A stretch of DNA of 64,000 bases from Maribacter ulvicola (GTDB lineage: Bacteria > Bacteroidota > Bacteroidia > Flavobacteriales > Flavobacteriaceae): NCBI RefSeq assembly GCF_900155985.1, contig NZ_FTMA01000008.1:62001-126000 (forward strand), in the 5' to 3' direction. A program made the translations under genes and the position numbers. The first letter of the stretch is position 1; every line of letters begins with the position of its first letter. Below the pieces are notes generated by a model, which saw only the letters and a list, made by a program, of their open reading frames with translations, was not told the origin of the DNA and did not search any database. Below, piece by piece: positions 1 through 64,000 of the stretch.

Positions 1-308
1 GAAAACATACCTTCCATAGCCAAGGTCTGACCGATAATACCACCTGTAAGTTCAGAGAATTTTGCCCAGTTAGTACCAAATTGAAATTCCATGGGTATGC
101 CGGTTACGACACCCATGGTAAAGTTGATGGCAAAAATTTTCATGAAAAATTTAGCCGAATCATTATATTTTTCAATCTTATTTCTAAGGTATTTCCATTT
201 AAAATAGACTATCAATAAAGATAGGCCCATGGTTAACTGAGGAAATATATAATGGAATGTGATAGTAAAGGCAAATTGCAATCTATCATAAAAAATCATG
301 TCTTCCAT
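1..308 (-). CDS. cydA: Cytochrome bd ubiquinol oxidase subunit I, partial (N-terminal part)
   Basis: Only the first 102 or so codons are in the window; the gene runs off the left edge. The peptide has the CydA N-terminal pattern: an early RLQFAFTITFHYIFP helix, whose His matches the conserved heme ligand near residue 19, and later the block GVVTGIPMEFQFGTNW, a CydA hallmark. The product is the heme b/d-carrying quinol oxidase subunit in the inner membrane and works at low oxygen. The start ATG at 308 is preceded by a -7 element and a Crp/Fnr-type operator at 370-385, so it is probably induced together with the sulfur genes. A second in-frame ATG lies three codons inside. A cydB gene would be expected beyond the window edge. 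Confidence 0.9.
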   Translation of the reverse strand, partial: MEDMIFYDRLQFAFTITFHYIFPQLTMGLSLLIVYFKWKYLRNKIEKYNDSAKFFMKIFAINFTMGVVTGIPMEFQFGTNWAKFSELTGGIIGQTLAMEGMF

Positions 309-369
309 AGTCTATATATTTTATAATATCTAGTATGATAACAAAAGTAAACAACACCTGATTTTTAAA

Positions 370-385
370 GGTAACCAATGTTACA
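370..385 (-). promoter_or_regulatory. Crp/Fnr-type operator and promoter of cydA
   Basis: The 16-mer GGTAACCAATGTTACA is a near-palindrome of the GTAAC-N4-GTTAC class. On the minus strand a -7 element TACTTTTG lies at 349-342, with 20 nt between operator and element, one less than the 21 nt seen at the other sites. The predicted transcript starts near 337, upstream of the cydA ATG at 308. Confidence 0.75.
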
Positions 386-521
386 TATTTGAAGAAAAAT
401 CAAAATTAAATAAGTATTTAAACCTAAATTGAAGAGCTTATAGAATAATGTATTTAAATTCTTATTTAATACTATGTATTTATGGGCAGAATTCTCAATT
501 TACAAAATTTGGGGCAAAGAA

Positions 522-559
522 AAATCCCTAGAAAATGTATGAGCAAATTCTAGGGATTT
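522..559 (-). terminator. Terminator after dps
   Basis: A 12-bp perfect inverted repeat (AAATCCCTAGAA / TTCTAGGGATTT) with a 14-nt loop is followed on the minus strand by a T-rich run. It closes the peroxiredoxin-dioxygenase-dps operon. Confidence 0.75.
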
Positions 560-578
560 AGAGATATCAGCGTTTGAC

Positions 579-1058
579 TTAGTCTTTATATGCAGACAGC
601 ATCCAAACTAATTTTTCCTGTTGTGTAATATAATCGCTCATTAAAGAAACGGTACCTTCATCTTCTGCCTCAGCAGCAATTTTAAGGGTAGCTCTTTCCT
701 TTTTCAATAAGATACTTAGGCTCTCTAAAATATTGTCTACAGCCTTGTCGCCATCTACAACATTTTCGCTGGCTTTAATTTCAGAATGATCAGTATACTT
801 TGTGAAAGTGTGAATAGGAGTATTGCTTAGTGTTAGCACACGCTCCGCTATTTCATCGACCTTGATCAAAGCATCATTATATAACTCCTCGAATTTAAGG
901 TGAAGTTCAAAAAACTTCTTTCCTTTAATATTCCAATGAAAACCTCTTAGATTCATATAGAACATTTGATAATTAGATAGTAAATCATTTAAATGATTTG
1001 CGATATCGTTAGATTCTTTTTTATCTAGACCGATATTTGATAAATTTGAATTTGTCAT
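579..1058 (-). CDS. dps: Dps-family ferritin-like DNA-binding protein
   Basis: A 159-residue ferritin-like protein of normal Dps length. The ferroxidase-site signature is visible: NLRGFHWNIKGKKFFELH followed by FEELYNDALIKVDEIAERV, giving the His, His, Asp and Glu ligands expected at the dimer interface. Dps dodecamers oxidise Fe(II) with hydrogen peroxide and protect DNA. The gene overlaps the preceding dioxygenase-rhodanese gene by 4 nt (ATGA), so translation is coupled, and it is the last gene of an operon starting with a peroxiredoxin. That links iron and peroxide protection with persulfide removal. Confidence 0.92.
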   Translation of the reverse strand: MTNSNLSNIGLDKKESNDIANHLNDLLSNYQMFYMNLRGFHWNIKGKKFFELHLKFEELYNDALIKVDEIAERVLTLSNTPIHTFTKYTDHSEIKASENVVDGDKAVDNILESLSILLKKERATLKIAAEAEDEGTVSLMSDYITQQEKLVWMLSAYKD

Positions 1059-2401
1059 AATTTGGTTTTGTAATTGTTTATTTTTTCGCTTAGGTCGTAT
1101 ACCTCGGTATTATGAATTTGTTTTGATACAATGCTTGATCCTGCAGCACTTCTATAGCCGCCAGCACAATGTATTACAATTGGTTTGTTCGTCGGAATTT
1201 TGTCGATAGCATTACGTAATTCATTTAAAGGTATATTAATTGCGCTATCAAAAAAATGACCGTCATTGAATTCACTTTTGTTCCTAATGTCTACAATGGT
1301 ATAATTTTCTTTGTTTTTATCAAAATCGGTAAAATCAAATTCATCTTCTTTTTCATAAACCTTGTGTAATGTTAAAACAGCTTTTACTTGACTTTCATAA
1401 CCTATTTTGGCTATTCGTTCAAGTAATGCTTGCTTGTCATTTATGCTTGCCACGACAATATAGAACGGTTCTGAAGGTTCAACAATAGACCCTAGCCAAG
1501 TTTCAATTTTATCATCAATATTTCTAGCCATGATATTAATGGAATTTGGTAAATGATTTTTCTTGAATTCTGCCTTATCTCTGGTATCTATGACCAAAAT
1601 ATTCTTTTCAATTTTGAAAGCTCCTATTTGTAAAGGAATTTGAGAAATAGCGTCTATATTATTTGGAGCACCTGTTTTATTGATAGCTACATCATGCCCA
1701 AAGTAAGATGGAATAAAAGGCTGGTCTTTTAAAATATGGTCAACAAAATCTTCTTCAGTTAATGTTTTAAAAGCCCAATTTCCCATGCGTTCATTCCTCA
1801 AAGTACTAGAAGAATCGCTACTCATATTCTTACCACATAAAGAACCTGCACCATGGGCAGGGTAAACTAAGGTGTCATCTGAAAGATGATTGAATTTGTT
1901 TTGCATAGTGTGGTACATGTCTTTTGCCAATTGCTCGCGTTTAGCTTTCATGTTCCCCGCTTTTTCCCTTAAGTCTGGTCTACCAACATCTCCAATAAAT
2001 AAAGTATCTCCGGTAAACATTGCTTGTTTATCGTCGTTACCTTTTGCAACAATGGTAATACCGTCTGGTGAATGCCCAGGAGTATTAATTGCCGTAAAGG
2101 TTACATCATTCATTTTAAGAGTAGCGCCATCATCAAATGTTTTATGCGGATAATCAGCACCTACCAACTCACTCACATAAATTACAGCATCAGTCTCTTT
2201 ATGTATTTGTAAATGGCCACTAACGAAATCAGCATGAGGATGCGTCTCGAAAACGGCAACAATTTTAGCATTGTTTTCCTCGGCAAATTTATAATATGGT
2301 TCTGGATCTCTAGATGGATCTACTAAAGCCATTTCATTGCCACTTAAAATTGCGTATGAATAATGAGCCAACGGTTTATCTTCAAATTGTTTAATTATCA
2401 T
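1055..2401 (-). CDS. Persulfide dioxygenase-like metallo-beta-lactamase fold protein with two rhodanese domains (copy 1)
   Basis: 448 residues. The N-terminal half is an ETHE1-type metallo-beta-lactamase fold with ETHPHADFVSGH (iron ligands) and GDTLFIGDVGRPD, then YPAHGAGSLCGKNM. Two rhodanese domains follow; the first lacks a catalytic Cys, whereas the second has HCAGGYRSAAG with the active-site Cys. ETHE1-type enzymes oxidise glutathione or protein persulfide to sulfite with O2, and rhodaneses move sulfane sulfur. This is the most diverged and shortest of three paralogues in the window (others at 16226 and 17861). It lies between a peroxiredoxin and dps, separated from the former by a hairpin. 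Its activity is inferred from family membership. Confidence 0.85.
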   Translation of the reverse strand: MIIKQFEDKPLAHYSYAILSGNEMALVDPSRDPEPYYKFAEENNAKIVAVFETHPHADFVSGHLQIHKETDAVIYVSELVGADYPHKTFDDGATLKMNDVTFTAINTPGHSPDGITIVAKGNDDKQAMFTGDTLFIGDVGRPDLREKAGNMKAKREQLAKDMYHTMQNKFNHLSDDTLVYPAHGAGSLCGKNMSSDSSSTLRNERMGNWAFKTLTEEDFVDHILKDQPFIPSYFGHDVAINKTGAPNNIDAISQIPLQIGAFKIEKNILVIDTRDKAEFKKNHLPNSINIMARNIDDKIETWLGSIVEPSEPFYIVVASINDKQALLERIAKIGYESQVKAVLTLHKVYEKEDEFDFTDFDKNKENYTIVDIRNKSEFNDGHFFDSAINIPLNELRNAIDKIPTNKPIVIHCAGGYRSAAGSSIVSKQIHNTEVYDLSEKINNYKTKL

Positions 2402-2428
2402 AAGAACAGTTTTTAACGATTAAAAAAG

Positions 2429-2459
2429 AATCGGTTTTGAAAACTGTTCAAAACCGATT
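2429..2459 (-). terminator. Hairpin between peroxiredoxin and dioxygenase genes
   Basis: A perfect 13-bp stem (AATCGGTTTTGAA / TTCAAAACCGATT) with a 5-nt loop is followed on the minus strand by TTCTTTTTTAA. It looks like an intrinsic terminator, yet the downstream gene has no visible operator, so it may act as a partial terminator that lowers expression of the distal genes. Confidence 0.75.
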
Positions 2460-2468
2460 TCTATATAA

Positions 2469-3095
2469 TTATATAGATTTTTTGGCAAGGTACCAATCGA
2501 CTTTCTCTAAAGTATCATCCTCCAATCTAGCGTTAAGCTCATCTAAAGTTTTTGGAGGGGATACAATAACCTTATAACCTCTTTTCCAATCTAAGGGCAT
2601 GGCAACTTTATGTTTGTCAGAAGTTTGTAAAGCATCTAATGCACGAAGTATTTCATCCATATTTCTACCTACGTTTAGTGGGTAATACATTACCAATCTT
2701 ATTTTTTTCTTAGGATCGATAAAAAATACAGCTCTTACTGCAGCTGTTTCACTTTCGTTAGGTTGTAACATGCCGTAAGCTTTTGAAACCTTCATGTCTA
2801 GATCAGCAATAATCGGGAAGTCGAAATACACTCCCGTATTTTCTCTTACATTCTGTACCCAACCTAAGTGTGCGTGAACACTGTCTATACTTAAACCTAA
2901 AAGTTCAGTATTAAGTTCATCAAATTCACTTTTACGAGTTGCAAAGCCGCTCATTTCTGTGGTACATACAGGTGTAAAATCAGCAGGATGCGAAAACATG
3001 ACAATCCATTTGTCTTTTGCAAAATCAGACATTTTAATTTTTCCCTTAGTAGTAACTGCTTCAAAATCTGGAGCCATGTCACCAATTCTAGGCAT
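2469..3095 (-). CDS. 1-Cys type peroxiredoxin (Prx6 family)
   Basis: About 208 residues starting MPRIGDMAPDFEA. The peroxidatic motif HPADFTPVCTTEMSGFA is clear and the length and C-terminal half (VAMPLDWKRGYKVIV) fit the Prx6 group. It reduces hydrogen peroxide and organic peroxides in the cytoplasm. I chose the ATG at 3095; a longer frame opens with GTG at 3104 but adds only three residues, and the ATG gives the usual family N-terminus. First gene of the operon with the dioxygenase and dps, under the operator at 3198-3213. Confidence 0.9.
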   Translation of the reverse strand: MPRIGDMAPDFEAVTTKGKIKMSDFAKDKWIVMFSHPADFTPVCTTEMSGFATRKSEFDELNTELLGLSIDSVHAHLGWVQNVRENTGVYFDFPIIADLDMKVSKAYGMLQPNESETAAVRAVFFIDPKKKIRLVMYYPLNVGRNMDEILRALDALQTSDKHKVAMPLDWKRGYKVIVSPPKTLDELNARLEDDTLEKVDWYLAKKSI

Positions 3096-3197
3096 AGAAA
3101 TCACTTGTTCCTGTATATTATTTTCGTTATTAATAATAAGTATTATTTATAATTTTTTTAATTTATGATAAAATTAAGTTATGAATAGCGTTTGTAA

Positions 3198-3213
3198 TGT
3201 AACCTTGGTTACA
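3198..3213 (-). promoter_or_regulatory. Crp/Fnr-type operator of the peroxiredoxin operon
   Basis: TGTAACCTTGGTTACA is a perfect 16-bp palindrome. On the minus strand the -7 element TAATTTTA lies at 3176-3169, 21 nt from the operator, predicting a start near 3164 and placing the operator centre at about -41.5. Confidence 0.82.
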
Positions 3214-3313
3214 CACATTATTTTTTAACATTTTTTTACAAATACAAGCAGGTATAACCTTTTAGAATAGCTTTGATAAATAAAATGTAGTGTTACTAAG
3301 ATTATGTTAGTTA

Positions 3314-3329
3314 TGTGACTAATGTCACA
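3314..3329 (+). promoter_or_regulatory. Hybrid Crp/Fnr-type operator and promoter for the small Cys-rich protein and copper receptor
   Basis: TGTGACTAATGTCACA is a perfect 16-bp palindrome of the hybrid GTGAC-N4-GTCAC class. The -7 element TAATTTTG lies at 3351-3358, again 21 nt away. The predicted start falls near 3363, the A of the start codon, so the message may be leaderless. Confidence 0.8.
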
Positions 3330-3362
3330 TTTTAAACCAACATGGTCATTTAATTTTGCAGC

Positions 3363-3740
3363 ATGAAGTTGTCAAGCTTTACGATAGCAATAATGTTCAC
3401 TTTCATTTCTTTGGCAAGTAGTTTTAAGACTGCCAGCGTTATGAGCTATTATGCTGTGTTTACAAATGATTTCGTAGAGCGTTTCTGCGAGAATAAAGAA
3501 CGACCAGAATTAAAATGTGATGGTAAATGTGCTTTATCTCAAATGTTATCTCAGAAGGCTGATGACGAAAAAACACCAATTAATTTAGACTTGCTTAAAA
3601 ACGAAACAGTATTTTTTATTGGATCGTTGACTACATACGAGTGTGTACAACTATCTAGAAAAGTGTTGCATAATGTAAAGTATCGTGTGCTTTACGATTT
3701 TCATTTCTTTGAGCGTATCAAACATCCGCCAGAAGTTTAA
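3363..3740 (+). CDS. Small exported Cys-rich protein, function unknown
   Basis: 125 residues with a hydrophobic N-terminal segment (residues 5-20) that looks like an uncleaved or cleavable export signal. A Cys cluster, FCENKERPELKCDGKCALSQ, suggests metal or thiol chemistry. Small flavobacterial proteins of this kind often sit just upstream of TonB receptors, as here (82 nt gap). Because the adjacent receptor carries copper motifs, I infer a role in copper handling, perhaps capture in the envelope; this is not shown. The ATG lies 5 nt after the -7 element, so translation may start on a leaderless message. The C-terminus ends HPPEV, and the unrelated-looking small protein at 8618 likewise ends in a proline-rich tail. 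Confidence 0.7.
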   Translation: MKLSSFTIAIMFTFISLASSFKTASVMSYYAVFTNDFVERFCENKERPELKCDGKCALSQMLSQKADDEKTPINLDLLKNETVFFIGSLTTYECVQLSRKVLHNVKYRVLYDFHFFERIKHPPEV

Positions 3741-3821
3741 GGTTTTTACTTCAATCTATTGTATCTAACGCCTATTTAATAGGAAGTTGGATAGTATTTC
3801 AATTAATTAAAAATTTAAACA

Positions 3822-6119
3822 ATGAACCTAAAATATCTTTGGGTACTAGCGGTATTATTATCGACACCCTTACTTTACGCACAAAATTTATCAGGAAAAA
3901 TTATCTCTGAAATGGACCAGCAACCGCTTGATGGTGCTCATATTCTAGCTAATAACGGATTAGCAACATATACCAATTTTGATGGCGATTTTGTTCTGAA
4001 AAATGTAGAAGAGAATGTAATCTTGACCATATCTTATGTTGGCTATAAGACCGTAGAATGTCAGGTAATTAACATTAATTCCCCAATAGTAATCACCTTA
4101 CAAGAAGCGCCTATTGCTATTAACGGAGTTTTAGTGACAGGAAATATGAAAATTGATCCGGTACTTACTTTAGAGACCAATGATTATGTCAAGAGAATAG
4201 TTCAGCCTAGAAATGTAGCCGATCTTTTTAATGATGTTAATGGTTTTTCGTTGATTAAAAGAGGTAATTATGCAATTGATCCTAGTTTTAGAGCAACGCA
4301 ATATGAACAGTTAAATGTGCAGTTTGATGGTGGTACAAAAGCTATGAATGCTTGTCCCAATCGTATGGATCCCATAACTACCCATGTAATACCAGAAGAA
4401 ATTGAAAAAATTGAAATAATAAAAGGACCATACTCTGTTAGATATGGTGCTACTTTTGGTGGTATCGTTAACATGGTAACTCAAAAACCGACTGTAGAAG
4501 ATTATGGGCTGCATGGTAGTGCAAGCGGGGGTTATGAAAGTAACGGTAATTCTATGGTCTCCATGGCAAGGTTACAACAGGCAACTGAGCAATATGATAT
4601 AGCAGGTAATATAGGTTTTCGAGATTTTGGTAATTATAAAGATGGTAACGGTACAGAAATTCCGTCTTCTTTTAGAAGCTTTGATTACGGAATTAAAGCG
4701 GGTGTCAATTTTACTGAAAATCAAAGACTACAAGCGCATTGGCGACAGTCTTTTGGGCGCGATGTTTTGCATGCCGGTTTACCCATGGATACTGAAGAGG
4801 ACAACAGTAGTATTCTCTCTTTAGATTATAAATTAGGTAGTCTGCTAGGTCTTATTGAAAGTATAGATTCTAAAATTTATTATAGCTATGTAGATCATGT
4901 AATGACTAATTACAATAGACCAACTTTTATGATGACATCTGCGATTTCTGCTATTGATGCTACCACGGCAGGTGGTAAAGTAGAATTAAAATTAAAACCG
5001 ACAGACAATCTTGCGCTATTTACGGGTGTTGATGTTTTGCATATTGCACGAGATGGCAATAGAACACGATTAGTGAAAAGAAATGCTATGGGAACTTTAG
5101 ATACACCCTTAACATTTGAAGATAAGGTATGGCAAGATTCATATATAAATGATATTGGTTTTTTTGCAGAAAGTAAATACCCCATAACAGAAAAAACCAT
5201 GCTAACAGCAGGTGTGCGTTATGATAATGTTACTTCTGATGCTAACGATCCAGAAGCTGACTTTGCTGCTTTATACACTGACCTAGATAAAAGAACTGAG
5301 CATAATTTTAGTGGTACAGCTTCAATAAAATATGTGGATTCTCCACAATTTATTATGGAAGTGGCGTATGGTCGTGGTGTTAGATCTGCAAATATGATTG
5401 AACGTTTTATCAATCATTTTAGCGTAGGTCAAGACGCGTATGAATATGTTGGTAATCCTAATTTAGAGGCTGAAGTAAATAATCAGCTTGAGGTAGGTTT
5501 TAAAGGGAAGATGCCTATTTCAGAAAATACTTCAGATAGGTTCAGTTATAGTACTTCTTTCTATTACTCGTTATACGAAAATTATATAGTGGCTATAATA
5601 GACGAAACGCAAACAAGAAAATTCATGCCAATGAACCAGCCATCTAATGCAAAGGTTTTTAGAAATTTAGATGATGCATATAAGACAGGTTTTGAAATTA
5701 TGGCAGGTGTAGACTTTTGTAATCATTTCAATTTTACAACGAAACTTGCTTATGTATATGCTAAGAATAATGACTTAAATGAGTCATTACCTTTGGTACC
5801 ACCTTTAGTTACAAGATTTAAATTGGGCTATGAAAAAGAAAAGTTTTGGGTAAATGCAGAATATAGACTGACTACAGAGCAAGATAATATTGCGTTTTCT
5901 TTTGGTGAACAGGTTACACCAGGTTATGAAATAATGGATTTACGTTTGGGTGTAATACCAATGAAAAACCTAACCTTAGGCGTTGCGGCATTAAATGTTT
6001 TTAATAAAACATATAGTAATCACCTCAATTTCGCATTTAATAATCAGGCAGATTTTGGAACAGAACCCATTAATGACCCTGGAAGAAACCTATCGGTTTT
6101 TGTTCAATATGAATTTTAA
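3822..6119 (+). CDS. TonB-dependent outer-membrane receptor with OprC/NosA-like copper motifs
   Basis: 765 residues: signal peptide (1-20, ending LLYAQ), a carboxypeptidase-regulatory-like domain (about 22-95), a plug (about 105-215, with EKIEIIKGPYSVRYG and GGIVNMVT) and a 22-strand-type barrel ending in an aromatic residue (VFVQYEF). Within the plug I read ACPNRM, giving C178-x3-M182, and in the barrel DHVM, giving H359-x-M361. CxxxM plus HxM is the copper site described for Pseudomonas OprC, and its relative NosA feeds copper to N2O reductase. The product is therefore probably an outer-membrane copper importer supplying NosZ and cbb3 oxidase encoded downstream. It follows the small Cys-rich protein under the same hybrid operator. 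Confidence 0.85.
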   Translation: MNLKYLWVLAVLLSTPLLYAQNLSGKIISEMDQQPLDGAHILANNGLATYTNFDGDFVLKNVEENVILTISYVGYKTVECQVININSPIVITLQEAPIAINGVLVTGNMKIDPVLTLETNDYVKRIVQPRNVADLFNDVNGFSLIKRGNYAIDPSFRATQYEQLNVQFDGGTKAMNACPNRMDPITTHVIPEEIEKIEIIKGPYSVRYGATFGGIVNMVTQKPTVEDYGLHGSASGGYESNGNSMVSMARLQQATEQYDIAGNIGFRDFGNYKDGNGTEIPSSFRSFDYGIKAGVNFTENQRLQAHWRQSFGRDVLHAGLPMDTEEDNSSILSLDYKLGSLLGLIESIDSKIYYSYVDHVMTNYNRPTFMMTSAISAIDATTAGGKVELKLKPTDNLALFTGVDVLHIARDGNRTRLVKRNAMGTLDTPLTFEDKVWQDSYINDIGFFAESKYPITEKTMLTAGVRYDNVTSDANDPEADFAALYTDLDKRTEHNFSGTASIKYVDSPQFIMEVAYGRGVRSANMIERFINHFSVGQDAYEYVGNPNLEAEVNNQLEVGFKGKMPISENTSDRFSYSTSFYYSLYENYIVAIIDETQTRKFMPMNQPSNAKVFRNLDDAYKTGFEIMAGVDFCNHFNFTTKLAYVYAKNNDLNESLPLVPPLVTRFKLGYEKEKFWVNAEYRLTTEQDNIAFSFGEQVTPGYEIMDLRLGVIPMKNLTLGVAALNVFNKTYSNHLNFAFNNQADFGTEPINDPGRNLSVFVQYEF

Positions 6120-6131
6120 TAGATGAATATA

Positions 6132-6159
6132 AAAAAGGGACCAAATATGGTCCCTTTTT
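6132..6159. terminator. Bidirectional terminator between convergent genes
   Basis: A stem of 12 bp (AAAAAGGGACCA / TGGTCCCTTTTT) with a 4-nt loop has A and T runs on both sides and separates the copper receptor from the convergent methyltransferase. Confidence 0.85.
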
Positions 6160-6751
6160 ATGCTTTAGTACCGGTAAAACGAATTACCGAAGCATCACCA
6201 TTATGGTAAAGTCCTTCATTCAAAACTATTTCCTTTTCTTCTAAAATTTCAAAATTTATTCCATTAAACTCATCTTTCACATCATCAATATTATAGAGCA
6301 TGTCTATATTTTTTGGTCCGCCAGAAGGTTTTCCAAGTTGATTTTTAGAGAACGCCTCAAAAATGATATGTCCGTTCGGTTTTAATGATTTTAATAGATG
6401 TTGGTTTGCTTTCTTTCTAATAGCTGCAGGAAAATGTACGTAACAGAAGGCGATTACATCAAACTTTTTAGTAGTATTAAATTTAAGAGCATCAATTACT
6501 TGATAATTCAAGTTCAAATTATAAGTAGCTGCTAGTTTTTTAGCTTTAACCATTGCAGATTCACTAAAGTCGAAAGCTAAAACTTCCCAACCTTTAGATA
6601 GTGCATAGACGGCATTTCTACCTTCGCCTTCAGCAGGCAGTAAAATAGAACCTACTTTTAATTTATCTAATTGTTGTTTAAAGAATACATTTGGTGCGTT
6701 TCCGTAAGCATAACTTTCTTCGTCATAACGCTGGTTCCAAAAATCTTTCAT
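6158..6751 (-). CDS. SAM-dependent class I methyltransferase (TehB-like)
   Basis: 197 residues with the Rossmann methyltransferase order: motif I as LLPAEGEGRNAVYAL, acidic end of strand 2 at LAFDFSESA, motif at VIDALKF, then FDVIAFCYVHF. The start FWNQRYDEESYAYGNAPNVFF resembles TehB/thiopurine-type methyltransferases that methylate small metalloid or thiol substrates. The substrate cannot be told from sequence. It lies 11 nt downstream of the DsrE-like gene, so it is probably cotranscribed from the operator at 7406. Confidence 0.82.
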   Translation of the reverse strand: MKDFWNQRYDEESYAYGNAPNVFFKQQLDKLKVGSILLPAEGEGRNAVYALSKGWEVLAFDFSESAMVKAKKLAATYNLNLNYQVIDALKFNTTKKFDVIAFCYVHFPAAIRKKANQHLLKSLKPNGHIIFEAFSKNQLGKPSGGPKNIDMLYNIDDVKDEFNGINFEILEEKEIVLNEGLYHNGDASVIRFTGTKA

Positions 6752-6762
6752 GTGGTAATTAT

Positions 6763-7290
6763 TTATGGCATAAAAATATATCCGTCCATTTGGTAATTGG
6801 CAAGTACCATCATTGCAGAAAGACCCAGCTCTGTATGTTGGTTTAAATCTTCAGCGCCAATACCTCTGGCAGCTGTAGCTTGGGCACAAACATAAAACTC
6901 CACACCATATTCTTTTAGAAGTTTAATTACTTCTGTATTAGGGTTTGGTTTTTCATATTTAGCCCTATATTTTTCGTCGTTTAATGCCGTAAATGTGGCA
7001 CCACCATGAATAGCGGCAACAATATTAACTTTGTCAGCGGTTATACCATTAGCACCTAACATATTTATTAGCCGTGCTATTTTAAAATAACCAATATTTG
7101 AACCTTCCATTTCACGATCATCTTTTAGGTCAAAAACGATATTGTATTCTTTAGAAGAATCTGGCATTGTAGCCAAATTTTTGAAATCTTTAATTTTTCC
7201 GTAACCATCTATTACAGGGGTCGTCCATTCTTGTGCAGAAGTTAATTGTAATGTCATAAGTATAATTAAAAGTAGAAGTAATTTTTTCAT
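6763..7290 (-). CDS. Exported DsrE/DsrF-like sulfur-carrier protein (copy 1)
   Basis: 175 residues with an N-terminal signal peptide (MKKLLLLLIILMTLQLTSAQ). The C-terminal half has the DsrE-fold pattern: a flexible loop followed by GVEFYVCAQATAARGIG, where the Cys is in the position of the persulfide-carrying residue of DsrE/TusD proteins. Periplasmic location with a single Cys suggests sulfane sulfur binding. It is the first gene of a two-gene unit with the methyltransferase and lies back-to-back with the diheme cytochrome, sharing an operator region. Confidence 0.8.
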   Translation of the reverse strand: MKKLLLLLIILMTLQLTSAQEWTTPVIDGYGKIKDFKNLATMPDSSKEYNIVFDLKDDREMEGSNIGYFKIARLINMLGANGITADKVNIVAAIHGGATFTALNDEKYRAKYEKPNPNTEVIKLLKEYGVEFYVCAQATAARGIGAEDLNQHTELGLSAMMVLANYQMDGYIFMP

Positions 7291-7405
7291 GTGCTCGTTA
7301 TATTTAAAATAATAGTCAGGCTATTTAAAAATTATTGCGTTAAAGAGTTACTAATGTCCGTTTTTTTTTAATTTAATAAAAATAAGTTTAGGTAATTAAT
7401 GCAAG

Positions 7406-7421
7406 TGTAACCTAGGTTACA
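7406..7421 (-). promoter_or_regulatory. Crp/Fnr-type operator between dsrE-like and cytochrome genes
   Basis: TGTAACCTAGGTTACA is a perfect palindrome. On the minus strand the -7 element TATTTTTA lies at 7384-7377, 21 nt away, so the dsrE-like gene is the clear target. On the plus strand the nearest candidate, TACTTTAG at 7456-7463, is 34 nt away; control of the cytochrome gene is possible but does not fit the fixed spacing. Confidence 0.8.
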
Positions 7422-7479
7422 GTAAAAATGAAGATATTATTACAAAATGGTTATTTACTTTAGCTTAAGATGATGTTCT

Positions 7480-8505
7480 ATGGATGATTTACGAAATGTG
7501 TTAAAACTATTCATGATAGTTTTCGTTTTAGTTGGCTTGATATTTTTATATCTTTTTAAACATGAGCCCAATAAAAGTAAAGACATTTTAACTGAAACTG
7601 AAGAAGTAGTTGAGGAGAAGGTTTGGCAACCTAAAGATGCTATTTCTGAAATAGAAAATATGCCTTTAGAAGTTAAAGAAGGATATTACTTAATTGCTAA
7701 GACTTCAAAGTTTATGGGTCCTGGGGCAGAAAAAGCTGAAGACAGGTATAGCGGTAACAACTTGGCATGTTCCAATTGTCATTTACAAAAAGGGGCACAG
7801 GCAGGTTCAGGTTCATGGGTAGGAATTTTAGAACGTTTTCCACAATTTGGCGGAAGAGGCAATAAAGTGGGTACTATTGAAGACCGAATTAATGGTTGTA
7901 TGGAACGTAGTATGAACGGTAGAATGCTTCCGCCAGATTCAGACAAACTTGTGGCTATTGTTGCCTATATGAATTGGTTGAGTGAAGGAGTACCTGAGAG
8001 CAGGAAAGCGGAGTTCAAAGGCTATCCAAAAATTAAGATTCCAGATGAAAAGGTAGACTTAGCTAAAGGTAAGGAAGTGTATACTAGGGAGTGTATTAGT
8101 TGCCATGGTAATGATGGAGCAGGGGTTTTAAGCCCTGTAGATAATAGCAGCTATACCTATCCGCCATTATGGGGAAAAGATAGCTTTAATGATGGCGCTG
8201 GTATGCACCGTGTAATTACAGCTGCTGAATTTATAAAAAGTAACATGCCCTATTTACAAGCAACCTGGGAAAACCCTAAACTGACCGATGAGGAAGCCTA
8301 TCATGTAGCTGGCTATATCAACAGTTTTACCAGACCTCATAAATTAAATACAGAGAATGATTACCCAGATAAAAAGCTAAAACCAGTATCTACACCGTAC
8401 GGACCTTGGGTTGATGATTTTTCTCCTGAACAGCACAAATACGGTCCTTTTAAACCCATAATGGATTTGTACAAAAAGCAATATGGTATTTTAAAGACAA
8501 AATAG
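7480..8505 (+). CDS. TsdA-like diheme cytochrome c (thiosulfate dehydrogenase family)
   Basis: 341 residues with an N-terminal membrane anchor (about 8-26) and two cytochrome c domains. Heme motifs are CSNCH (97-101) and CISCH (205-209). The segment EDRINGCMERSMNGRMLP supplies Cys140 in the place where TsdA uses a Cys as axial ligand to the catalytic heme. TsdA interconverts thiosulfate and tetrathionate in the periplasm. The domain order and the Cys make this assignment strong at family level, but the direction of the reaction and the true substrate are open. Neighbours (DsrE, DoxX, SoxB-like, SQR) support sulfur oxidation. Confidence 0.82.
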   Translation: MDDLRNVLKLFMIVFVLVGLIFLYLFKHEPNKSKDILTETEEVVEEKVWQPKDAISEIENMPLEVKEGYYLIAKTSKFMGPGAEKAEDRYSGNNLACSNCHLQKGAQAGSGSWVGILERFPQFGGRGNKVGTIEDRINGCMERSMNGRMLPPDSDKLVAIVAYMNWLSEGVPESRKAEFKGYPKIKIPDEKVDLAKGKEVYTRECISCHGNDGAGVLSPVDNSSYTYPPLWGKDSFNDGAGMHRVITAAEFIKSNMPYLQATWENPKLTDEEAYHVAGYINSFTRPHKLNTENDYPDKKLKPVSTPYGPWVDDFSPEQHKYGPFKPIMDLYKKQYGILKTK

Positions 8506-8564
8506 TATTGCAGGTAACATCAATTCTTTATCAGAAAATATTTGTATTAACTTTAACACGTTTA

Positions 8565-8580
8565 AGTAACAAATGTTACA
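8565..8580 (+). promoter_or_regulatory. Crp/Fnr-type operator and promoter for the 8618-11590 operon
   Basis: AGTAACAAATGTTACA matches the GTAAC-N4-GTTAC class. The -7 element TAATTTCG lies at 8602-8609, 21 nt away, predicting a start near 8614. An ATG at 8573 lies inside the operator and so cannot be the translation start of this transcript. Confidence 0.8.
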
Positions 8581-8617
8581 CACGGTGATGGTGCTTTACC
8601 TTAATTTCGTCACTGCA

Positions 8618-8980
8618 TTGAAAACTAATACAAACATAGCGTTATTACTTAGCTTTATCTTTTTAGCAAAACTTATTGCTATAGAAGCAAATGCTTTGAA
8701 CATTATATTGGGTGAAAACGTAATAGCTTTGGTAAAACCGAATTGTAAAAAGAAGAACACGTTAAGACCAACCAAGGATTCAACATATATTTCGGCAGGA
8801 GTTTTATTGGCTGATAAAGTTTTAGAAATAAATGAATTTTGTAACTCTCAGTTTAGTCTAGAGTTGTTTACTTGGAGTACTAATAATACAAAACCGTTTA
8901 GGGTTATCAATGAACATTTTTCTTCACGTCTAGATTATCGCTATTTGGATATAGCTTTTCCACCACCTCGTTTGGTTTAA
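8618..8980 (+). CDS. Small exported protein, function unknown
   Basis: About 120 residues with a hydrophobic N-terminal segment. The longest frame opens at 8573, inside the operator, and its first 15 codons span the promoter; I place the start at the TTG at 8618, just after the predicted transcription start, which gives a normal signal-like N-terminus (KTNTNIALLLSFIFLAKLIA). There are two Cys and a proline-rich end (IAFPPPRLV). I do not recognise a family. It is the first gene of a unit continuing with DoxX, a DsrE-like protein and a SoxB-like hydrolase, so a role in envelope sulfur chemistry is a guess from context only. Confidence 0.55.
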   Translation: MKTNTNIALLLSFIFLAKLIAIEANALNIILGENVIALVKPNCKKKNTLRPTKDSTYISAGVLLADKVLEINEFCNSQFSLELFTWSTNNTKPFRVINEHFSSRLDYRYLDIAFPPPRLV

Positions 8981-9102
8981 GTCTTTATTGCATTTAGATT
9001 AATTTAAGTCGGTGGCCATTCATTGTTTCTAATACCTAATAATCATGGTAGGAGCTATCTTTCAGGACCATCGCAAAATCAAGTTTTTTAAACATATTAT
9101 TA

Positions 9103-9495
9103 ATGACGACGAAAATTTTAATAAGTCGCCGTTCCATACAGCTATTACGTGTTTTAGTAAGTGGTATTTTCCTGATAGCAGGAATTAGCCATTTACTAAA
9201 AATAGATAAAACGGTAAAACGTATAGAGATGGCCAACTTTGGGAGTATTGCCTATTTTTTTGGCGATCCTCACTGGTTAGTGGTGCTCTCTGGCATGGTT
9301 ATGATTACGGCAGGTTTTTTATTCTTAATTGGATACAAAACAAAGTGGGCCGCTATGGTATTATTGGCGGTTTTAATACCCATAACACTAACAATTCAAG
9401 TAGGGCAAATAAGCACACTTGGACCATTATTTAAAAATATAGCAATTATAGGGGGACTCCTATTTTTTATACAAAATGATACCGAAAACTTTTAA
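9103..9495 (+). CDS. DoxX-family membrane protein
   Basis: 130 residues with about four membrane segments and the DoxX-like pattern of an early LLRVLVSGIFLIAGISHLL helix and a later FLFLIGYKTKWAAMVLLAVLI helix pair. DoxX/DoxD proteins include the large subunit of archaeal thiosulfate:quinone oxidoreductase, but most are of unknown function. It stands 12 nt before a DsrE-like gene and a SoxB-like gene, which supports a sulfur-linked role, perhaps passing electrons to quinone. Confidence 0.8.
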   Translation: MTTKILISRRSIQLLRVLVSGIFLIAGISHLLKIDKTVKRIEMANFGSIAYFFGDPHWLVVLSGMVMITAGFLFLIGYKTKWAAMVLLAVLIPITLTIQVGQISTLGPLFKNIAIIGGLLFFIQNDTENF

Positions 9496-9506
9496 AATAA
9501 ATTAAA

Positions 9507-9929
9507 ATGAAAACATACATATTTAGTTCATTGTTAGTAATGATAATGCTATTCAATACAACAAATACAAAAGCTCAAGACCTAGATCGTAATAAGAATA
9601 ATTATGTGGTCTTAACCAAGAAAGTACCTCAGTTACAGCCCATAATCTTAACGGCCCAAGCACTCAAGGCCGAGGAGGGTGATAAATTTGGCGATTTTCA
9701 GGTAATTATTTGTGGGCCACTTATAGGCGAAATAACAGATACTGAAAAAATGGGCAACTTTATTGAACAAGCACAAAAATTTAAAGTACAATTGCTTGCG
9801 TGCGGATTTTCACTTGATAAATTTAAAGTGGATAGAACAAAAATTCCAAGAGAAATCAGGATTGTAGAAAACGGTATTCTGCATAATTTTCAACTTCAGA
9901 ATAAAGGATATAAAAGCGTAAGTCTATAA
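9507..9929 (+). CDS. Exported DsrE-like sulfur-carrier protein (copy 2)
   Basis: 140 residues with a signal peptide (ending TNTKAQ). The body has the DsrE fold pattern with IICGPLIGEI in the middle and LLACGFSLDKF near the end, where Cys in the second block matches the sulfur-carrying position. It is only distantly similar to the DsrE-like protein at 6763. It is cotranscribed with DoxX upstream and the SoxB-like hydrolase downstream (2 nt gap), so it may present protein-bound sulfur to them. Confidence 0.75.
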   Translation: MKTYIFSSLLVMIMLFNTTNTKAQDLDRNKNNYVVLTKKVPQLQPIILTAQALKAEEGDKFGDFQVIICGPLIGEITDTEKMGNFIEQAQKFKVQLLACGFSLDKFKVDRTKIPREIRIVENGILHNFQLQNKGYKSVSL

Positions 9930-9931
9930 TT

Positions 9932-11590
9932 ATGAAAAACTATAAAATCAGCATCTTAAAAGCTAGTATCTTTTTAGGTGTTATACTATTTAGTGTAGCC
10001 TGTAAATCAGGAAAAAAGAATCTATTTGATAATAATACGACCAAAAATGACACTTTAAGCATTACAGTTTTACAAACTGCCGATATTCATGGGCAGATGG
10101 ATATACACCCGGAATTATTTTGGGAAGATGAAAAAATTGTCTTTAAAAACCGGGGAGGTCTTGCTAATATAAAAACACTTTTTGATCAAGAACGTAAAGC
10201 AAACCCAAATAAAACCATAATTGTAGATGGTGGAGATTTAATACAAGGTAGTGGTTATGCAGCACTATCAGAAGGTAAAGTCATGCAAGATGTTGTTAAA
10301 AATATGGGATATGATGTTATTATACCGGGCAATTGGGAAGTTGTCTATGGCAAAGATGTGATGAAGGAAATCATGCGAGGTTATAAAACCGATGTCATTG
10401 TACAAAACATGTTTAATGAAGACGATGAACAACCATTATTCCCTGCCTATGCCGTTAAAGAAATAGACGGTATTCGTTTAGGTTTTATCGGTATTAATGA
10501 TCCAGATGTTCCTGTGAGACAAAACCCAATATTTAGCAAAGGTATTGGTTTTAGCGGTCTTGATGGTAATTTAAAAAAAATGGTGGATGACATTAAGGCC
10601 AAAGAAAATATTGATGTCCTTTTTTTGGTGACGCATATTGGAATATTTAAACAATTAGAATTGGCTAATAACCCAATAGCAGAAAATGTAGACTACGTTT
10701 TAGGTAATGATACGCATGAACGCGTTCGCGAAATGATTGAAGGCAAATACGCAAAAATAACTGAACCAGGTGCTTTTGGTTCTTTTGTGGGAAAGCTAAC
10801 CCTTCATTTTGTAGACGGTAAATTGGTTGCGGACAAGTATAACCTAATAGATGTAGATCCAGAAATATATCCTGCAGACAAAACCATTCAAGCACTTGTA
10901 GATACCAAAAAGGAGCCGTTTAAAGAAAATCTAGAAACCATTGTTGGCTATACAAACACACCAATTTATAGATATTTAACTGTTGAAAATCCTATGGATA
11001 ATATGATTACTGATGCTGCCCGATGGAAAACGGGAGCAGATATCTCTATTTCAAATGGCTTTAGATTTGGAAATCCAATTGTACCACAAGACGAAAAACC
11101 AGCTCCTATCACAAGAGCTAATTTATGGAATTTATTGCCAGTTAACGAACCAATAAAAACAGGAAAAGCGACTGGTAAACAAATTAAAGATTGGTTAGAA
11201 AAAGAAATGCATAATGCTTTTTCTCAAAACCCAACGGAACGTTTTGGCGGTTGGCTTGTTCGGTTTTCTGGTATGAAGGTCAATTTTAATAGTCAGAATG
11301 AAAAAGGTAAACGAATAAATACTATAACGGTAAAAGGAGAACCCATGCAAGATGATGAATATTACACTATTTCTGCTTGTGTACGGCCAGGTGACCCAAT
11401 AGATAATTTATGTAGAATGGCAAATGTTAAGGATGTTGAAGTTAAAGACTATACCATTCACGAAGCAGTAGAGGACTATTTAAAGAAGAATTCACCGGTA
11501 TCTCCAACTTTGGAAGGTAGAGCATATTGCGACTACCTTGGCGAGTATTCTTTTTCAACCGTTCCACAAACCGATTATAAATTTCATTAG
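9932..11590 (+). CDS. SoxB-like / 5'-nucleotidase family dinuclear metallohydrolase lipoprotein
   Basis: 552 residues with a lipoprotein signal (SVAC, Cys24). The metallophosphatase core is complete: DIHG (D51, H53), GGD (D102), GNWE (N134), VTHIG and NDTHE, followed by a 5'-nucleotidase C-terminal domain. Where 5'-nucleotidases have GNHE, this protein has GNWE, replacing the catalytic His with Trp; SoxB thiosulfohydrolases likewise carry a Trp here. Together with DsrE, DoxX and TsdA-like neighbours this favours a SoxB-type role, hydrolysing sulfonate from a carrier Cys. No SoxYZ carrier is encoded in the window, so the partner is unknown; the DsrE-like protein just upstream is a candidate. 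A plain nucleotidase remains possible. Confidence 0.75.
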   Translation: MKNYKISILKASIFLGVILFSVACKSGKKNLFDNNTTKNDTLSITVLQTADIHGQMDIHPELFWEDEKIVFKNRGGLANIKTLFDQERKANPNKTIIVDGGDLIQGSGYAALSEGKVMQDVVKNMGYDVIIPGNWEVVYGKDVMKEIMRGYKTDVIVQNMFNEDDEQPLFPAYAVKEIDGIRLGFIGINDPDVPVRQNPIFSKGIGFSGLDGNLKKMVDDIKAKENIDVLFLVTHIGIFKQLELANNPIAENVDYVLGNDTHERVREMIEGKYAKITEPGAFGSFVGKLTLHFVDGKLVADKYNLIDVDPEIYPADKTIQALVDTKKEPFKENLETIVGYTNTPIYRYLTVENPMDNMITDAARWKTGADISISNGFRFGNPIVPQDEKPAPITRANLWNLLPVNEPIKTGKATGKQIKDWLEKEMHNAFSQNPTERFGGWLVRFSGMKVNFNSQNEKGKRINTITVKGEPMQDDEYYTISACVRPGDPIDNLCRMANVKDVEVKDYTIHEAVEDYLKKNSPVSPTLEGRAYCDYLGEYSFSTVPQTDYKFH

Positions 11591-11966
11591 AATAGGATAT
11601 TAATTGTTTTAAATGATAGATAGCAATAGAAGGTGTAAGTTTTTTTATGTTGACTAGAAACTCATTTCTTCTAGAAATTGCAACTGTGTACAGATATTTG
11701 AAAAATAATTGAATGAAAGTCCTTTGTATTTGAAAGAATTGATTCAAATTTTTGATTTACAGCACTATAAACCTATAGTTATCAAATAAATAATGGATTA
11801 AAGAAGGTGAAAACAATATTTTTCTGAAGTAAGAATTGGATTTTGACAACAGTTTTTGTTAAATTTTACCTTGCCGGCTTATCCATAGTAGTCATAATTT
11901 TGAACAATAGGGGTATAATTGGCAATTAGTTTAATGAGGCTGAAAATGAAAAATTGACACCTAAAA
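11591..11966. other. Intergenic stretch without a gene
   Basis: Between the convergent SoxB-like and SQR genes. AT-rich, no open frame with coding character on either strand, no operator of the type found elsewhere. Only the terminator at 11967-11996 is recognisable. Confidence 0.6.
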
Positions 11967-11996
11967 AAGAGGAGCTATCCTAAGATAGCTCCTCTT
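11967..11996 (-). terminator. Terminator after sulfide:quinone reductase
   Basis: Perfect 13-bp stem (AAGAGGAGCTATC / GATAGCTCCTCTT) with a 4-nt loop, followed on the minus strand by TCTTTTTTAG. It lies directly after the SQR stop codon. Confidence 0.88.
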
Positions 11997-11999
11997 AAT

Positions 12000-13310
12000 T
12001 TATACATTTGATCCTTTCATCATTTTATTCCAGTACAAGTAGGGGAGTCCGTATTTTTTAAGCATCCATAACCTCCAATGTTCTTTAGAAGAGTCGTTAA
12101 TTAGCATTCTCTTCAACTTAGGGTCTGGCGTAAAGTTGTTATCATAATCAAATTCTGCCAATACCATTTTACCGTAATCGGTAACCAGTGGACAAGATGA
12201 GTAGCCATTATATGCTTTGGTTCCTATTTTATGGGTTTTTATTAATAAATCTAGATTGTCAACTACAATAGGCACTTGTTTACGTATGGCAGCTCCTGTT
12301 TTTGCTGTTGGTAATGCAGCTACATCACCAAGACTAAAAATATTAGCGTATGTATTATGCTGCATGGTTTTATGATCTACATCTAACCACCCGGCGGCAT
12401 TTACTAGGGTAGATTCTTTTACAAATTTAGGAGCAACAGAAGGCGGTGCGGTATGCATCATATCATAATGAATACCATAGCGATTACCATCTACCGTTAC
12501 TTTCACATCTTTATAATTGTATTGAAATTTCTCATCTAACTTTAATTCATCCATTTTATTGCTTGAAATTACAACACAACCACCAGCAGTAATTTCTTGC
12601 CCCATTTCATACCAAGCAATTTTTTTATCACCATCTACCGCAACCAATTTATGGTGAAATCTTAGGTTGATATCCTTTCTATCTACAACCTCCATTAAGG
12701 TCTTGGCAATTTTCTTTACTCCGAAAATGACAGTTCCACCCGTAGCAAAAATGACATCGGTTTTCTTTCTAACCCCACTTTTTCTAAAGTGGTTCTCTGC
12801 CAAATACATTATTTTTTGTGGAGCTCCACCACATTTAATAGGTGTTGTGGGTTGGGTGAACAAGGCGGTACCACCTTTAAAGTTTTTAATAACGTTCCAA
12901 GTATGATTAGGGTCTGTATAATTACTACAAACCACTCCTTTATCTATAGCTTCACCTAAGCCGGGTACTAAGCTAAAATCATATGCAAGACCTGGTGCAA
13001 CTACTAAATAATCGTAGGTAATATCTCCTTTAGATGCAGTGTGTACAATATTATTATCGGGGTCAAAACCAGTAGCTTTATCTTTTATCCAAGTAGCATT
13101 TTTGGGCATAACCGATGACATAGGCCTAGCCGTTTTTTCAAAATCATACGTACCGGCACCTACTAAAGTCCATGCCGGTTGGTAATAATGTGTATCTGCC
13201 GGTTCAATAATTGCGACATCTTTTGCTTTTTTTTGAGAGATTAGCTGCGCAGCCACCATAATACCTGCCGTACCACCTCCAATAATCAATACCTGATGAT
13301 GTGAACTCAT
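12000..13310 (-). CDS. sqr: Sulfide:quinone oxidoreductase, SQOR type
   Basis: 436 residues. An FAD-binding Rossmann start (VLIIGGGTAGIMVAAQL), the redox Cys in PIKCGGAPQK, and a C-terminal half with YSSCPLVTDYGKMVLAEFDYD and LPYLYWNKMMKG all resemble the mitochondrial SQOR type closely. The enzyme is peripheral to the inner membrane; it oxidises sulfide to sulfane sulfur and reduces quinone, which makes the persulfide used by the dioxygenases encoded at 16226 and 17861. It is transcribed alone, between a strong terminator and the operator at 13368. Confidence 0.92.
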   Translation of the reverse strand: MSSHHQVLIIGGGTAGIMVAAQLISQKKAKDVAIIEPADTHYYQPAWTLVGAGTYDFEKTARPMSSVMPKNATWIKDKATGFDPDNNIVHTASKGDITYDYLVVAPGLAYDFSLVPGLGEAIDKGVVCSNYTDPNHTWNVIKNFKGGTALFTQPTTPIKCGGAPQKIMYLAENHFRKSGVRKKTDVIFATGGTVIFGVKKIAKTLMEVVDRKDINLRFHHKLVAVDGDKKIAWYEMGQEITAGGCVVISSNKMDELKLDEKFQYNYKDVKVTVDGNRYGIHYDMMHTAPPSVAPKFVKESTLVNAAGWLDVDHKTMQHNTYANIFSLGDVAALPTAKTGAAIRKQVPIVVDNLDLLIKTHKIGTKAYNGYSSCPLVTDYGKMVLAEFDYDNNFTPDPKLKRMLINDSSKEHWRLWMLKKYGLPYLYWNKMMKGSNV

Positions 13311-13367
13311 TTTGTTATTATTGTTTATATCAATACTATAAATATAACGGATATAAAATATATAATA

Positions 13368-13383
13368 CGTAACTAATGTTACA
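13368..13383 (-). promoter_or_regulatory. Crp/Fnr-type operator and promoter of sqr
   Basis: CGTAACTAATGTTACA matches the GTAAC-N4-GTTAC class. On the minus strand the -7 element TATATTTA lies at 13346-13339, 21 nt away; predicted start near 13334, ATG at 13310. Confidence 0.82.
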
Positions 13384-13437
13384 TAAAAATATCAACAAGA
13401 TACCTACGGATTGAGTAGTAGTATTCTAGCGGTAACC

Positions 13438-13644
13438 TTACTTTTTTATTTTACAAGTATTTGCACCTATTAAAGTGTACAATGGGCAAAAACTTACGAA
13501 AGAAGTCAATATAAAAATACCGGCAACGGCTAATACAATATAACCTAAAGCACCGGTTACGGCACCTGTAAAAAATGCAATTAGAAGCACCGCTGCAATA
13601 ATATATCTTATGAATTTATCTGTAGTTCCCATATTTTTTTTCAT
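13438..13644 (-). CDS. DUF2892 (YgaP C-terminal-like) small membrane protein
   Basis: 68 residues starting MKKNMGTTDKFIRYIIAAVLL with two membrane helices and a C-terminal VSFCPLYTLIGANTCKI, the usual DUF2892 pattern. Such domains occur fused to rhodanese in YgaP and next to sulfur-transfer genes. The open frame extends upstream to an ATG at 13770, only 5 nt past the predicted transcription start, which would add 42 residues with no match to the family; I prefer the shorter protein with a leader of about 130 nt. Controlled by the operator at 13809. Confidence 0.75.
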   Translation of the reverse strand: MKKNMGTTDKFIRYIIAAVLLIAFFTGAVTGALGYIVLAVAGIFILTSFVSFCPLYTLIGANTCKIKK

Positions 13645-13808
13645 AACACTTGTTTTTAATAGGTTTCTGTAATGTTGGCAATCTTTAGTAGACATATTAA
13701 ACAGAAGATCTAGTTGATAAATCTTAGCCTTTACCAAAGTACTATAATCTAAGTACGTGGCATATGACATTGGTCAGCTTAAAATTAATGGTGAAACATG
13801 GTTTCTAA

Positions 13809-13824
13809 AGTAACTTTGGTTACA
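13809..13824 (-). promoter_or_regulatory. Crp/Fnr-type operator between DUF2892 and desaturase-like genes
   Basis: AGTAACTTTGGTTACA. On the minus strand the -7 element TAATTTTA lies at 13787-13780 (21 nt). On the plus strand TATTTTTG lies at 13849-13856, 24 nt away, in front of the gene at 13874. The minus target fits the rule exactly; the plus target is probable but off by 3 nt. Confidence 0.8.
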
Positions 13825-13873
13825 ACGAGACCATTATTATTATTACAGTATTTTTGCAAAAAGCAATAGAGGA

Positions 13874-14749
13874 ATGGAAGCATATGTAGAAGCATTTTTT
13901 AAAGCGATAACGGGAACATTAAGTTGGACATGGAAATCCATCATTTTCGATGTACCCTGGTATCTTAACTATTTCTGGGGACTCATTTTAATATCACTTA
14001 TTGTTTGGGCACTTGAAATCTTTTTCCCCTGGAGAAAACAGCAGGGTGTTTTTAGAAAAGATTTTTGGTTAGATGGCTTCTATATGTTTTTCAACTTCTT
14101 TCTATTTGCCATAGCCATAAGTGGCATATATAAATTGTTGCAAGTGTTTTTTGAAGATATAGGTGTAAAGGCTGATAGTTTAGCCATTATAGATACCTCT
14201 AGCGGGCCAATGTGGGGTCAACTATTGTTATTTTTTGTGGTGTTGGATTTTGTACAATGGTTTACCCACACGTTATTGCACAAATATGCTTTTCTATGGA
14301 AGTTTCATCAAGTGCATCATAGTGTAAAAGAAATGGGTTTTGCAGCTCATTTACGTTACCACTGGATGGAGAACATTCTTTATAAACCTTTAAAAACTTT
14401 TGGTGTAATGATACTAGGCGGGTTTGAGCCAGAACAAGCTTACATAGTACATTTTGCAGCAATTGCCATAGGACATTTTAATCATTCTAACATAAAGATT
14501 ACTTGGGGACCATTAAAATATATTTTAAACAACCCTGTAATGCATTTATACCATCACGCGTATGACTTACCACCAGGTACCTATGGTGTTAATTTTGGTA
14601 TTAGCTTAAGCTTGTGGGATTATATTTTTAAAACCAATTACATACCAGAAGAAAGTGGTGATGTAAGATTAGGTTATCCAGGAGATGAGGATTTACCACA
14701 AGGGTTTTTAGGGCAGTTATCGCATGGTTTTAAAACAAAGAAGAAGTAA
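13874..14749 (+). CDS. Fatty acid hydroxylase / sterol desaturase superfamily membrane protein
   Basis: 291 residues with about four membrane helices and the His-box set of the superfamily: HTLLH, HQVHH and HLYHHAYD, plus an additional HFNHSN. These ligate a di-iron centre that hydroxylates or desaturates a lipid with O2. The substrate is unknown. Presence inside a sulfur island, divergent from a DUF2892 gene and behind the same operator, is unusual; related desaturase-like genes are not part of known sulfur pathways. Confidence 0.82.
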   Translation: MEAYVEAFFKAITGTLSWTWKSIIFDVPWYLNYFWGLILISLIVWALEIFFPWRKQQGVFRKDFWLDGFYMFFNFFLFAIAISGIYKLLQVFFEDIGVKADSLAIIDTSSGPMWGQLLLFFVVLDFVQWFTHTLLHKYAFLWKFHQVHHSVKEMGFAAHLRYHWMENILYKPLKTFGVMILGGFEPEQAYIVHFAAIAIGHFNHSNIKITWGPLKYILNNPVMHLYHHAYDLPPGTYGVNFGISLSLWDYIFKTNYIPEESGDVRLGYPGDEDLPQGFLGQLSHGFKTKKK

Positions 14750-14768
14750 CGGTTAATCACTTCTTCTT
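14738..14768. terminator. Hairpin between convergent genes
   Basis: Perfect 10-bp inverted repeat (AAGAAGAAGT / ACTTCTTCTT) overlapping the stop codon of the desaturase-like gene, with an 11-nt loop. T content after the stem is only moderate, so it is a weaker terminator candidate. Confidence 0.5.
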
Positions 14769-14784
14769 AAAGTTTCATTATAAT

Positions 14785-15054
14785 TTAGTCAGATAGTTTA
14801 CCCGTGGCGCAGCTTACAAAAGACTTCGCTTTTGAAAAAACGGAATTATCTTCATCAATACTAGGATAGCCAATAGATTTTAATTTGGTTTTTACTGTAG
14901 TAATATCTTCTTGGTTTATAGCATTAAAAGAAACCGAAGATGTTTCAACATTTACCGATACATTGGTAACATTGGAAATTTCTTCTAGTTTTGATATAAT
15001 TGTTTTGGCACAGCCACCACATTTTAAATTTTGAATAGGAATTATTGATGTCAT
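14785..15054 (-). CDS. Heavy-metal-associated (HMA) domain protein, probable copper chaperone
   Basis: 89 residues: one HMA domain with the metal site KCGGCAKTI at residues 11-19, then a short tail with one more Cys (VSCATGK). Cytoplasmic Atx1/CopZ-like proteins of this size carry Cu(I). It is 3 nt downstream of a heme lipoprotein gene. Copper supply fits the NosZ and cbb3 genes of the same window. Confidence 0.85.
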   Translation of the reverse strand: MTSIIPIQNLKCGGCAKTIISKLEEISNVTNVSVNVETSSVSFNAINQEDITTVKTKLKSIGYPSIDEDNSVFSKAKSFVSCATGKLSD

Positions 15055-15057
15055 ATC

Positions 15058-15687
15058 TTATTTATTTTGTTCCTGGTTAAAAGTTATACTCCATATACCT
15101 CTAACTTCATTCTCTTTATAACCAGTAGCCTGATCATACGGGTATTTGTCATTCAATAGAAGGGTAACTTTTGGATCTATATTCGTCTCTGGGACTCCAT
15201 GACAATTTAAGCACATGGTATTGGTAATAATAGGGGTATAGAATTTAGTAGTTCCGTTTTCATTCATTAATATAGGTTGGTAAGACTCGTTGTTATTAAT
15301 TTTTGATTTAAAAAATTCAATATACTCAAGCTCTTCTTTGTTTGCCTGGTTGTTGGTATTTCTAGGTTTGTCACTTACCCTTCTAATTTTTGCATTGTGC
15401 TCAACAGCCATGCTATCTGTAAGTGGGTACGCCTTTTCATTACAAAATTCTACAGCACCTACAGCACCGCTTTTTTGTAAACTGGCCATTAGGTTTTTGC
15501 CTAAAACTTTTTGGGTACTCTGGGCATATGATTTTCCTTTTTCGAGAAGAACACTATCATTAATAGTAGCAATTTTGCTAGTTTCTATAGTATTTGTGGT
15601 CTCTACTTTATTTCCATCTTTTACTTTTGGCGAATCTTTACAGCTTAGCACCAAAACAACCGCTAGTAATAAAAATATCTTTTTCAT
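15058..15687 (-). CDS. DUF3365 (Tll0287-like) c-type heme lipoprotein
   Basis: 209 residues with a lipoprotein signal (LVLSC, Cys16). A single heme motif CLNCH lies near residue 162 within the DUF3365 fold, which resembles a PAS domain carrying heme (Tll0287). Such proteins are thought to be periplasmic redox or gas sensors or electron carriers. Also visible is VEFCNEKAYPLTDSMA, the usual N-terminal family block. It forms an operon with the HMA protein. No operator of the window's type was found upstream. Confidence 0.8.
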   Translation of the reverse strand: MKKIFLLLAVVLVLSCKDSPKVKDGNKVETTNTIETSKIATINDSVLLEKGKSYAQSTQKVLGKNLMASLQKSGAVGAVEFCNEKAYPLTDSMAVEHNAKIRRVSDKPRNTNNQANKEELEYIEFFKSKINNNESYQPILMNENGTTKFYTPIITNTMCLNCHGVPETNIDPKVTLLLNDKYPYDQATGYKENEVRGIWSITFNQEQNK

Positions 15688-15791
15688 GAGTATAAGATTA
15701 ATAGTTAATTAAAAGGTTTTTAAGATCCATGTTGTTTTATTGTAATCTACTTATAATCAGTTGATTAATAAATACGAAGTATGTACTTGGT

Positions 15792-16139
15792 TTAATTCCA
15801 AGAATTATATCCCCCTTTTAAATCATATACTTGTGCAAAGCCCATTTTTAATAATTTGTGAGCAGCCTTTTGGCTTCTTGCTCCAGATCTACAGTAGACA
15901 TAAACTGGTTTCTCTCTATCTAATTTTTCAAAATAACTATTGAAATTTCCAGCATTGAAAATATCAACGTTTATTGCTTTTTTAATGTGACCGCTATTGT
16001 ATTCAGATGGTGTTCTAACATCAAAAGGTTCAATGTTGTTAGTTACAATTTGCGTTGCATATTCCTTCTTGTTCAGTACGGTGATAGTACCTGTAGCTTC
16101 TTGAGCTTTTTTACCAAAGAGTGCGCTTAAAAATGACAT
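15792..16139 (-). CDS. Single-domain rhodanese
   Basis: 115 residues. One rhodanese domain with FDVRTPSEYNSGHI and the active loop YCRSGARSQKAA, where Cys is the sulfur-carrying residue. No signal peptide of clear quality, so probably cytoplasmic. It lies 86 nt downstream of the dioxygenase-rhodanese gene at 16226, with only a weak hairpin between, and may be transcribed from the operator at 17687. Confidence 0.88.
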   Translation of the reverse strand: MSFLSALFGKKAQEATGTITVLNKKEYATQIVTNNIEPFDVRTPSEYNSGHIKKAINVDIFNAGNFNSYFEKLDREKPVYVYCRSGARSQKAAHKLLKMGFAQVYDLKGGYNSWN

Positions 16140-16173
16140 AGTTTTTAGTTTAATTAAAATTTAATAAAAGATC

Positions 16174-16200
16174 GAAACAGTCTTGATATTTGACCGTTTC
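16174..16200 (-). terminator. Weak hairpin after dioxygenase copy 2
   Basis: GAAAC-A-GTC and GAC-C-GTTTC form an interrupted stem with a 9-nt loop; on the minus strand it is followed by a short T-rich stretch. It may be a leaky terminator. Confidence 0.4.
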
Positions 16201-16225
16201 TTTCAGTAACCAACCAATAAAAAAA

Positions 16226-17635
16226 TTATAAGGTAGTAGGGCAAACAAATTCAGAAACGGAAACACCAGCTTCTTTAATTGCTTTAAATCCGCCTTTTAC
16301 ATCTATTAGATTATGTATTCCTCTACTTTTTAAAATAGAAGAAGCAATCATGCTTCTGTATCCGCCCGCGCAATGCACGTAGAAAAGTTTATTACTAGGA
16401 AATTCAGCTAGATGATCGTTTAAGAAGTCTAGCGGAGTATTCGTTGCATCTATAATATGTTCAGATAAAAATTCAGATTCTTTTCTCACATCAAAAACAG
16501 GAGCATTTTCAGTTTCAATTGCTTTTTTAAGTCCGTCTGCATCAACCTGACTGACGGTGTCATACTCCATGGCCGCTTTTTTCCAAGCATCGAATCCGCC
16601 TTTTAGGTATCCTAAAGTACCGTCAAAACCTACTCTAGAAAGTCTAGTTACGGTTTCTTCTTCCATACCAACGGGAGCTACTAAAAGTAAAGGTTGTTGT
16701 ACATCTGCAATTAAAGCACCTACCCATGGAGCAAAACTACCATCCAATCCAATAAAAATGGAACGAGGAATATGGCCTTTGGCAAAATCATCTTGATGAC
16801 GAACATCTAGAACTATAGCACCGGTTTCATTAGCGGCAGCTTCAAAAGCATTCGGCAAAAGTGCCCTAGTACCACGTTCTAATACCTCTTTAATATCTTC
16901 ATAACCCTCTTTATTTAGTTTTACATTTAAAGGGAAATATTGTGGTGGCGGTAGTAATCCGTCAATTACTTCGTCAATAAATTCGTCTTTCGTCATATCT
17001 GCACGTAAGGCATAATTCATTTTCTTTTGGTTGCCCAAAGTATCTACCGTTTCTTTCATCATATTCTTTCCACAAGCAGAACCGGCACCATGAGCAGGAT
17101 AAACGATGACGTCATCTGCCAAAGGCATAATTTTTTCACGAAGACTATCAAATAAGAATCCTGCAAGGTCCCGCTCTGTCAATACGCCCATTTTTTGAGC
17201 AAGATCAGGTCTGCCAACATCACCTAAGAACAAAGTGTCTCCACTGAAAATAGCATAGTCTTTTCCTTTACTATCTTTTAAAAGATATGTAGTACTTTCC
17301 ATAGTATGACCAGGAGTGTGCAAGGCTGTAATAGTAACGTTGCCTATTTTAAACTCTTGGTTATCAGTAGCAATAATGGCATCAAAAGATGGATTAGCTT
17401 TAGGGCCGTATATAATTTGGGCACCCGTTTCCTTGGCTAAGGTTACATGGCCGCTTACAAAATCGGCATGAAAATGCGTCTCAAAAATATACTTGATCTT
17501 CGCATTATCTGCAGCAGCCTTCTTTATATAGGGCTGTACTTCGCGTAGGGGGTCAATTATGGCAACTTCTCCATTACTTTCAATGTAATAAGCCCCTTGT
17601 GCAAGACAACCAGTATATATTTGTTCTACTTTCAT
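16226..17635 (-). CDS. Persulfide dioxygenase-like MBL-fold protein with two rhodanese domains (copy 2)
   Basis: 469 residues. ETHE1-like N-terminal domain with ETHFHADFVSGH, GDTLFLGDVGRPD and YPAHGAGSACGKNM; first rhodanese domain (about 265-355) without a catalytic Cys; second rhodanese domain with HCAGGYRSMIAS. Very similar throughout to the copy at 17861, so the two arose by tandem duplication. Expected reaction: oxidation of persulfide, made by SQR, to sulfite, with sulfur transfer by the second rhodanese domain. It has its own operator at 17687. Confidence 0.88.
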   Translation of the reverse strand: MKVEQIYTGCLAQGAYYIESNGEVAIIDPLREVQPYIKKAAADNAKIKYIFETHFHADFVSGHVTLAKETGAQIIYGPKANPSFDAIIATDNQEFKIGNVTITALHTPGHTMESTTYLLKDSKGKDYAIFSGDTLFLGDVGRPDLAQKMGVLTERDLAGFLFDSLREKIMPLADDVIVYPAHGAGSACGKNMMKETVDTLGNQKKMNYALRADMTKDEFIDEVIDGLLPPPQYFPLNVKLNKEGYEDIKEVLERGTRALLPNAFEAAANETGAIVLDVRHQDDFAKGHIPRSIFIGLDGSFAPWVGALIADVQQPLLLVAPVGMEEETVTRLSRVGFDGTLGYLKGGFDAWKKAAMEYDTVSQVDADGLKKAIETENAPVFDVRKESEFLSEHIIDATNTPLDFLNDHLAEFPSNKLFYVHCAGGYRSMIASSILKSRGIHNLIDVKGGFKAIKEAGVSVSEFVCPTTL

Positions 17636-17686
17636 AATTTAATGTTTAATATTGGTACAAAATTACATGTACATATGCTATTGCAC

Positions 17687-17702
17687 AGTAACTTTGGTTA
17701 CA
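17687..17702 (-). promoter_or_regulatory. Crp/Fnr-type operator and promoter of dioxygenase copy 2
   Basis: AGTAACTTTGGTTACA. On the minus strand the -7 element TAATTTTG lies at 17665-17658, 21 nt away; predicted start near 17653, ATG at 17635. Confidence 0.82.
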
Positions 17703-17720
17703 CTCCCTTTTTATACATAA

Positions 17721-17745
17721 AAAGCCTTGTTGAACGCAAGGCCTT
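17721..17745 (-). terminator. Terminator after dioxygenase copy 3
   Basis: GCCTTG / CAAGGC stem extended by A-T pairs, 7-nt loop, followed on the minus strand by TTTTTATG. It separates the two tandem dioxygenase genes so that each is driven by its own operator. Confidence 0.7.
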
Positions 17746-17860
17746 TATTGAACCTGAACTACTCGGTAATGGAAATTAATATACTCGATTGCCCGTGTTG
17801 AAATCTAAATGAAATTTTAAAACCAAAGCTTCGCAGGCTGGTCCCAAGGTAATTTATTGT

Positions 17861-19276
17861 TTATAACAGCGTTGATGGGCAAACATATTCTGATTTTGGT
17901 ACCGTTGTTTTTGAAATAGCTTCAAAACCTCTTTTAACATCGGTAAAATCTTTCCAACCTCTTTGTTTTAAGATAGATGCGGCTATCATACTTCTATAAC
18001 CGCCCGCACAATGTAAAACAAAAGGTTTGTCTTTTGGAAACTGAGATAGATGCTGGTTGATTTCATTCAATGGAACGTTGATGGCCCCAACCACATGTTC
18101 AGAATCAAATTCGCTCTTTTTTCTAACATCAATGATTAAAGGTTTATCGGTTTTATATTCAGTTTCTAATTCATCGGCATGAATTCTTTTGCTTACCTCA
18201 AAATCTTTCCCTGAATTTTTCCAAGTATCAAACCCGCCATCCAAGAAACCTACGGTTTTGTCATAGCCAACCCTTGCCAATCGGGTAATGGCTTCTTCTT
18301 GTTTATCCTTATAGGTGACCAGTAAAATTTCTTGTTGAATATCGGGTATCATTTCACCTACCCATTGGGCAAAACTACCTTCTAGACCTATATTAATACT
18401 GTTGGGAATAAAACCTTTTGCGAAATCTTCGGCATTTCTTGTATCTAAGACCAAGGCACCTGTTTCATTGGCAACAGTTTCAAAAGCTTCTGGTGAAAAT
18501 GGGGTAGTGGCCCTATCCATAATTTTATCTAAAGGTTCATAACCCTTAATATTCATTAGAACATTTTTAGGGAAATAACCTGGGGGAGTGGTCAATCCTG
18601 TCAATAGTTCTTTAATAAATTCTTCTTTGGTCATATCTGCCCGTAACGCATAATTCACTTTCTTTTGATGTCCTAAAGTATCGGTAGTTTCTTTACTCAT
18701 CATTTTACCGCAAGCAGAGCCTGCACCATGATTTGGATATACGATCAAATCATCGTTTAAGGGCATAATTCGGTTTCGAAGCGAATCGTATAAATAACCA
18801 GCTAGTTTTTCTTCGGTTAGATCCGCAACCACATGTTGGGCAAGATCAGGTCTGCCCACATCACCAATGAACAAAGTATCACCGGTAATAATACCATGTT
18901 CTTTTCCGTGTTCATCAATTAACAGATAGGTGGTACTCTCCATAGTATGTCCTGGTGTGTGAATTACTTTTACCTTATAATCACCTACTTCAAATATCTG
19001 ATTGTCTTTAGCCGTCGTAGCTTCATATGCAGGTTTTGCACCCGGACCAAATACAATTTCTGATCCTACCTTTTTCTGTAAGTCTAAATGCCCGCTCACA
19101 AAATCTGCATGAAAATGCGTTTCAAAAACATATTTTATTTTAGCATTGTCTTTATGGGCACGGTCTATATAAGGTTGTACCTCGCGTAAGGGGTCAAATA
19201 CTGCGGCTACTCCGTTACTCTCTATATAATAGGCTGCGTGAGCCAAACATCCGGTATAAATTTGTTCTACTTTCAT
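17861..19276 (-). CDS. Persulfide dioxygenase-like MBL-fold protein with two rhodanese domains (copy 3)
   Basis: 471 residues from MKVEQIYTGCLAH. Same architecture as copy 2: ETHFHADFVSGH and GDTLFIGDVGRPD in the dioxygenase domain, a Cys-less first rhodanese domain, and HCAGGYRSMIAA in the second. The open frame continues upstream to 19339, but that start lies inside the operator and upstream of the -7 element, so I use the ATG at 19276, which also aligns with copy 2. Lies 84 nt downstream of the TauE/SafE exporter gene, which would carry out the sulfite formed. Confidence 0.88.
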   Translation of the reverse strand: MKVEQIYTGCLAHAAYYIESNGVAAVFDPLREVQPYIDRAHKDNAKIKYVFETHFHADFVSGHLDLQKKVGSEIVFGPGAKPAYEATTAKDNQIFEVGDYKVKVIHTPGHTMESTTYLLIDEHGKEHGIITGDTLFIGDVGRPDLAQHVVADLTEEKLAGYLYDSLRNRIMPLNDDLIVYPNHGAGSACGKMMSKETTDTLGHQKKVNYALRADMTKEEFIKELLTGLTTPPGYFPKNVLMNIKGYEPLDKIMDRATTPFSPEAFETVANETGALVLDTRNAEDFAKGFIPNSINIGLEGSFAQWVGEMIPDIQQEILLVTYKDKQEEAITRLARVGYDKTVGFLDGGFDTWKNSGKDFEVSKRIHADELETEYKTDKPLIIDVRKKSEFDSEHVVGAINVPLNEINQHLSQFPKDKPFVLHCAGGYRSMIAASILKQRGWKDFTDVKRGFEAISKTTVPKSEYVCPSTLL

Positions 19277-19331
19277 GTTGCTGTAAGTTTTAGTTAATAC
19301 TATAAAATTACCTTTTGTGAAGCGGCTGTAC

Positions 19332-19347
19332 AGTGACATTAGTCACA
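19332..19347 (-). promoter_or_regulatory. Hybrid Crp/Fnr-type operator and promoter of dioxygenase copy 3
   Basis: AGTGACATTAGTCACA is of the hybrid GTGAC-N4-GTCAC class. On the minus strand the -7 element TAATTTTA lies at 19310-19303, 21 nt away; predicted start near 19298. Confidence 0.8.
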
Positions 19348-19360
19348 TAAGGGAAATTTC

Positions 19361-20158
19361 TTAAAAGAATTCCATATAAAAAATAAAGGCGGCCATTACG
19401 AGTATAAAATACCCGAAACCTTTTTTTAGTTTTTTACCATCTATGAAGTTGCTGAGGTAGCTACCCATAAAAATACCTACAAAAGATAGGCTGGTAAAAA
19501 TGGCTAAAAACTTCCAATCGATCAGCATGGTCATAGCATCACCCAAGAAAAAGCCCATTAAGGATTTTATGGCAATTATTATTAAAGAAGTACCTACGGC
19601 AACTTTCATTTCAACATTTGCTAAAATGACCAATGCGGGGATAATTAAGAATCCGCCTCCTGCACCAATTAGTCCCGTAATACTACCAACCAATAATCCT
19701 TCCAATAAAATTAAGGGGTAGTTATATACCACTACTCCGGTATTTGCAGTATCCTTTTCTTTTTTTAGCATAGCGTATGCCGCAGGAATCATTAAAATGG
19801 CAAAAAGCCCAAACATGGCCATTCTACGTGTAAATTGAAAATTATCTATTTCGAATAAAACATCCGGCATTGCCGGTACAACATAATATCTTACCAACGT
19901 TACACCTAGTATTGCAGGAATACCAAAAACGATTGCGGTACGCCAATCTACATAACCTTTTAAGTGTTGTTTCCAGCCACCTACCAAGGCACTGGCGCCA
20001 ACTATAAAAAGGGAATAGGCCGTAGCGGCTTTTTCATTGATAGAAAAAAGATAAGCTAAAACGGGTACGGCAAGAATGGAGCCGCCGCCGCCAATGAGAC
20101 CTAAGGATATACCTATAATTAGGGCACTGATGTAACCAAAAATATGCAAGATTTCCAT
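19361..20158 (-). CDS. TauE/SafE (TSUP) family membrane exporter, probable sulfite exporter
   Basis: 265 residues with about eight membrane helices. The two TSUP repeats show the family glycine motifs GLIGGGGSILAVPVLAYL near the start and GLIGAGGGFLIIPALVIL in the middle. TSUP carriers move sulfite, sulfonates or thiosulfate across the inner membrane. Placement directly before two persulfide dioxygenases, whose product is sulfite, makes sulfite the best candidate. Own operator at 20207. Confidence 0.88.
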   Translation of the reverse strand: MEILHIFGYISALIIGISLGLIGGGGSILAVPVLAYLFSINEKAATAYSLFIVGASALVGGWKQHLKGYVDWRTAIVFGIPAILGVTLVRYYVVPAMPDVLFEIDNFQFTRRMAMFGLFAILMIPAAYAMLKKEKDTANTGVVVYNYPLILLEGLLVGSITGLIGAGGGFLIIPALVILANVEMKVAVGTSLIIIAIKSLMGFFLGDAMTMLIDWKFLAIFTSLSFVGIFMGSYLSNFIDGKKLKKGFGYFILVMAAFIFYMEFF

Positions 20159-20206
20159 GTAATATATTTATATATTACAAATGTAAAGTGGGGTATAAAC
20201 CTGTGC

Positions 20207-20222
20207 AGTAACAATGGTTACA
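20207..20222 (-). promoter_or_regulatory. Crp/Fnr-type operator and promoter of the TauE/SafE gene
   Basis: AGTAACAATGGTTACA. On the minus strand the -7 element TACATTTG, a perfect TAnnTTTG, lies at 20185-20178, 21 nt away. The ATG is at 20158. The operator lies just beyond the 3' end of the crp-type gene at 20229. Confidence 0.82.
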
Positions 20223-20228
20223 GAAGTA

Positions 20229-20861
20229 TTATAAATCCAGAATTTCTAAATAATTTCGGTGAAGTTTTATTTTTTTCATTTCTTCCAGTTTTTTTAATAG
20301 TCTAGAAATCACTACCCTAGAGCTGTGAAGGTCATATGCAATTTCTTGATGGGTGCTATGAATAATATCGTCTTTTGTAACCCTGGCCTTTTCTTTTAGG
20401 TAGCCAATTAGACGTTCATCCATTTTTTGGAAAGCAATATTATCTAAGGTGCTTAACAGTTCGTTTAACCTAACGTGGTAGCTATTAAATACAAAGTTTC
20501 TCCAGGATTTATATTTGGCAGTCCATTCTTCCATTTTTTGAATGGGCACCATAATCAATTTTGCATCAGTTTCTGCAATAGCTCTAATTTCACTTTTATT
20601 ATCGCCCATACAACAGGCCATGGTCATAGAACAGGTATCTCCTTTTTCCAAATAGTACAACAGTAATTCATCGCCATCTTCATCTTCCCTTAAAATCTTA
20701 ATAACACCAGAAATCAATAAAGGCATACCCCTAACGTAATCACCTATTTCCATAAGTTTATATCCTTCAGGAACTTCTTTAAAGGTACCTACTTGCACAA
20801 TTTCATTGATAAGTTCTTCTTCAAAGATTTTTCCGTATTCGGTCGTAAGGTCTTGGATCAT
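20229..20861 (-). CDS. Crp/Fnr-family transcriptional regulator (proposed GTAAC-site regulator)
   Basis: 210 residues: cyclic-nucleotide-like beta-barrel (about 25-115), dimer helix, and a C-terminal winged helix-turn-helix (about 165-200). There is no N-terminal FNR-type Cys cluster, but the barrel contains DTCSMTMACCMG with Cys77, Cys83 and Cys84, possible thiol sensors. The recognition helix reads SSRVVISRLL: Arg182 and Arg187 correspond to Crp Arg180 and Arg185, while the Crp Glu181 position is Val183. That fits an operator keeping G at half-site position 2 but having A instead of G at position 4, as in TGTAAC. It starts 1 nt after the DUF983 gene and is coupled to it under the operator at 21305, so it likely controls itself and the sulfur island. 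Confidence 0.88.
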   Translation of the reverse strand: MIQDLTTEYGKIFEEELINEIVQVGTFKEVPEGYKLMEIGDYVRGMPLLISGVIKILREDEDGDELLLYYLEKGDTCSMTMACCMGDNKSEIRAIAETDAKLIMVPIQKMEEWTAKYKSWRNFVFNSYHVRLNELLSTLDNIAFQKMDERLIGYLKEKARVTKDDIIHSTHQEIAYDLHSSRVVISRLLKKLEEMKKIKLHRNYLEILDL

Positions 20862-20862
20862 G

Positions 20863-21258
20863 TTATTTTGAATTAATTTTCTGTGCTATTTCCTTATCAA
20901 AGTTAAAAAATATATTTGCCCAAATAGATTTGGATACGGCTGCGATCCATGGCATTGTTACCACTAGTGCTGTAACTATTATTATAAACAAAGTACCAAT
21001 AGAAAGCGCTAAGCCAAATAACAAAGTTAATACGTATGCCGCTACAGCTACGGCAATACCTACGCCGTAGGAAACATACATAGATCCAGTATAAAAACTG
21101 GGTTCAATGCTATATTTTAAATGGCACTTTGGGCAACGTTCCTTAACCTTGTTGAAATTACTTAATTTATAAGGATTTGCCGTAAAAAACTCACCTTTAT
21201 GACAACGTGGACACTTTAAAAAAAGAATACTATATAATTTGGAACCTTGTGGTAACAT
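20863..21258 (-). CDS. DUF983 membrane protein with zinc-ribbon-like N-terminus
   Basis: 131 residues. Two CxxC pairs at the N-terminus (KCPRCHKGEF and RCPKCHLKY) form a probable zinc ribbon, followed by two membrane helices and AVSKSIWANIFFNFD. This is the DUF983 pattern; DUF983 genes often sit beside heme-copper oxidase genes. The function is unknown. It is cotranscribed with the Crp-type regulator. Confidence 0.85.
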   Translation of the reverse strand: MLPQGSKLYSILFLKCPRCHKGEFFTANPYKLSNFNKVKERCPKCHLKYSIEPSFYTGSMYVSYGVGIAVAVAAYVLTLLFGLALSIGTLFIIIVTALVVTMPWIAAVSKSIWANIFFNFDKEIAQKINSK

Positions 21259-21304
21259 GTATTTAGATTTTGTATCAAAATTATTGGATCAAACTTTTGA
21301 ATTT

Positions 21305-21320
21305 GGTAACATAAGTTACA
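21305..21320. promoter_or_regulatory. Crp/Fnr-type operator between DUF983-crp and hemN
   Basis: GGTAACATAAGTTACA. On the minus strand TAATTTTG lies at 21283-21276 (21 nt) for the DUF983-regulator operon. On the plus strand TAGTTTTA lies at 21341-21348 (20 nt) for hemN. One operator can thus serve both directions. Confidence 0.8.
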
Positions 21321-21442
21321 TAAGCGGGTTTATGACTCTTTAGTTTTACGAGAAAGTTATCTTTTTTCAATCTGGCTTCAACTGATATAAATCATATTTT
21401 TTACTGGCAATGACGTGTATGTTTGTCTCAAACAAAATTTAT

Positions 21443-22804
21443 ATGTGTTCGCTTGTTCAAAAATACAATGTACCAGGACCTAGATATACTAGCTACCCTA
21501 CCGTTCCTTTCTGGGATATAAATACCTTTTCAGGTAAGAAATGGGAAGAGACGGTCAAAAAAAGTTTTCACGCTAGTAATTCTGTAACCGGTATAAGTCT
21601 TTACATACATTTACCTTTCTGTGAAAGTATGTGTACGTTCTGCGGATGCCATAAACGTATTACAAAACGGCACGATGTGGAATTGCCTTATATAAAATCT
21701 GTTTTAAAGGAATGGCAGTTATATAGCGTAATGTTCGATGAAAAGCCAATTATTAAAGAGTTGCACCTAGGTGGTGGTACACCAACATTCTTTACCCCAG
21801 AGAACTTAAAATACCTAATTGACGGTATTTTAAGACATGCAAATAAAGCAGATGGTGCGGAGTTTAGTTTTGAGGGGCACCCTAACAATACTACCAAAGA
21901 ACACTTACAAGCTTTATATGACGTTGGTTTTAGAAGAGTAAGTTTTGGAGTTCAGGATTATAATGAAACCGTACAAAAGGCAATTCATAGAGTTCAACCT
22001 TTTATAAACGTGAAAAATGTAACAGATTGGTCTAGAGAAATAGGTTATGAATCTGTAAGCCATGATATTATATTTGGACTTCCGCATCAGAAATTAGAGC
22101 ATGTTATCAATACGATTGAAAAAACAAAGGAATTAAAGCCTGACAGAATTGCATTTTATAGCTATGCACATGTACCGTGGTTGGCCGGTAATGGTCAGCG
22201 AGGATATAGTGATACAGATTTACCTGCGGGAGATGATAAGAGAAGACAATATGAGGTAGGTAAAGAATTGTTATTGAAATTTGGCTATCATGAAATTGGG
22301 ATGGATCACTTTGCATTGGAATCGGACAGTTTGTTTAAAGCCATGGAAAATAAATCACTACATAGAAATTTTATGGGCTATACTAGTTCTAATACCCATT
22401 TAATGGTTGGGTTAGGCGCATCTAGTATAAGTGATAGTTGGTATGGTTTTGCACAGAATGTAAAAAATGTTGAAGAGTATCAAAATTTGGTAGCGAACGA
22501 TATTATTCCACTTTATCGAGGTCATATTTTAACAGAAGAAGATCAAATTATAAGAAGACATATCTTAAATTTAATGTGCCAGTTTAAAACCTCTTGGAGC
22601 GAATTTAAATTACATCTACCACAAATGGATAATATTTTAGAAAGGTTAAAAGAAATAGAGGCAGATGGTTTGGTCGTAATTACGAAGGGTAGTCTTCAAA
22701 TAACAGAAAAGGGTAGACCGTTTGTTAGAAATGTATGTATGGCTTTTGACTTACCATTACAAAAGAAAAAGCCTGAGACAAGGTTGTTTTCCATGACCGT
22801 TTAA
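21443..22804 (+). CDS. hemN: Oxygen-independent coproporphyrinogen III dehydrogenase
   Basis: About 453 residues. The radical SAM site is CESMCTFCGC near residue 60, within the HemN/CPDH context YIHLPFCESMCTFCGCHK, and the N-terminal block LVQKYNVPGPRYTSYPT is the HemN signature that separates it from HemW. It converts coproporphyrinogen III to protoporphyrinogen IX without O2 in the cytoplasm, giving heme for the cytochromes encoded around it. An upstream ATG at 21410 would add 11 residues; I prefer 21443 because the family starts near here. Followed after 54 nt by a universal stress protein gene. Confidence 0.92.
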   Translation: MCSLVQKYNVPGPRYTSYPTVPFWDINTFSGKKWEETVKKSFHASNSVTGISLYIHLPFCESMCTFCGCHKRITKRHDVELPYIKSVLKEWQLYSVMFDEKPIIKELHLGGGTPTFFTPENLKYLIDGILRHANKADGAEFSFEGHPNNTTKEHLQALYDVGFRRVSFGVQDYNETVQKAIHRVQPFINVKNVTDWSREIGYESVSHDIIFGLPHQKLEHVINTIEKTKELKPDRIAFYSYAHVPWLAGNGQRGYSDTDLPAGDDKRRQYEVGKELLLKFGYHEIGMDHFALESDSLFKAMENKSLHRNFMGYTSSNTHLMVGLGASSISDSWYGFAQNVKNVEEYQNLVANDIIPLYRGHILTEEDQIIRRHILNLMCQFKTSWSEFKLHLPQMDNILERLKEIEADGLVVITKGSLQITEKGRPFVRNVCMAFDLPLQKKKPETRLFSMTV

Positions 22805-22858
22805 CTTTTTCTAAAAAATAAGACACCTAATCTTAATAACTGTTTAAATAAAATTATC

Positions 22859-23680
22859 ATGAAAAAAATAATCGTACTTACAGATTTTTCAAAACAGTCA
22901 GAGCAAGCACTAAAAGCAGCTGCCGATTTGGCTATAAAGCATGATGTTGAGTTATTGGTTGTTCATATGCTAGAACTAAATCAGGCAATACTATCATCAC
23001 CGGACGGTATGTATATTGAGCAGACCGTTTTTCTAGTGAAATTGGCAGAAAAGAATTTAAAAGAATTTTTAGAAAAACCTTATTTAGAAGGGATTTCTGT
23101 AACTCCGGTCATAAAGCATTACAAAGTATTCAGTGAATTAGACACTATAGCTAAAGAGCATGATGCAGATTTAATAGTAATGGGGTCTAATGGCGCTAGC
23201 GGTCTAGAAGAAATACTTATTGGTTCTAATGCAGAAAAAGTGGTGCGTAACGCAACAGTACCTGTCTTGGTCATCAAAGGCGAGATAACTAATTTAAGTT
23301 TAGATCGTTTTGTCTTTGCGTGTGATTTTAATGATGATAATCTATCTGCCTTTCAAAAAGCAAAGGAGTTTGCAGAAATGATAGATGCTAGTATGGAAGT
23401 TGTATTTATAAACACACCGAACGATGAATTTTTAAGTAATAGAGATGCCTATCAAAAAATAAATAAATTTTTGACTAAGGCAAATTCAGCACAGCAGGTA
23501 GAAATTTATAATGATTATAGCGTAGTGCAAGGTATTCTTAATTATGGTAAAACTATATTGGCCGATGCCATTGCAATACCTACTCACGGGCGTAAGGGTA
23601 TATCTCATTTGTTTAATGGCAGTATTGGGGAAGATGTTGTAAACCATTCAAGAATTCCGGTTATAACATTCAAGATATAG
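22859..23680 (+). CDS. Universal stress protein, two UspA domains (copy 1)
   Basis: 273 residues. The first UspA domain (1-140) starts MKKIIVLTDFSKQSEQAL and has the nucleotide-binding pattern MGSNGASGLEEILIGSNAEKV before PVLVIKG. The second domain (about 148-273) has THGRKGISHLFNGSIGEDV before PVITFK. Tandem UspA proteins bind ATP and help survival under oxygen or energy stress. Probably transcribed with hemN. Confidence 0.88.
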   Translation: MKKIIVLTDFSKQSEQALKAAADLAIKHDVELLVVHMLELNQAILSSPDGMYIEQTVFLVKLAEKNLKEFLEKPYLEGISVTPVIKHYKVFSELDTIAKEHDADLIVMGSNGASGLEEILIGSNAEKVVRNATVPVLVIKGEITNLSLDRFVFACDFNDDNLSAFQKAKEFAEMIDASMEVVFINTPNDEFLSNRDAYQKINKFLTKANSAQQVEIYNDYSVVQGILNYGKTILADAIAIPTHGRKGISHLFNGSIGEDVVNHSRIPVITFKI

Positions 23681-23703
23681 GTAACAATCAAATTTATAAA
23701 TAG

Positions 23704-23737
23704 AAATAAACCCAAGGTAATTGCCTTGGGTTTATTT
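23704..23737 (+). terminator. Terminator after the hemN-usp unit
   Basis: 14-bp stem (AAATAAACCCAAGG / CCTTGGGTTTATTT) with a 6-nt loop and a trailing T-rich end. Confidence 0.88.
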
Positions 23738-23881
23738 GTTTTATGGATTTAAATACTCTCCAATTTATTTTTTGAATTTTGAAAAATATATAATTCCATT
23801 TATCTGATTATGGGGAGTTTTTTAGATAACAAGAACCAATAATTCAATTAAAATCACATTAAAGGATAAAAATGTCTTTAA

Positions 23882-23897
23882 TATGACCTTAGTCATA
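23882..23897 (+). promoter_or_regulatory. FNR-like operator and promoter of the nos operon
   Basis: TATGACCTTAGTCATA is a perfect palindrome of the TGAC-N4-GTCA class. The -7 element TACATTTG, a perfect TAnnTTTG, lies at 23919-23926, 21 nt away. Predicted start near 23931, first gene ATG at 23958. Confidence 0.83.
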
Positions 23898-23957
23898 TTT
23901 TTTCCTTTTTATCCCACATACATTTGTTCTATTAATAAACCAATAAATAGATTAAAA

Positions 23958-24467
23958 ATGAAAATAGTTTTAAGAAATATCGTGGTCGTGTTATCACTCA
24001 TGCTAGTGGCATGTGGCGGTAAAGAAGAAAAGAAAAAAGAAGGGTTTAGTGTAGACAGAGCAAAAACCTTAGAAAAGACAACAGAATCACCTGCTGTTAC
24101 TAATGCGGTATCTGCATCTGAACGCGTAGATCTTGATAATAAAGGAGTTGGTCCTATTAAATCTGTTACGCTATCACCAGAAATTGATGCGGAAATGGCA
24201 AAAAAAGGAGAAGAAGTTTATTCCCAAATGTGTATGGCTTGTCATAGAGTCGATAAAAAATTTATTGGTCCAGCACCAACAGGTATTCTTAAAAGACGCA
24301 GTCCAGAGTGGGTTATGAACATGATTCTTAATCCAGAGGTAATGGTTAAAGAAGATCCTTTAGCAAAAGAGCTTATGGCTGAATTTAATGGTGCTCCAAT
24401 GGCAAACCAAGGGTTGACAGAAGAACAGGCTCGAAATGTACTTGAGTATTTTAGAACATTGGATTAA
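23958..24467 (+). CDS. Monoheme cytochrome c lipoprotein of the nos operon
   Basis: 169 residues starting MKIVLRNIVVVLSLMLVACGG, a lipoprotein signal. One heme motif CMACH in a small class I cytochrome domain, with a distal Met in the MANQGLTEEQ segment. The longest frame starts at 23883, inside the operator, so it is not used. As first gene before nosZ it probably delivers electrons to NosZ, a role played by nosC-type cytochromes in other clade II clusters. Confidence 0.85.
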   Translation: MKIVLRNIVVVLSLMLVACGGKEEKKKEGFSVDRAKTLEKTTESPAVTNAVSASERVDLDNKGVGPIKSVTLSPEIDAEMAKKGEEVYSQMCMACHRVDKKFIGPAPTGILKRRSPEWVMNMILNPEVMVKEDPLAKELMAEFNGAPMANQGLTEEQARNVLEYFRTLD

Positions 24468-24521
24468 CAATGAAAAATGTCTTTACACTTTTTAAAAAAA
24501 ATAACCATAAATATAAGTACT

Positions 24522-26483
24522 ATGAAAAAATATTCATTTTATCTAGCAGCAATTCTAGGCTCCATACTGTTACTTACAGGTTGCGGTAACCAGAATGGCA
24601 AAGCTTCATCAGATGGGGCGCTAGCTTCTAACAATGCAGAGAAAGTATATGTAGCACCTGGCGAGCACGATGAATTTTACGCTTTTATGTCTGGCGGATA
24701 TAGCGGTAATGTAACCGTTTATGGACTTCCTTCTGGACGTATGTTTAAGGAAATCCCGGTTTTTTCTCAATTTCCAACCAATGGATACGGGTATTCAGAA
24801 GAGACTAAGCCAATGTTAGAAACTTCTTTTGGTTTTATTCCTGCGGATGATTCTCACCACCCAGATATTTCTCAGACTAATGGAGAATTAGATGGTAGAT
24901 GGCTTTTTATAAATGGTAATAACACACCACGTATAGCCCGTATAGATTTAAAAACATTTGAAACTGCCGAGATTATAGAGGTTCCCAATAGTGCAGGTAA
25001 CCATAGCTCATCATATATTACTGAGAATTCAGAGTATGTCGTAGCAGGAACACGTTTTTCTGTTCCTATTCCGCAAAGAGACATGCCTATAAAAGATTAT
25101 AAAGGAAACTTTAAAGGTGCTCTGTCTTTTATAAGCGTAGAACCTGAAACTGGTAGAATGGATATAAAATTCCAGTTGATCATGCCCGGTTTTAATTATG
25201 ATTTATCGCACCCTGGTAGAGGTAAATCTCACGGATGGTTTTTCTTTACAACTTACAATACAGAAGAAGCCAATTCATTGCTAGAAGTTAACGCTTCTCA
25301 AAATGATAAAGATTTTATCGCAGCGGTAAACTGGAAGAAGATAGAAGAGTACGTTGAAAACGGTGGAGGTACAATGGTACCTGCAAATTATACACATAAT
25401 GTATATAGTGATGAAACGCATAGTGCTACTTCAACCATGAAAAAAGAAGTGTTAACCGTTGATCCTACAAAGGTACCTGGAGCAATATTCTTTATGCCAA
25501 CACCAAAATCTCCACATGGGGTAGATGTAAGTCCTTCAGGAGATTACATTATTGGTAATGGTAAGCTTTCTGCAGATCTTACAGCTTTCTCTTTTGATAA
25601 AATGATTGCAGCAATTGAAGGTGAAAAGTTTGATGGTGAAGCATATGGTCTTCCAATTTTAAAATTTGAGGATGTTCTTGGCGGAACGGTTAAAAGTGGT
25701 GGCTTAGGTCCATTGCATACAGAGTTTGATGGTGAGGGTAATGCATATACTACGTTCTTTATTTCATCAGAAGTTGTAAAATGGAAATTAGGCACATGGG
25801 AGGTAATCGATAGAAAACCAACTTTTTATTCTGTAGGCCACTGCATGATTCCTGGAGGTAATAGCAGAAAGCCTTTTGGTAAATATTTAATATCGTTGAA
25901 TAAGATTACAAAGGATAGATACTTGCCCACGGGTCCTGAGTTAGAGCATTCTGCGCAATTATATGACATCTCAGGAGATAAAATGGAGCTTATATATGAC
26001 TTTCCAACACATGGAGAGCCACATTATGCAGCAGCTATACCAGCATCTATTTTGGCACCTAAATCGCAAAAAATCTATAAACTGGCAGAAAATGAACATC
26101 CATTTGCTACAAAGAATGTCTCAGAAGCGAGAATAGTACGTGAGGGTAATGAAGTTCATGTGTATATGGCAATGATTCGTAGCCACTTTACTCCAGATAA
26201 TATAGAGGGTATTAAAGTTGGTGATAAAGTATATTTCCATATTACCAACCACGAGCAAGATTTTGATGTGCCTCATGGTTTTATGATGATCGGTCAAAAG
26301 AATTCTGGTTTGCTAATAATGCCAGGGCAAACTAAAACATCTGTTTGGGAGCCTAAACAAGAGGGTGTATGGCCATTCTATTGTACAGATTTTTGCTCTG
26401 CTTTGCACCAAGAAATGCAAGGTTATATTAGAGTCTCTCCTGCTAATTCTAAGATTGATCTTTCTTGGTCTTTGGGTGAGTAG
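24522..26483 (+). CDS. nosZ: Nitrous oxide reductase, clade II (Sec, lipoprotein type)
   Basis: 653 residues from MKKYSFYLAAILGSILLLTGC. The signal is a Sec lipoprotein signal (Cys21), not the twin-arginine signal of clade I. A seven-bladed propeller carries CuZ ligands, with H112 and H113 in DDSHHPD visible, and the C-terminal cupredoxin domain has the CuA motif C621-x3-C625-x3-H629-x2-M632 (CTDFCSALHQEM). It reduces N2O to N2 in the periplasm. The longer frame from 24477 adds 15 residues ahead of the signal and is rejected. Followed by a terminator-like hairpin and the accessory genes. Confidence 0.95.
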   Translation: MKKYSFYLAAILGSILLLTGCGNQNGKASSDGALASNNAEKVYVAPGEHDEFYAFMSGGYSGNVTVYGLPSGRMFKEIPVFSQFPTNGYGYSEETKPMLETSFGFIPADDSHHPDISQTNGELDGRWLFINGNNTPRIARIDLKTFETAEIIEVPNSAGNHSSSYITENSEYVVAGTRFSVPIPQRDMPIKDYKGNFKGALSFISVEPETGRMDIKFQLIMPGFNYDLSHPGRGKSHGWFFFTTYNTEEANSLLEVNASQNDKDFIAAVNWKKIEEYVENGGGTMVPANYTHNVYSDETHSATSTMKKEVLTVDPTKVPGAIFFMPTPKSPHGVDVSPSGDYIIGNGKLSADLTAFSFDKMIAAIEGEKFDGEAYGLPILKFEDVLGGTVKSGGLGPLHTEFDGEGNAYTTFFISSEVVKWKLGTWEVIDRKPTFYSVGHCMIPGGNSRKPFGKYLISLNKITKDRYLPTGPELEHSAQLYDISGDKMELIYDFPTHGEPHYAAAIPASILAPKSQKIYKLAENEHPFATKNVSEARIVREGNEVHVYMAMIRSHFTPDNIEGIKVGDKVYFHITNHEQDFDVPHGFMMIGQKNSGLLIMPGQTKTSVWEPKQEGVWPFYCTDFCSALHQEMQGYIRVSPANSKIDLSWSLGE

Positions 26484-26509
26484 ATATAAAGTAAATAAAG
26501 TATTCAAAC

Positions 26510-26546
26510 AAAAGCAGGTCGCGTACCAAGACCGATCTGCTTTTTT
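26510..26546 (+). terminator. Hairpin after nosZ
   Basis: AAAAGCAGGTCG pairs with CGATCTGCTTTT (one G-U pair) around a 10-nt loop and is followed by a T run. It probably reduces read-through, giving more nosZ than accessory-gene mRNA. Confidence 0.7.
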
Positions 26547-26594
26547 ATTTGGATATCAAGTGATTTCATAATTATTATTTTAAGATACGATAAG

Positions 26595-27215
26595 ATGAAA
26601 AAGGCAAGTATAATAATGATTATTGGCTCTTTATGTTTATTGGGATTATTTGCATTTCCACTTTGGAATATTATGCTAGGTGCTCCTCAATATCCTGACC
26701 CATTAGGTATGAATATTCATATTTCTGGTATACAGGGAGTTTCTGAGTTCGATTTACAGAATATAGATGGACTAAACCACTATATAGGTATGAAGACAAT
26801 ACCCAAGGCAGATGAAATGTGGGAGTTTAATGTATTTCCCTTGGTCATTATCGGTATGGTATTTTTAGGTGTGTTTCTAGGCATATTAGGGTTCATGAAA
26901 AAAGTTGATTACCGCTATTTTTTAGGTTGGTTTATATTAATGTCCATTTTAGGTGTTTTAGGTATGTATGATTTTAATTTGTGGTTAACGGATTATGGTT
27001 CTAACCTTGATCCACATGCTATTATTAAAGTAATAAACGAAGACGGAACGCCAATGACATATAAGCCACCACTTTTGGGATATAAAAAGCTATTGAATTT
27101 TGATGTTAGTTCAATGCCGGCAATGGGCGCTTGGTTAATGTTTTTAGGCATGTCGCTAACAGTAGTTGCTTTCATGGTTGGGTGGAAAAGTAATAAATCT
27201 CAAATAAATCAATAA
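26595..27215 (+). CDS. NosB-like membrane protein of the nos cluster
   Basis: 206 residues with about four membrane helices. A periplasmic loop near the N-terminus reads YPDPLGMNIHISGIQG and GLNHYIGMKTI, with several His and Met residues; another loop before the last helix holds PPLLGYKKLLNF. I do not recognise a named family, but clade II nos clusters commonly have a membrane protein (called NosB in Wolinella) right after nosZ. A role in NosZ maturation or electron supply is inferred from position only. Confidence 0.65.
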   Translation: MKKASIIMIIGSLCLLGLFAFPLWNIMLGAPQYPDPLGMNIHISGIQGVSEFDLQNIDGLNHYIGMKTIPKADEMWEFNVFPLVIIGMVFLGVFLGILGFMKKVDYRYFLGWFILMSILGVLGMYDFNLWLTDYGSNLDPHAIIKVINEDGTPMTYKPPLLGYKKLLNFDVSSMPAMGAWLMFLGMSLTVVAFMVGWKSNKSQINQ

Positions 27216-27235
27216 TTTTAAAATTTAATTATACT

Positions 27236-27682
27236 ATGAAAAATCTAACATTTATAGGGGTAATTTGTCTTTTTGTATTAACGGCATGTAATAGTGAACC
27301 AAGATCAGTGGCATATGGGTCTGATGGATGCCATTTTTGTAGTATGACCATTGTAGATAAGCAACATGCTGCACAGTTCATGACCAAAAAGGGAAGAAGC
27401 TATTCTTTTGATGCTACCGAATGTATGTTGAATTACCTGCGAGATGTAGAACCAGAAACTGTGGCTTTATATCGGGTAAACGACTATACAGATCCTGGGA
27501 ATTTTGTTGATGCTACAACAGCAACTTATTTAATTAGTACTAAAATACCTAGTCCCATGGGAGCATTTTTAACTGGTTTTTCTAAGGAAGATGATGCTAA
27601 AAAGGCACAGACAGAAAATTTAGGAGATTTATATACTTGGACAGAACTCAATGAAAAATTTAAAAATGAAAATGCGTTTTAA
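27236..27682 (+). CDS. nosL: NosL copper chaperone lipoprotein
   Basis: 148 residues with a lipoprotein signal (VLTACNS). The NosL signature is present: a Cys-x2-Cys-x-Met cluster in GCHFCSMTIVDKQHAAQF and then SFDATECMLNYL. NosL binds Cu(I) and brings it to apo-NosZ in the periplasm. Lies between the NosB-like gene and nosD. Confidence 0.9.
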   Translation: MKNLTFIGVICLFVLTACNSEPRSVAYGSDGCHFCSMTIVDKQHAAQFMTKKGRSYSFDATECMLNYLRDVEPETVALYRVNDYTDPGNFVDATTATYLISTKIPSPMGAFLTGFSKEDDAKKAQTENLGDLYTWTELNEKFKNENAF

Positions 27683-27791
27683 ACTTTTAGAATCGTGGAT
27701 TTATAATTCTTTTATACAGCGTTATCAATACTTTGATAGTTAAATTAGTTTAAGGAAACTACTAAAGAGAATTTAAATTTCTCATAATAAA

Positions 27792-29033
27792 ATGATGCGA
27801 TACCTAGGCTTATTATACTTTACTTTTTTACTTTTTACTACCGCAAGTTTATGGGCAAAGCCTATTACTATCTGTGAGAGTTGCGAAATAAAATCTATAT
27901 CTGAGGGTGTAAAACGTGCAGTAGATTTTGATACTCTTTTGGTTAAAAAGGGTACCTATAAAGAATTCAATATTATCATAGATAAACCGCTGACCCTAAT
28001 TGGTGATAATTACCCTATAATAGATGGTGAAAAGAAGGGTGAAATTATCCGCATCATATCAGACGATGTAACGGTAGATGGTTTTTTCATTATCAATGTA
28101 GGAACAAGTTATACTACAGATTATGCTGCAATTCGTGTTGTAAAAAGCGATAACTTTCTAATTCAGAATGTGGTACTTGAAAAACTATTTTTCGGTATAT
28201 ATCTTGAAAAATCTAATTATGGTAAAGTCTATCACAACAAGATAATTGGGGATGCAAAAGATGAGTATAACTCTGGAAATGGAATTCAACTCTGGTATTC
28301 GCACCACGTAGAGGTAAGCAGTAATATAGTGCAGGGTGCCCGAGATGGTATTTATCTTGAGTTCTCGGATAACATAACAATAAATAATAACAAGAGTACG
28401 GGAAATTTAAGATATGGGCTTCACTTTATGTTTTCCGATAATGATATTTATACAAATAATCTTTTTGAAGACAATGGAGCAGGAGTAGCGGTTATGTTTT
28501 CAAAGGGAATTATAATGAAAGGAAATACCTTTAGAAAAAACTGGGGTACAGCTTCTTTTGGGGTGTTGTTAAAAGAAATTAATGATGCAGAAATCAGTGA
28601 TAATACGTTTGAGGAAAATACCATTGGTATTAATATAGAAGGATCTAACAGAATAGATTATATAGGAAATAATTTCATAAATAACGGTTGGGCTGTAAAA
28701 GTGCTGGGAGCCTGTTATGCAAATTCTTTTAAGGGTAATAACTTCATGTATAATAGTTTTGATATATCATATGATGGTAAGTTGAACGATAATATTTTTG
28801 ACGGAAATTATTGGAGCGATTATACGGGTTATGATTTAGATAAAAACGGAATTGGGGATGTACCATATCGCCCTGTAAAACTGTTTTCTTATATCGTCAA
28901 TAAAACTCCGGAGTCAATTGTTTTGCTACGAAGTCTTTTTATGGATATTATCGATTTTTCAGAAAAAGTATCACCAGTATTTACACCAGACAATTTACTG
29001 GATGCTAATCCCTTAATGACAAAAGTAGAATGA
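27792..29033 (+). CDS. nosD: NosD, periplasmic beta-helix protein for CuZ maturation
   Basis: 413 residues with a signal peptide and a right-handed beta-helix made of repeats rich in Asn and Gly (typified by SNNIVQGARDGIYLEF-like turns), as in the carbohydrate-binding/sugar-hydrolase (CASH) repeat family. NosD works with the NosFY transporter in delivering sulfur to the CuZ cluster. Overlaps nosF by 4 nt. Confidence 0.9.
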   Translation: MMRYLGLLYFTFLLFTTASLWAKPITICESCEIKSISEGVKRAVDFDTLLVKKGTYKEFNIIIDKPLTLIGDNYPIIDGEKKGEIIRIISDDVTVDGFFIINVGTSYTTDYAAIRVVKSDNFLIQNVVLEKLFFGIYLEKSNYGKVYHNKIIGDAKDEYNSGNGIQLWYSHHVEVSSNIVQGARDGIYLEFSDNITINNNKSTGNLRYGLHFMFSDNDIYTNNLFEDNGAGVAVMFSKGIIMKGNTFRKNWGTASFGVLLKEINDAEISDNTFEENTIGINIEGSNRIDYIGNNFINNGWAVKVLGACYANSFKGNNFMYNSFDISYDGKLNDNIFDGNYWSDYTGYDLDKNGIGDVPYRPVKLFSYIVNKTPESIVLLRSLFMDIIDFSEKVSPVFTPDNLLDANPLMTKVE

Positions 29034-29740
29034 TTCATATAGAAAATTTACAAAAGAAATTTGGGAAGAATATTGTTCTTTCAGATTTAGATCTAATCAT
29101 AGAAAAACCTGGTGTATTTGCTATTCTGGGACCTAATGGATCGGGTAAAACTACCTTGATCAAGAGTGTATTGGGTATGGTTGTACCAGATAAAGGAAAT
29201 ATTTCCGTAATGGGAAAACCAATTAAAAAAAATTTTAAGTACCGTAAAAAAATTGATTACTTGCCACAAATAGCCAATTTTCCTGGTAACCTAAAAGTAT
29301 ATGAGCTTATCCGAATGATAAAGGATTTAAGGCAAAGTCCTAGTGATGAGGAAAGGCTTATTCAGCTTTTTAAACTAGAGCCTTTTTTGGATAAGAAACT
29401 TTCAACTCTCTCAGGAGGAACCAAGCAGAAAGTAAACATTGTCATGGCTTTTATGTTTAATAGTCCACTGTTAATTTTAGATGAACCTACAACAGGTCTT
29501 GATCCTGCATCCTTAATACATCTTAAAAATCTTATCAGAGAACAAAAAGAAATGAATAAAACGGTCTTGATTACTTCTCATATTATGCAGTTCGTAGCCG
29601 AAGTGTCAGATATAATAGTCTATTTGTTAGAAGGAAATATCTATTTCAAAGGCAGTATTGAAGAACTGAAAACCAAAACAGGACAAACAGATTTAGAACA
29701 CGCCATTGCGGCGATAGCAATAGAACCAGCTCATGTTTAA
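29030..29740 (+). CDS. nosF: NosF, ABC transporter ATP-binding protein
   Basis: 236 residues. Walker A is GPNGSGKTTL, the signature is LSGGTKQKV, Walker B is LLILDEPTTGLD, and the switch His follows in TSHIM. It powers NosY and overlaps nosD by 4 nt and nosY by 8 nt, so the three are translated together. Confidence 0.92.
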   Translation: MIHIENLQKKFGKNIVLSDLDLIIEKPGVFAILGPNGSGKTTLIKSVLGMVVPDKGNISVMGKPIKKNFKYRKKIDYLPQIANFPGNLKVYELIRMIKDLRQSPSDEERLIQLFKLEPFLDKKLSTLSGGTKQKVNIVMAFMFNSPLLILDEPTTGLDPASLIHLKNLIREQKEMNKTVLITSHIMQFVAEVSDIIVYLLEGNIYFKGSIEELKTKTGQTDLEHAIAAIAIEPAHV

Positions 29741-30515
29741 AATATTAAAATATAGTTTTTACGACCTAATCCGTAGCCGTTGGAGCTATGTGTACTTTCT
29801 ATTTTACCTTTTATTAGGTTTCGTTCTGTTGTTTTTGAACAATGATGTTTCTAAAGCAATCATTACCTTAATGAATGTTATAATTATTCTAGTGCCCTTG
29901 ATCAGCACCATTTTTGGAATAATGTATTTCTACAACTCAAAAGAATTTACAGAGTTATTATTGGCGCAACCAGTAAAACGTTCTTCTATATTTTTAGGTC
30001 AATATTTGGGCGTAGCGGGTTCTTTAACATTAAGTTTAGTACTTGGTCTTGGTATTCCTTTTGTGCTCTATGGACTATTTAAAAGTGATGCTATTTTTGA
30101 CTTTTCATTACTCTTGGTTACTGGTGCTTTTCTAACATTGATTTTTACGGTGTTGGCTTTTAACATAGCACTCTCCAATGAAAACAAGATTAAAGGTTTT
30201 GGATATGCTGTATTGTTATGGTTATTTATGGCAGTTATTTATGATGGACTTTTTCTTATGTCTTTAATTATTTTTAAACAGTATCCGTTAGATAGTTTTT
30301 CTCTTGGTGCAACCATCTTTAATCCAATAGATTTATCGCGAACCTTAATACTTTTAAAGTTAGATATCTCTGCACTTTTGGGATATACAGGTGCTGTTTT
30401 TAAAAAGTTCTTTGGTACGGATCAAGGTCTCTTTGTGTCCATTTTTATGCTTATATTTTGGACGGTATTACCAATTTGGCGTTTGGTATTCGTATCTAGG
30501 AAAAAAGATTTTTAA
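29733..30515 (+). CDS. nosY: NosY, ABC transporter permease
   Basis: 260 residues with six membrane helices in the ABC-2 permease pattern, beginning MFKILKYSFYDLIRSRW. Overlaps nosF by 8 nt. With NosD and NosF it is thought to export a sulfur species used to build the CuZ [4Cu:2S] cluster of NosZ, which could connect this operon to the sulfur island to the left. Confidence 0.9.
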   Translation: MFKILKYSFYDLIRSRWSYVYFLFYLLLGFVLLFLNNDVSKAIITLMNVIIILVPLISTIFGIMYFYNSKEFTELLLAQPVKRSSIFLGQYLGVAGSLTLSLVLGLGIPFVLYGLFKSDAIFDFSLLLVTGAFLTLIFTVLAFNIALSNENKIKGFGYAVLLWLFMAVIYDGLFLMSLIIFKQYPLDSFSLGATIFNPIDLSRTLILLKLDISALLGYTGAVFKKFFGTDQGLFVSIFMLIFWTVLPIWRLVFVSRKKDF

Positions 30516-30529
30516 CTTAGTTCCATAAA

Positions 30530-31753
30530 ATGGCGATACAAACAATTAATCTTAAGGTACATACGAAGATTGCTCTTGGGTATTTTGTTTTAGCAGCACT
30601 TTTGGGCTGCGTTTTAAGGTTTTTTAAGGTGTTTGATATCCCTGTGACCTATAAGTTTATAGTTCATACTCATTCTCATATAGCTTTGTTGGGTTGGGTA
30701 TACTTGGCACTCACTGCATTACTGTACAAGCTTTACTTAAGTAAAGCAAAGGTTCATAAAACGTATAGCAGAATCTTTTGGTTTACACAAATTACCTTAT
30801 TGGGTATGTTGTTCTCCTTTCCGTTTCAAGGATATGCTGCATTCTCTATTATTTTTTCAACTTTATTTCTATTTGCCTCTTATTGGTTTGCTTGGTTCTT
30901 TTTTAAGCATGTTCCTCTAGAATATAGTAATGTGCCATCATTAAAATTTGCTAAAGCAGCCATTTTCTACCTACTGCTTTCTAGTATTGGTCCATGGGTA
31001 TTGGGAGTTGTAATGAAAACGCTTGGCGCCACCTCTATATGGTATCGTTTAGCAATCTACTTTTATCTCCATTTTCTTTACAATGGTTGGATGATAATGG
31101 CTCTTATTACTGTTTTGTTATATGCTTTTGAAAAGAAGCACCATATTTTAGCCAAAAGAAGTTTCAATAATATCTTTATAGAATTTAATTTGGGTATTAT
31201 TTTCTCTTTTTGTCTTTCTACTCTATTTACACAACCTTCAGCATTATACTATGTATTTGGAGGGCTAGGGGCAGTTTTACAGCTTTGGGCATTTTATAAT
31301 TTAGTAGTTTTCTTAAAGGTAGCTAAAGTGAACAAGGGAAGGATGTATTCTTCACTACATCAAAATATTTTAAAGATAGTAGCAATTCTTTGGGCCGTTA
31401 AAATGGGATTACAATTACTAAGTTCGTTACCGTATTTTGCTAATATGGCAGTAGTGTATTTAGATTTTACAATCGGTTATTTGCATTGGACGTTTTTAGG
31501 CGTAGTAACTTTAAGTTTATTTCTTTTTTTGGACAATTTTAAATTACTATCACTGAATAAAAAAATGCTCTGGTTATATGTTTTGGGCTTTTTACTTACA
31601 GAAGCACTAATTTTTTATAAAGCTATAATGTCATGGCAAGAGGGTACTTTATTCCCAGAATATAGTGTTATTTTGGCAATAGCAAGTTTAGTTCTTTTAG
31701 TGGCTGTATTAGGTATTTTATTAAGTAGTAATAGACTTAAAATTAAGCATTAA
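30530..31753 (+). CDS. Heme-copper-oxidase subunit I-like membrane protein lacking CuB ligands
   Basis: 407 residues with about twelve membrane helices. A His-rich helix start VHTHSHIALLGWVY (H46, H48, H50) resembles the heme-ligand helix of CcoN/NorB (LHTN or HAHL types), YLHFLYNGWM (H181) falls where those enzymes have a CuB His, and GYLHWTFLG falls near the helix with the HxH heme ligands. The HH pair for CuB is missing. So this looks like a degenerate relative of oxidase or NO reductase subunit I, perhaps binding heme and quinone only. It is 14 nt after nosY and therefore part of the nos operon. Function unknown. Confidence 0.7.
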   Translation: MAIQTINLKVHTKIALGYFVLAALLGCVLRFFKVFDIPVTYKFIVHTHSHIALLGWVYLALTALLYKLYLSKAKVHKTYSRIFWFTQITLLGMLFSFPFQGYAAFSIIFSTLFLFASYWFAWFFFKHVPLEYSNVPSLKFAKAAIFYLLLSSIGPWVLGVVMKTLGATSIWYRLAIYFYLHFLYNGWMIMALITVLLYAFEKKHHILAKRSFNNIFIEFNLGIIFSFCLSTLFTQPSALYYVFGGLGAVLQLWAFYNLVVFLKVAKVNKGRMYSSLHQNILKIVAILWAVKMGLQLLSSLPYFANMAVVYLDFTIGYLHWTFLGVVTLSLFLFLDNFKLLSLNKKMLWLYVLGFLLTEALIFYKAIMSWQEGTLFPEYSVILAIASLVLLVAVLGILLSSNRLKIKH

Positions 31754-31774
31754 CGATTTTTTAAAAAACTGTTT

Positions 31775-32209
31775 TTAACGTCTTAAAAAAGTTAGTCCCT
31801 CTTCTATGCCTATGGTTAGATCATAAAGGCTTGTATTTTCTAACATATTTTGCAAATCATTTCTCACTTGAACAAATCTATCATGAACGGGACAAGGTTT
31901 ATTAGCGTTACATTGTTTAAGTCCCAGACCACAACCTTCATAAACTTTGTTTCCGTCTATGGCATGCACAATCTGGCTAAGTTTTATTTCAGGTATTTTG
32001 GTATTATCAATTTCAAAACCTCCAGACGGGCCCTTTACCGAGCTAATGATATTGCATCTAGTTAATTGCTGTAAAACTTTGGCAGTAAAGGCTGCAGGTG
32101 AATCAATCTTCTCCGCAATCTCTTTAAAGTTTACACGAGTACCTTCTAGCGATTTTAAGGCTATATAAGTTGATGCTCTAATTCCGTATTCGCAGGCTTT
32201 TGAAAACAT
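31775..32209 (-). CDS. Rrf2-family regulator, NsrR-like
   Basis: 144 residues from MFSKACEYGIRAS. Winged helix (about 1-60) with the wing SSVKGPSGGFEI, and three Cys at 93, 100 and 106 in EGCGLGLKQCNANKPC, the arrangement that binds an Fe-S cluster in NsrR and IscR. A TTG six nt upstream also opens the frame but ATG at 32209 is the better start. It converges with the nos operon. By analogy it senses NO; its targets are not obvious in the window. Confidence 0.85.
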   Translation of the reverse strand: MFSKACEYGIRASTYIALKSLEGTRVNFKEIAEKIDSPAAFTAKVLQQLTRCNIISSVKGPSGGFEIDNTKIPEIKLSQIVHAIDGNKVYEGCGLGLKQCNANKPCPVHDRFVQVRNDLQNMLENTSLYDLTIGIEEGLTFLRR

Positions 32210-32347
32210 AGGCAAATGTGTGTTAGATTAAAATATAAGCGATATTTCTGAATGAAATCATACGAGTTAGTTTATATCATGTAAATATCAGCAATAAAGA
32301 TTTTTTAGAATATGAATAATATCATAAAATAAAATTATTAACCAAAA

Positions 32348-32374
32348 AAAAGGAGCCTAAACTGGGCTCCTTTT
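32348..32374 (-). terminator. Terminator after the haloperoxidase-like gene
   Basis: 10-bp stem (AAAAGGAGCC / GGCTCCTTTT), 7-nt loop, with a T run on the minus strand. Confidence 0.85.
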
Positions 32375-32399
32375 CTAATTTTATAAAATTAAATTTCTT

Positions 32400-33854
32400 T
32401 TAGTTACCTAAATGCTCATTATAAAATTTCCAAGCTTGTGTAGCAACATCCCTACCTAACTCCAAACCTGCAATATTATCGGCTTGGATGTGGTAACCGC
32501 CCATAACTCTAGACATACCGGCCATGTTTGCGGCTTCCGTAAAGGTGGGAAAAGTTATGGTAACAGGTTTTCCGTAGAAAGCAGTATCAATTTCAGTTAG
32601 AGCTCCGGGTGTTAATTCTACTGATTCACCAAAATATTCATCTCCTGTAAATAAGCGTAGTACTTCTGCGCAACTACCACTTATAGTGCTATGACCAGAA
32701 GTGTAACTAGGGAACGGTGGGCAAAGAAAAATATCTGGAGAGTATGGTCTCCATTCTTGTCCTTTCATTTCTACGATCCCTACTCCAGGTCCGCCCCAAG
32801 CTTTAATCGTTTGGTCTTTGTAATATTCGTGAACTAGTGCATAAGGCCTTGCATAATCATAGAACATCTTAGAGTCCCAAGAAGCTATAAAGGCATCCAT
32901 AGCGGTTATTTCAGTTAAGAAATACATTTTTACATCTTGATCAAGGGTATGGTTATCACGTCGAGAAACGTCTTGTGCAAATTTTAACCAATGTCCCGCT
33001 TGTTGCACAGATTGCGGACCGTCACGCATAAACTCAACCAGCGCCTTATCCTCATCAGATAAGTTAGCTTGTAGGTCAACCACTTCTTTTACTTCTTTTT
33101 TTAACTGTTGAGAACCATATATTGGTGGTGGTCCCGGTCTAAACTGATCAGCCGATGTCAAGGTGATCGGTGTTACTTTTTGCCAGTAGGGAGTAAGGCA
33201 TCCTGGGGCGTATTGGCCACCATTACCATCAGAGAAATATTTAGGCTGCCAAAGATTAATATCGGTATTTTCATCAGCAGTATTAACAGGTTTGTAATTG
33301 GTGTAATCGTAATACGGTTTTCCTTTAGATCCTGCTATTGTACCATATTGATTGCTTCCATCATTTTTTCTGGCTTCAATGGTTGCCTTAGCGGCCAAGT
33401 TTCCAATTCCTTCAGGAGTGTTAGGGTCCATTGAGGTATTGTCTGGGTCAAGCCCTAATTCTATCATAAATTCTCTAAACATTTCGGTGTCGGAATAATA
33501 GTATTCTTTCATAGCTCCAAAAGCGGCATAGCTAATAGCTATTTCCTTGTTAGATATCTTTTGCTCAGCTAAAGGTCTCCTTTCGGCAGCTTTTAAAAAA
33601 ACGGGAATTGCTTTTTCGTCATAGCGTGACCAGGCATCGAAAATAGAGATAAAAATCAGCCCCAAGTAACGAGAAGTAATGGTAGGTCTAGGTTTAAACT
33701 TTTCGGTATCGGAGGCGGTAGCATCTAATGCCATTTTCCCCCATTTATAGGCCATATTATCAGTTCCCTTTGGTTCTGGTACGTAATCTTGGGCAAAAGT
33801 TTTTACCATACTTAAAAAAGCAATGGTGAATGTTAAGTATAGAATACGTTTCAT
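32400..33854 (-). CDS. Vanadium-dependent haloperoxidase-like PAP2 family protein, exported
   Basis: 484 residues with a signal peptide (ending VKTFAQ). The three PAP2/vanadium-haloperoxidase motifs are in order: KMFYDYARPYA (Lys and Arg), PFPSYTSGHSTISGS, and SRVMGGYHIQADN (Arg and His). This set binds vanadate in haloperoxidases or phosphate in PAP2 phosphatases; the length and periplasmic location favour the former group. Halogen substrate cannot be predicted. It is the last gene downstream of the cco cluster, 62 nt after an unknown gene. Confidence 0.8.
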   Translation of the reverse strand: MKRILYLTFTIAFLSMVKTFAQDYVPEPKGTDNMAYKWGKMALDATASDTEKFKPRPTITSRYLGLIFISIFDAWSRYDEKAIPVFLKAAERRPLAEQKISNKEIAISYAAFGAMKEYYYSDTEMFREFMIELGLDPDNTSMDPNTPEGIGNLAAKATIEARKNDGSNQYGTIAGSKGKPYYDYTNYKPVNTADENTDINLWQPKYFSDGNGGQYAPGCLTPYWQKVTPITLTSADQFRPGPPPIYGSQQLKKEVKEVVDLQANLSDEDKALVEFMRDGPQSVQQAGHWLKFAQDVSRRDNHTLDQDVKMYFLTEITAMDAFIASWDSKMFYDYARPYALVHEYYKDQTIKAWGGPGVGIVEMKGQEWRPYSPDIFLCPPFPSYTSGHSTISGSCAEVLRLFTGDEYFGESVELTPGALTEIDTAFYGKPVTITFPTFTEAANMAGMSRVMGGYHIQADNIAGLELGRDVATQAWKFYNEHLGN

Positions 33855-33916
33855 AGGTTAGGTTGTTTGTAGAGTTCTTAATATTAAATATAGCGATGTG
33901 GGTAAAACTGTAAAAT

Positions 33917-34408
33917 TTAGGATGAAAGAACATTTGTCATAAAATCATGTAACTCATGCATTTGTGGCCTCCCTTTTCTTTTTCCACTTCTACCGGCAAA
34001 ATAGAGCACAAACCATAGGACAATTAGCATGGTCATGATTCCTATTTGAATGTGATAATTTTTACCTAATGATGCACTTGAATATGCCCAAATCCCTATA
34101 ATGATAAAAAGGGTAGCAATAACAAAATGGATAAACATAAAGAAAGTCCATAGGGTAGGGTTGGGACCAAAAACACCATATAATTTACAGCTAATATCAT
34201 CTACTTCATCTATTTCTAAATGTAGTTGTGGCGACCAAAAGTGATGATTTTTATGGTTGAATTTTATAAAAATATGTTCATCTAAGCGCTTGACTAAAAA
34301 CGAATTTTCTTTCGTTTTTTCAAATTTTCTAAGAACGGTTTCTTTGTTTTTTGGTATATGCAGTTGAAACCTAGGGCGAAGCACTATCTCGTTCGGTAAA
34401 GGTTTCAT
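33917..34408 (-). CDS. Unknown two-helix membrane protein
   Basis: 163 residues. The N-terminal 90 residues are soluble, with HKNHHFWSPQLHLEIDEV, a possible His-rich metal site; then two membrane helices (about 92-112 and 122-141) and a short basic tail. I do not recognise it. Position after the SafE-like gene at the end of the cbb3 assembly genes suggests a link with oxidase assembly. Confidence 0.7.
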   Translation of the reverse strand: MKPLPNEIVLRPRFQLHIPKNKETVLRKFEKTKENSFLVKRLDEHIFIKFNHKNHHFWSPQLHLEIDEVDDISCKLYGVFGPNPTLWTFFMFIHFVIATLFIIIGIWAYSSASLGKNYHIQIGIMTMLIVLWFVLYFAGRSGKRKGRPQMHELHDFMTNVLSS

Positions 34409-34435
34409 ATGAACTGGTTTATTTGGTTATGGTCA

Positions 34436-35140
34436 TTAGTTATGACATTCTATAGCACTTGATGCTACTTGGGTAACTGGGGCCGGCGATACGTATGGTA
34501 TGCCCAAACCAAGTCCTCTAAGTATAAAAAGAGCACCAATGATTATTACAAATACGGGAATGACTTTTTGTACTTTTTGGCGAACACCACCTTTTAATAA
34601 GTTGCTAAAATAAATGGCAGCCGTCATTAATGGTATAGTACCCATGCCAAATAGTATCATGTACAAACTACCTCTTAGAGCATCGCCCATGGCAATAGAT
34701 CCAAAAAGAGCCATATACACTAAACCACAAGGTAAAAATCCGTTTAAAAATCCAATGGTTAAAAAGGTGTCGGCCGATTTTTTCTTTAATTCTTTTCCTA
34801 GCTGATTCTTAACTTTTGATATGACTTTGTAAATTGGCTTAGATAAATTGTATTTATTGAAGGTGTTATACGGAATCAAAACTATCAGTATCATGATGAT
34901 ACCAATAAAAATAGATAACTTTTGTTGTATTCCAAATATTGAAAGTCCCTTTCCTAACAGGCCAAACAGTAGACCTATGATCGCATAAGCCATTAAACGC
35001 CCAAAGTGATAGATAAATATCTGTCCGAATTTTTTGTAGTTGTTTGTTCTATCTACCGGAAGCATAAAGGCAATGGGACCGCACATACCAACGCAATGCA
35101 AACTTCCCATGAGACCTAATATGAGGGCAGATAATAACAT
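34436..35140 (-). CDS. COG2836/SafE-like membrane protein of the cbb3 assembly cluster
   Basis: 234 residues, about six membrane helices. The start LLSALILGLMGSLHCVGMCGPIAF has the conserved Cys-x3-Cys pair and matches the TauE/SafE-like (UreH/CcoH-associated) family found next to fixGHIS genes; the middle has GFLNGFLPCGLVYMAL, a second conserved Cys. Members are thought to move copper or other cofactors for cbb3 maturation. 3 nt after ccoH. Confidence 0.82.
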   Translation of the reverse strand: MLLSALILGLMGSLHCVGMCGPIAFMLPVDRTNNYKKFGQIFIYHFGRLMAYAIIGLLFGLLGKGLSIFGIQQKLSIFIGIIMILIVLIPYNTFNKYNLSKPIYKVISKVKNQLGKELKKKSADTFLTIGFLNGFLPCGLVYMALFGSIAMGDALRGSLYMILFGMGTIPLMTAAIYFSNLLKGGVRQKVQKVIPVFVIIIGALFILRGLGLGIPYVSPAPVTQVASSAIECHN

Positions 35141-35143
35141 AAT

Positions 35144-35590
35144 TTAAAATGTAATACTCTTTTTATGGAGAAATTCTTTGTTTTCGTGTTCCCAGAAAAC
35201 TTTTATATCCCAACGACCATCCAATAATTTATTGTCAGGTATGAGCAAATGAGAATCGGATAAACTAATGGGTAAATTAAAATCCAAATTCTTATTGGAT
35301 GGTCTGTATAGGGAAATTGTACCTTTTACATTGGTATCATCATAGCCCTTTGGAAAAATTACGAGTAAACCCTCTGGAGATTTTTTAATCTCTATTTGTG
35401 AAGATGCAGTAGTGGCATTTCTCTCGGCATCTATTTCTTTTTGATAGCCAAGTTCAGCCTTGTAATACTCTTTTGTAACCAAATCATGGTTAGCATTATG
35501 GCTGGTAGTCATTGTAATGACAAAAAACAAGATAAAGCTAATAAATGCTGCTATGGCAATAATAATACCGGTACCCCAATTAATCTTCAT
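35144..35590 (-). CDS. ccoH: FixH/CcoH, cbb3 oxidase assembly protein
   Basis: 148 residues with one N-terminal membrane helix (7-28) and a periplasmic domain. The block DLVTKEYYKAELGYQKEIDAERNA is typical of FixH/CcoH. It follows ccoG by 19 nt and helps assemble or stabilise the oxidase. Confidence 0.88.
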   Translation of the reverse strand: MKINWGTGIIIAIAAFISFILFFVITMTTSHNANHDLVTKEYYKAELGYQKEIDAERNATTASSQIEIKKSPEGLLVIFPKGYDDTNVKGTISLYRPSNKNLDFNLPISLSDSHLLIPDNKLLDGRWDIKVFWEHENKEFLHKKSITF

Positions 35591-35609
35591 GATGTTTCTG
35601 TTTTAAATT

Positions 35610-37028
35610 CTATTTATAACTACGTGGAGCTAAAAAGCGAGCCGTAGTGGTCTCAATTAACTTATCATTACTGTACACCCCAATTTTAAGGTTGTTTTTA
35701 TCTCCACTTAAGACAGATTGGTTTATCTCAATGAACAGGGTGCCTTCTGCCAAAGCTTCAGGAGCTACATCAAAATTCTCATGGCGCACTAATTTAATCT
35801 CACCTTTTGGCGATATCAGTTTAAAATGTACATCTTCAACAGGTTTGGTTGTTTTATTAAGCAATTTATACGTATATACGTTACTGATAATATTACCTTC
35901 TTTGTGTTCATAAAGCTGCCCCGGAAGCCTTAAAATATTTGCTTCTAGATCATTTCTCAAGAACATCATACCAACTAAAATACCCGTTAAAATAACCAAA
36001 ACAGCCGTATACCCTTTTAAGCGTGGTGTAAACTTAAACTTTTCCTTTTTGGTAATTTCATCTTCACTGGCATAACGGATCAACCCTTTTGGTAGATTTA
36101 CCTTTTCCATTATAGTATCGCACTCATCAATACAAGCAGTACAGTTTACACATTCTAATTGCGTTCCGTTTCTAATATCTATTCCCGTAGGGCAAACGTT
36201 TACACATTGAAAACAGTCTATACAATCGCCATGGCCAAGTTCTTCACGATCTTCATTTTTACGCCATTTTTTTCTACCGTTTTCAGCTTCTCCGCGTTTA
36301 TGGTCATAAGCTACAACAATAGATTTGTTGTCTAATAAAACCCCTTGCATACGTCCGTAAGGGCAGGCAATGATACATACTTGCTCTCTAAACCAGGCGA
36401 ATACGAAATAGAACACACCTGTAAAAATCAATAACGATACCATGGTACTTACGTGTTGAGATGGACCGTCAGTAACGTATTGAATTAAACGGTCACTACC
36501 AATAAGGTAGGCCAGGAATACATTGGCTATAATAAACGAAATAATAAAAAATATAATCCATTTTAAAACACGTTTACGTATTTTTTCTGCATTCCATTCT
36601 TGTCTGTCCAGTCGCATTTGGGCACCTCGGTCACCATCAATCCAATATTCTATTCTACGGAAAACCATTTCTAGGAATATTGTTTGCGGACACATCCAGC
36701 CGCAGAAAATACGCCCAAATGCGACTGTAAACAGCGCGATAAAAACCACTCCAATAATCATGGAAATTACAAAGAGGTGAAAATCTTGCGGGTAAAAAGG
36801 GAATCCAAAAATGTTAAAACGTCTTTCAAGGACATTGAACATTAAGAATTGGTTGCCGTTTATTTTAATGAAAGGAGATGCAATCAAGAAAATAAGTAGC
36901 ACATAGCTCACATATTTACGATACTCATAAAGCTTACCACTGGGCTTTTTGGGGAATACCCAAGCTCTTTTACCATCTTCCTTAATGGTACCTATGGAAT
37001 CTCTAAAATTATCTTGATCTTGTGACAT
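35610..37028 (-). CDS. ccoG: CcoG/FixG, membrane ferredoxin-like copper reductase for cbb3 assembly
   Basis: 472 residues with several membrane helices (about 37-55, 85-110, 155-180, 190-210, 335-355), a CGWMCPQTIFLEMVFR motif and two [4Fe-4S] motifs in GDCIDCFQCVNVCPTGIDI and CVNCTACIDECDTIM. The C-terminal periplasmic domain has an Ig-like fold. CcoG reduces Cu(II) to Cu(I) for oxidase assembly. Second last of the core cco assembly genes. Confidence 0.92.
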   Translation of the reverse strand: MSQDQDNFRDSIGTIKEDGKRAWVFPKKPSGKLYEYRKYVSYVLLIFLIASPFIKINGNQFLMFNVLERRFNIFGFPFYPQDFHLFVISMIIGVVFIALFTVAFGRIFCGWMCPQTIFLEMVFRRIEYWIDGDRGAQMRLDRQEWNAEKIRKRVLKWIIFFIISFIIANVFLAYLIGSDRLIQYVTDGPSQHVSTMVSLLIFTGVFYFVFAWFREQVCIIACPYGRMQGVLLDNKSIVVAYDHKRGEAENGRKKWRKNEDREELGHGDCIDCFQCVNVCPTGIDIRNGTQLECVNCTACIDECDTIMEKVNLPKGLIRYASEDEITKKEKFKFTPRLKGYTAVLVILTGILVGMMFLRNDLEANILRLPGQLYEHKEGNIISNVYTYKLLNKTTKPVEDVHFKLISPKGEIKLVRHENFDVAPEALAEGTLFIEINQSVLSGDKNNLKIGVYSNDKLIETTTARFLAPRSYK

Positions 37029-37077
37029 AGTCTCTCTCTCTTTAAACGCTTGGAACAGTTTTAACCTATCTCTGTAC

Positions 37078-38031
37078 TTAGTTCATGGTAACCGCTGCAG
37101 AATCTATTTTTACAGCCGGTATTGTGTCGGCAGGAGCTTCTTGTACCGGTGCATTTGGATCAACCCAGATATCGCCTTCAGCTGCTTTTGGATTTGCCGG
37201 TGTAGTGCCCTGAAAAGTTAAAACATAACTAGCCACTTGTGCAATTTCTACAGGTTTTAAGTTTTGTTTCCAGGCAATCATACCTTTACCGTCACGGCCA
37301 CCTTCTGATATGGTGTGGAAAACGTTTTTGATACCGCCACCAAGAATCCAGTTTTGATCTGTTAGGTTAGGTCCTATACCGCCACCACCATCTGCCATAT
37401 GGCAAGCAACGCAGTTACTTTCAAATATTCCTTTACCGGCGCTAATATCAGAAGCGTCCGTTAAAAAAACTACCGTATTGGCATCAACAAGACCTTTTGC
37501 TGTTTTTTTGTATGCTTCAATTTCTAATTGAGCAGCAGCAACCTCTTGTTCATATTCCATTTTTTGGTTATAGTCATTGAAAACATGAAAACGGAGTAAA
37601 TAAACTACACCAAATACGATAGAAGCATAGAATAGGTATACCCACCAAGGCGGTAAATTATTATCTAACTCGCGAATTCCGTCATAGTTATGGTCAAGAA
37701 TAATTTCGCCTTCGGCTTCCATAGGTTTACTGCCCAACAGTTTGTTGTACATGTTTTTACCCCATGTCCATTCCCATTTTTTCTCTTTAGTAGCTAAGTA
37801 ACGTACCTTTGCTTCTTCATCTAGGGTATTGTAAAGTACATTTTCAATGGCTTGCACAATAAATGCTATTGCTATTAAAAGCAATAGAATAAGTGCCATA
37901 AAGCCAAACATCAATGTTGGGTATGTTAAGAAAGCAGGTTTGTCACCACTATCAATATACACTTCCATAAGAATAATGACCAGAAAAAAGGCTACTGTTA
38001 TTCTTAACCACCAGGCTGTATTGTTTTTCAT
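37078..38031 (-). CDS. ccoP: CcoP, cbb3 oxidase cytochrome c subunit (monoheme)
   Basis: 317 residues. Two N-terminal membrane helices (about 10-25 and 40-62), a third at about 128-148, then one cytochrome c domain with CVACH (207-211). Usual proteobacterial CcoP has two hemes and one or two helices, so this is a Bacteroidota variant with a single heme motif and an additional helical N-terminus. It overlaps ccoQ by 4 nt. Confidence 0.9.
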   Translation of the reverse strand: MKNNTAWWLRITVAFFLVIILMEVYIDSGDKPAFLTYPTLMFGFMALILLLLIAIAFIVQAIENVLYNTLDEEAKVRYLATKEKKWEWTWGKNMYNKLLGSKPMEAEGEIILDHNYDGIRELDNNLPPWWVYLFYASIVFGVVYLLRFHVFNDYNQKMEYEQEVAAAQLEIEAYKKTAKGLVDANTVVFLTDASDISAGKGIFESNCVACHMADGGGGIGPNLTDQNWILGGGIKNVFHTISEGGRDGKGMIAWKQNLKPVEIAQVASYVLTFQGTTPANPKAAEGDIWVDPNAPVQEAPADTIPAVKIDSAAVTMN

Positions 38032-38219
38032 AATTGGTTGTTTTGTTGGTTATCTTCTTCTAAAGGCAATTCGCTAACTTCTTTTATGTATGATTTTGAG
38101 GCTGTAATTACCCACCAAAATAATAGTGTAAAAAACACAAAGAAGATTAGTAATGATATCATGGGGTAGGTTGCTACCCCATCTATAGTTTCCATGTAAC
38201 CTTTTACAAATTTGAACAT
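38028..38219 (-). CDS. ccoQ: CcoQ-like small membrane subunit of cbb3 oxidase
   Basis: 63 residues with one membrane helix (about 18-40) and an acidic tail, in the position and size of CcoQ/FixQ. 11 nt after the fused ccoNO and overlapping ccoP. Confidence 0.8.
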   Translation of the reverse strand: MFKFVKGYMETIDGVATYPMISLLIFFVFFTLLFWWVITASKSYIKEVSELPLEEDNQQNNQL

Positions 38220-38230
38220 GATTTTTTGTT

Positions 38231-40429
38231 TTAGTTTTCAGATAATAATTCGCCAGTTTCTTTGATCTTAATATCAGTACCTAATCGTTGTAGGTATGCA
38301 ATTAAGGATACAATTTCACGGTCCCTCATTTCTATAAAGTCATCTCCATTTTCAGCGGCATATTTTTTATCTGCCTCGTATGATTTTGCAAAATCGGGAT
38401 CACTGTATAGGTTCTTTTCAATTTTCTCTGCCTGTGCATCCATTGAAGCTTTGGCATTTGCAATATCTTCTTCGGTATAAGGAACACCTAGGGTTACCAT
38501 AGCTTCCATTTTAGCTTGAATATCGCTACGGTCATGTTTATCGCGTATCATCCAAGAGTAAGAAGGCATAATAGAACCAGATGATGTGCTTTGTGGATCA
38601 TACATATGGTTTAAGTGCCAGTTGTCAGAGTATTTGCCACCAACACGTAGTAAATCTGGACCAGTACGCTTACTACCCCAAAGGAATGGGTGGTCATATA
38701 CGAATTCACCGGCTTTGGCATATTCACCATAACGCTCCACCTCACTTCTAAAAGGACGAACCATTTGAGAGTGACAACTTACACAACCCTCACGAATGTA
38801 AAGGTCGCGCCCTTCTAGTTCTAATGGTGTATATGGTTTTACACTGGTAATCGTTGGTATATTAGATTTTACCAATATAGTAGGTACAATCTGTATTATA
38901 CCACCGATCAAAATTGCAACGGTAGCTAAAATGGTTAACTGGATAGGCTTACGCTCTAACCAAGTATGAAAAGTTTCACCGGCAGTTCTGCGTTTAGATA
39001 CGGTAGTTAGTGCTGCGGCTTCAGCTAATTCATCTGCAATAGTACTACCAGATTTAATGGTACGTACTACGTTATAGATCATAACACATGCTCCAACAAT
39101 ATAAAGGCTACCACCTATAGCACGCATCCAATACATTGGCATGATTTCATTTACGGTTTCTAAGAAGTTACCGTAAACCAACGTACCATCTGGATTAAAC
39201 TCTTTCCACATTAAGGCTTGTGTAAAACCAGCTACATACATAGGTAGTGTATATAGAATAATACCTAAAGTACCGATCCAGAAGTGGAAATTTGCCAAAC
39301 CAACAGAGAACAATTTGTTTTTGGTCATTTTAGGTACCAACCAATAGATCATACCAAAAGTCAAAAATCCGTTCCATGCTAAAGCACCAACATGAACGTG
39401 AGCAATAATCCAGTCACTAAAGTGGGCAATTGCGTTTACGTTTTTAAGAGAAAGTAAAGGTCCTTCAAAAGTTGCCATACCATAACCGGTAATAGCAACG
39501 ACCATAAATTTTAAAACAGGATCGGTACGAACTTTATCCCAAGCACCACGAAGTGTCAGAAGTCCGTTGATCATACCACCCCAAGATGGTGCTAGTAACA
39601 TAATTGAAAAAGCTACCCCAAGGTTCTGGGCCCAATCTGGCAAAGCGGAATATAATAAGTGGTGAGGACCTGCCCAGATATATATAAATATTAATGACCA
39701 GAAATGAACAATAGATAGTCTATAAGAATATACTGGTCTATTTGCGGCTTTAGGTACAAAGTAATACATAAGCCCTAGGAACGGAGTAGTCAAGAAGAAC
39801 GCAACTGCATTATGTCCGTACCACCACTGTACCAATGCATCTTGTACACCAGCGTAAACAGAGTAACTTTTAAATGCAGTAACCGGTAGCTCTAGACTAT
39901 TAAAAATATGAAGTACGGCAACAGTTACAAACGTTGCTAGATAAAACCAGATAGCCACATAAAGGTGACGCTGTCTTCTTTTTATCATGGTACCTATAAG
40001 GTTTACACCAAAAGCTACCCAAACAACCGCAATTGCTAAGTCTATTGGCCATTCAAGTTCAGCATATTCTTTAGAACTTGTATAACCCAAGGGTAATGTT
40101 ATGGCCGCAGCCACAATGATTAACTGCCAGCCCCAAAAGTTGAATTTACTTAGAAAGTCACTATACATACGAGCCTTTAGAAGGCGTTGTGTAGAGTAGT
40201 AGACACCCGCATAGATAGCATTACCTACAAATGCAAAAATTACCGCGTTGGTATGCAACGGGCGTAAGCGACCAAAACTTAACCATGATATACCATCGGT
40301 TATGTTAGGGAACATGAACATGAAGGCTAACAATAAGCCAACGGACATACCCACTATACCCCAGAACATGGTTGCATAAAGGAAATTTTTCACGATTTTG
40401 TTATCGTAATAAAACTGCTGTACTTCCAT
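38231..40429 (-). CDS. ccoNO: CcoN-CcoO fusion, catalytic subunit with fused cytochrome c subunit of cbb3 oxidase
   Basis: 732 residues. Residues 1-460 are CcoN with H59 (LHTN), CuB ligands H206 (WWYGHN) and H256-H257 (GPHH), and heme ligands H344 and H346 (HVHVG). A linker leads to one membrane helix (about 497-520) and a CcoO cytochrome domain with CVSCH (549-553) and QMVRPFRSEVERYG. Fused N-O oxidases are known in Bacteroidota. High-affinity terminal oxidase pumping protons in the inner membrane. Follows ccoS after 84 nt. Confidence 0.94.
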   Translation of the reverse strand: MEVQQFYYDNKIVKNFLYATMFWGIVGMSVGLLLAFMFMFPNITDGISWLSFGRLRPLHTNAVIFAFVGNAIYAGVYYSTQRLLKARMYSDFLSKFNFWGWQLIIVAAAITLPLGYTSSKEYAELEWPIDLAIAVVWVAFGVNLIGTMIKRRQRHLYVAIWFYLATFVTVAVLHIFNSLELPVTAFKSYSVYAGVQDALVQWWYGHNAVAFFLTTPFLGLMYYFVPKAANRPVYSYRLSIVHFWSLIFIYIWAGPHHLLYSALPDWAQNLGVAFSIMLLAPSWGGMINGLLTLRGAWDKVRTDPVLKFMVVAITGYGMATFEGPLLSLKNVNAIAHFSDWIIAHVHVGALAWNGFLTFGMIYWLVPKMTKNKLFSVGLANFHFWIGTLGIILYTLPMYVAGFTQALMWKEFNPDGTLVYGNFLETVNEIMPMYWMRAIGGSLYIVGACVMIYNVVRTIKSGSTIADELAEAAALTTVSKRRTAGETFHTWLERKPIQLTILATVAILIGGIIQIVPTILVKSNIPTITSVKPYTPLELEGRDLYIREGCVSCHSQMVRPFRSEVERYGEYAKAGEFVYDHPFLWGSKRTGPDLLRVGGKYSDNWHLNHMYDPQSTSSGSIMPSYSWMIRDKHDRSDIQAKMEAMVTLGVPYTEEDIANAKASMDAQAEKIEKNLYSDPDFAKSYEADKKYAAENGDDFIEMRDREIVSLIAYLQRLGTDIKIKETGELLSEN

Positions 40430-40513
40430 AATTATACTTGTTTATTTAGTTGGATTTTATTTTTCTAAAAGAAGAACAAAGAGAAAATAGAGATGGGACT
40501 CTTGACGCTATTA

Positions 40514-40711
40514 CTAATGTTCAACATATTTTTTATTTATTTCACTCTTTTCATTCTTGCTGGTTTTCACCAGTTCATCTTCAAAAAGCATACGCACTGA
40601 GGGGGTATAAGAATCATCATACTGTCCTTGCCTAACCGATACGATAAAAGCGACGAAAAAGATAATTGCCACAACTAGACTAATTGCTAGTAAAACATAT
40701 ATAACACTCAT
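40514..40711 (-). CDS. ccoS: CcoS, cbb3 oxidase maturation protein
   Basis: 65 residues from MSVIYVLLAISLVVA: one membrane helix, then FIVSVRQGQYDDSYTPSVRMLFED, the CcoS signature. The frame extends to 40774, but that ATG lies inside the operator, so 40711 is the start. First gene of the transcript that runs through ccoNO. Confidence 0.88.
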   Translation of the reverse strand: MSVIYVLLAISLVVAIIFFVAFIVSVRQGQYDDSYTPSVRMLFEDELVKTSKNEKSEINKKYVEH

Positions 40712-40759
40712 ACCTACTTGAATTATTCTGTAAAAATAAGAGGGATGTAAACCAAAGAA

Positions 40760-40775
40760 AATGACAATTGTCATA
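40760..40775 (-). promoter_or_regulatory. FNR-like operator and promoter of the ccoS-ccoNO operon
   Basis: AATGACAATTGTCATA contains the 14-bp palindrome ATGAC-AATT-GTCAT. On the minus strand the -7 element TATTTTTA lies at 40738-40731, 21 nt away; predicted start near 40726. Confidence 0.83.
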
Positions 40776-40999
40776 CTTTAAAAGTTTTCTTAATATTTTT
40801 AAAATGAAAATTATGTTTAGGTTATAAAGGTTGGGTGTAATAAGCTGTAAGTAAGCAATTAACTTCAATTTTGTAAATGTGTATTTCGCTAATTAGAATT
40901 ACTTTAAATACTCATGTACAGCGGAAAAAATGGAGTAGGGCAGAATCAAACTTAATTAGAAAATTGATGTCATATGGAAGTTTGATAACTGCTCTTTGA

Positions 41000-43396
41000 T
41001 TATGATAATTTTCTGCCGATAAGGTTGGTCATTACCGTAGTAAAAATAACAATGCTTATAGAGCTCAGTGGCATTAGAATAGCAGCTATTACCGGCTCTA
41101 ATTGTCCTGTAATTGCAAAATACAGTCCCACGCAATTATAAAGTAATGATAGAATAAAACTCATTTTAATAATACGGATTGCTTTTTTAGATGCCAGTAT
41201 GTAACCGTAGAGCTGCTGAAATTTAGAAGCATCTAATATGGCATCGCAGGCAGGGGAGAAGACATTAATGTTTTCAGATATGGCAATGCCTACATTACTT
41301 TGAGCAAGAGCTCCGGCGTCATTTAAACCATCACCCACCATAAGTACTTTTTTTCCTTGATCCTGTAAAGATTTTATGAACTCTAGTTTGGTTTCTGGTT
41401 TTTGATTAAAGTACAAGGGAGTCATTTTTGGCAGCAGTGCTTCCAATCGTTCTTTTTCTCCTTCATTATCACCGGATAGTATGGCCAGATTAATTGATTC
41501 TGACATACTTTTGAATACAGAGGAAAGCCCGTCACGATATTGATTTTGAAAAACATACCTTCCTTTATACGCATTATTAGCGCTGATGTAAATAGATGTA
41601 TCCAATAGATTTTCTGAACTACTTTTACCTACAAAGTTAGCAGAGCCAATTTTCATGTTTATGTCGTCTTTTGAGCTTTCTAACCCTTTTCCAATATGTT
41701 CTTCGTATTCATCTAAAGTAATGATATTCTGTTCCTTAAGCAGGTCATATAAAGATCTACTTAAAGGATGGTTAGAAGCTCTTATGGTATTCTTTAAAAT
41801 AGATTCTTCTTCTGGTGATAAGGGCATACCTTCATAGTGTGCGGTGCTTTTTTGAGAAGTAGTAATTGTGCCTGTTTTATCAAAGATGGCGGTATCTATT
41901 TTTGCCAACCGCTCAATGGTCTGGGTGTCTTTGATATAGAATTTCTTCTTGCCAAAAATGCGCAACATGTTTCCCAAGGTAAATGGAGAGGCCAAAGCTA
42001 TGGCACACGGACAAGCAATAATTAACACAGCGGTAAAAACGTTCATGGCTTTAGATGGGTCATAGTATAGCCAAAAAGCAGTTGAAATAAAAGCAATGGA
42101 AAGCACTGTGATAGTAAAGCGTTTTCCAATACTATCTGTTAGGTTTTGAAATGACGTTACCTTATCTGTTTTAAAAACGGCATTGCCCCATAACTGGGTC
42201 AGGTAACTTTGAGAAACAGATTTTAAGGCAATTACCTCTATAACACCGTTCAGTTGTTTTCCACCGGCAAAAACCTGCTGTCCAATCTCTTTTGCTACAG
42301 GTTCAGATTCTCCAGAAACAAAACTATAATCTACTTGTGCGTTTCCGTATACCAAAGTACCATCAACGGGAATCATCTCTTCATTTCTGATTAAAATACG
42401 GTCTCCCTTTTCAATTTCCTGTACCGGTACGGTTTCTTCTTTTCCGCTAGTGGTCAATCTAGTTATGGCAATAGGGAAGTACGACTTGTAGTCACGTTCA
42501 AAAGATAAAAAACTGTAGGTTCTTTGTTGAAAGAACTTGCCCAGTAATAGAAAAAATACGAGTCCGGTGAGGGAATCAAAAAATCCGCTCCCCAAATTAA
42601 AAGCAATATCATAAGTACTTCTTAGAAATAAAACCAAAATACCAAGAGCAATGGGTACATCAATATTTAAAAGTTTTGCCCGTAAACCTTTATATGCAGA
42701 CACAAAATAACTCCACCCTGCATAGAACACAACAGGTAGGGAGAAAACGAACATCATCCATCTAAATAGTTCTTGATATTTGTTCAGCCAATATTCTCCG
42801 CCAGAGTCAGCACTAGTACCCAGGTCAAAATATTCGGGAAAAGAAAGAAACATTACATTACCAAAGGCAAAACCGGCAACGCCAAGTTTATAGATCAGAC
42901 TTCGGTCAGATGCTTTCTTTTTTCCTTCAAAATCTTCTAGTGAGATGTAAGGTTCATACCCAATTTTTGCCAAAAGCAACACTAGGCTTTTTAGGCTAAA
43001 ATCTTCATTTTTATAAGTAACCCTAATCGTTTTCTTTGGAAAATCTACTTGAGAGTTTGTTACATGCTTGTTCAGTTTGTTTAAATTCTCTAAAATCCAG
43101 ATACAGGAACTACAGTGAATAGTGGGTATGTATAGGTTTATAATTTGAATATGACCATCATTAAATTCTGTTAGTTTAGCTATGATTTCTTCATTGTCCA
43201 GAAAATCATATTTTCCTTCAATAGCCTTAGGTGTAGAGCCTGCGGCTTCTTGTAATTCATAATAATGGGACAGGTCGTTGGTAGAGAATATTTCATAAAC
43301 GGTTTTGCAACCGGTACAACAAAACGATTTTTCATCATATGTTATATGATGTCTGTCACAAGGGTCTCCGCAATGAAAACATGTATCTACCTGCAT
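41000..43396 (-). CDS. ccoI: CcoI/FixI, copper-transporting P1B-type ATPase
   Basis: 798 residues. A Cys-rich N-terminal metal domain (CFHCGDPC, then CCTGC), an HMA domain with HCSSCIWILENL, membrane helices, the transport motif IIACPCAIALASPF, the phosphorylation site FDKTGTITT and the hinge MVGDGLNDAGALA. CcoI exports copper for assembly of cbb3 oxidase. Divergent from the fnr-like gene, with the operator at 43448 between them. Confidence 0.93.
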   Translation of the reverse strand: MQVDTCFHCGDPCDRHHITYDEKSFCCTGCKTVYEIFSTNDLSHYYELQEAAGSTPKAIEGKYDFLDNEEIIAKLTEFNDGHIQIINLYIPTIHCSSCIWILENLNKLNKHVTNSQVDFPKKTIRVTYKNEDFSLKSLVLLLAKIGYEPYISLEDFEGKKKASDRSLIYKLGVAGFAFGNVMFLSFPEYFDLGTSADSGGEYWLNKYQELFRWMMFVFSLPVVFYAGWSYFVSAYKGLRAKLLNIDVPIALGILVLFLRSTYDIAFNLGSGFFDSLTGLVFFLLLGKFFQQRTYSFLSFERDYKSYFPIAITRLTTSGKEETVPVQEIEKGDRILIRNEEMIPVDGTLVYGNAQVDYSFVSGESEPVAKEIGQQVFAGGKQLNGVIEVIALKSVSQSYLTQLWGNAVFKTDKVTSFQNLTDSIGKRFTITVLSIAFISTAFWLYYDPSKAMNVFTAVLIIACPCAIALASPFTLGNMLRIFGKKKFYIKDTQTIERLAKIDTAIFDKTGTITTSQKSTAHYEGMPLSPEEESILKNTIRASNHPLSRSLYDLLKEQNIITLDEYEEHIGKGLESSKDDINMKIGSANFVGKSSSENLLDTSIYISANNAYKGRYVFQNQYRDGLSSVFKSMSESINLAILSGDNEGEKERLEALLPKMTPLYFNQKPETKLEFIKSLQDQGKKVLMVGDGLNDAGALAQSNVGIAISENINVFSPACDAILDASKFQQLYGYILASKKAIRIIKMSFILSLLYNCVGLYFAITGQLEPVIAAILMPLSSISIVIFTTVMTNLIGRKLS

Positions 43397-43447
43397 AATA
43401 TTTAACTAAAAGTTATGGCAAAGGTGAAAATCAAACACTTTCTAAAA

Positions 43448-43463
43448 CATGATAATTGTCAGT
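43448..43463. promoter_or_regulatory. FNR-like operator between ccoI and the fnr-type gene
   Basis: CATGATAATTGTCAGT holds TGAT-AATT-GTCA. On the plus strand TAATTTTG lies at 43485-43492 (21 nt), for the regulator gene. On the minus strand CACCTTTG, one base off TAnnTTTG, lies at 43426-43419 (21 nt), for ccoI. This suggests autoregulation of the regulator. Confidence 0.78.
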
Positions 43464-43514
43464 TTTTAACAAACTAGGCTTGTTTAATTTTGCAATATAT
43501 TTAAAAATATTGCC

Positions 43515-44204
43515 ATGGAAAATAGATGTGAGAATTGTATAATTAGACAGTTTAATTCACTCCGTGCATTAAATAAAGATGAATTAAAAAAGGTGTCGGA
43601 CTCTAAAATATCCAAGAAGATAAAAAAGGGAGATACTTTATTTATAGAGGGACAAAAGTTAGATGGTGTTTTTTGTGTTAGAGATGGTGTTTCCAAGTTG
43701 TCTAAATTGAGTAGTAATGGTAAAGAGCAAATTGTAAAATTGACCAATAAAGGGGAGATAATGGGGCAACGTTCTGTCATCGCTGAAGATTTTACCAATT
43801 TAAGTGCAACTGCCATTAATGATATGGAAGTGTGCTTTATACCAAAGGAAGTAATATCAAACACGCTGAATACAAATCCGTATTTTTCTTTAGAAGTGTT
43901 ACGTCATATGGCCCATGATTTAAAAGAGGCAGATGATGTTATTGTAAACATGTCTCAGAAAACAGTGAAGCAACGTTTGGCAGAAGCTTTTATTTATTTA
44001 AGGAAAAATTACGGAGAAGATGAGGACGGATTTTTGTCATTAACCCTTAGTAGGGATGATTATGCAAACATTGTTGGTGCTGCTACAGAGTCGTTAATTC
44101 GTATGATTTCTGAATTTAAGAAAAAAGGATTTATAAAAACAGAAGGCAAAAAGATAGGAGTTTTAAAAGAGGATACCTTACAAGAACTTGCTGACGGTTT
44201 TTAA
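43515..44204 (+). CDS. Crp/Fnr-family regulator, FNR-like (proposed TGAC-site regulator)
   Basis: 229 residues. It begins MENRCENCIIR, giving Cys5 and Cys8; with Cys54 and Cys107 there are four Cys that could hold an oxygen- or NO-sensitive Fe-S cluster, although the spacing is not identical to E. coli FNR. Sensor barrel about 20-125, winged helix about 148-225. The recognition helix reads AATESLIRMI: Glu192 and Arg196 match Crp Glu181/Arg185 and FNR Glu209/Arg213, while the Crp Arg180 position is Thr191. That predicts an operator reading the inner GA of TGA without a need for the outer G, as in TGAC-N4-GTCA. It probably activates nos, cco, itself and the stress gene at 44284. Confidence 0.88.
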   Translation: MENRCENCIIRQFNSLRALNKDELKKVSDSKISKKIKKGDTLFIEGQKLDGVFCVRDGVSKLSKLSSNGKEQIVKLTNKGEIMGQRSVIAEDFTNLSATAINDMEVCFIPKEVISNTLNTNPYFSLEVLRHMAHDLKEADDVIVNMSQKTVKQRLAEAFIYLRKNYGEDEDGFLSLTLSRDDYANIVGAATESLIRMISEFKKKGFIKTEGKKIGVLKEDTLQELADGF

Positions 44205-44216
44205 ATAATTATTGAA

Positions 44217-44232
44217 ATTGATAAATGTCATA
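44217..44232 (+). promoter_or_regulatory. FNR-like operator and promoter of the second universal stress gene
   Basis: ATTGATAAATGTCATA holds TGAT-AAAT-GTCA. The -7 element TAATTTTA lies at 44254-44261, 21 nt away; predicted start near 44266. The operator was found by looking for the fixed spacing and then reading the palindrome. Confidence 0.75.
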
Positions 44233-44283
44233 GTTTCCATTCTTTGGGCGTGCTAATTTTAGCATCAAATGAAGAGTTCATTT

Positions 44284-45144
44284 ATGAAAAATATACTAAT
44301 ACCGACCGATTTTTCATCTGCTGCGTGGAATGCTACACAGTATGCCTTGCAATTGTTTGCAGAATCTGAATGTATATTTCACTTTTTAAATGCCTATACG
44401 CCAGAAATGCACAGTAACCGCTTAATGGCAGGCAAAGTATTAGATACGGTCAAAGGTTGTTCCGCTCAATCTGCTTCAGAAAAAGGATTGCGGAAAACGC
44501 TAGGCCAAATAAAAAAAGAGTATAACAATCCGCTTCATACGTATACTGCTATTTCTACATTTTCAATGCTGGTAGATGAAGTAAAAGAAGTGGTAGAAGA
44601 GCATCGTATAGATTATATAATTATGAGTACTAGCGGTGGTGCTGATGATGAAACTATATTTTTAGGAAGAAACACGGTAAGAATACTAAATCATGGATAC
44701 CAATGTCCTATAATGGTAATTCCGCCAAGGGTTCGTTTTGAAAATTTGCAAGCCATTTCGTTAATATCAGAATATAATCATTTATTTAAGGGAGACGAAT
44801 TAAACCCTATGATAGATTTGGCTAGGTATTTTAATAGCGGAATACAAATTGCCAGTATGCACAAGCCAGCTGCTCAAGTAACGGAACTACAGCAGTTAAA
44901 TCATGAGTTTATTACTGAGAGATTAAGAGGGATCTATCATAATTTCTACAAATTAGATTCTGAAAATTCTTTAAAAAGCTATGTTGATCAGACTAATTGC
45001 CAATTACTTGTTCTATCTAATAATGCAAATAGTTATTTGAGGAATTTATGCCATGATTATATAGTGGGTAGATCAACATTTTGCTGTCATGTGCCTATAT
45101 TATCATTACAACATATTGAAAATAACATTAGCATCAATTGTTAA
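44284..45144 (+). CDS. Universal stress protein, tandem UspA domains (copy 2)
   Basis: 286 residues from MKNILIPTDFSSAAWNATQYAL. The N-terminal domain has MSTSGGADDETIFLGRNTVRIL before CPIMVIP, a variant of the UspA nucleotide site; the C-terminal domain is diverged but keeps the pattern VGRSTFCCHVPILSL. An ATG at 44269 would add five residues, but a GAAGAG ribosome-binding-like run stands 7 nt before 44284. Under the FNR-like operator, so likely made at low oxygen. Confidence 0.82.
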   Translation: MKNILIPTDFSSAAWNATQYALQLFAESECIFHFLNAYTPEMHSNRLMAGKVLDTVKGCSAQSASEKGLRKTLGQIKKEYNNPLHTYTAISTFSMLVDEVKEVVEEHRIDYIIMSTSGGADDETIFLGRNTVRILNHGYQCPIMVIPPRVRFENLQAISLISEYNHLFKGDELNPMIDLARYFNSGIQIASMHKPAAQVTELQQLNHEFITERLRGIYHNFYKLDSENSLKSYVDQTNCQLLVLSNNANSYLRNLCHDYIVGRSTFCCHVPILSLQHIENNISINC

Positions 45145-45275
45145 CGTTTTTCTTTTTAGCGTAGTTTAGAACGTATAAATCACATTTTTTTTGAAGATTA
45201 CTTTTGAATAAGGGTAATATGATCTATTAATTCTAAATATCTTTAGCCTCAGATAAACCTTAATTAGTACATAAA

Positions 45276-45953
45276 GTGAGCGCGGTAAACGAAAAAAAAG
45301 TAGCAGCATTAGAAGCGGTAAAGTATGTGGAATCAGGAATGACAGTAGGACTAGGCACAGGTTCTACAGCATTTTTTATGATAGAAGCAATAGGTGAAAT
45401 GGTGCAAAACGGATTACAGATCAAAGCCGTTGCAACCTCTGATGAAACAGAAAAATTAGCAACTAAGCTGGGGATAAAAATAATCTCTTTGGCAGAAGCA
45501 AAGAGATTGGATGTTACCATAGATGGTGCAGATGAAGTTGATGAAGATTTTCAATTGATCAAAGGCGGAGGCGGAGCATTATTGCGTGAAAAAATCGTTG
45601 CCCATAATTCTGATTTGAATATTATAATTGCAGATTCCTCTAAAAGTGTTTCTAAACTGGGTAAATTCAAGTTGCCTATAGAAACCATACCGTTTGCTAC
45701 ACAGTTGATTGTTAAAGAATTAGATAGTTTAGGGCTGAGTCCCGTACAACGTATGAACGGTGATGCCAACTACAAGACAGATGAGAATAACGATATTGTA
45801 GATATTGATATATGGGATACTCATATAAAATTGACCGATTTAGAGCAGCAATTAAAAACTATACCCGGTATAGTGGAAACCGGATTATTTTTGACTACAA
45901 CCAATGTAGTAATTATTGGTAAAGGCGAGGAGACTATTGTGAGGAAGAAGTGA
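45276..45953 (+). CDS. rpiA: Ribose-5-phosphate isomerase A
   Basis: 225 residues starting at GTG. The family blocks GLGTGSTAFF, ATSDETEKLA, DGADEVDEDF and KGGGGALLREK are intact, the last with the catalytic Lys region. It interconverts ribose 5-phosphate and ribulose 5-phosphate in the cytoplasm. Together with the transketolase and transaldolase genes that follow it makes a non-oxidative pentose phosphate group. Confidence 0.93.
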   Translation: MSAVNEKKVAALEAVKYVESGMTVGLGTGSTAFFMIEAIGEMVQNGLQIKAVATSDETEKLATKLGIKIISLAEAKRLDVTIDGADEVDEDFQLIKGGGGALLREKIVAHNSDLNIIIADSSKSVSKLGKFKLPIETIPFATQLIVKELDSLGLSPVQRMNGDANYKTDENNDIVDIDIWDTHIKLTDLEQQLKTIPGIVETGLFLTTTNVVIIGKGEETIVRKK

Positions 45954-46427
45954 GGTTTAGGTATTAAATTACAAAAAGATTAAGGAAGGATATTTTATTG
46001 TTTTATTAGAAAATTCTGATACGGTAGCTGTATTTGGTATAGTTTCTCTATAATTTTGGGTACAGAAATAAAGGAAAGTGTTATATATAGCATCTAATAA
46101 TTTATAGTAGATAATTATGAGGTGTATTTCAAATTTAATACAGCTGAGGTATAGGTGGTTTTAAGAAAACCAGAGAAAATTATATAACTAATTTATTTAC
46201 ATGATGTTATAGGTGTTACCTGCGTGTTTCTTTAGCATGTATTTTTCGAAAACCCTTTCGGGAAGGCTGTTATGGTATTCTATAAGTGATCAAGGGTTTA
46301 TCTCTTGAATACTATAGAATTATGTTCGTCGAAATATTTTAATTAAAGCCCTATATAAAGTATCTTTGGGGGAGATTTTAGTAGATATTAAAATAAACAC
46401 GAACCTGAAAAATAATCTAATAATATA
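45954..46427. other. Intergenic leader before transketolase, with a hairpin and promoter
   Basis: No coding frame. A long imperfect inverted repeat lies at 46277-46320 (ATTCTATA and ATAGAAT arms, extended by TCAAG and CTTGA). The -7 element TATCTTTG at 46361-46368 gives a start near 46373 and a leader of about 55 nt before the transketolase ATG. The rest shows nothing recognisable. Confidence 0.55.
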
Positions 46428-48458
46428 ATGAACAAGGAACTAGATCAATTAGCAGCCGATAATATAAGGGCATTAGCTGTAGCGATGGTAGAAAAGGCAA
46501 ATTCTGGACACCCAGGTGGGCCAATGGGAGGCGCAGACTACATGCACATTTTATATTCTGAATTTTTCAACTACGATCCTTCTGATATGAAGTGGCCGTT
46601 TCGTGATCGTTTTTTCATGGATGCAGGGCACTTATCCACTTTAATGTATGCTCAGTATTACCTATTGGGAAACTATGCAAAAGATGATGTAGCTAATTTT
46701 AGACAATGGGGATCGGTAACTCCGGGTCACCCAGAGGTTGATGTAGCAAGAGGAATTGAAAATACATCTGGTCCATTGGGTCAAGGTCATACTATGGGTG
46801 TTGGTGCTGCAGTAGCGGCAAACTTCTTGAAAGCACGTTTTGGAGATTGGATGAACCATAAAATCTATGGTTTTATTTCTGATGGCGGTGTACAAGAAGA
46901 AATCTCTCAAGGTGCGGGTAGAATTGCAGGTCACTTAGGCTTAAGCAACTTTATTATGTTCTATGATTCTAACGATGTTCAATTATCATCTAAAACAGAT
47001 GAGGTAACTTCAGAAGATACTGCTAAGAAATATGAAGCATGGGGATGGAACGTGGTTACAATTGATGGTCATGATCACGATCAAATTAGAAAGGCCTTAA
47101 CAGATGCCAACGCAGAAACAGAAAAGCCAACATTGATTATCGGTCAAACGATAATGGGGAAAGGTTGCGTAACTGCAGACGGTACTTCGTACGAAGGATA
47201 TACGGAACTACACGGAAAGCCAATTGGCGATACAGGTGCGGATTATGAGAAGACCTTGGCGAATTTAGGTGCTGATATTGAGAATCCTTTTGATATTTAT
47301 TCAAAAGTAGAAGAGTACTACGAAGGTATTATCAATAAAAAGAAAGACGATGCACAGGCAAAGAAAAGAGAGATCGATGCATGGCGTTCAGAAAATGCTG
47401 AGCTTTCTGCAAAACTAGATGGTTTCTTAGAAGGTAAATTACCAGAATTGGATTTCAGTTCTGTAGCTCAGAAAGATGGTCAGGCAACACGTGCCGCTTC
47501 ATCTAACGTTTTGGCGTATTTGGCACAGAATGTAGAGAATATGATCGTATCATCTGCAGATTTATCCAATAGTGATAAAACAGATGGTTTCTTAAAGAAG
47601 ACTAGCGTTTTACAAAAAGGTGATTTCTCAGGGGCATTCTTACAAGCAGGTGTAGCAGAGTTGACCATGGCAACTATGGCAAATGGTATAGCCCTTCACG
47701 GCGGAGTAATGGCGGTAGTGGCAACATTCTTTGTATTTTCAGATTATATGAAGCCAGCTATTCGTTTAAGCTGTATTCAAGAATTACCGGTGAAGTTTGT
47801 TTGGACACATGATGCTTTTAGAGTAGGGGAAGATGGACCAACACACCAGCCAATAGAGCAAGAAGCTCAAATACGTTTGTTAGAGAAATTAAAGAACCAC
47901 AGCCACGAGCAAAGTTTCGTAGCATTGCGTCCTGCAGATTCTCAAGAAACAAATGTTGCTTGGAAAATGGCAATGGAAAACCAAAAAACGCCTACGGGAC
48001 TTATTTTATCTCGTCAAGGGATAAAAGATCTTCCTGCTAAGAGCGGTAACCGTTATGAAGAAGCATTGGGAGCGGAAAAAGGAGGTTACTTGGTACAAGA
48101 AGTAGCTGATCCAGACGTAATCTTGATCGCTAACGGTTCTGAAGTAGCAACATTGGTAGCTGCAACAAAATTATTGGAAGAGAAAGAAGGGTTGAAAGTG
48201 AACATCGCTTCAATACCATCTGAAGGTATATTTAGGCAACAGTCAGAAGCATACCAAGAAGCAGTGATTCCGCCAAACAAGCCAGTATTCGGTCTTACGG
48301 CAGGTTTACCTGTAAACTTGGAAGGTTTAGCAGGACCAAACGGGAAAGTATTCGGTTTAGAGCATTTCGGTTACTCTGCACCGGCAACTGTACTTGATGA
48401 AAAATTTGGATTCACCGGTGATCAAGTATACCAACAAGTAGTAGATTTTTTAAAGTAA
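46428..48458 (+). CDS. tkt: Transketolase
   Basis: 676 residues, the normal full length. Visible are the thiamine diphosphate region GHPGGPMGGADYM, GPLGQGHTMGVGAA, the GDG-like variant FISDGGVQEEISQGAGRIAGHL, and the pyrimidine domain with FVWTHDAFRVGEDGPTHQPIEQ. It transfers two-carbon units in the pentose phosphate pathway in the cytoplasm. Followed after 56 nt by transaldolase. Confidence 0.95.
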   Translation: MNKELDQLAADNIRALAVAMVEKANSGHPGGPMGGADYMHILYSEFFNYDPSDMKWPFRDRFFMDAGHLSTLMYAQYYLLGNYAKDDVANFRQWGSVTPGHPEVDVARGIENTSGPLGQGHTMGVGAAVAANFLKARFGDWMNHKIYGFISDGGVQEEISQGAGRIAGHLGLSNFIMFYDSNDVQLSSKTDEVTSEDTAKKYEAWGWNVVTIDGHDHDQIRKALTDANAETEKPTLIIGQTIMGKGCVTADGTSYEGYTELHGKPIGDTGADYEKTLANLGADIENPFDIYSKVEEYYEGIINKKKDDAQAKKREIDAWRSENAELSAKLDGFLEGKLPELDFSSVAQKDGQATRAASSNVLAYLAQNVENMIVSSADLSNSDKTDGFLKKTSVLQKGDFSGAFLQAGVAELTMATMANGIALHGGVMAVVATFFVFSDYMKPAIRLSCIQELPVKFVWTHDAFRVGEDGPTHQPIEQEAQIRLLEKLKNHSHEQSFVALRPADSQETNVAWKMAMENQKTPTGLILSRQGIKDLPAKSGNRYEEALGAEKGGYLVQEVADPDVILIANGSEVATLVAATKLLEEKEGLKVNIASIPSEGIFRQQSEAYQEAVIPPNKPVFGLTAGLPVNLEGLAGPNGKVFGLEHFGYSAPATVLDEKFGFTGDQVYQQVVDFLK

Positions 48459-48514
48459 ACGATCTTTAGGGCGTGCCCAAAAGACATTGATAATAAATTT
48501 AAAATTAGATAAAG

Positions 48515-49168
48515 ATGAAATTTTTTATAGATACAGCAAATTTAGACGAGATTAAAGAAGCTCAGGATATGGGTATTTTAGATGGTGTTACAACAAACCC
48601 ATCTTTAATGGCAAAAGAAGGAATTACTGGTGCAGAAAACATTTTGGCGCATTACAAGAAAATATGTGACTTGGTTGATGGTGATGTTAGTGCCGAGGTA
48701 ATTTCTACAGATTATGAAGGTATGATCGAAGAAGGTGAGAAGTTGGTTAAAATTAGCCCACAGATCGTAATTAAGGTACCTATGATCAAAGAAGGTGTAA
48801 AAGCGATCAAGTATTTTTCTGATAAAGGATACAGAACAAACTGTACATTGGTATTCTCTTCTGGTCAGGCATTATTGGCAGCTAAGGCAGGTGCAACATA
48901 CGTATCGCCTTTCATTGGTCGTTTAGATGATATCTCAACTGACGGTTTAGGATTAATTGCAGATATTCGTATGATCTATGATAATTACGGTTACCAAACT
49001 GAAATACTAGCAGCTTCTGTACGTCACGTAATGCATATTATTGACTGTGCTAAAATTGGTGCTGATGTTATGACAGGTGGTTTAAGTTCAATTACCGGAT
49101 TATTGAAACACCCGTTAACTGATAGCGGTTTAGAGAAGTTCTTAGCGGATTATAAAAAAGGAAATTAA
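48515..49168 (+). CDS. tal: Transaldolase, short TalC/MipB type
   Basis: 217 residues, the size of TalC/fructose-6-phosphate aldolase-like transaldolases. [14 protein letters not shown] and [14 protein letters not shown] start the barrel, the Schiff-base Lys lies in [11 protein letters not shown], and [28 protein letters not shown] follows. Completes the pentose phosphate trio, same operon as tkt. Confidence 0.93.
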
Positions 49169-49195
49169 GTCGTAAGATTTAAATTATTGACGCAG

Positions 49196-49223
49196 AAAAC
49201 CATCACTGAAAAGTGATGGTTTT
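49196..49223 (+). terminator. Terminator after transaldolase
   Basis: Perfect 12-bp stem (AAAACCATCACT / AGTGATGGTTTT) with a GAAA loop and a long T run. Confidence 0.92.
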
Positions 49224-49471
49224 TTTGTTTTATATATGTAGGTGTTTAAGACAGCTATACTTACTAATACAGGTATTACCTAACATAAGCCTTACCTAAC
49301 ATAATTTTTGATGAAGGCAATTCTATTGGTTTTAAACTAAAAAGTTAATGTAATGTCTTAATGTATAAATCAATGATCATATTAAAACTTAAAATATTTT
49401 ATAAATGCCACTAATGAAAATTAATCATTAAAAAATTATGTAATAACTTGTAACAAAGAAAGATAATATGA

Positions 49472-49502
49472 TTTGTTTGTTTTCTAATAAATAGTACTTT
49501 TA
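49472..49502 (+). promoter_or_regulatory. Housekeeping-type promoter of the sensor kinase
   Basis: TTTG at 49472-49475, 19-nt spacer, TACTTTTA at 49495-49502: a Bacteroidota -33/-7 promoter. Predicted start near 49507, GTG start codon at 49528. Confidence 0.65.
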
Positions 49503-49527
49503 GAGAAGGCTTTGAAAAATTAAAATT

Positions 49528-52500
49528 GTGATTAAAAAAATACAAAGCTTTTTCATTCTACTTTTGTTCACTGGAGGCTTATATGCTCAAACTCCTTTTA
49601 TTCGCAATTTTCCACCAGAAGAGTATAAAGCGCACTCACAAAATTTTGCAACAGTGCAAGACCATCGTGGTGTAATGTATTTTACAAATAACCATGGTGT
49701 ATTGGAATATGATGGTGCCAATTGGCGGAAAATAAAAACACCTTATGACCCAAGGTCTATTTCTATGGACCGTAAAGGTGTAATTTATGTTGGTTTGAAC
49801 GGTGATTTGGGATATTTACAACCGGATAGTCGTGGTAGGCTGCAATTTAAATCATTAAGAAATAAGATTCCCAAAGCGCATCAAGATGTTAAAGAAGTCT
49901 GGGACATAGTTACTTTAGGAAGTAAGGTTGTTTTTGTAGCTGCAAATAAATTATTTATACTACAAAATGATAGCATTGATGTAATAGAAAACGATGTTAA
50001 TTTTAGTAGGCCTTTTGTTGTTGGAAATCGAATTTATATTCAAAAAAGAGCAGAAAGCTTATTTAGTTTAGTTGGCGACAGTCTTCGTCTTTTACCGGGG
50101 AGTAAAGAACACTTAAGCGATGTTAGTGTACGAGCTATGCTGCCTTACGAGAATGACAATATATTAATTGTCACATATGAAAAAGGGATTTTTATTTTTA
50201 ACCCAAAAAAATCCGTACTTATCCGGAAACCCAAAGGGTTTGAAGTCATAGATGATTTCCTTATAAATAATAAAGCCAACTGCGGAACATTGTTATACAA
50301 CGGACATTTTGCCATTGGCACAAATACGAAGGGTATTCTTGTTTTCGACAAAAAAGGGAAAATACAAAACCAGTTTAATAAGCAAAACGGGTTACAAAGT
50401 AACGGCATTTATTTTTTGTTCACAGATCTAAACGGGCAATTATGGTCGTCACTTGAAAGTGGAATTAGCCTTATTATGAATAATTTACCATTTTTAAATT
50501 ATACCGATAAAAATGGATTAGATGGTTCAGTATATTCTATTCAAAAATTTAAAAATAAACTGTATGCAGGTACTTCCAATAATCTGTATATACAAAATAA
50601 AGAGAATAACTTTGAAAAAATAGAAGGTACAGGAGGACAAAATTTTTACATGCTTCAAGCAAAGGAAAAATTATTATTGGGAAATAGCCTTAAAGGGATA
50701 TTTGTTATAAATGATGATCAAGCCTTACAATCGAAAAGTCTTAAGAATATAAGTTCTGCTGTAGCAAAAGAATTACATAAATATCCAAATTATATTATAA
50801 CCTATGTATGGAATAAAGGCTTAGCGTTAATTGAATATAAAAATGAGCAGTGGGTGTTCAAACATTTCATAAAAGGCTTTGATAAAAATTTACGAAATAT
50901 TGATGAAGACAACAATGGATATCTCTGGGTAAATGCAAACAATAATTTATATCAACTTCGTTTAAACGAAACTCTAGATAGCATAATTTTTTCAAAACAT
51001 TATCCCATAGAACAATATCATTTACCAGTAGATTATCTAATGCCATATCGCTTGAATGATGGAGAAATTATTTTTGGTTCGGATAAAGGTATTTATCGAT
51101 ATATTTCTGATGGAGATTATTTTGAGCCACACCCAGACTTCTCTATGCTTACAGAAAGCATATATAATCTTAATCAAGATGCAAGTGGCAAGATATGGTT
51201 TGAGGAATATAAAAAAGGCGATTTTACCGAAAAGGGAGTGTTGCAGTTAATTAACGGCGAATATGAAATAATTAAAACCCCTTTTTACAAATTTACGGAT
51301 ATACTTATTTCTAATGATTACTCTCTTTATCCATACTCAGATAGCTTAGTCTATTTTGGTACAAATAAAGGAATTTTAGAATATCATCCCAAGCAAAAAA
51401 CAAATTACGATATCCCTTTTAATACACTAATTAGAGATGTATTTATTGTTGATAGTTTAATTTATGGGGGTTCTCAAATTGATTCTACCTTAATATCAGA
51501 TGATCCGGTAATTTTAAAATACAGGAACCATAATCTGTTCTTTCATTATTCTGCTACTTTTTACGAAGAATCAGAAAAGAATTTATTCTCCTATCGTCTT
51601 ATTGGTTCTTCAGATACCACATGGTCTGCCTGGACAAATAAGCAGCAAAAAGAATACACCAACTTGCCTGAAGGTAACTATATTTTTGAAGTAAAATCTA
51701 AAAATATTTATCGAAAACCAGGTGTTAAGGCAGCTTTTGCCTTTAAAATACAACCTCCATGGCAACGAACTTGGTGGGCTTTTTCTATTTATGGAATTAT
51801 AGCGATCAGTCTTGTATGGTTACTTATTAGAATAAACTCAGCACGGTTAAAACGGCAAAATGAATTGTTAAAACAAACTGTAAAAGAACGCACTGCTAAT
51901 ATCATACAACAAAAGGAAGAGTTATTGGCAAAGAATAACAAACTTATAGAACTCGACCATTTCAAGGAAGGCATGACTGGTATGATTGTTCATGATTTAA
52001 AGAATCCTTTAAGTACTATAATTGGTTTATCTAAATCACAAGAAATTGTACAGGCTGGTAATCAAATGTTGAATATGGTACTCAATATTTTAGATGTGCA
52101 AAAGTTTGAAGATGCGCAAGTGAAACTACAAGTGGAAGAATTTCATGCAGCAGAAGTTATTAATGATTCAATAAAACAAGTACAGCCTTTATACGAACGA
52201 AAATCAATAGAAGTTAAGCAAAACATAAATGCAAAAGCCAATTTGCAAGCAGATAAAGAAATTATAAATCGGGTAATCGTAAATTTCCTTACTAATGCCA
52301 TAAAGTATACTCCAAACAATGGTTCAATTACAATAAATGCTGATCCTGTTAAGGATACTGACTTTATAAAAATTTCTATTACGGATACCGGAGAAGGTAT
52401 TCCAAAAGATAAACTAGCATCTGTTTTTGATAAGTTCTCTCAAGTAGCAGTTAAAAAGTCAGGGGGAGTTGCATCAACAGGTTTGGGGTTAACCTTTTGT

Positions 52501-52860
52501 AAACTGGCTATTGAGGCACATGGCGGAGAAATTGGGGTCGAATCCAATTTTGGGAGGGGAACTACATTCTGGTTTATACTACCAAAGGCAAAGGCAGCAA
52601 TAGCTAAAATTATTGAAATTGACAATACAACTAATAAAGAATTAGAAACATACAAACAACTTACAGAGGCAGATAGGGCTTACTTGGCTCCGTTCATTAT
52701 ATCTTTAAAAAAGTTTACCGTATATGAGTTTAGTGATATCATCATGATTCTGAATACAATTAAAACAAAAGAGAGCAATGCAGTTTTTAAATGGAAATTG
52801 AATATTGAAAATGCAGTGAGGGCTTGTAATGAAGAAAAATACAATGAACTACTAAAATAA
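49528..52860 (+). CDS. Membrane sensor histidine kinase with periplasmic beta-propeller and Y_Y_Y domain
   Basis: 1110 residues starting at GTG. Signal peptide (to about 20), a large periplasmic beta-propeller of two-component-regulator type (about 25-650), a Y_Y_Y domain (about 660-740), a membrane helix (about 750-770), a coiled coil, a kinase core with the phosphoacceptor in MIVHDLKNPLSTII (His822) and ATP-binding boxes NFLTNAIKYTPNNG, DTGEGIPKD and GLGLTFCKLAIEAHGG. About 85 residues follow without a recognised domain. Unlike most flavobacterial sensors of this type it has neither a receiver nor an AraC domain; the receiver is on the next gene, 6 nt downstream. Ligand unknown. Confidence 0.88.
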   Translation: MIKKIQSFFILLLFTGGLYAQTPFIRNFPPEEYKAHSQNFATVQDHRGVMYFTNNHGVLEYDGANWRKIKTPYDPRSISMDRKGVIYVGLNGDLGYLQPDSRGRLQFKSLRNKIPKAHQDVKEVWDIVTLGSKVVFVAANKLFILQNDSIDVIENDVNFSRPFVVGNRIYIQKRAESLFSLVGDSLRLLPGSKEHLSDVSVRAMLPYENDNILIVTYEKGIFIFNPKKSVLIRKPKGFEVIDDFLINNKANCGTLLYNGHFAIGTNTKGILVFDKKGKIQNQFNKQNGLQSNGIYFLFTDLNGQLWSSLESGISLIMNNLPFLNYTDKNGLDGSVYSIQKFKNKLYAGTSNNLYIQNKENNFEKIEGTGGQNFYMLQAKEKLLLGNSLKGIFVINDDQALQSKSLKNISSAVAKELHKYPNYIITYVWNKGLALIEYKNEQWVFKHFIKGFDKNLRNIDEDNNGYLWVNANNNLYQLRLNETLDSIIFSKHYPIEQYHLPVDYLMPYRLNDGEIIFGSDKGIYRYISDGDYFEPHPDFSMLTESIYNLNQDASGKIWFEEYKKGDFTEKGVLQLINGEYEIIKTPFYKFTDILISNDYSLYPYSDSLVYFGTNKGILEYHPKQKTNYDIPFNTLIRDVFIVDSLIYGGSQIDSTLISDDPVILKYRNHNLFFHYSATFYEESEKNLFSYRLIGSSDTTWSAWTNKQQKEYTNLPEGNYIFEVKSKNIYRKPGVKAAFAFKIQPPWQRTWWAFSIYGIIAISLVWLLIRINSARLKRQNELLKQTVKERTANIIQQKEELLAKNNKLIELDHFKEGMTGMIVHDLKNPLSTIIGLSKSQEIVQAGNQMLNMVLNILDVQKFEDAQVKLQVEEFHAAEVINDSIKQVQPLYERKSIEVKQNINAKANLQADKEIINRVIVNFLTNAIKYTPNNGSITINADPVKDTDFIKISITDTGEGIPKDKLASVFDKFSQVAVKKSGGVASTGLGLTFCKLAIEAHGGEIGVESNFGRGTTFWFILPKAKAAIAKIIEIDNTTNKELETYKQLTEADRAYLAPFIISLKKFTVYEFSDIIMILNTIKTKESNAVFKWKLNIENAVRACNEEKYNELLK

Positions 52861-52866
52861 AAGGCA

Positions 52867-53991
52867 ATGGGTAAAACTACGATTCTTGTTATAGACGATG
52901 AGCAAAGATTTTTAGATATTATAACAAATACGCTTAAAGCATCTGATTATAAAGTTTTACAGGCGCTTAATGGAGAAATGGGATGTATGGTTGCACGAAA
53001 ATTTATTCCCGATATCATTATCTGTGATTGGGAAATGCCGATTATGAATGGTATAGATGCCATTAAAATCCTTAAACAAGATGATTTGACAAAAGACATT
53101 CCTATAATTATGGCAACAGGTGTAATGACCACAGCAGAAAACCTGAACATGGCATTATCTGCTGGAGCGGTTGATTATATTAGGAAACCCATTGATCCAA
53201 TTGAACTTATTGCTAGACTGAATTCTGCTTATAAATTAGCATCGTCATATGCAGAAATAAAAGTTAAGAATACTAAAATTATGGATCAGTTTAACGAGCT
53301 TAAACTTTTAAATGCTACAAGAGATAAATTTTATGCCATCATTTCTCATGACCTCAGGAGCCCCCTCAATGGTATATTGGGACTTACAGATTTATTAGTT
53401 AATAACTATAGTGATTATGAAGATTCTGAGAGAAAAAAAATTATTCTTTGGTTAAGAAAATCATCCTATTCTGCATTTGAGTTACTAGAAAACCTACTTT
53501 CTTGGTCAAGAATACAAAGAGGGCAAATAAAAATTAATAAAGAAAATCTTAACTTAAAAGAATTAGTTGAAACAAGTATTGCTCCTTATGAGTACAATAG
53601 TTCAAAAAAAAATATTGAGATAATAATAAATATCCCACCCCATACTAAGATTTTTATTGATAGGAATTCTTCTATAGCATTTATTGGAAATTTGGTAAAT
53701 AATGCCATAAAGTTTACTCCTGAAGGAGGGACAATTACTATTAATTATAATGAAAATGATACTAATATTGAACTATACATTATTGATACCGGTGTAGGAA
53801 TGACTTCAGAAACTATTGGGAAATTGTTCAAGATTGATGAGAATATATCAACCATTGGAACTAATAATGAAAGAGGTACAGGATTGGGACTTATTCTTTG
53901 TAAGGAATTCATACAAAAAAATGGCGGTGATATTTCTGTAATAAGTGAAGTGGGAAAAGGCAGCAAATTTATTGTAACCCTTTATAAGTGA
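52867..53991 (+). CDS. Receiver-histidine kinase hybrid protein
   Basis: 374 residues: a receiver domain (1-125) with Asp10-Asp11, phosphoacceptor Asp54 in IICDWEMPIMNG and Lys in YIRKPIDP; then HisKA with IISHDLRSPLNGI (His161) and an ATPase domain with NLVNNAIKFTPEGG, DTGVGMTSE and GTGLGLILCKEF. No membrane segment, so cytoplasmic. Directly behind the membrane sensor kinase and likely phosphorylated by it; its own kinase domain would pass the signal on, but no DNA-binding output domain is present in either protein. Confidence 0.88.
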   Translation: MGKTTILVIDDEQRFLDIITNTLKASDYKVLQALNGEMGCMVARKFIPDIIICDWEMPIMNGIDAIKILKQDDLTKDIPIIMATGVMTTAENLNMALSAGAVDYIRKPIDPIELIARLNSAYKLASSYAEIKVKNTKIMDQFNELKLLNATRDKFYAIISHDLRSPLNGILGLTDLLVNNYSDYEDSERKKIILWLRKSSYSAFELLENLLSWSRIQRGQIKINKENLNLKELVETSIAPYEYNSSKKNIEIIINIPPHTKIFIDRNSSIAFIGNLVNNAIKFTPEGGTITINYNENDTNIELYIIDTGVGMTSETIGKLFKIDENISTIGTNNERGTGLGLILCKEFIQKNGGDISVISEVGKGSKFIVTLYK

Positions 53992-55003
53992 AATGATTCA
54001 TAAAAACATGAAAGTGAATGAATTATGTAAGTAAGTGGAGTAGGTTGCTGTGTGCGTAAAAGCGCATGGAGGGCCGCATACACTGCACTACCATTAATAC
54101 AGTTCATTTAAACGATGGTTCGTTATAACTAAATTTAAGGCTACTGTAGTATACCAGCATATTTTAATATCCTATTTTCTCATAGTCGTTTTTCAGTAAT
54201 AGTAGTGTAGGACTTTGGACTACCGGTCATCCTCTCATCCGTGTTCTGCTCTAAGCATATGCTTGTTCCTGTTTTATTCTAGGTTAATTAGATTTTTGCG
54301 TTTGCGCTCCAGTGTTTTGCAACTGTTGGTGTAGACGGTTCTGTGACCATTCATCCATCTTTTTAATTTTAGGCTGGATATTTTCTAATCCAAAATTATT
54401 CAGCCAAATCTTCTATATGAACCTAAGCATAGCCTACTATAATACCTACATCCTAATGAAGGGTCTTCTCTTTCACCATGTTCCATTAACGCTCAATTTT
54501 TTATGGATTCTTCTCCATATAAACCAAATCCTCGTCAAAAAAGTAACGTAGGAATTTAAAAAAGTTATAATCCGTTTTTTCAAAACGATAAAATACAGGA
54601 CTTTGATCTGTTTCTCTCGTACCTCAATTTTATAGATTTTTATAACCCGCTATAACACTTGAAAACCCTTAAGAACATGAGCTTGATAAAAACGAGCATT
54701 AAAGATCATTTTTAGAGACATTGATTCCTACCATTTCGTTGTATTTTTTCATATTTTAACAATTAGAGTGTTTAAAAAGGTTGCGCTAACTATTTCCTTT
54801 GTTGGAGAACAATTTCCTCGAATTCCAAATGGTTCTTGGCAACGCAATTAAAAGAGAGGGCTGGTACGTGTAAGAGAGGGTTGTTCCAAAACAATGTATA
54901 GTTATCCTCTTTTTCTAGCTAAATTTATTTATTACTAACTACGGAAACACGTTTTGTAGAAACTGAAAAAAAAATTTAGTTACGAAGCCTAATGATATAT
55001 TAA

Positions 55004-55168
55004 GAAAATAGATTATTTGAAATAATAAAAAATCAACTTAGGGATAATGATTCACATAAATCAAAAATCACGTTTGATGTATTGCAAGAACAGGGATTTG
55101 ATGATTCTCAAGTTAGAGAAATCATCGGACAATGTATTATTTTTTTAATTATATGCAAATTAGAGTAA
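55004..55168 (+). pseudogene. Fragment of an unrecognised protein gene
   Basis: A 54-codon open stretch with no start codon. It reads coherently as protein, with IIKNQLRDNDSHKSK followed by ITFDVLQEQGFDDS and EIIGQC, a helical pattern like the N-terminus of small Bacteroidota proteins of unknown function. Stops on both sides and no ribosome-binding site: a remnant. Confidence 0.4.
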
Positions 55169-55274
55169 GAGAAAACCAGAGATCTTCTTTAACGTGAGAC
55201 TTTAAACCTGAAGGATTTCTAAGTCGTACTAATGACAGCCAACATATTAAATTGAATTTAACCAAACCAATTAA

Positions 55275-55436
55275 ATGATAGAATTAATAGTATCAATTTT
55301 AGTTGATTTTAGGATAGTTACTAGTAAGGAACAAGGTCTAGTTAACGTTGAAGATATTATAAGTAAATGTGGAGTTGTAGACGATTATAAAGGTAGACAA
55401 GAAAAGTCGTCTAGTATACTTTTGAATGCGAGATAA
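55275..55436 (+). other. Short open frame, possibly a gene remnant
   Basis: 53 residues starting ATG (MIELIVSILVDFR). No family recognised, no clear ribosome-binding site. Probably part of the decayed region, but it could be a tiny gene. Confidence 0.25.
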
Positions 55437-55458
55437 TTCATTTTGATAAAAACTAAAT

Positions 55459-55491
55459 TTTGTATTAAATCTTTGAATTTGATTATCTTTA
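55459..55491 (+). promoter_or_regulatory. Promoter of the sulfatase gene
   Basis: TTTG at 55459-55462, 21-nt spacer, TATCTTTA at 55484-55491. Predicted start near 55496, ATG at 55517. Confidence 0.65.
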
Positions 55492-55516
55492 AACGACTAA
55501 AACCCATCTAGACAAA

Positions 55517-57076
55517 ATGAAAAATCTATTTCTTTTATTTTTAATTGCTATGCCGTTTTTATCCTGTGAAGATGAAAAGAAGGTAAAGGAACCAAAAGCA
55601 CAAAAACCAAATATTATTTACATTTTGGCAGATGATTTAGGATATGCTGAAATAGGTGCCTTTGGTCAAAAGAAAATTGAAACACCTAATATAGATGCTT
55701 TATCAAAAGAAGGCATGATTTTTACACAGCATTACTCCAGTGCTCCCGTTTGCGCACCAGCCAGATATATGTTTTTGACCGGAAAGCATGCAGGAAATTC
55801 TTTTATACGCGGAAATGATGAGTGGACTGACCGTGGTAATGTGTGGAATTATAAAGCCATGGCTAAAGATTCTACCTTAGAAGGGCAGCGGCCAGTTCCA
55901 AAAGGAACTAAGACCATTGCCAATTATTTAAAAGAAGAAGGATATAAAACAGGTATAGTAGGCAAATGGGGACTGGGAGCTCCGCATACACATTCTGTCC
56001 CCAATGAAATGGGATTCGATTTTTTCTACGGCTTCAATTGTCAACGACAAGCGCACACGTATTATCCTTTGCATTTGTACAAAAATAAAAACCGAGTGCA
56101 TTTGGCTAATGATACGGTAGCTCCAAGTTCACCTTTTCCGAAAGGACTAGATCCCAACAAATCTGAAAATTATAAAGATTATACACTAACAGATTATGCG
56201 CCAGATTTAATTTTTAAAGAACTTACCGGCTTTGTTGAAGAGCATAAGAATAGTTCGTTTTTCTTGTATTGGGCAACTCCCATTCCACATGTGGCACTGC
56301 AGGCACCTCAACGTTGGGTTGATTATTACAAAGAGAAATTTGGTCCTGAAAAACCTTATTTATCCGGTAATGGAAATGGCTATTTTTCACATCAGACTCC
56401 CCATGCCGCCTATGCTGCTATGGTTTCATATTTTGATGAAAATATAGGTAAATTGGTGCAACAATTAAAAGATGAAGGAATTTATGACAATACGTTGATT
56501 GTGTTTACTTCGGATAACGGACCAAGTTTTGCCGGTGGTGCAGACCCAACATTCTTTGAAAGTGCGGAACCTTTTGAAAGTGAGTATGGAAAAGGAAAAG
56601 GATTTGTGTATGAAGGCGGTATTCGTGTACCTACGTTCTTTAGCTGGCCAGGAAAGATTGAACCAGGTTCAACAAGTGATCATGCATCTGCACATTATGA
56701 TATGCTGGCTACTTTTGCCGATATGCTTGCATTTGAAATACCGAATACGGACGGAATTAGTTTTTTACCCACATTATTAGGAGAAGGGGAGCAAACCAAG
56801 CATGAGTTTATGTATTGGGAGTTTCCGGAATATGGTGGGCAAGTAGCTATTAGAATGGATGATTGGAAGGTAGTACGTCAACATTTAAAAGATGGTGAAC
56901 AACCTACCTTAGAATTATATAATTTAAAGATTGACCCCACTGAGCAAAACAATATTGCAGATAGTCATCCTGATGTTTTAGAGCGGGCAGCTGTAATTTT
57001 TGAGCAGGAACATACAGAGCCTGAAACTGAACGTTTTCGAATTCCTTTGTTAGAAAACGGGTTGTTAGCCAAATAG
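55517..57076 (+). CDS. Cys-type arylsulfatase lipoprotein (family S1)
   Basis: 519 residues with a lipoprotein signal (PFLSC, Cys17). Metal ligands in ILADDLGYAEIG (Asp39, Asp40), the formylglycine motif C79-A-P-A-R83 in APVCAPARYMFLTGKHAG, and the later FTSDNGPSFAGG block with Asp and Asn. S1 sulfatases remove sulfate esters, in marine Bacteroidota usually from algal polysaccharides or glycosaminoglycans; the substrate is not predictable here. Cys79 must be turned into formylglycine, and the enzyme for this is encoded next door at 57224. Confidence 0.92.
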   Translation: MKNLFLLFLIAMPFLSCEDEKKVKEPKAQKPNIIYILADDLGYAEIGAFGQKKIETPNIDALSKEGMIFTQHYSSAPVCAPARYMFLTGKHAGNSFIRGNDEWTDRGNVWNYKAMAKDSTLEGQRPVPKGTKTIANYLKEEGYKTGIVGKWGLGAPHTHSVPNEMGFDFFYGFNCQRQAHTYYPLHLYKNKNRVHLANDTVAPSSPFPKGLDPNKSENYKDYTLTDYAPDLIFKELTGFVEEHKNSSFFLYWATPIPHVALQAPQRWVDYYKEKFGPEKPYLSGNGNGYFSHQTPHAAYAAMVSYFDENIGKLVQQLKDEGIYDNTLIVFTSDNGPSFAGGADPTFFESAEPFESEYGKGKGFVYEGGIRVPTFFSWPGKIEPGSTSDHASAHYDMLATFADMLAFEIPNTDGISFLPTLLGEGEQTKHEFMYWEFPEYGGQVAIRMDDWKVVRQHLKDGEQPTLELYNLKIDPTEQNNIADSHPDVLERAAVIFEQEHTEPETERFRIPLLENGLLAK

Positions 57077-57223
57077 GATAATCTTACTTTGAACCATACA
57101 TATTTTGTACTATAACATGATGTTTTACAAACTAAAAACTTTTCTTTTAAAACATACCTATTTCTATTCGTTAAAATCGGGATATTAGGCTGAAATTTAA
57201 AACGGAGAAAGTATATTTAGAGT

Positions 57224-58360
57224 ATGAATAAGAGCGTACAATTTTTAGGGTTAGGAGTATTAATATTGGGATTTGTAAACTGTAAGTCAGAATCTAAAGA
57301 AAACAAATTTCAAGATAAGGTAACAGAGAATATTGAGCAGAAAATACAGGTAGTTGAGCATACTGTTTTAAGTGAAAAACCAGAAGAAGTTACCACTCCA
57401 GAGGGTATGGTTTGGGTTCCCGGAGCCACTTTCAAGCAAGGTGCCGTTGACAGCGATAATACAGCTATGAATCATGAAAAACCAGCAATTGAGGTTGTGG
57501 TCGACGGATTTTTTATGGATGCTACAGAGGTCACCAATGTCCAATTTGCGGCATTTGTAAAAGCAACGGGTTATGTTACGGTAGCTGAAAAGGGTATTGA
57601 TTGGGAAGAACTTAAAAAGCAAGTACCTGTTGGTACAGAAAAACCTCACGATTCTATATTACAACCTGGTTCACTGACTTTCAAAAAAGCAAAATCGTCG
57701 GTACCTAATTTATATGATTTCTCGCAATGGTGGAACTGGACCATCGGTGCAGATTGGAAACACCCTAACGGTCCAAAAAGCAGCATAAAGGGAAAAGGTA
57801 ATTACCCTGTGGTGCAAGTGTCTTATGAAGATGCATTGGCATACTGTCAATGGGCAAATAGACGTCTGCCAACAGAGGCTGAGTGGGAACTTGCATCTAG
57901 AGCAGGTTCATTTGGTACTATATATAATTGGGGAGACGACGCATCGGTCTTAAAGCAAAAAGCCAATACTTGGGAAGGTGAGTTTCCGGTAGAGAATACA
58001 ATGGCAGACGGTTTTGAATTACGAGCTCCGGTAAAATCATATCCGCCAAATGCTTACGGTCTATATGATATGGCTGGTAATGTTTGGGAATGGACAAGTG
58101 ATTGGTACAATACCAATTACTACAAAGAAACAAAGGCTAAAAATATGGTACTGGTAAACCCTAAGGGTGCAGAAAGTCCGTTTACGCCAAACAATCCATT
58201 AGCAAAAGAACGTGTAATAAAAGGCGGTTCCTTTTTGTGTAGCCAATCGTATTGCGCTAGTTACCGCGTATCTGCAAGAATGGGCTCTAGCATGGATTCT
58301 TCCTTGGAACACACTGGTTTTAGAACAGTTGCAACCGTTAAGATGTTAAAAGAAGAGTAA
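57224..58360 (+). CDS. Formylglycine-generating enzyme (SUMF1 family) lipoprotein
   Basis: 378 residues with a lipoprotein signal (FVNCKSE, Cys20). The FGE domain starts MVWVPGATFKQGA, contains RRLPTEAEWELASRAG and GLYDMAGNVWEWTSDWY, and ends with RVIKGGSFLCSQSYCASYR, where Cys339 and Cys344 match the catalytic copper-binding Cys pair of true FGE (human GGSFMCHRSYC). It is thus more likely a working FGE than a generic SUMF-fold protein. It would oxidise Cys79 of the sulfatase at 55517, but as an exported lipoprotein it must act after export. A -7 element TATATTTA stands only 4 nt before the ATG. Confidence 0.88.
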   Translation: MNKSVQFLGLGVLILGFVNCKSESKENKFQDKVTENIEQKIQVVEHTVLSEKPEEVTTPEGMVWVPGATFKQGAVDSDNTAMNHEKPAIEVVVDGFFMDATEVTNVQFAAFVKATGYVTVAEKGIDWEELKKQVPVGTEKPHDSILQPGSLTFKKAKSSVPNLYDFSQWWNWTIGADWKHPNGPKSSIKGKGNYPVVQVSYEDALAYCQWANRRLPTEAEWELASRAGSFGTIYNWGDDASVLKQKANTWEGEFPVENTMADGFELRAPVKSYPPNAYGLYDMAGNVWEWTSDWYNTNYYKETKAKNMVLVNPKGAESPFTPNNPLAKERVIKGGSFLCSQSYCASYRVSARMGSSMDSSLEHTGFRTVATVKMLKEE

Positions 58361-58369
58361 AGAATTCTA

Positions 58370-59065
58370 CTATTCAAAACAATTTAAAAGACGATCTAAT
58401 TCCACTATTTTTGCTCTACTAATGGGTATTTTCTTATTCTTGATCTCTATGAACTCGTGGTTGTAGCGTTCTACCATTTTCAGGTTAATAATATAAGATT
58501 TATGAATTCTTATAAATTTTTTTGCTTCAAGTCTATTGTTAAAACCATTCATGGTTGATAGAATTACATAATTGCGGTCTTCGGTCACCACTTTTACATA
58601 ATCACCTAAAGCTTCAACATATAATATGCCGTGTACATTAAGCTCGATCTGCTTAAGGTTGTGTTTTACTAGCAATCTACTTTCCGGTAGTTTCTTCTTT
58701 ATAGACCGTAACTTTTCAATTGCTTTGCTAATAGCAGCATCTAATCTCGCAGTACTATATGGTTTTAGCAGAAAGTCCGTGACGTTAAATTCAAAAGCGT
58801 CAAGGGCGTATTTCTGATTTTGGCTAGTAATAATTACTTGCGGGGTTATGGTTAAACCTTTTAAAAATTCAAAGCCGTTCATTATTGGCATTTCTATATC
58901 AAGAAATAAGAAATCTATCTTCAGGTTATTTACATGCGCCAAACTTTCAGTAGTAGCGCTAGAAGAATGTAATAGCTTTAAGCTTTTATTTTTATCTATA
59001 ATTTGTTCTAGAAGCTTCCTTTGTGTGTTAGAGTCTTCTATAATAGCACATTTAAAAGTCTTCAT
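58370..59065 (-). CDS. LytTR-family response regulator
   Basis: 231 residues: receiver domain (1-120) with acidic Glu10-Asp11, phosphoacceptor Asp56 in FLDIEMPIMNG and Lys in LLKPYSTARL, then a LytTR DNA-binding domain with ILYVEALGDYVKVVTEDRNYV, FIRIHKSYIINLKMVERY and IPISRAKIVEL. Convergent with the FGE gene. No sensor kinase is adjacent; partner unknown, although the receiver-less kinase pair at 49528 is nearby. Confidence 0.9.
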   Translation of the reverse strand: MKTFKCAIIEDSNTQRKLLEQIIDKNKSLKLLHSSSATTESLAHVNNLKIDFLFLDIEMPIMNGFEFLKGLTITPQVIITSQNQKYALDAFEFNVTDFLLKPYSTARLDAAISKAIEKLRSIKKKLPESRLLVKHNLKQIELNVHGILYVEALGDYVKVVTEDRNYVILSTMNGFNNRLEAKKFIRIHKSYIINLKMVERYNHEFIEIKNKKIPISRAKIVELDRLLNCFE

Positions 59066-59246
59066 TCAATATTCATATAAGTTCAATTATACATACGTAA
59101 AGAATGGGGGAAAGTTCATTTTTCTCTAATTTAAGATAAACTCAAAGTTAGAAAAACAGGTGAAAAATAGTAAATAGTTATCTTCATTACTAATTATCGT
59201 ATAAAAACTTTTGATAACTATATTGTAAGTTTTTGACTCAAAAACC

Positions 59247-59254
59247 TACATTTG
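59247..59254 (+). promoter_or_regulatory. -7 promoter element of trxB
   Basis: TACATTTG, a perfect TAnnTTTG, lies 32 nt before the trxB ATG at 59287 and downstream of the alternative TTG start at 59233, which it rules out. Confidence 0.6.
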
Positions 59255-59286
59255 CTATAGAGAATTTAAAAGAACCACTTGATATT

Positions 59287-60264
59287 ATGTCTGATAAAAT
59301 AGAACGTGTTAAAACATTGATTATAGGATCTGGCCCTGCAGGTTATACAGCGGCAATATATGCTGCCCGTGCAGATTTAAAACCTGTTATGTATACTGGT
59401 ATGGAGCCTGGAGGTCAATTGACTACTACAACTGAAGTAGATAATTTTCCAGGATATCCAGAGGGTATTGATGGTCCTACGATGATGGTCCAATTACAAC
59501 AACAAGCTGAACGTTTTGGAACCGAAGTTAGAATTGGTATGATTACCTCAGTTGAATTTTCAAAAGAAAAAGGCGGTATTCATAAAGTAATCGCAGATAA
59601 TGATAAGCAAATAGAAGCTGAAACGATTATTATTTCTACAGGTGCATCTGCTAAATATTTGAATATACCTAGTGAGCAACGTTTACGTGGTGGTGGAGTT
59701 TCTGCCTGTGCCGTTTGTGATGGTTTTTTCTATAAGGGACAAGATGTAGCAATTGTTGGTGCAGGTGATACTGCGGCAGAAGAGGCATCTTATTTAGCTA
59801 ACATTTGTAACAAAGTAACTATGTTGGTGCGTAGAGATGAAATGAGGGCTTCTAAAGCAATGCAACATAGGGTTCATAGCATTAAGAATATTGATGTACG
59901 TTACAATACCGAAGTTGATGAAGTTTTAGGTGACCAGGTTGTTGAAGGTTTACGTATGGTAAATAACCAAACAGGAGAGAAAGAAGAAATTGCGATCACT
60001 GGTATATTTATCGCAATAGGGCACAAACCAAATACTGACATATTCAAGGGACAATTAGATATGGATGAAACGGGTTACCTGATTACACAAGGTAAGTCTA
60101 CCAAAACTAATTTACCAGGAGTATTCGCTAGTGGAGATGCTCAAGATAAAGAGTATAGACAAGCGGTTACAGCGGCAGGATCGGGTTGTATGGCAGCCTT
60201 GGATGCAGAACGTTATTTGGCATCTATTGGCTCTGTTGAAGAAGCAGTGGCAGATAAATACTAG
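59287..60264 (+). CDS. trxB: Thioredoxin reductase
   Basis: 325 residues from MSDKIERVKTLIIGSGPAGYTAA. FAD site GSGPAGYTAA, redox-active SACAVCDGFF with the CxxC pair, NADPH site VGAGDTAAEEA, and GVFASGDAQDKEYRQAVTAAGSGCMAALDAE at the C-terminus. It reduces thioredoxin with NADPH in the cytoplasm. A longer frame begins at 59233 with TTG, upstream of the promoter element, and is rejected. Confidence 0.95.
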   Translation: MSDKIERVKTLIIGSGPAGYTAAIYAARADLKPVMYTGMEPGGQLTTTTEVDNFPGYPEGIDGPTMMVQLQQQAERFGTEVRIGMITSVEFSKEKGGIHKVIADNDKQIEAETIIISTGASAKYLNIPSEQRLRGGGVSACAVCDGFFYKGQDVAIVGAGDTAAEEASYLANICNKVTMLVRRDEMRASKAMQHRVHSIKNIDVRYNTEVDEVLGDQVVEGLRMVNNQTGEKEEIAITGIFIAIGHKPNTDIFKGQLDMDETGYLITQGKSTKTNLPGVFASGDAQDKEYRQAVTAAGSGCMAALDAERYLASIGSVEEAVADKY

Positions 60265-60283
60265 TACGCACATAAAGTATATT

Positions 60284-60313
60284 AAAGAGCCCAATCATTA
60301 GAATGGGCTCTTT
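60284..60313. terminator. Terminator between trxB and a convergent gene
   Basis: 10-bp stem (AAAGAGCCCA / TGGGCTCTTT) with a 10-nt loop and T run to the right. Confidence 0.85.
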
Positions 60314-60332
60314 TTTTATTCCATTTATTCAG

Positions 60333-60779
60333 TTAATCTATTCTAATATAGTTTTCAGAGAAGGTTCTATTGCCTTCTTCATCTAAGCTTATTTGACTGA
60401 ATTTGTCTTCGCCTAGCTGAAGTTCAAAAGTAAATATACGCATGGTGTCCATAGCCTGAATCATTTCATTATCTCCGTATTCTAATGTTTCCATTAATTG
60501 GTCGTCTATAATCTTATATGTTCCATAGCCAAACCTGCCAACTTTATCAACAGGTACGTATCTGGTCCACATGATTTTCCCATTATAATACATTTTAACC
60601 TGTCTATACCCATCTGCTGTAGGTACGGTGTCAATAACTTGTTGTCCGTCATAATTATAAAAACTCTCTAGCTCCCAAGTACCTTGTATGGTATGCATGT
60701 AGTCTTCATTAATAGAATTTGTAGCGGCTGCTGAAACCAATAAGAGCATCAACAATACCAAACCTATAATTTTTTTCAT
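60333..60779 (-). CDS. Exported lipocalin-like protein, unknown function
   Basis: 148 residues with a signal peptide (to about 18) and a beta-rich body starting IQGTWELESFYNYDGQQV, which has the G-x-W start of lipocalin-like domains and continues with YYNGKIMWTRYV and YGTYKIIDDQLMETLEYGDN. Function not known; such proteins occur widely in Bacteroidota. Confidence 0.75.
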   Translation of the reverse strand: MKKIIGLVLLMLLLVSAAATNSINEDYMHTIQGTWELESFYNYDGQQVIDTVPTADGYRQVKMYYNGKIMWTRYVPVDKVGRFGYGTYKIIDDQLMETLEYGDNEMIQAMDTMRIFTFELQLGEDKFSQISLDEEGNRTFSENYIRID

Positions 60780-60910
60780 AGTGATAAGGTTTTAGTTAAT
60801 AAAAGAGTGAAATGTGTACTAAAAAGATACGAAATAAATATCAGAATTTAACAAAAAAAGCATCAATAAATGTAAATAACACTGTGAAAATCAAATCATT
60901 GCACTAGTGC

Positions 60911-61951
60911 CTAGATGTTTGGTCTGTATGAGTTAAGAATGTTGCAAAGGCTTAGGATATCCTGGTTTGTGTGTGAAGCACTTAAAACAATACGACTCAT
61001 TAAGGCATCATTTTCTGTTGGATACCTAAAATTGGTAACTAGTACATCATTTTTTTGTAGAAAATTGGCAAGCGATTCATTTTGAAAATTAAAGGTAGGA
61101 TGCCCTTCCACATATACAAAAAGTGAGGTATTGGATAATTTTGATAAAAAGAACTCGGTATTTTTATGCAATTGGTTTCTTTTACTATTGATAAGTTCTT
61201 GAGCGTCTTTTAAGGTTGCTAAAGAAGCAGGTGTAGCTGGACTGGCACCGCCAAAAAATGAGGTTTGTTTTAGTAGGTGGAGCCTCCCTGTATTTCCAAA
61301 TATAGCTCCGGCTTGTATACCAAATCCTTTTCCCAGGGAACATGAAACCAGTAGTTCTTTTGGTGCCAATGATTGTAAAATGCCAAAACTGCCACCGCCA
61401 TTTTTTCCTGTAATTCCTATTCCATGAGAATCATCTACGACTAGAATTATATCTTTCAGTGGTAGATTTTTAAGGAAGTTGTACTGCGGATAGTTATCTC
61501 CATGAAAATCGATACTATCTAAAAAAAGCACCGGTATTTTGTCTGTATTGGTCTCAAGGGCATTTTTAAGCTCGCTCCAATTTTGAAAAACTTGTTGCTG
61601 GTTTCTATATAATGCAGAATGGGTATTTGGAGCATAAAATAATTGATAGTCTGTATTACTGAAGTAATCACATACCAATTGCCCGGCTAAATAGCCAGAT
61701 GACATTGTAATACAGCTTTCGCTACCCGTTAGTTTTGCCAGGTGGGCGTCTACTTCGTCAAAAATGGATATTTTAATATTAGACTTACGGGAGGCACTGT
61801 AAGCCGTGCCATATTTTTTGATGTTTTTAATGAACAGCGATTGAAAATCAGCATCGGTCTGTAATCCTAAATAGGAGGTGCCGCCAAAGTATAGGTATTC
61901 TTTACCTTTAATGACAATAGTTCTATCAGGAAATTCATTAATCGTAAACAT
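60911..61951 (-). CDS. PLP-dependent alpha-oxoamine synthase-like aminotransferase (BioF/KBL group)
   Basis: 346 residues. Fold type I features: YFGGTSYLGL near the start, the PLP-binding VVDDSHGIG (Asp173, His176) and the Schiff-base Lys in CSLGKGFG (Lys208). BioF and KBL are around 390 residues; this one is shorter at both ends. Adjacent to a dipeptide epimerase with a 1-nt overlap, so the two probably act on related amino-acid or peptide compounds, possibly cell-wall derived. Specificity unknown. Confidence 0.78.
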   Translation of the reverse strand: MFTINEFPDRTIVIKGKEYLYFGGTSYLGLQTDADFQSLFIKNIKKYGTAYSASRKSNIKISIFDEVDAHLAKLTGSESCITMSSGYLAGQLVCDYFSNTDYQLFYAPNTHSALYRNQQQVFQNWSELKNALETNTDKIPVLFLDSIDFHGDNYPQYNFLKNLPLKDIILVVDDSHGIGITGKNGGGSFGILQSLAPKELLVSCSLGKGFGIQAGAIFGNTGRLHLLKQTSFFGGASPATPASLATLKDAQELINSKRNQLHKNTEFFLSKLSNTSLFVYVEGHPTFNFQNESLANFLQKNDVLVTNFRYPTENDALMSRIVLSASHTNQDILSLCNILNSYRPNI

Positions 61952-62964
61952 TAATCTAACAATTGAACACCGCTACCGGCAAGTTTAGGGAAAATTACTT
62001 TTCCGTCAGGTTCAATATGAACACCCGTTGCAATATCACTTTTCAATAACAAAGCTCCGTCCATATCCACATAATCTAACTGTGGAATTAATTGCGCTAT
62101 TGCAGAAATACCAACGGTAGATTCGGTCATACAACCCACCATAACGCTAATGCCTAATTCTTTAGCCTTTTTTATCATACGTAGGGCAGGGGTTAGTCCG
62201 CCACACTTGGTCAACTTGATATTTACACCACTAAAATGTAGCGCACATTTTTCTACATCACTTGCTACAATACAACTTTCGTCTGCAATTACGGGTAACA
62301 CGCTATGGTGCATTACTTCTTCCATACCAAACCAGTCATCAGCTTTCAAAGGTTGCTCTAAGAACTGTACCCCCAATTCTTTTAAAAGAGGCGCGTTAAT
62401 TATAGTTTCTTCTGCTGTCCAAGCACAATTGGCATCTATTCTAAAAATAGCATTGGTATGTTTTCTTAATTCACGAACAATAGCGACATCATTGCTAGTA
62501 CCTAATTTAATTTTATAGATAGGCCATGGCATTTCTTGCATTTTAGCCAACATAACATCAATAGGTGCAATACCGATGGTGTAGTTTGAAATAGGATATT
62601 TTTCTATGCTTGTACCCCAAATTTCGTATAACGGTTTCCCTAGTAATTTTCCATATAGGTCATGAGCCGCCAAGTCTAAGGCACAAATGGCAAAATTTGA
62701 CAAACCTTTATTTACTAAAAAGGTATGAAAGATTTCAGGCTTAGTGAATTCATACGCTTCAATTTCAGAAGAAATGGCGTTGATTTCATCCATCATGCTC
62801 TGTGTAGTAATTTTGTAATACGGATTAGAGGTTGCCTCTCCGTACCCGGTTTTTCCATTTAAAGATAAAGATGCGATCATAGTATCTTGAAAATCATGAG
62901 ATTCTCTGGAGATACTGAAGGTGTGTTTTAATGGTAATGTATATTTCTTAAGGTGTACTTGCAT
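61951..62964 (-). CDS. Dipeptide epimerase, enolase superfamily (L-Ala-D/L-Glu type)
   Basis: 337 residues. Catalytic K151-x-K153 in IYKIKLGT, metal ligands Asp177 (FRIDANCAW), Glu203 (FLEQPL) and Asp228 (IADES), and the second base Lys250 in NIKLTKCGG: the complete set for the muconate-lactonizing/dipeptide epimerase group. It inverts the stereocentre of the second residue of a dipeptide, such as those from murein recycling. First gene of the pair with the PLP enzyme. Confidence 0.88.
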   Translation of the reverse strand: MQVHLKKYTLPLKHTFSISRESHDFQDTMIASLSLNGKTGYGEATSNPYYKITTQSMMDEINAISSEIEAYEFTKPEIFHTFLVNKGLSNFAICALDLAAHDLYGKLLGKPLYEIWGTSIEKYPISNYTIGIAPIDVMLAKMQEMPWPIYKIKLGTSNDVAIVRELRKHTNAIFRIDANCAWTAEETIINAPLLKELGVQFLEQPLKADDWFGMEEVMHHSVLPVIADESCIVASDVEKCALHFSGVNIKLTKCGGLTPALRMIKKAKELGISVMVGCMTESTVGISAIAQLIPQLDYVDMDGALLLKSDIATGVHIEPDGKVIFPKLAGSGVQLLD

Positions 62965-63001
62965 ACCACTAATATACAGATAAGGAAAGGACTAAAAAAT
63001 G

Positions 63002-63029
63002 AAAACCCACTGATAATTCAGTGGGTTTT
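63002..63029 (-). terminator. Terminator after the DUF2807 gene
   Basis: Perfect 12-bp stem (AAAACCCACTGA / TCAGTGGGTTTT) with a 4-nt loop; T run on the minus strand. Confidence 0.88.
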
Positions 63030-63054
63030 AAAGTTGAATTGATTGATGAATAAA

Positions 63055-63786
63055 TTAGTATTTATGAACGCTACCAGAAACTGATTTGTTCTTTTGAACG
63101 GAGGGGTCGCCAATGTAAGAAATATTACCTCCGCTAGAAGCTTCGGCCGTTAAATTATCTGTAACATCTATACTAATATTTGCACCGCTACTAGCATCTG
63201 CGGTAGCTACTAAAGTAGAGAGGTCTTTGGCTCTAATATTTGCACCACTACTAGCATCTACGTACACTTCTTTAGCTGTACCTTCTAATGAGATATTTGC
63301 ACCGCTGCTGGCATCTATATCCATATTGGTTACCAATACATTTGCATTAATTATGGCACCACTACTAGCGTCTACTTCTAACTTATCTGACTGAATTTTA
63401 TTTTCGGTAGTTAAGTGAGACCCGCTAGATGCAGACAATGACGCTATATTGGGCATGGTTACGTATACTTTTTTGGTTGCTCTGGCAATATTCTCTATAC
63501 TGTGGATTCTTAATTTTCCGTTTTTAATATCAGTACCTATTAAGTCAATGATATTTTCATCTGCCTCTACTGCAATGTCAAAATCAGCACCCTGGGTAAT
63601 AAATACTTCTAAACCTTCAGAGCTGGAAACTTCCGTAAACTTACCGGTAATTTCTCTAGTTTCTTCAACAACCACGCCGTTGCCTTTTTCGCCAGATCCA
63701 AAATCGCCAAAGTTAATGTCAAAGCCACAAGATGAAAGTAATAAGGTCAAAACGAGTGCTACTGTTATTCTTACTAATGTTGTCAT
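63055..63786 (-). CDS. DUF2807 lipoprotein with DASSGANI repeats
   Basis: 243 residues with a lipoprotein signal (LLLSSCG, Cys20). An N-terminal DUF2807 part (EVSSSEGLEVFITQGADFDI) is followed by five or so copies of a motif like DASSGANI, about 20-22 residues apart, forming a beta-helix or solenoid as in the head-GIN domain. Function unknown; often located after a PspC-type gene, which may be the partial frame at the window end. Confidence 0.82.
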   Translation of the reverse strand: MTTLVRITVALVLTLLLSSCGFDINFGDFGSGEKGNGVVVEETREITGKFTEVSSSEGLEVFITQGADFDIAVEADENIIDLIGTDIKNGKLRIHSIENIARATKKVYVTMPNIASLSASSGSHLTTENKIQSDKLEVDASSGAIINANVLVTNMDIDASSGANISLEGTAKEVYVDASSGANIRAKDLSTLVATADASSGANISIDVTDNLTAEASSGGNISYIGDPSVQKNKSVSGSVHKY

Positions 63787-63899
63787 GATTATCTGTTTTT
63801 TGATTGATTAAAATGTTATGATGATGTAAAGATGATTGTTTTCTGATTTTTCTTGGATTATTATATACCGAATTGTCAATTTAGAGGTATGAACTGTAT

Positions 63900-64000
63900 T
63901 TAGTTGATACTGTCATTAGTATTGACCTTTACGCCGTTTTGATCCAACTTCATTTTAAACGATTCTCCATTATCGTTAACGTCAATGTCAATACCATTTT
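63900..64000 (-). CDS. Partial gene at window edge, 3' end (possibly PspC-type C-terminus)
   Basis: 33 codons ending at TAA (63902-63900) are open on the minus strand and continue beyond the window. The peptide has NGIDIDVNDNGESFKMKLD followed by QNGVKVNTNDSIN, a polar C-terminal tail. In related genomes a PspC-domain membrane protein commonly precedes DUF2807 genes, which is why I suggest it; the fragment itself is too short for a firm call. Confidence 0.5.
   Translation of the reverse strand, partial: NGIDIDVNDNGESFKMKLDQNGVKVNTNDSIN

Follow-up and report, generated by a model that had tools for sequence, protein, structure and literature searches.

In the sea, Flavobacteriaceae are abundant as polymer degraders and are exposed to sulfide in sediments and on algae. 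The sulfane-sulfur-responsive regulators SqrR, CstR and FisR have folds other than that of Crp/Fnr proteins, and regulators of the FNR/FixK type perform class II activation from sites centred at −41.5. NtcA binds GTAN8TAC near −41.5, according to the available part of PMC3898017. The literature searched yielded no regulator for the sulfide genes of Flavobacteriaceae, and none of the titles or abstract openings among the matches listed named a Crp/Fnr sulfur regulator. Here, we analysed 64,000 nt of DNA from Maribacter ulvicola (assembly GCF_900155985.1, contig NZ_FTMA01000008.1, positions 62,001–126,000 of the forward strand), hereafter the window.

A preliminary description had listed fifteen 16-bp palindromes, each placed at an invariant 21 nt, or 20 nt at cydA, from a −7 element. 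All 15 palindromes are present where listed. When −7 boxes (TAnnTTTR) were looked for 0–44 nt from the operator on both sides, an exact box was found on the served side of 14 of the 15 sites, that is at 21 nt in 13 cases and at 20 nt for cydA (site 370), and site 8565 has a box with one mismatch (TAATTTCG), also at 21 nt. The fixed distance needs amendment at site 21305, which serves a second, divergent promoter (hemN) at 20 nt as well. Site 43448 has an extra one-mismatch box (CACCTTTG) at 21 nt towards a copper P-type ATPase gene, and with both corrections included the window holds 17 candidate promoters. Stray exact boxes occur at 24 nt from site 13809 (other side), at 18 and 36 nt from site 40760 (other side) and at 32 nt from site 43448. 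With the −7 box of flavobacterial sigma-A at −12 to −5 (PMC9723704, available part), a 21-nt spacer makes the 16-bp operator span −49 to −34, and its centre falls near −41.5 of the predicted transcription starts, as had been proposed and as at class II Crp/Fnr promoters. At all 17 promoters an ORF of 60 aa or more (ATG, GTG or TTG start) begins 0–82 nt past the predicted start (~250 nt searched). A separate measurement of box-to-start-codon distances carries no weight, the starts there being mechanical and some values negative. A rule combining a loose operator pattern (22 window sites) with an exact box at 20–22 nt retrieved 13 promoters, missing sites 8565, 43448 and 44217, as compared to a mean of 0.14 arrangements (maximum 1) in 100 first-order Markov shuffles and one in the reversed window, so that the arrangement passes the comparison with shuffled sequence that had been suggested for it. 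Genome-wide, the pattern GTAAC-N4-GTTAC alone is not in excess (17 occurrences vs 22 for the backwards pattern), and 12 of these 17 lie within one 32-kb stretch (C9:51145-83319).

The sites fall into two classes, namely TGTRAC-N4-GTYACA palindromes with GTAAC or GTGAC half-sites (class A) and TATGAY-type sites (class B). The 11 class A sites stand for the most part before genes concerned with sulfide, persulfide and stress. On the minus strand, they are found upstream of genes for an SQR-like flavoprotein (gene 12000–13310; operator 13368–13383, box 13339–13346), a YgaP-like TM protein (13809–13824, box 13780–13787), the MBL-rhodanese (PDO-like) proteins 2 (17687–17702, box 17658–17665) and 3 (19332–19347, box 19303–19310, GTGAC form) and a TauE/SafE exporter (20207–20222, box 20178–20185). 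Further minus-strand operators precede a DsrE-like gene followed by a methyltransferase gene (7406–7421, box 7377–7384), a peroxiredoxin gene followed by those for MBL-rhodanese 1 and a ferritin-like protein (3198–3213, box 3169–3176) and cydA of bd oxidase (PF01654; 370–385, box 342–349 at 20 nt). On the plus strand, the weakest operator of the set (8565–8580, box 8602–8609) precedes a small ORF with a TTG start and then a DoxX gene, and a GTGAC-form operator (3314–3329, box 3351–3358) precedes a 125-aa ORF and then a TonB receptor gene; the latter site is class A by sequence, but its class is uncertain because the sole homologue seen with a site carries an ATGAT site. The bidirectional operator at 21305–21320 has boxes at 21276–21283 (21 nt) and 21341–21348 (20 nt), the former directed to a DUF983 gene (20863–21258, minus strand) and the gene that it precedes, encoding the Crp/Fnr regulator CRP-A (20229–20861, minus strand), the latter to hemN. 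The four class B sites precede cytochrome c-nosZ genes (23882–23897, plus strand, box 23919–23926), ccoS and the cbb3 oxidase genes (40760–40775, minus strand, box 40731–40738), the gene for the FNR-like Crp/Fnr regulator CRP-B (gene 43515–44204, plus strand; degenerate operator 43448–43463, box 43485–43492, with the one-mismatch box towards the ATPase gene at 43419–43426) and a Usp gene (degenerate operator 44217–44232, plus strand, box 44254–44261).

The preliminary description had read all of these sites as a single coordinated stimulon. This reading is not supported, as the half-sites split by target and the two Crp/Fnr genes encode different recognition helices, R-V-V-I-S-R in CRP-A and T-E-S-L-I-R in CRP-B. 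An unbiased scan of 80 related loci recovered four palindromic half-sites, GTAAC, GTGAC, ATGAC and ATGAT, which lean strongly to different targets. In relatives, GTRAC sites stand mainly before sulfur genes, both GTAAC and GTGAC forms preceding PDO genes, which groups site 19332 with the GTAAC sites, and no GTRAC site was found upstream of 6 ccoNO, 4 ccoS and 17 Usp homologues. Among 27 ATGAY sites, four precede ccoS, six Usp genes and one a nos-type cytochrome gene, while 12 have no homologue of a window gene downstream. The other four stand before genes of the class A set (one before SQR, two before peroxiredoxin and one before the ORF at 3363), and this crossover, together with the identical geometry of both classes, the distance of only 23 kb between the CRP-A and CRP-B genes and the relation of both gene sets to respiration, would be expected if one Crp/Fnr regulator or signal governed all 15 sites. 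However, the half-sites otherwise divide by target, and strict class B sites are scattered on contigs C4, C6 and C9, as opposed to the clustering of 12 of the 17 GTAAC palindromes in one stretch. We consider a common regulator unlikely on this split of the half-sites by target, the four crossover sites making it only slightly more probable. Class A and class B share their geometry and probably have different regulators: class A sites fit CRP-A and class B sites fit an FNR-like protein, the TATGAY sites likely constituting a separate regulon of CRP-B or its paralogue. CRP-B scores 110 bits against the NCBIfam Fnr model, which is under the cut-off of 228 and still the best score of any named model, and by eye its Cys5, Cys8 and Cys108 appear to match three of the four cluster-ligating cysteine positions of E. 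coli FNR.

GTAAC-N4-GTTAC occurs 234 times in the 80 related loci. An exact box lies at offset 21 for 188 of these sites, at 20 for four, at 22 for one and at each remaining offset from 0 to 44 nt for zero to four. The pattern persists when each genus or unassigned locus is represented only once (~100 of 128 sites in 45 groups), and 262 GTRAC palindromes comprise 208 with an exact box, 36 with a one-mismatch box and 18 with neither. The sites could in principle bind a repressor, with the spacing set merely by overlap with the −33 region, and the operator end at −34 does adjoin the expected −33 contact. A blocking site would, however, tolerate many positions, while offsets besides 21 are nearly empty; this alternative is very improbable. 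The spacers themselves are random-like, since identity between homologous promoters is 0.29–0.37 as compared to 0.30 for random pairs. Nature thus demonstrates, with a near-constant 21-nt spacer of random-like sequence, how class II geometry works on the Bacteroidota −7 box, which offers a search rule for Crp/Fnr promoters in this group. The family scan that had been recommended gave 362 operator-box matches in 149 family genomes, as compared to 11 with the pattern reversed. Beyond the family, matches to the strict pattern barely exceed the control (12 matches in 9 of 133 genomes vs 7).

CRP-A (E ≤ 1e-20) is present in 126 of the 149 family genomes. Of these, 105 carry sites, as compared to 2 of the 23 genomes devoid of CRP-A, and 21 CRP-A genomes have no site by the strict pattern. 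Many of the genomes lacking CRP-A are small; yet six such genomes of at least 3 Mb also carry no site. For the targets, we counted best-hit homologues of window genes with a site directly upstream, allowing one box mismatch; operon-internal genes count as misses. Sites are well kept for PDO2 (41/48), TauE (35/41), PDO3 (20/27), DUF983 (16/20), SQR (14/18), YgaP (12/17) and peroxiredoxin (10/14). They are not conserved or barely testable for rhodanese (14/48), FA hydroxylase (11/24), cydA (4/11), SoxA-like cytochrome (3/6), PDO1 (2/5), hemN (1/7), TonB receptor (0/4) and DsrE (2/2), and a site stands immediately before the CRP-A gene in 17 of 85 cases.

CRP-A belongs to the Crp/Fnr superfamily (PF00027, 35.3 bits, cut-off 27.5; PF13545, 31.9 bits, cut-off 27), and its predicted structure has a Crp-like fold, with CRP/FNR structures heading the Foldseek list. 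The NCBIfam models for the CRP equivalog (48.9 bits, cut-off 266) and NtcA (39.1 bits, cut-off 244.95) do not identify it as cAMP-CRP or NtcA. Its R-V helix, the only one among the four HTH_Crp_2 matches in the genome (E ≤ 0.001), aligns with the R-V of NtcA, and we assume from the CRP helix that Val183 corresponds to CRP position 181. One orthologue (L086) has Glu in place of the CRP-A Val, yet GTAAC sites; a covariation test of the recognition code has little power because the Val is nearly constant. Cys77, Cys83 and Cys84 are invariant in the 30 closest orthologues and lie in a region predicted with low confidence (pLDDT blocks 69 and 56). Sulfur-gene neighbours accompany 103 of 112 homologues with all three cysteines vs 12 of 34 others, leaving nine three-Cys homologues without and 12 lacking the full triad with such a neighbour. 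This association is strong by Fisher test, but not phylogenetically independent, and the tree, with five changes and three independent pairs on supported branches, allows no significance. CRP-A may sense persulfide via Cys77, Cys83 and Cys84. Alternatively, CRP-A may drive these genes and perceive oxygen, NO or redox state through another cofactor. Such a sensor would account for the class A sites at cydA and hemN and for the DUF983 gene in front of CRP-A, and haem is bound by HcpR of Bacteroides thetaiotaomicron, which belongs to the same published motif group (PMC13370916, available part). We regard this possibility as rather doubtful, given that the best-kept targets are mostly PDO, TauE and SQR genes, the cysteine triad is invariant and the genome has no hcp.

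Taken together, sites, spacing, conservation, gene content and co-occurrence make it quite probable that TGTRAC-N4-GTYACA palindromes are CRP-A operators, from which CRP-A is predicted to activate sulfide and persulfide genes in the class II position. A CRP-A dimer would occupy −49 to −34, thereby replacing the usual −33 contact, and would contact RNA polymerase, and we propose that this contact is why the distance to the −7 box is nearly invariable. The signal may be persulfide or sulfane sulfur acting on Cys77, Cys83 and Cys84. More tentatively, CRP-A could be the first member of a class of Crp/Fnr sulfane-sulfur sensors found throughout the family, in which the segment of the former effector pocket has turned into a Cys-x5-Cys-Cys persulfide switch that uses class II operators of one geometry for sulfide detoxification and, in some species, for a shift to bd oxidase across Flavobacteriaceae. 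As regulator, operator, targets and promoter geometry are legible from sequence, testable predictions of the regulon can be made for other Flavobacteriaceae.

The closest published motif is that of HcpR2, a Crp/Fnr family regulator in Bacteroides and other bacteria, whose core GTAACnnnnGTTAC equals that of class A (Rodionov 2005, PMC1274295, available part). This match would follow if CRP-A were itself the nitrosative stress regulator HcpR2. However, HcpR2 has Pro at position 181 according to the same source, as opposed to Val183 in CRP-A, and its target hcp is absent here (no PF03063 match in the genome), the CRP-A set consisting of sulfide and persulfide genes; for these two reasons we disfavour the identity, which is extremely improbable. 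Among the 30 hcp loci listed from 148 Bacteroidota genomes, no ORF within the loci or their 1.5-kb flanks matches the CRP-A profile; one Crp-like ORF (L162) resembles CRP-B (E 2e-15), and the few loose palindromes at these loci have no −7 box at 10–34 nt. With NtcA of cyanobacteria, CRP-A shares the R-V helix, the GTAN8TAC core, as GTAACN4GTTAC includes GTA-N8-TAC, and a centre near −41.5, here relative to predicted starts; it differs in the cysteines of its sensor segment, its targets and its phylum. Class B resembles FNR/FixK-type systems in its FNR-like regulator, its cbb3, nos and Usp targets and the centre at −41.5, but uses the flavobacterial −7 box TAnnTTTR, and CRP-B stays under the Fnr cut-off. 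In the literature on sulfane-sulfur regulators, no title or abstract opening among the matches listed named a Crp/Fnr protein. The sulfane-sulfur responders OxyR, PerR, MarR and SoxR have other folds and share with the proposed function of CRP-A cysteine chemistry and control of sulfur-oxidation or sulfane-sulfur genes. Several sulfane-sulfur regulators of other folds are repressors, whereas the CRP-A operators occupy the position of an activator.

The preliminary description had placed fifteen 16-bp palindromes before genes in the window, and all 15 were recovered at those starts. Counted from the outer edge of the 16-mer, an exact Bacteroidota -7 element (the box, TAnnTTTR) begins at the claimed distance of 21 nt in 13 sites, and the 20-nt exception named for cydA likewise held. 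Site 8565 carries a box with one mismatch at 21 nt, as does site 43448 towards a copper P-type ATPase gene, and site 21305 is bidirectional, its second promoter facing hemN with the box at 20 nt. An ORF (at least 60 aa; ATG, GTG or TTG start) begins 0–82 nt downstream of the predicted start in 17/17 candidate promoters. By a strict rule, operator plus box occurs 13 times in the real window as compared to 0.14 times in first-order Markov shuffles and once in the reversed window. Between the nos and cbb3 genes lies a vanadium-haloperoxidase-like ORF (32400–33854; DUF6851, VCPO_2nd, PAP2).

In the 4.51-Mb host genome, whose contig C9 holds the window, GTAAC-N4-GTTAC alone is not enriched genome-wide (17 vs 22 for the pattern read backwards), and 12 of the 17 palindromes fall within 32 kb. 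Palindrome and box together, with 31 spacings allowed, yield 12 promoters: nine at 21 nt, two at 20 and one at 24. Outside the window, class A (TGTRAC-type) palindromes precede genes for an efflux protein (57219) and, lacking an exact box, for a YeeE-type sulfur transporter (51145) and a flavoprotein (59235). Far from the main cluster, on contig C12, a class A operator with the exact 21-nt spacing precedes a ferritin-like (Dps-type) gene (L047:6628–7104). Four class A palindromes on C5, C6 and C10 have no exact box and may be chance occurrences. Strict class B (TATGAY-type) sites, scanned with 20–22 nt allowed (control 0), number ten, all at 21 nt; they lie on C4, C6 and C9, and the genes downstream include phosphotransacetylase, PfkB, DnaJ and Usp genes.

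Among related Flavobacteriaceae, GTAAC-N4-GTTAC-N21..23-TAnnTTTR was found in 107/149 genomes (362 matches vs 11 for the reversed pattern). Eighty named loci of the Crp/Fnr gene CRP-A (L051–L130, 1.50 Mb; 31 genera by name, 14 loci lacking a genus name) contain 234 GTAAC-N4-GTTAC sites. The exact box sits at offset 21 in 188 of them; offset 20 accounts for four, offset 22 for one, and every other offset between 0 and 44 for 0–4. One or more GTRAC promoters are present in 77 of these loci. A scan without a preset motif, covering every 5+4+5 palindrome with a box at 21 (3083 palindromes, 622 half-sites), ranks GTAAC first (188), then GTGAC, ATGAC and ATGAT (9 each), and none of the others among the 12 top half-sites listed exceeds 2. 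The 21-nt spacers of homologous promoters are 29–37% identical, depending on the gene, as compared to 30% for random pairs; thus, spacer sequence is nearly randomised while its length is kept. In Flavobacterium psychrophilum, the sigma-A box TAnnTTTG occupies -12 to -5 (PMC9723704), which would place the operators at -49 to -34, centred at -41.5. Fixed spacing and box position support the class II geometry proposed earlier, for predicted start sites. TG directly follows the proximal half-site in 104/214 class A promoters of the 80 loci, as against 1/214 with the mirror-image CA beside the distal half-site. This TG, common at tauE, PDO2, PDO3 (MBL-rhodanese), rhodanese and peroxiredoxin genes and rare at SQR, YgaP and FA hydroxylase genes, may be what is left of a -33 element or may tune promoter strength.

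As to the single coordinated stimulon proposed previously, the shared 21-nt geometry speaks for it, but one regulon is less likely, as half-sites sort by target. Among promoters of the 80 loci whose box is exact and lies at 21 nt, the 188 GTAAC/GTAAC sites precede genes for TauE (34), PDO2 (30), CRP-A itself (17), DUF983 (13), SQR (12), rhodanese (12), FA hydroxylase (10), peroxiredoxin (9), PDO3 (8), YgaP (7), cydA (4) and others (8), and 24 have no window homologue downstream. The 26 GTGAC/GTGAC and mixed GTAAC/GTGAC sites stand before PDO3, PDO2, YgaP, DUF983, rhodanese and SQR genes, two having no assigned target. Of the 27 ATGAY sites, six stand before Usp genes, four before ccoS and one before a nos-type cytochrome gene; another four face genes from the other set, and 12 have no window homologue downstream. 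The class of site 3314 is uncertain because its ORF at 3363 is among these four other-set genes. Sorting by half-site, strong though not perfect, points to two regulons rather than one. Five representatives of the 29 unassigned class A targets, scanned for families, are a sulfate permease, a molybdopterin oxidoreductase, a sulfur transport protein, an outer membrane efflux protein and a protein with no family match.

CRP-A (20229–20861, minus strand) is a Crp/Fnr protein with recognition helix R-V-V-I-S-R; its identity to counterparts in named Maribacter species reaches 96%, on which ground the host is taken to be a Maribacter. R-V-V-x-S-R (x = I or V) is invariant in its 30 closest orthologues, and of the host genome's four HTH_Crp_2 matches (E ≤ 0.001), only CRP-A has an R-V-V helix. 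CRP-A occurs in 126/149 family genomes, and class A sites (strict pattern) in 105 of these 126 as compared to 2 of the 23 without it; in a phylum-wide draw, sites were present in 11/15 family genomes vs 9/133 others, the latter little above control. The FNR-like CRP-B (43515–44204, plus strand) has the helix T-E-S-L-I-R, almost matched by a third Crp/Fnr protein (L006; G000:C2:108389–108589, minus; A-T-E-S-L-I-R), so that one or the other of these two proteins, or both together, may recognise the class B sites. One CRP-A orthologue (L086) has Glu for Val in the recognition helix, yet ordinary GTAAC sites, which argues against a simple recognition code. Sulfur loci L070, L088, L107 and L130 encode a further CRP-A-like paralogue (36–38% identity) with a Glu helix and Cys-Thr-Leu replacing the Cys triad.

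All 30 orthologues compared retain Cys77, Cys83 and Cys84 of CRP-A. In a set of 146 homologues from 140 loci, sulfur-gene neighbours accompany 103/112 with all three cysteines vs 12/34 others, an association that is in large part shared ancestry: the Cys state changes five times on the tree, with three independent pairs on supported branches. Since independent changes are few, persulfide is treated as the likeliest signal of CRP-A rather than an established one. The class A target list fits this signal because of the enzyme roles: SQR makes persulfide, MBL-rhodanese proteins look like persulfide dioxygenases, sulfite export would fall to TauE/SafE, and bd oxidase is resistant to sulfide. CRP-A homologues in L131–L133, L136 and L138 have the R-V-V helix without the Cys pair, and no sulfur neighbours in the stretches examined; perhaps they use the same operator code for another signal.

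A limited search of the open-licence literature showed no Crp/Fnr regulator of sulfide genes in Bacteroidota among the papers listed. The core motif GTAACnnnnGTTAC of the class A sites was published for HcpR2, which has Pro at residue 181 and hcp as target (PMC1274295). CRP-A is considered unlikely to be an HcpR2, as neither Pro at 181 nor an hcp target is found here. For B. thetaiotaomicron HcpR, predicted contacts include Pro187 (PMC13370916). The class II position, standard for Crp/Fnr proteins, is common to the operators described here. In alignment with NtcA, the Cys77/83/84 segment meets the F-G-V-L-S-L-L region, part of the NtcA effector pocket, and R-V stands at the same place as in the CRP-A recognition helix. 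NtcA reads GTAN8TAC near -41.5 (PMC3898017).
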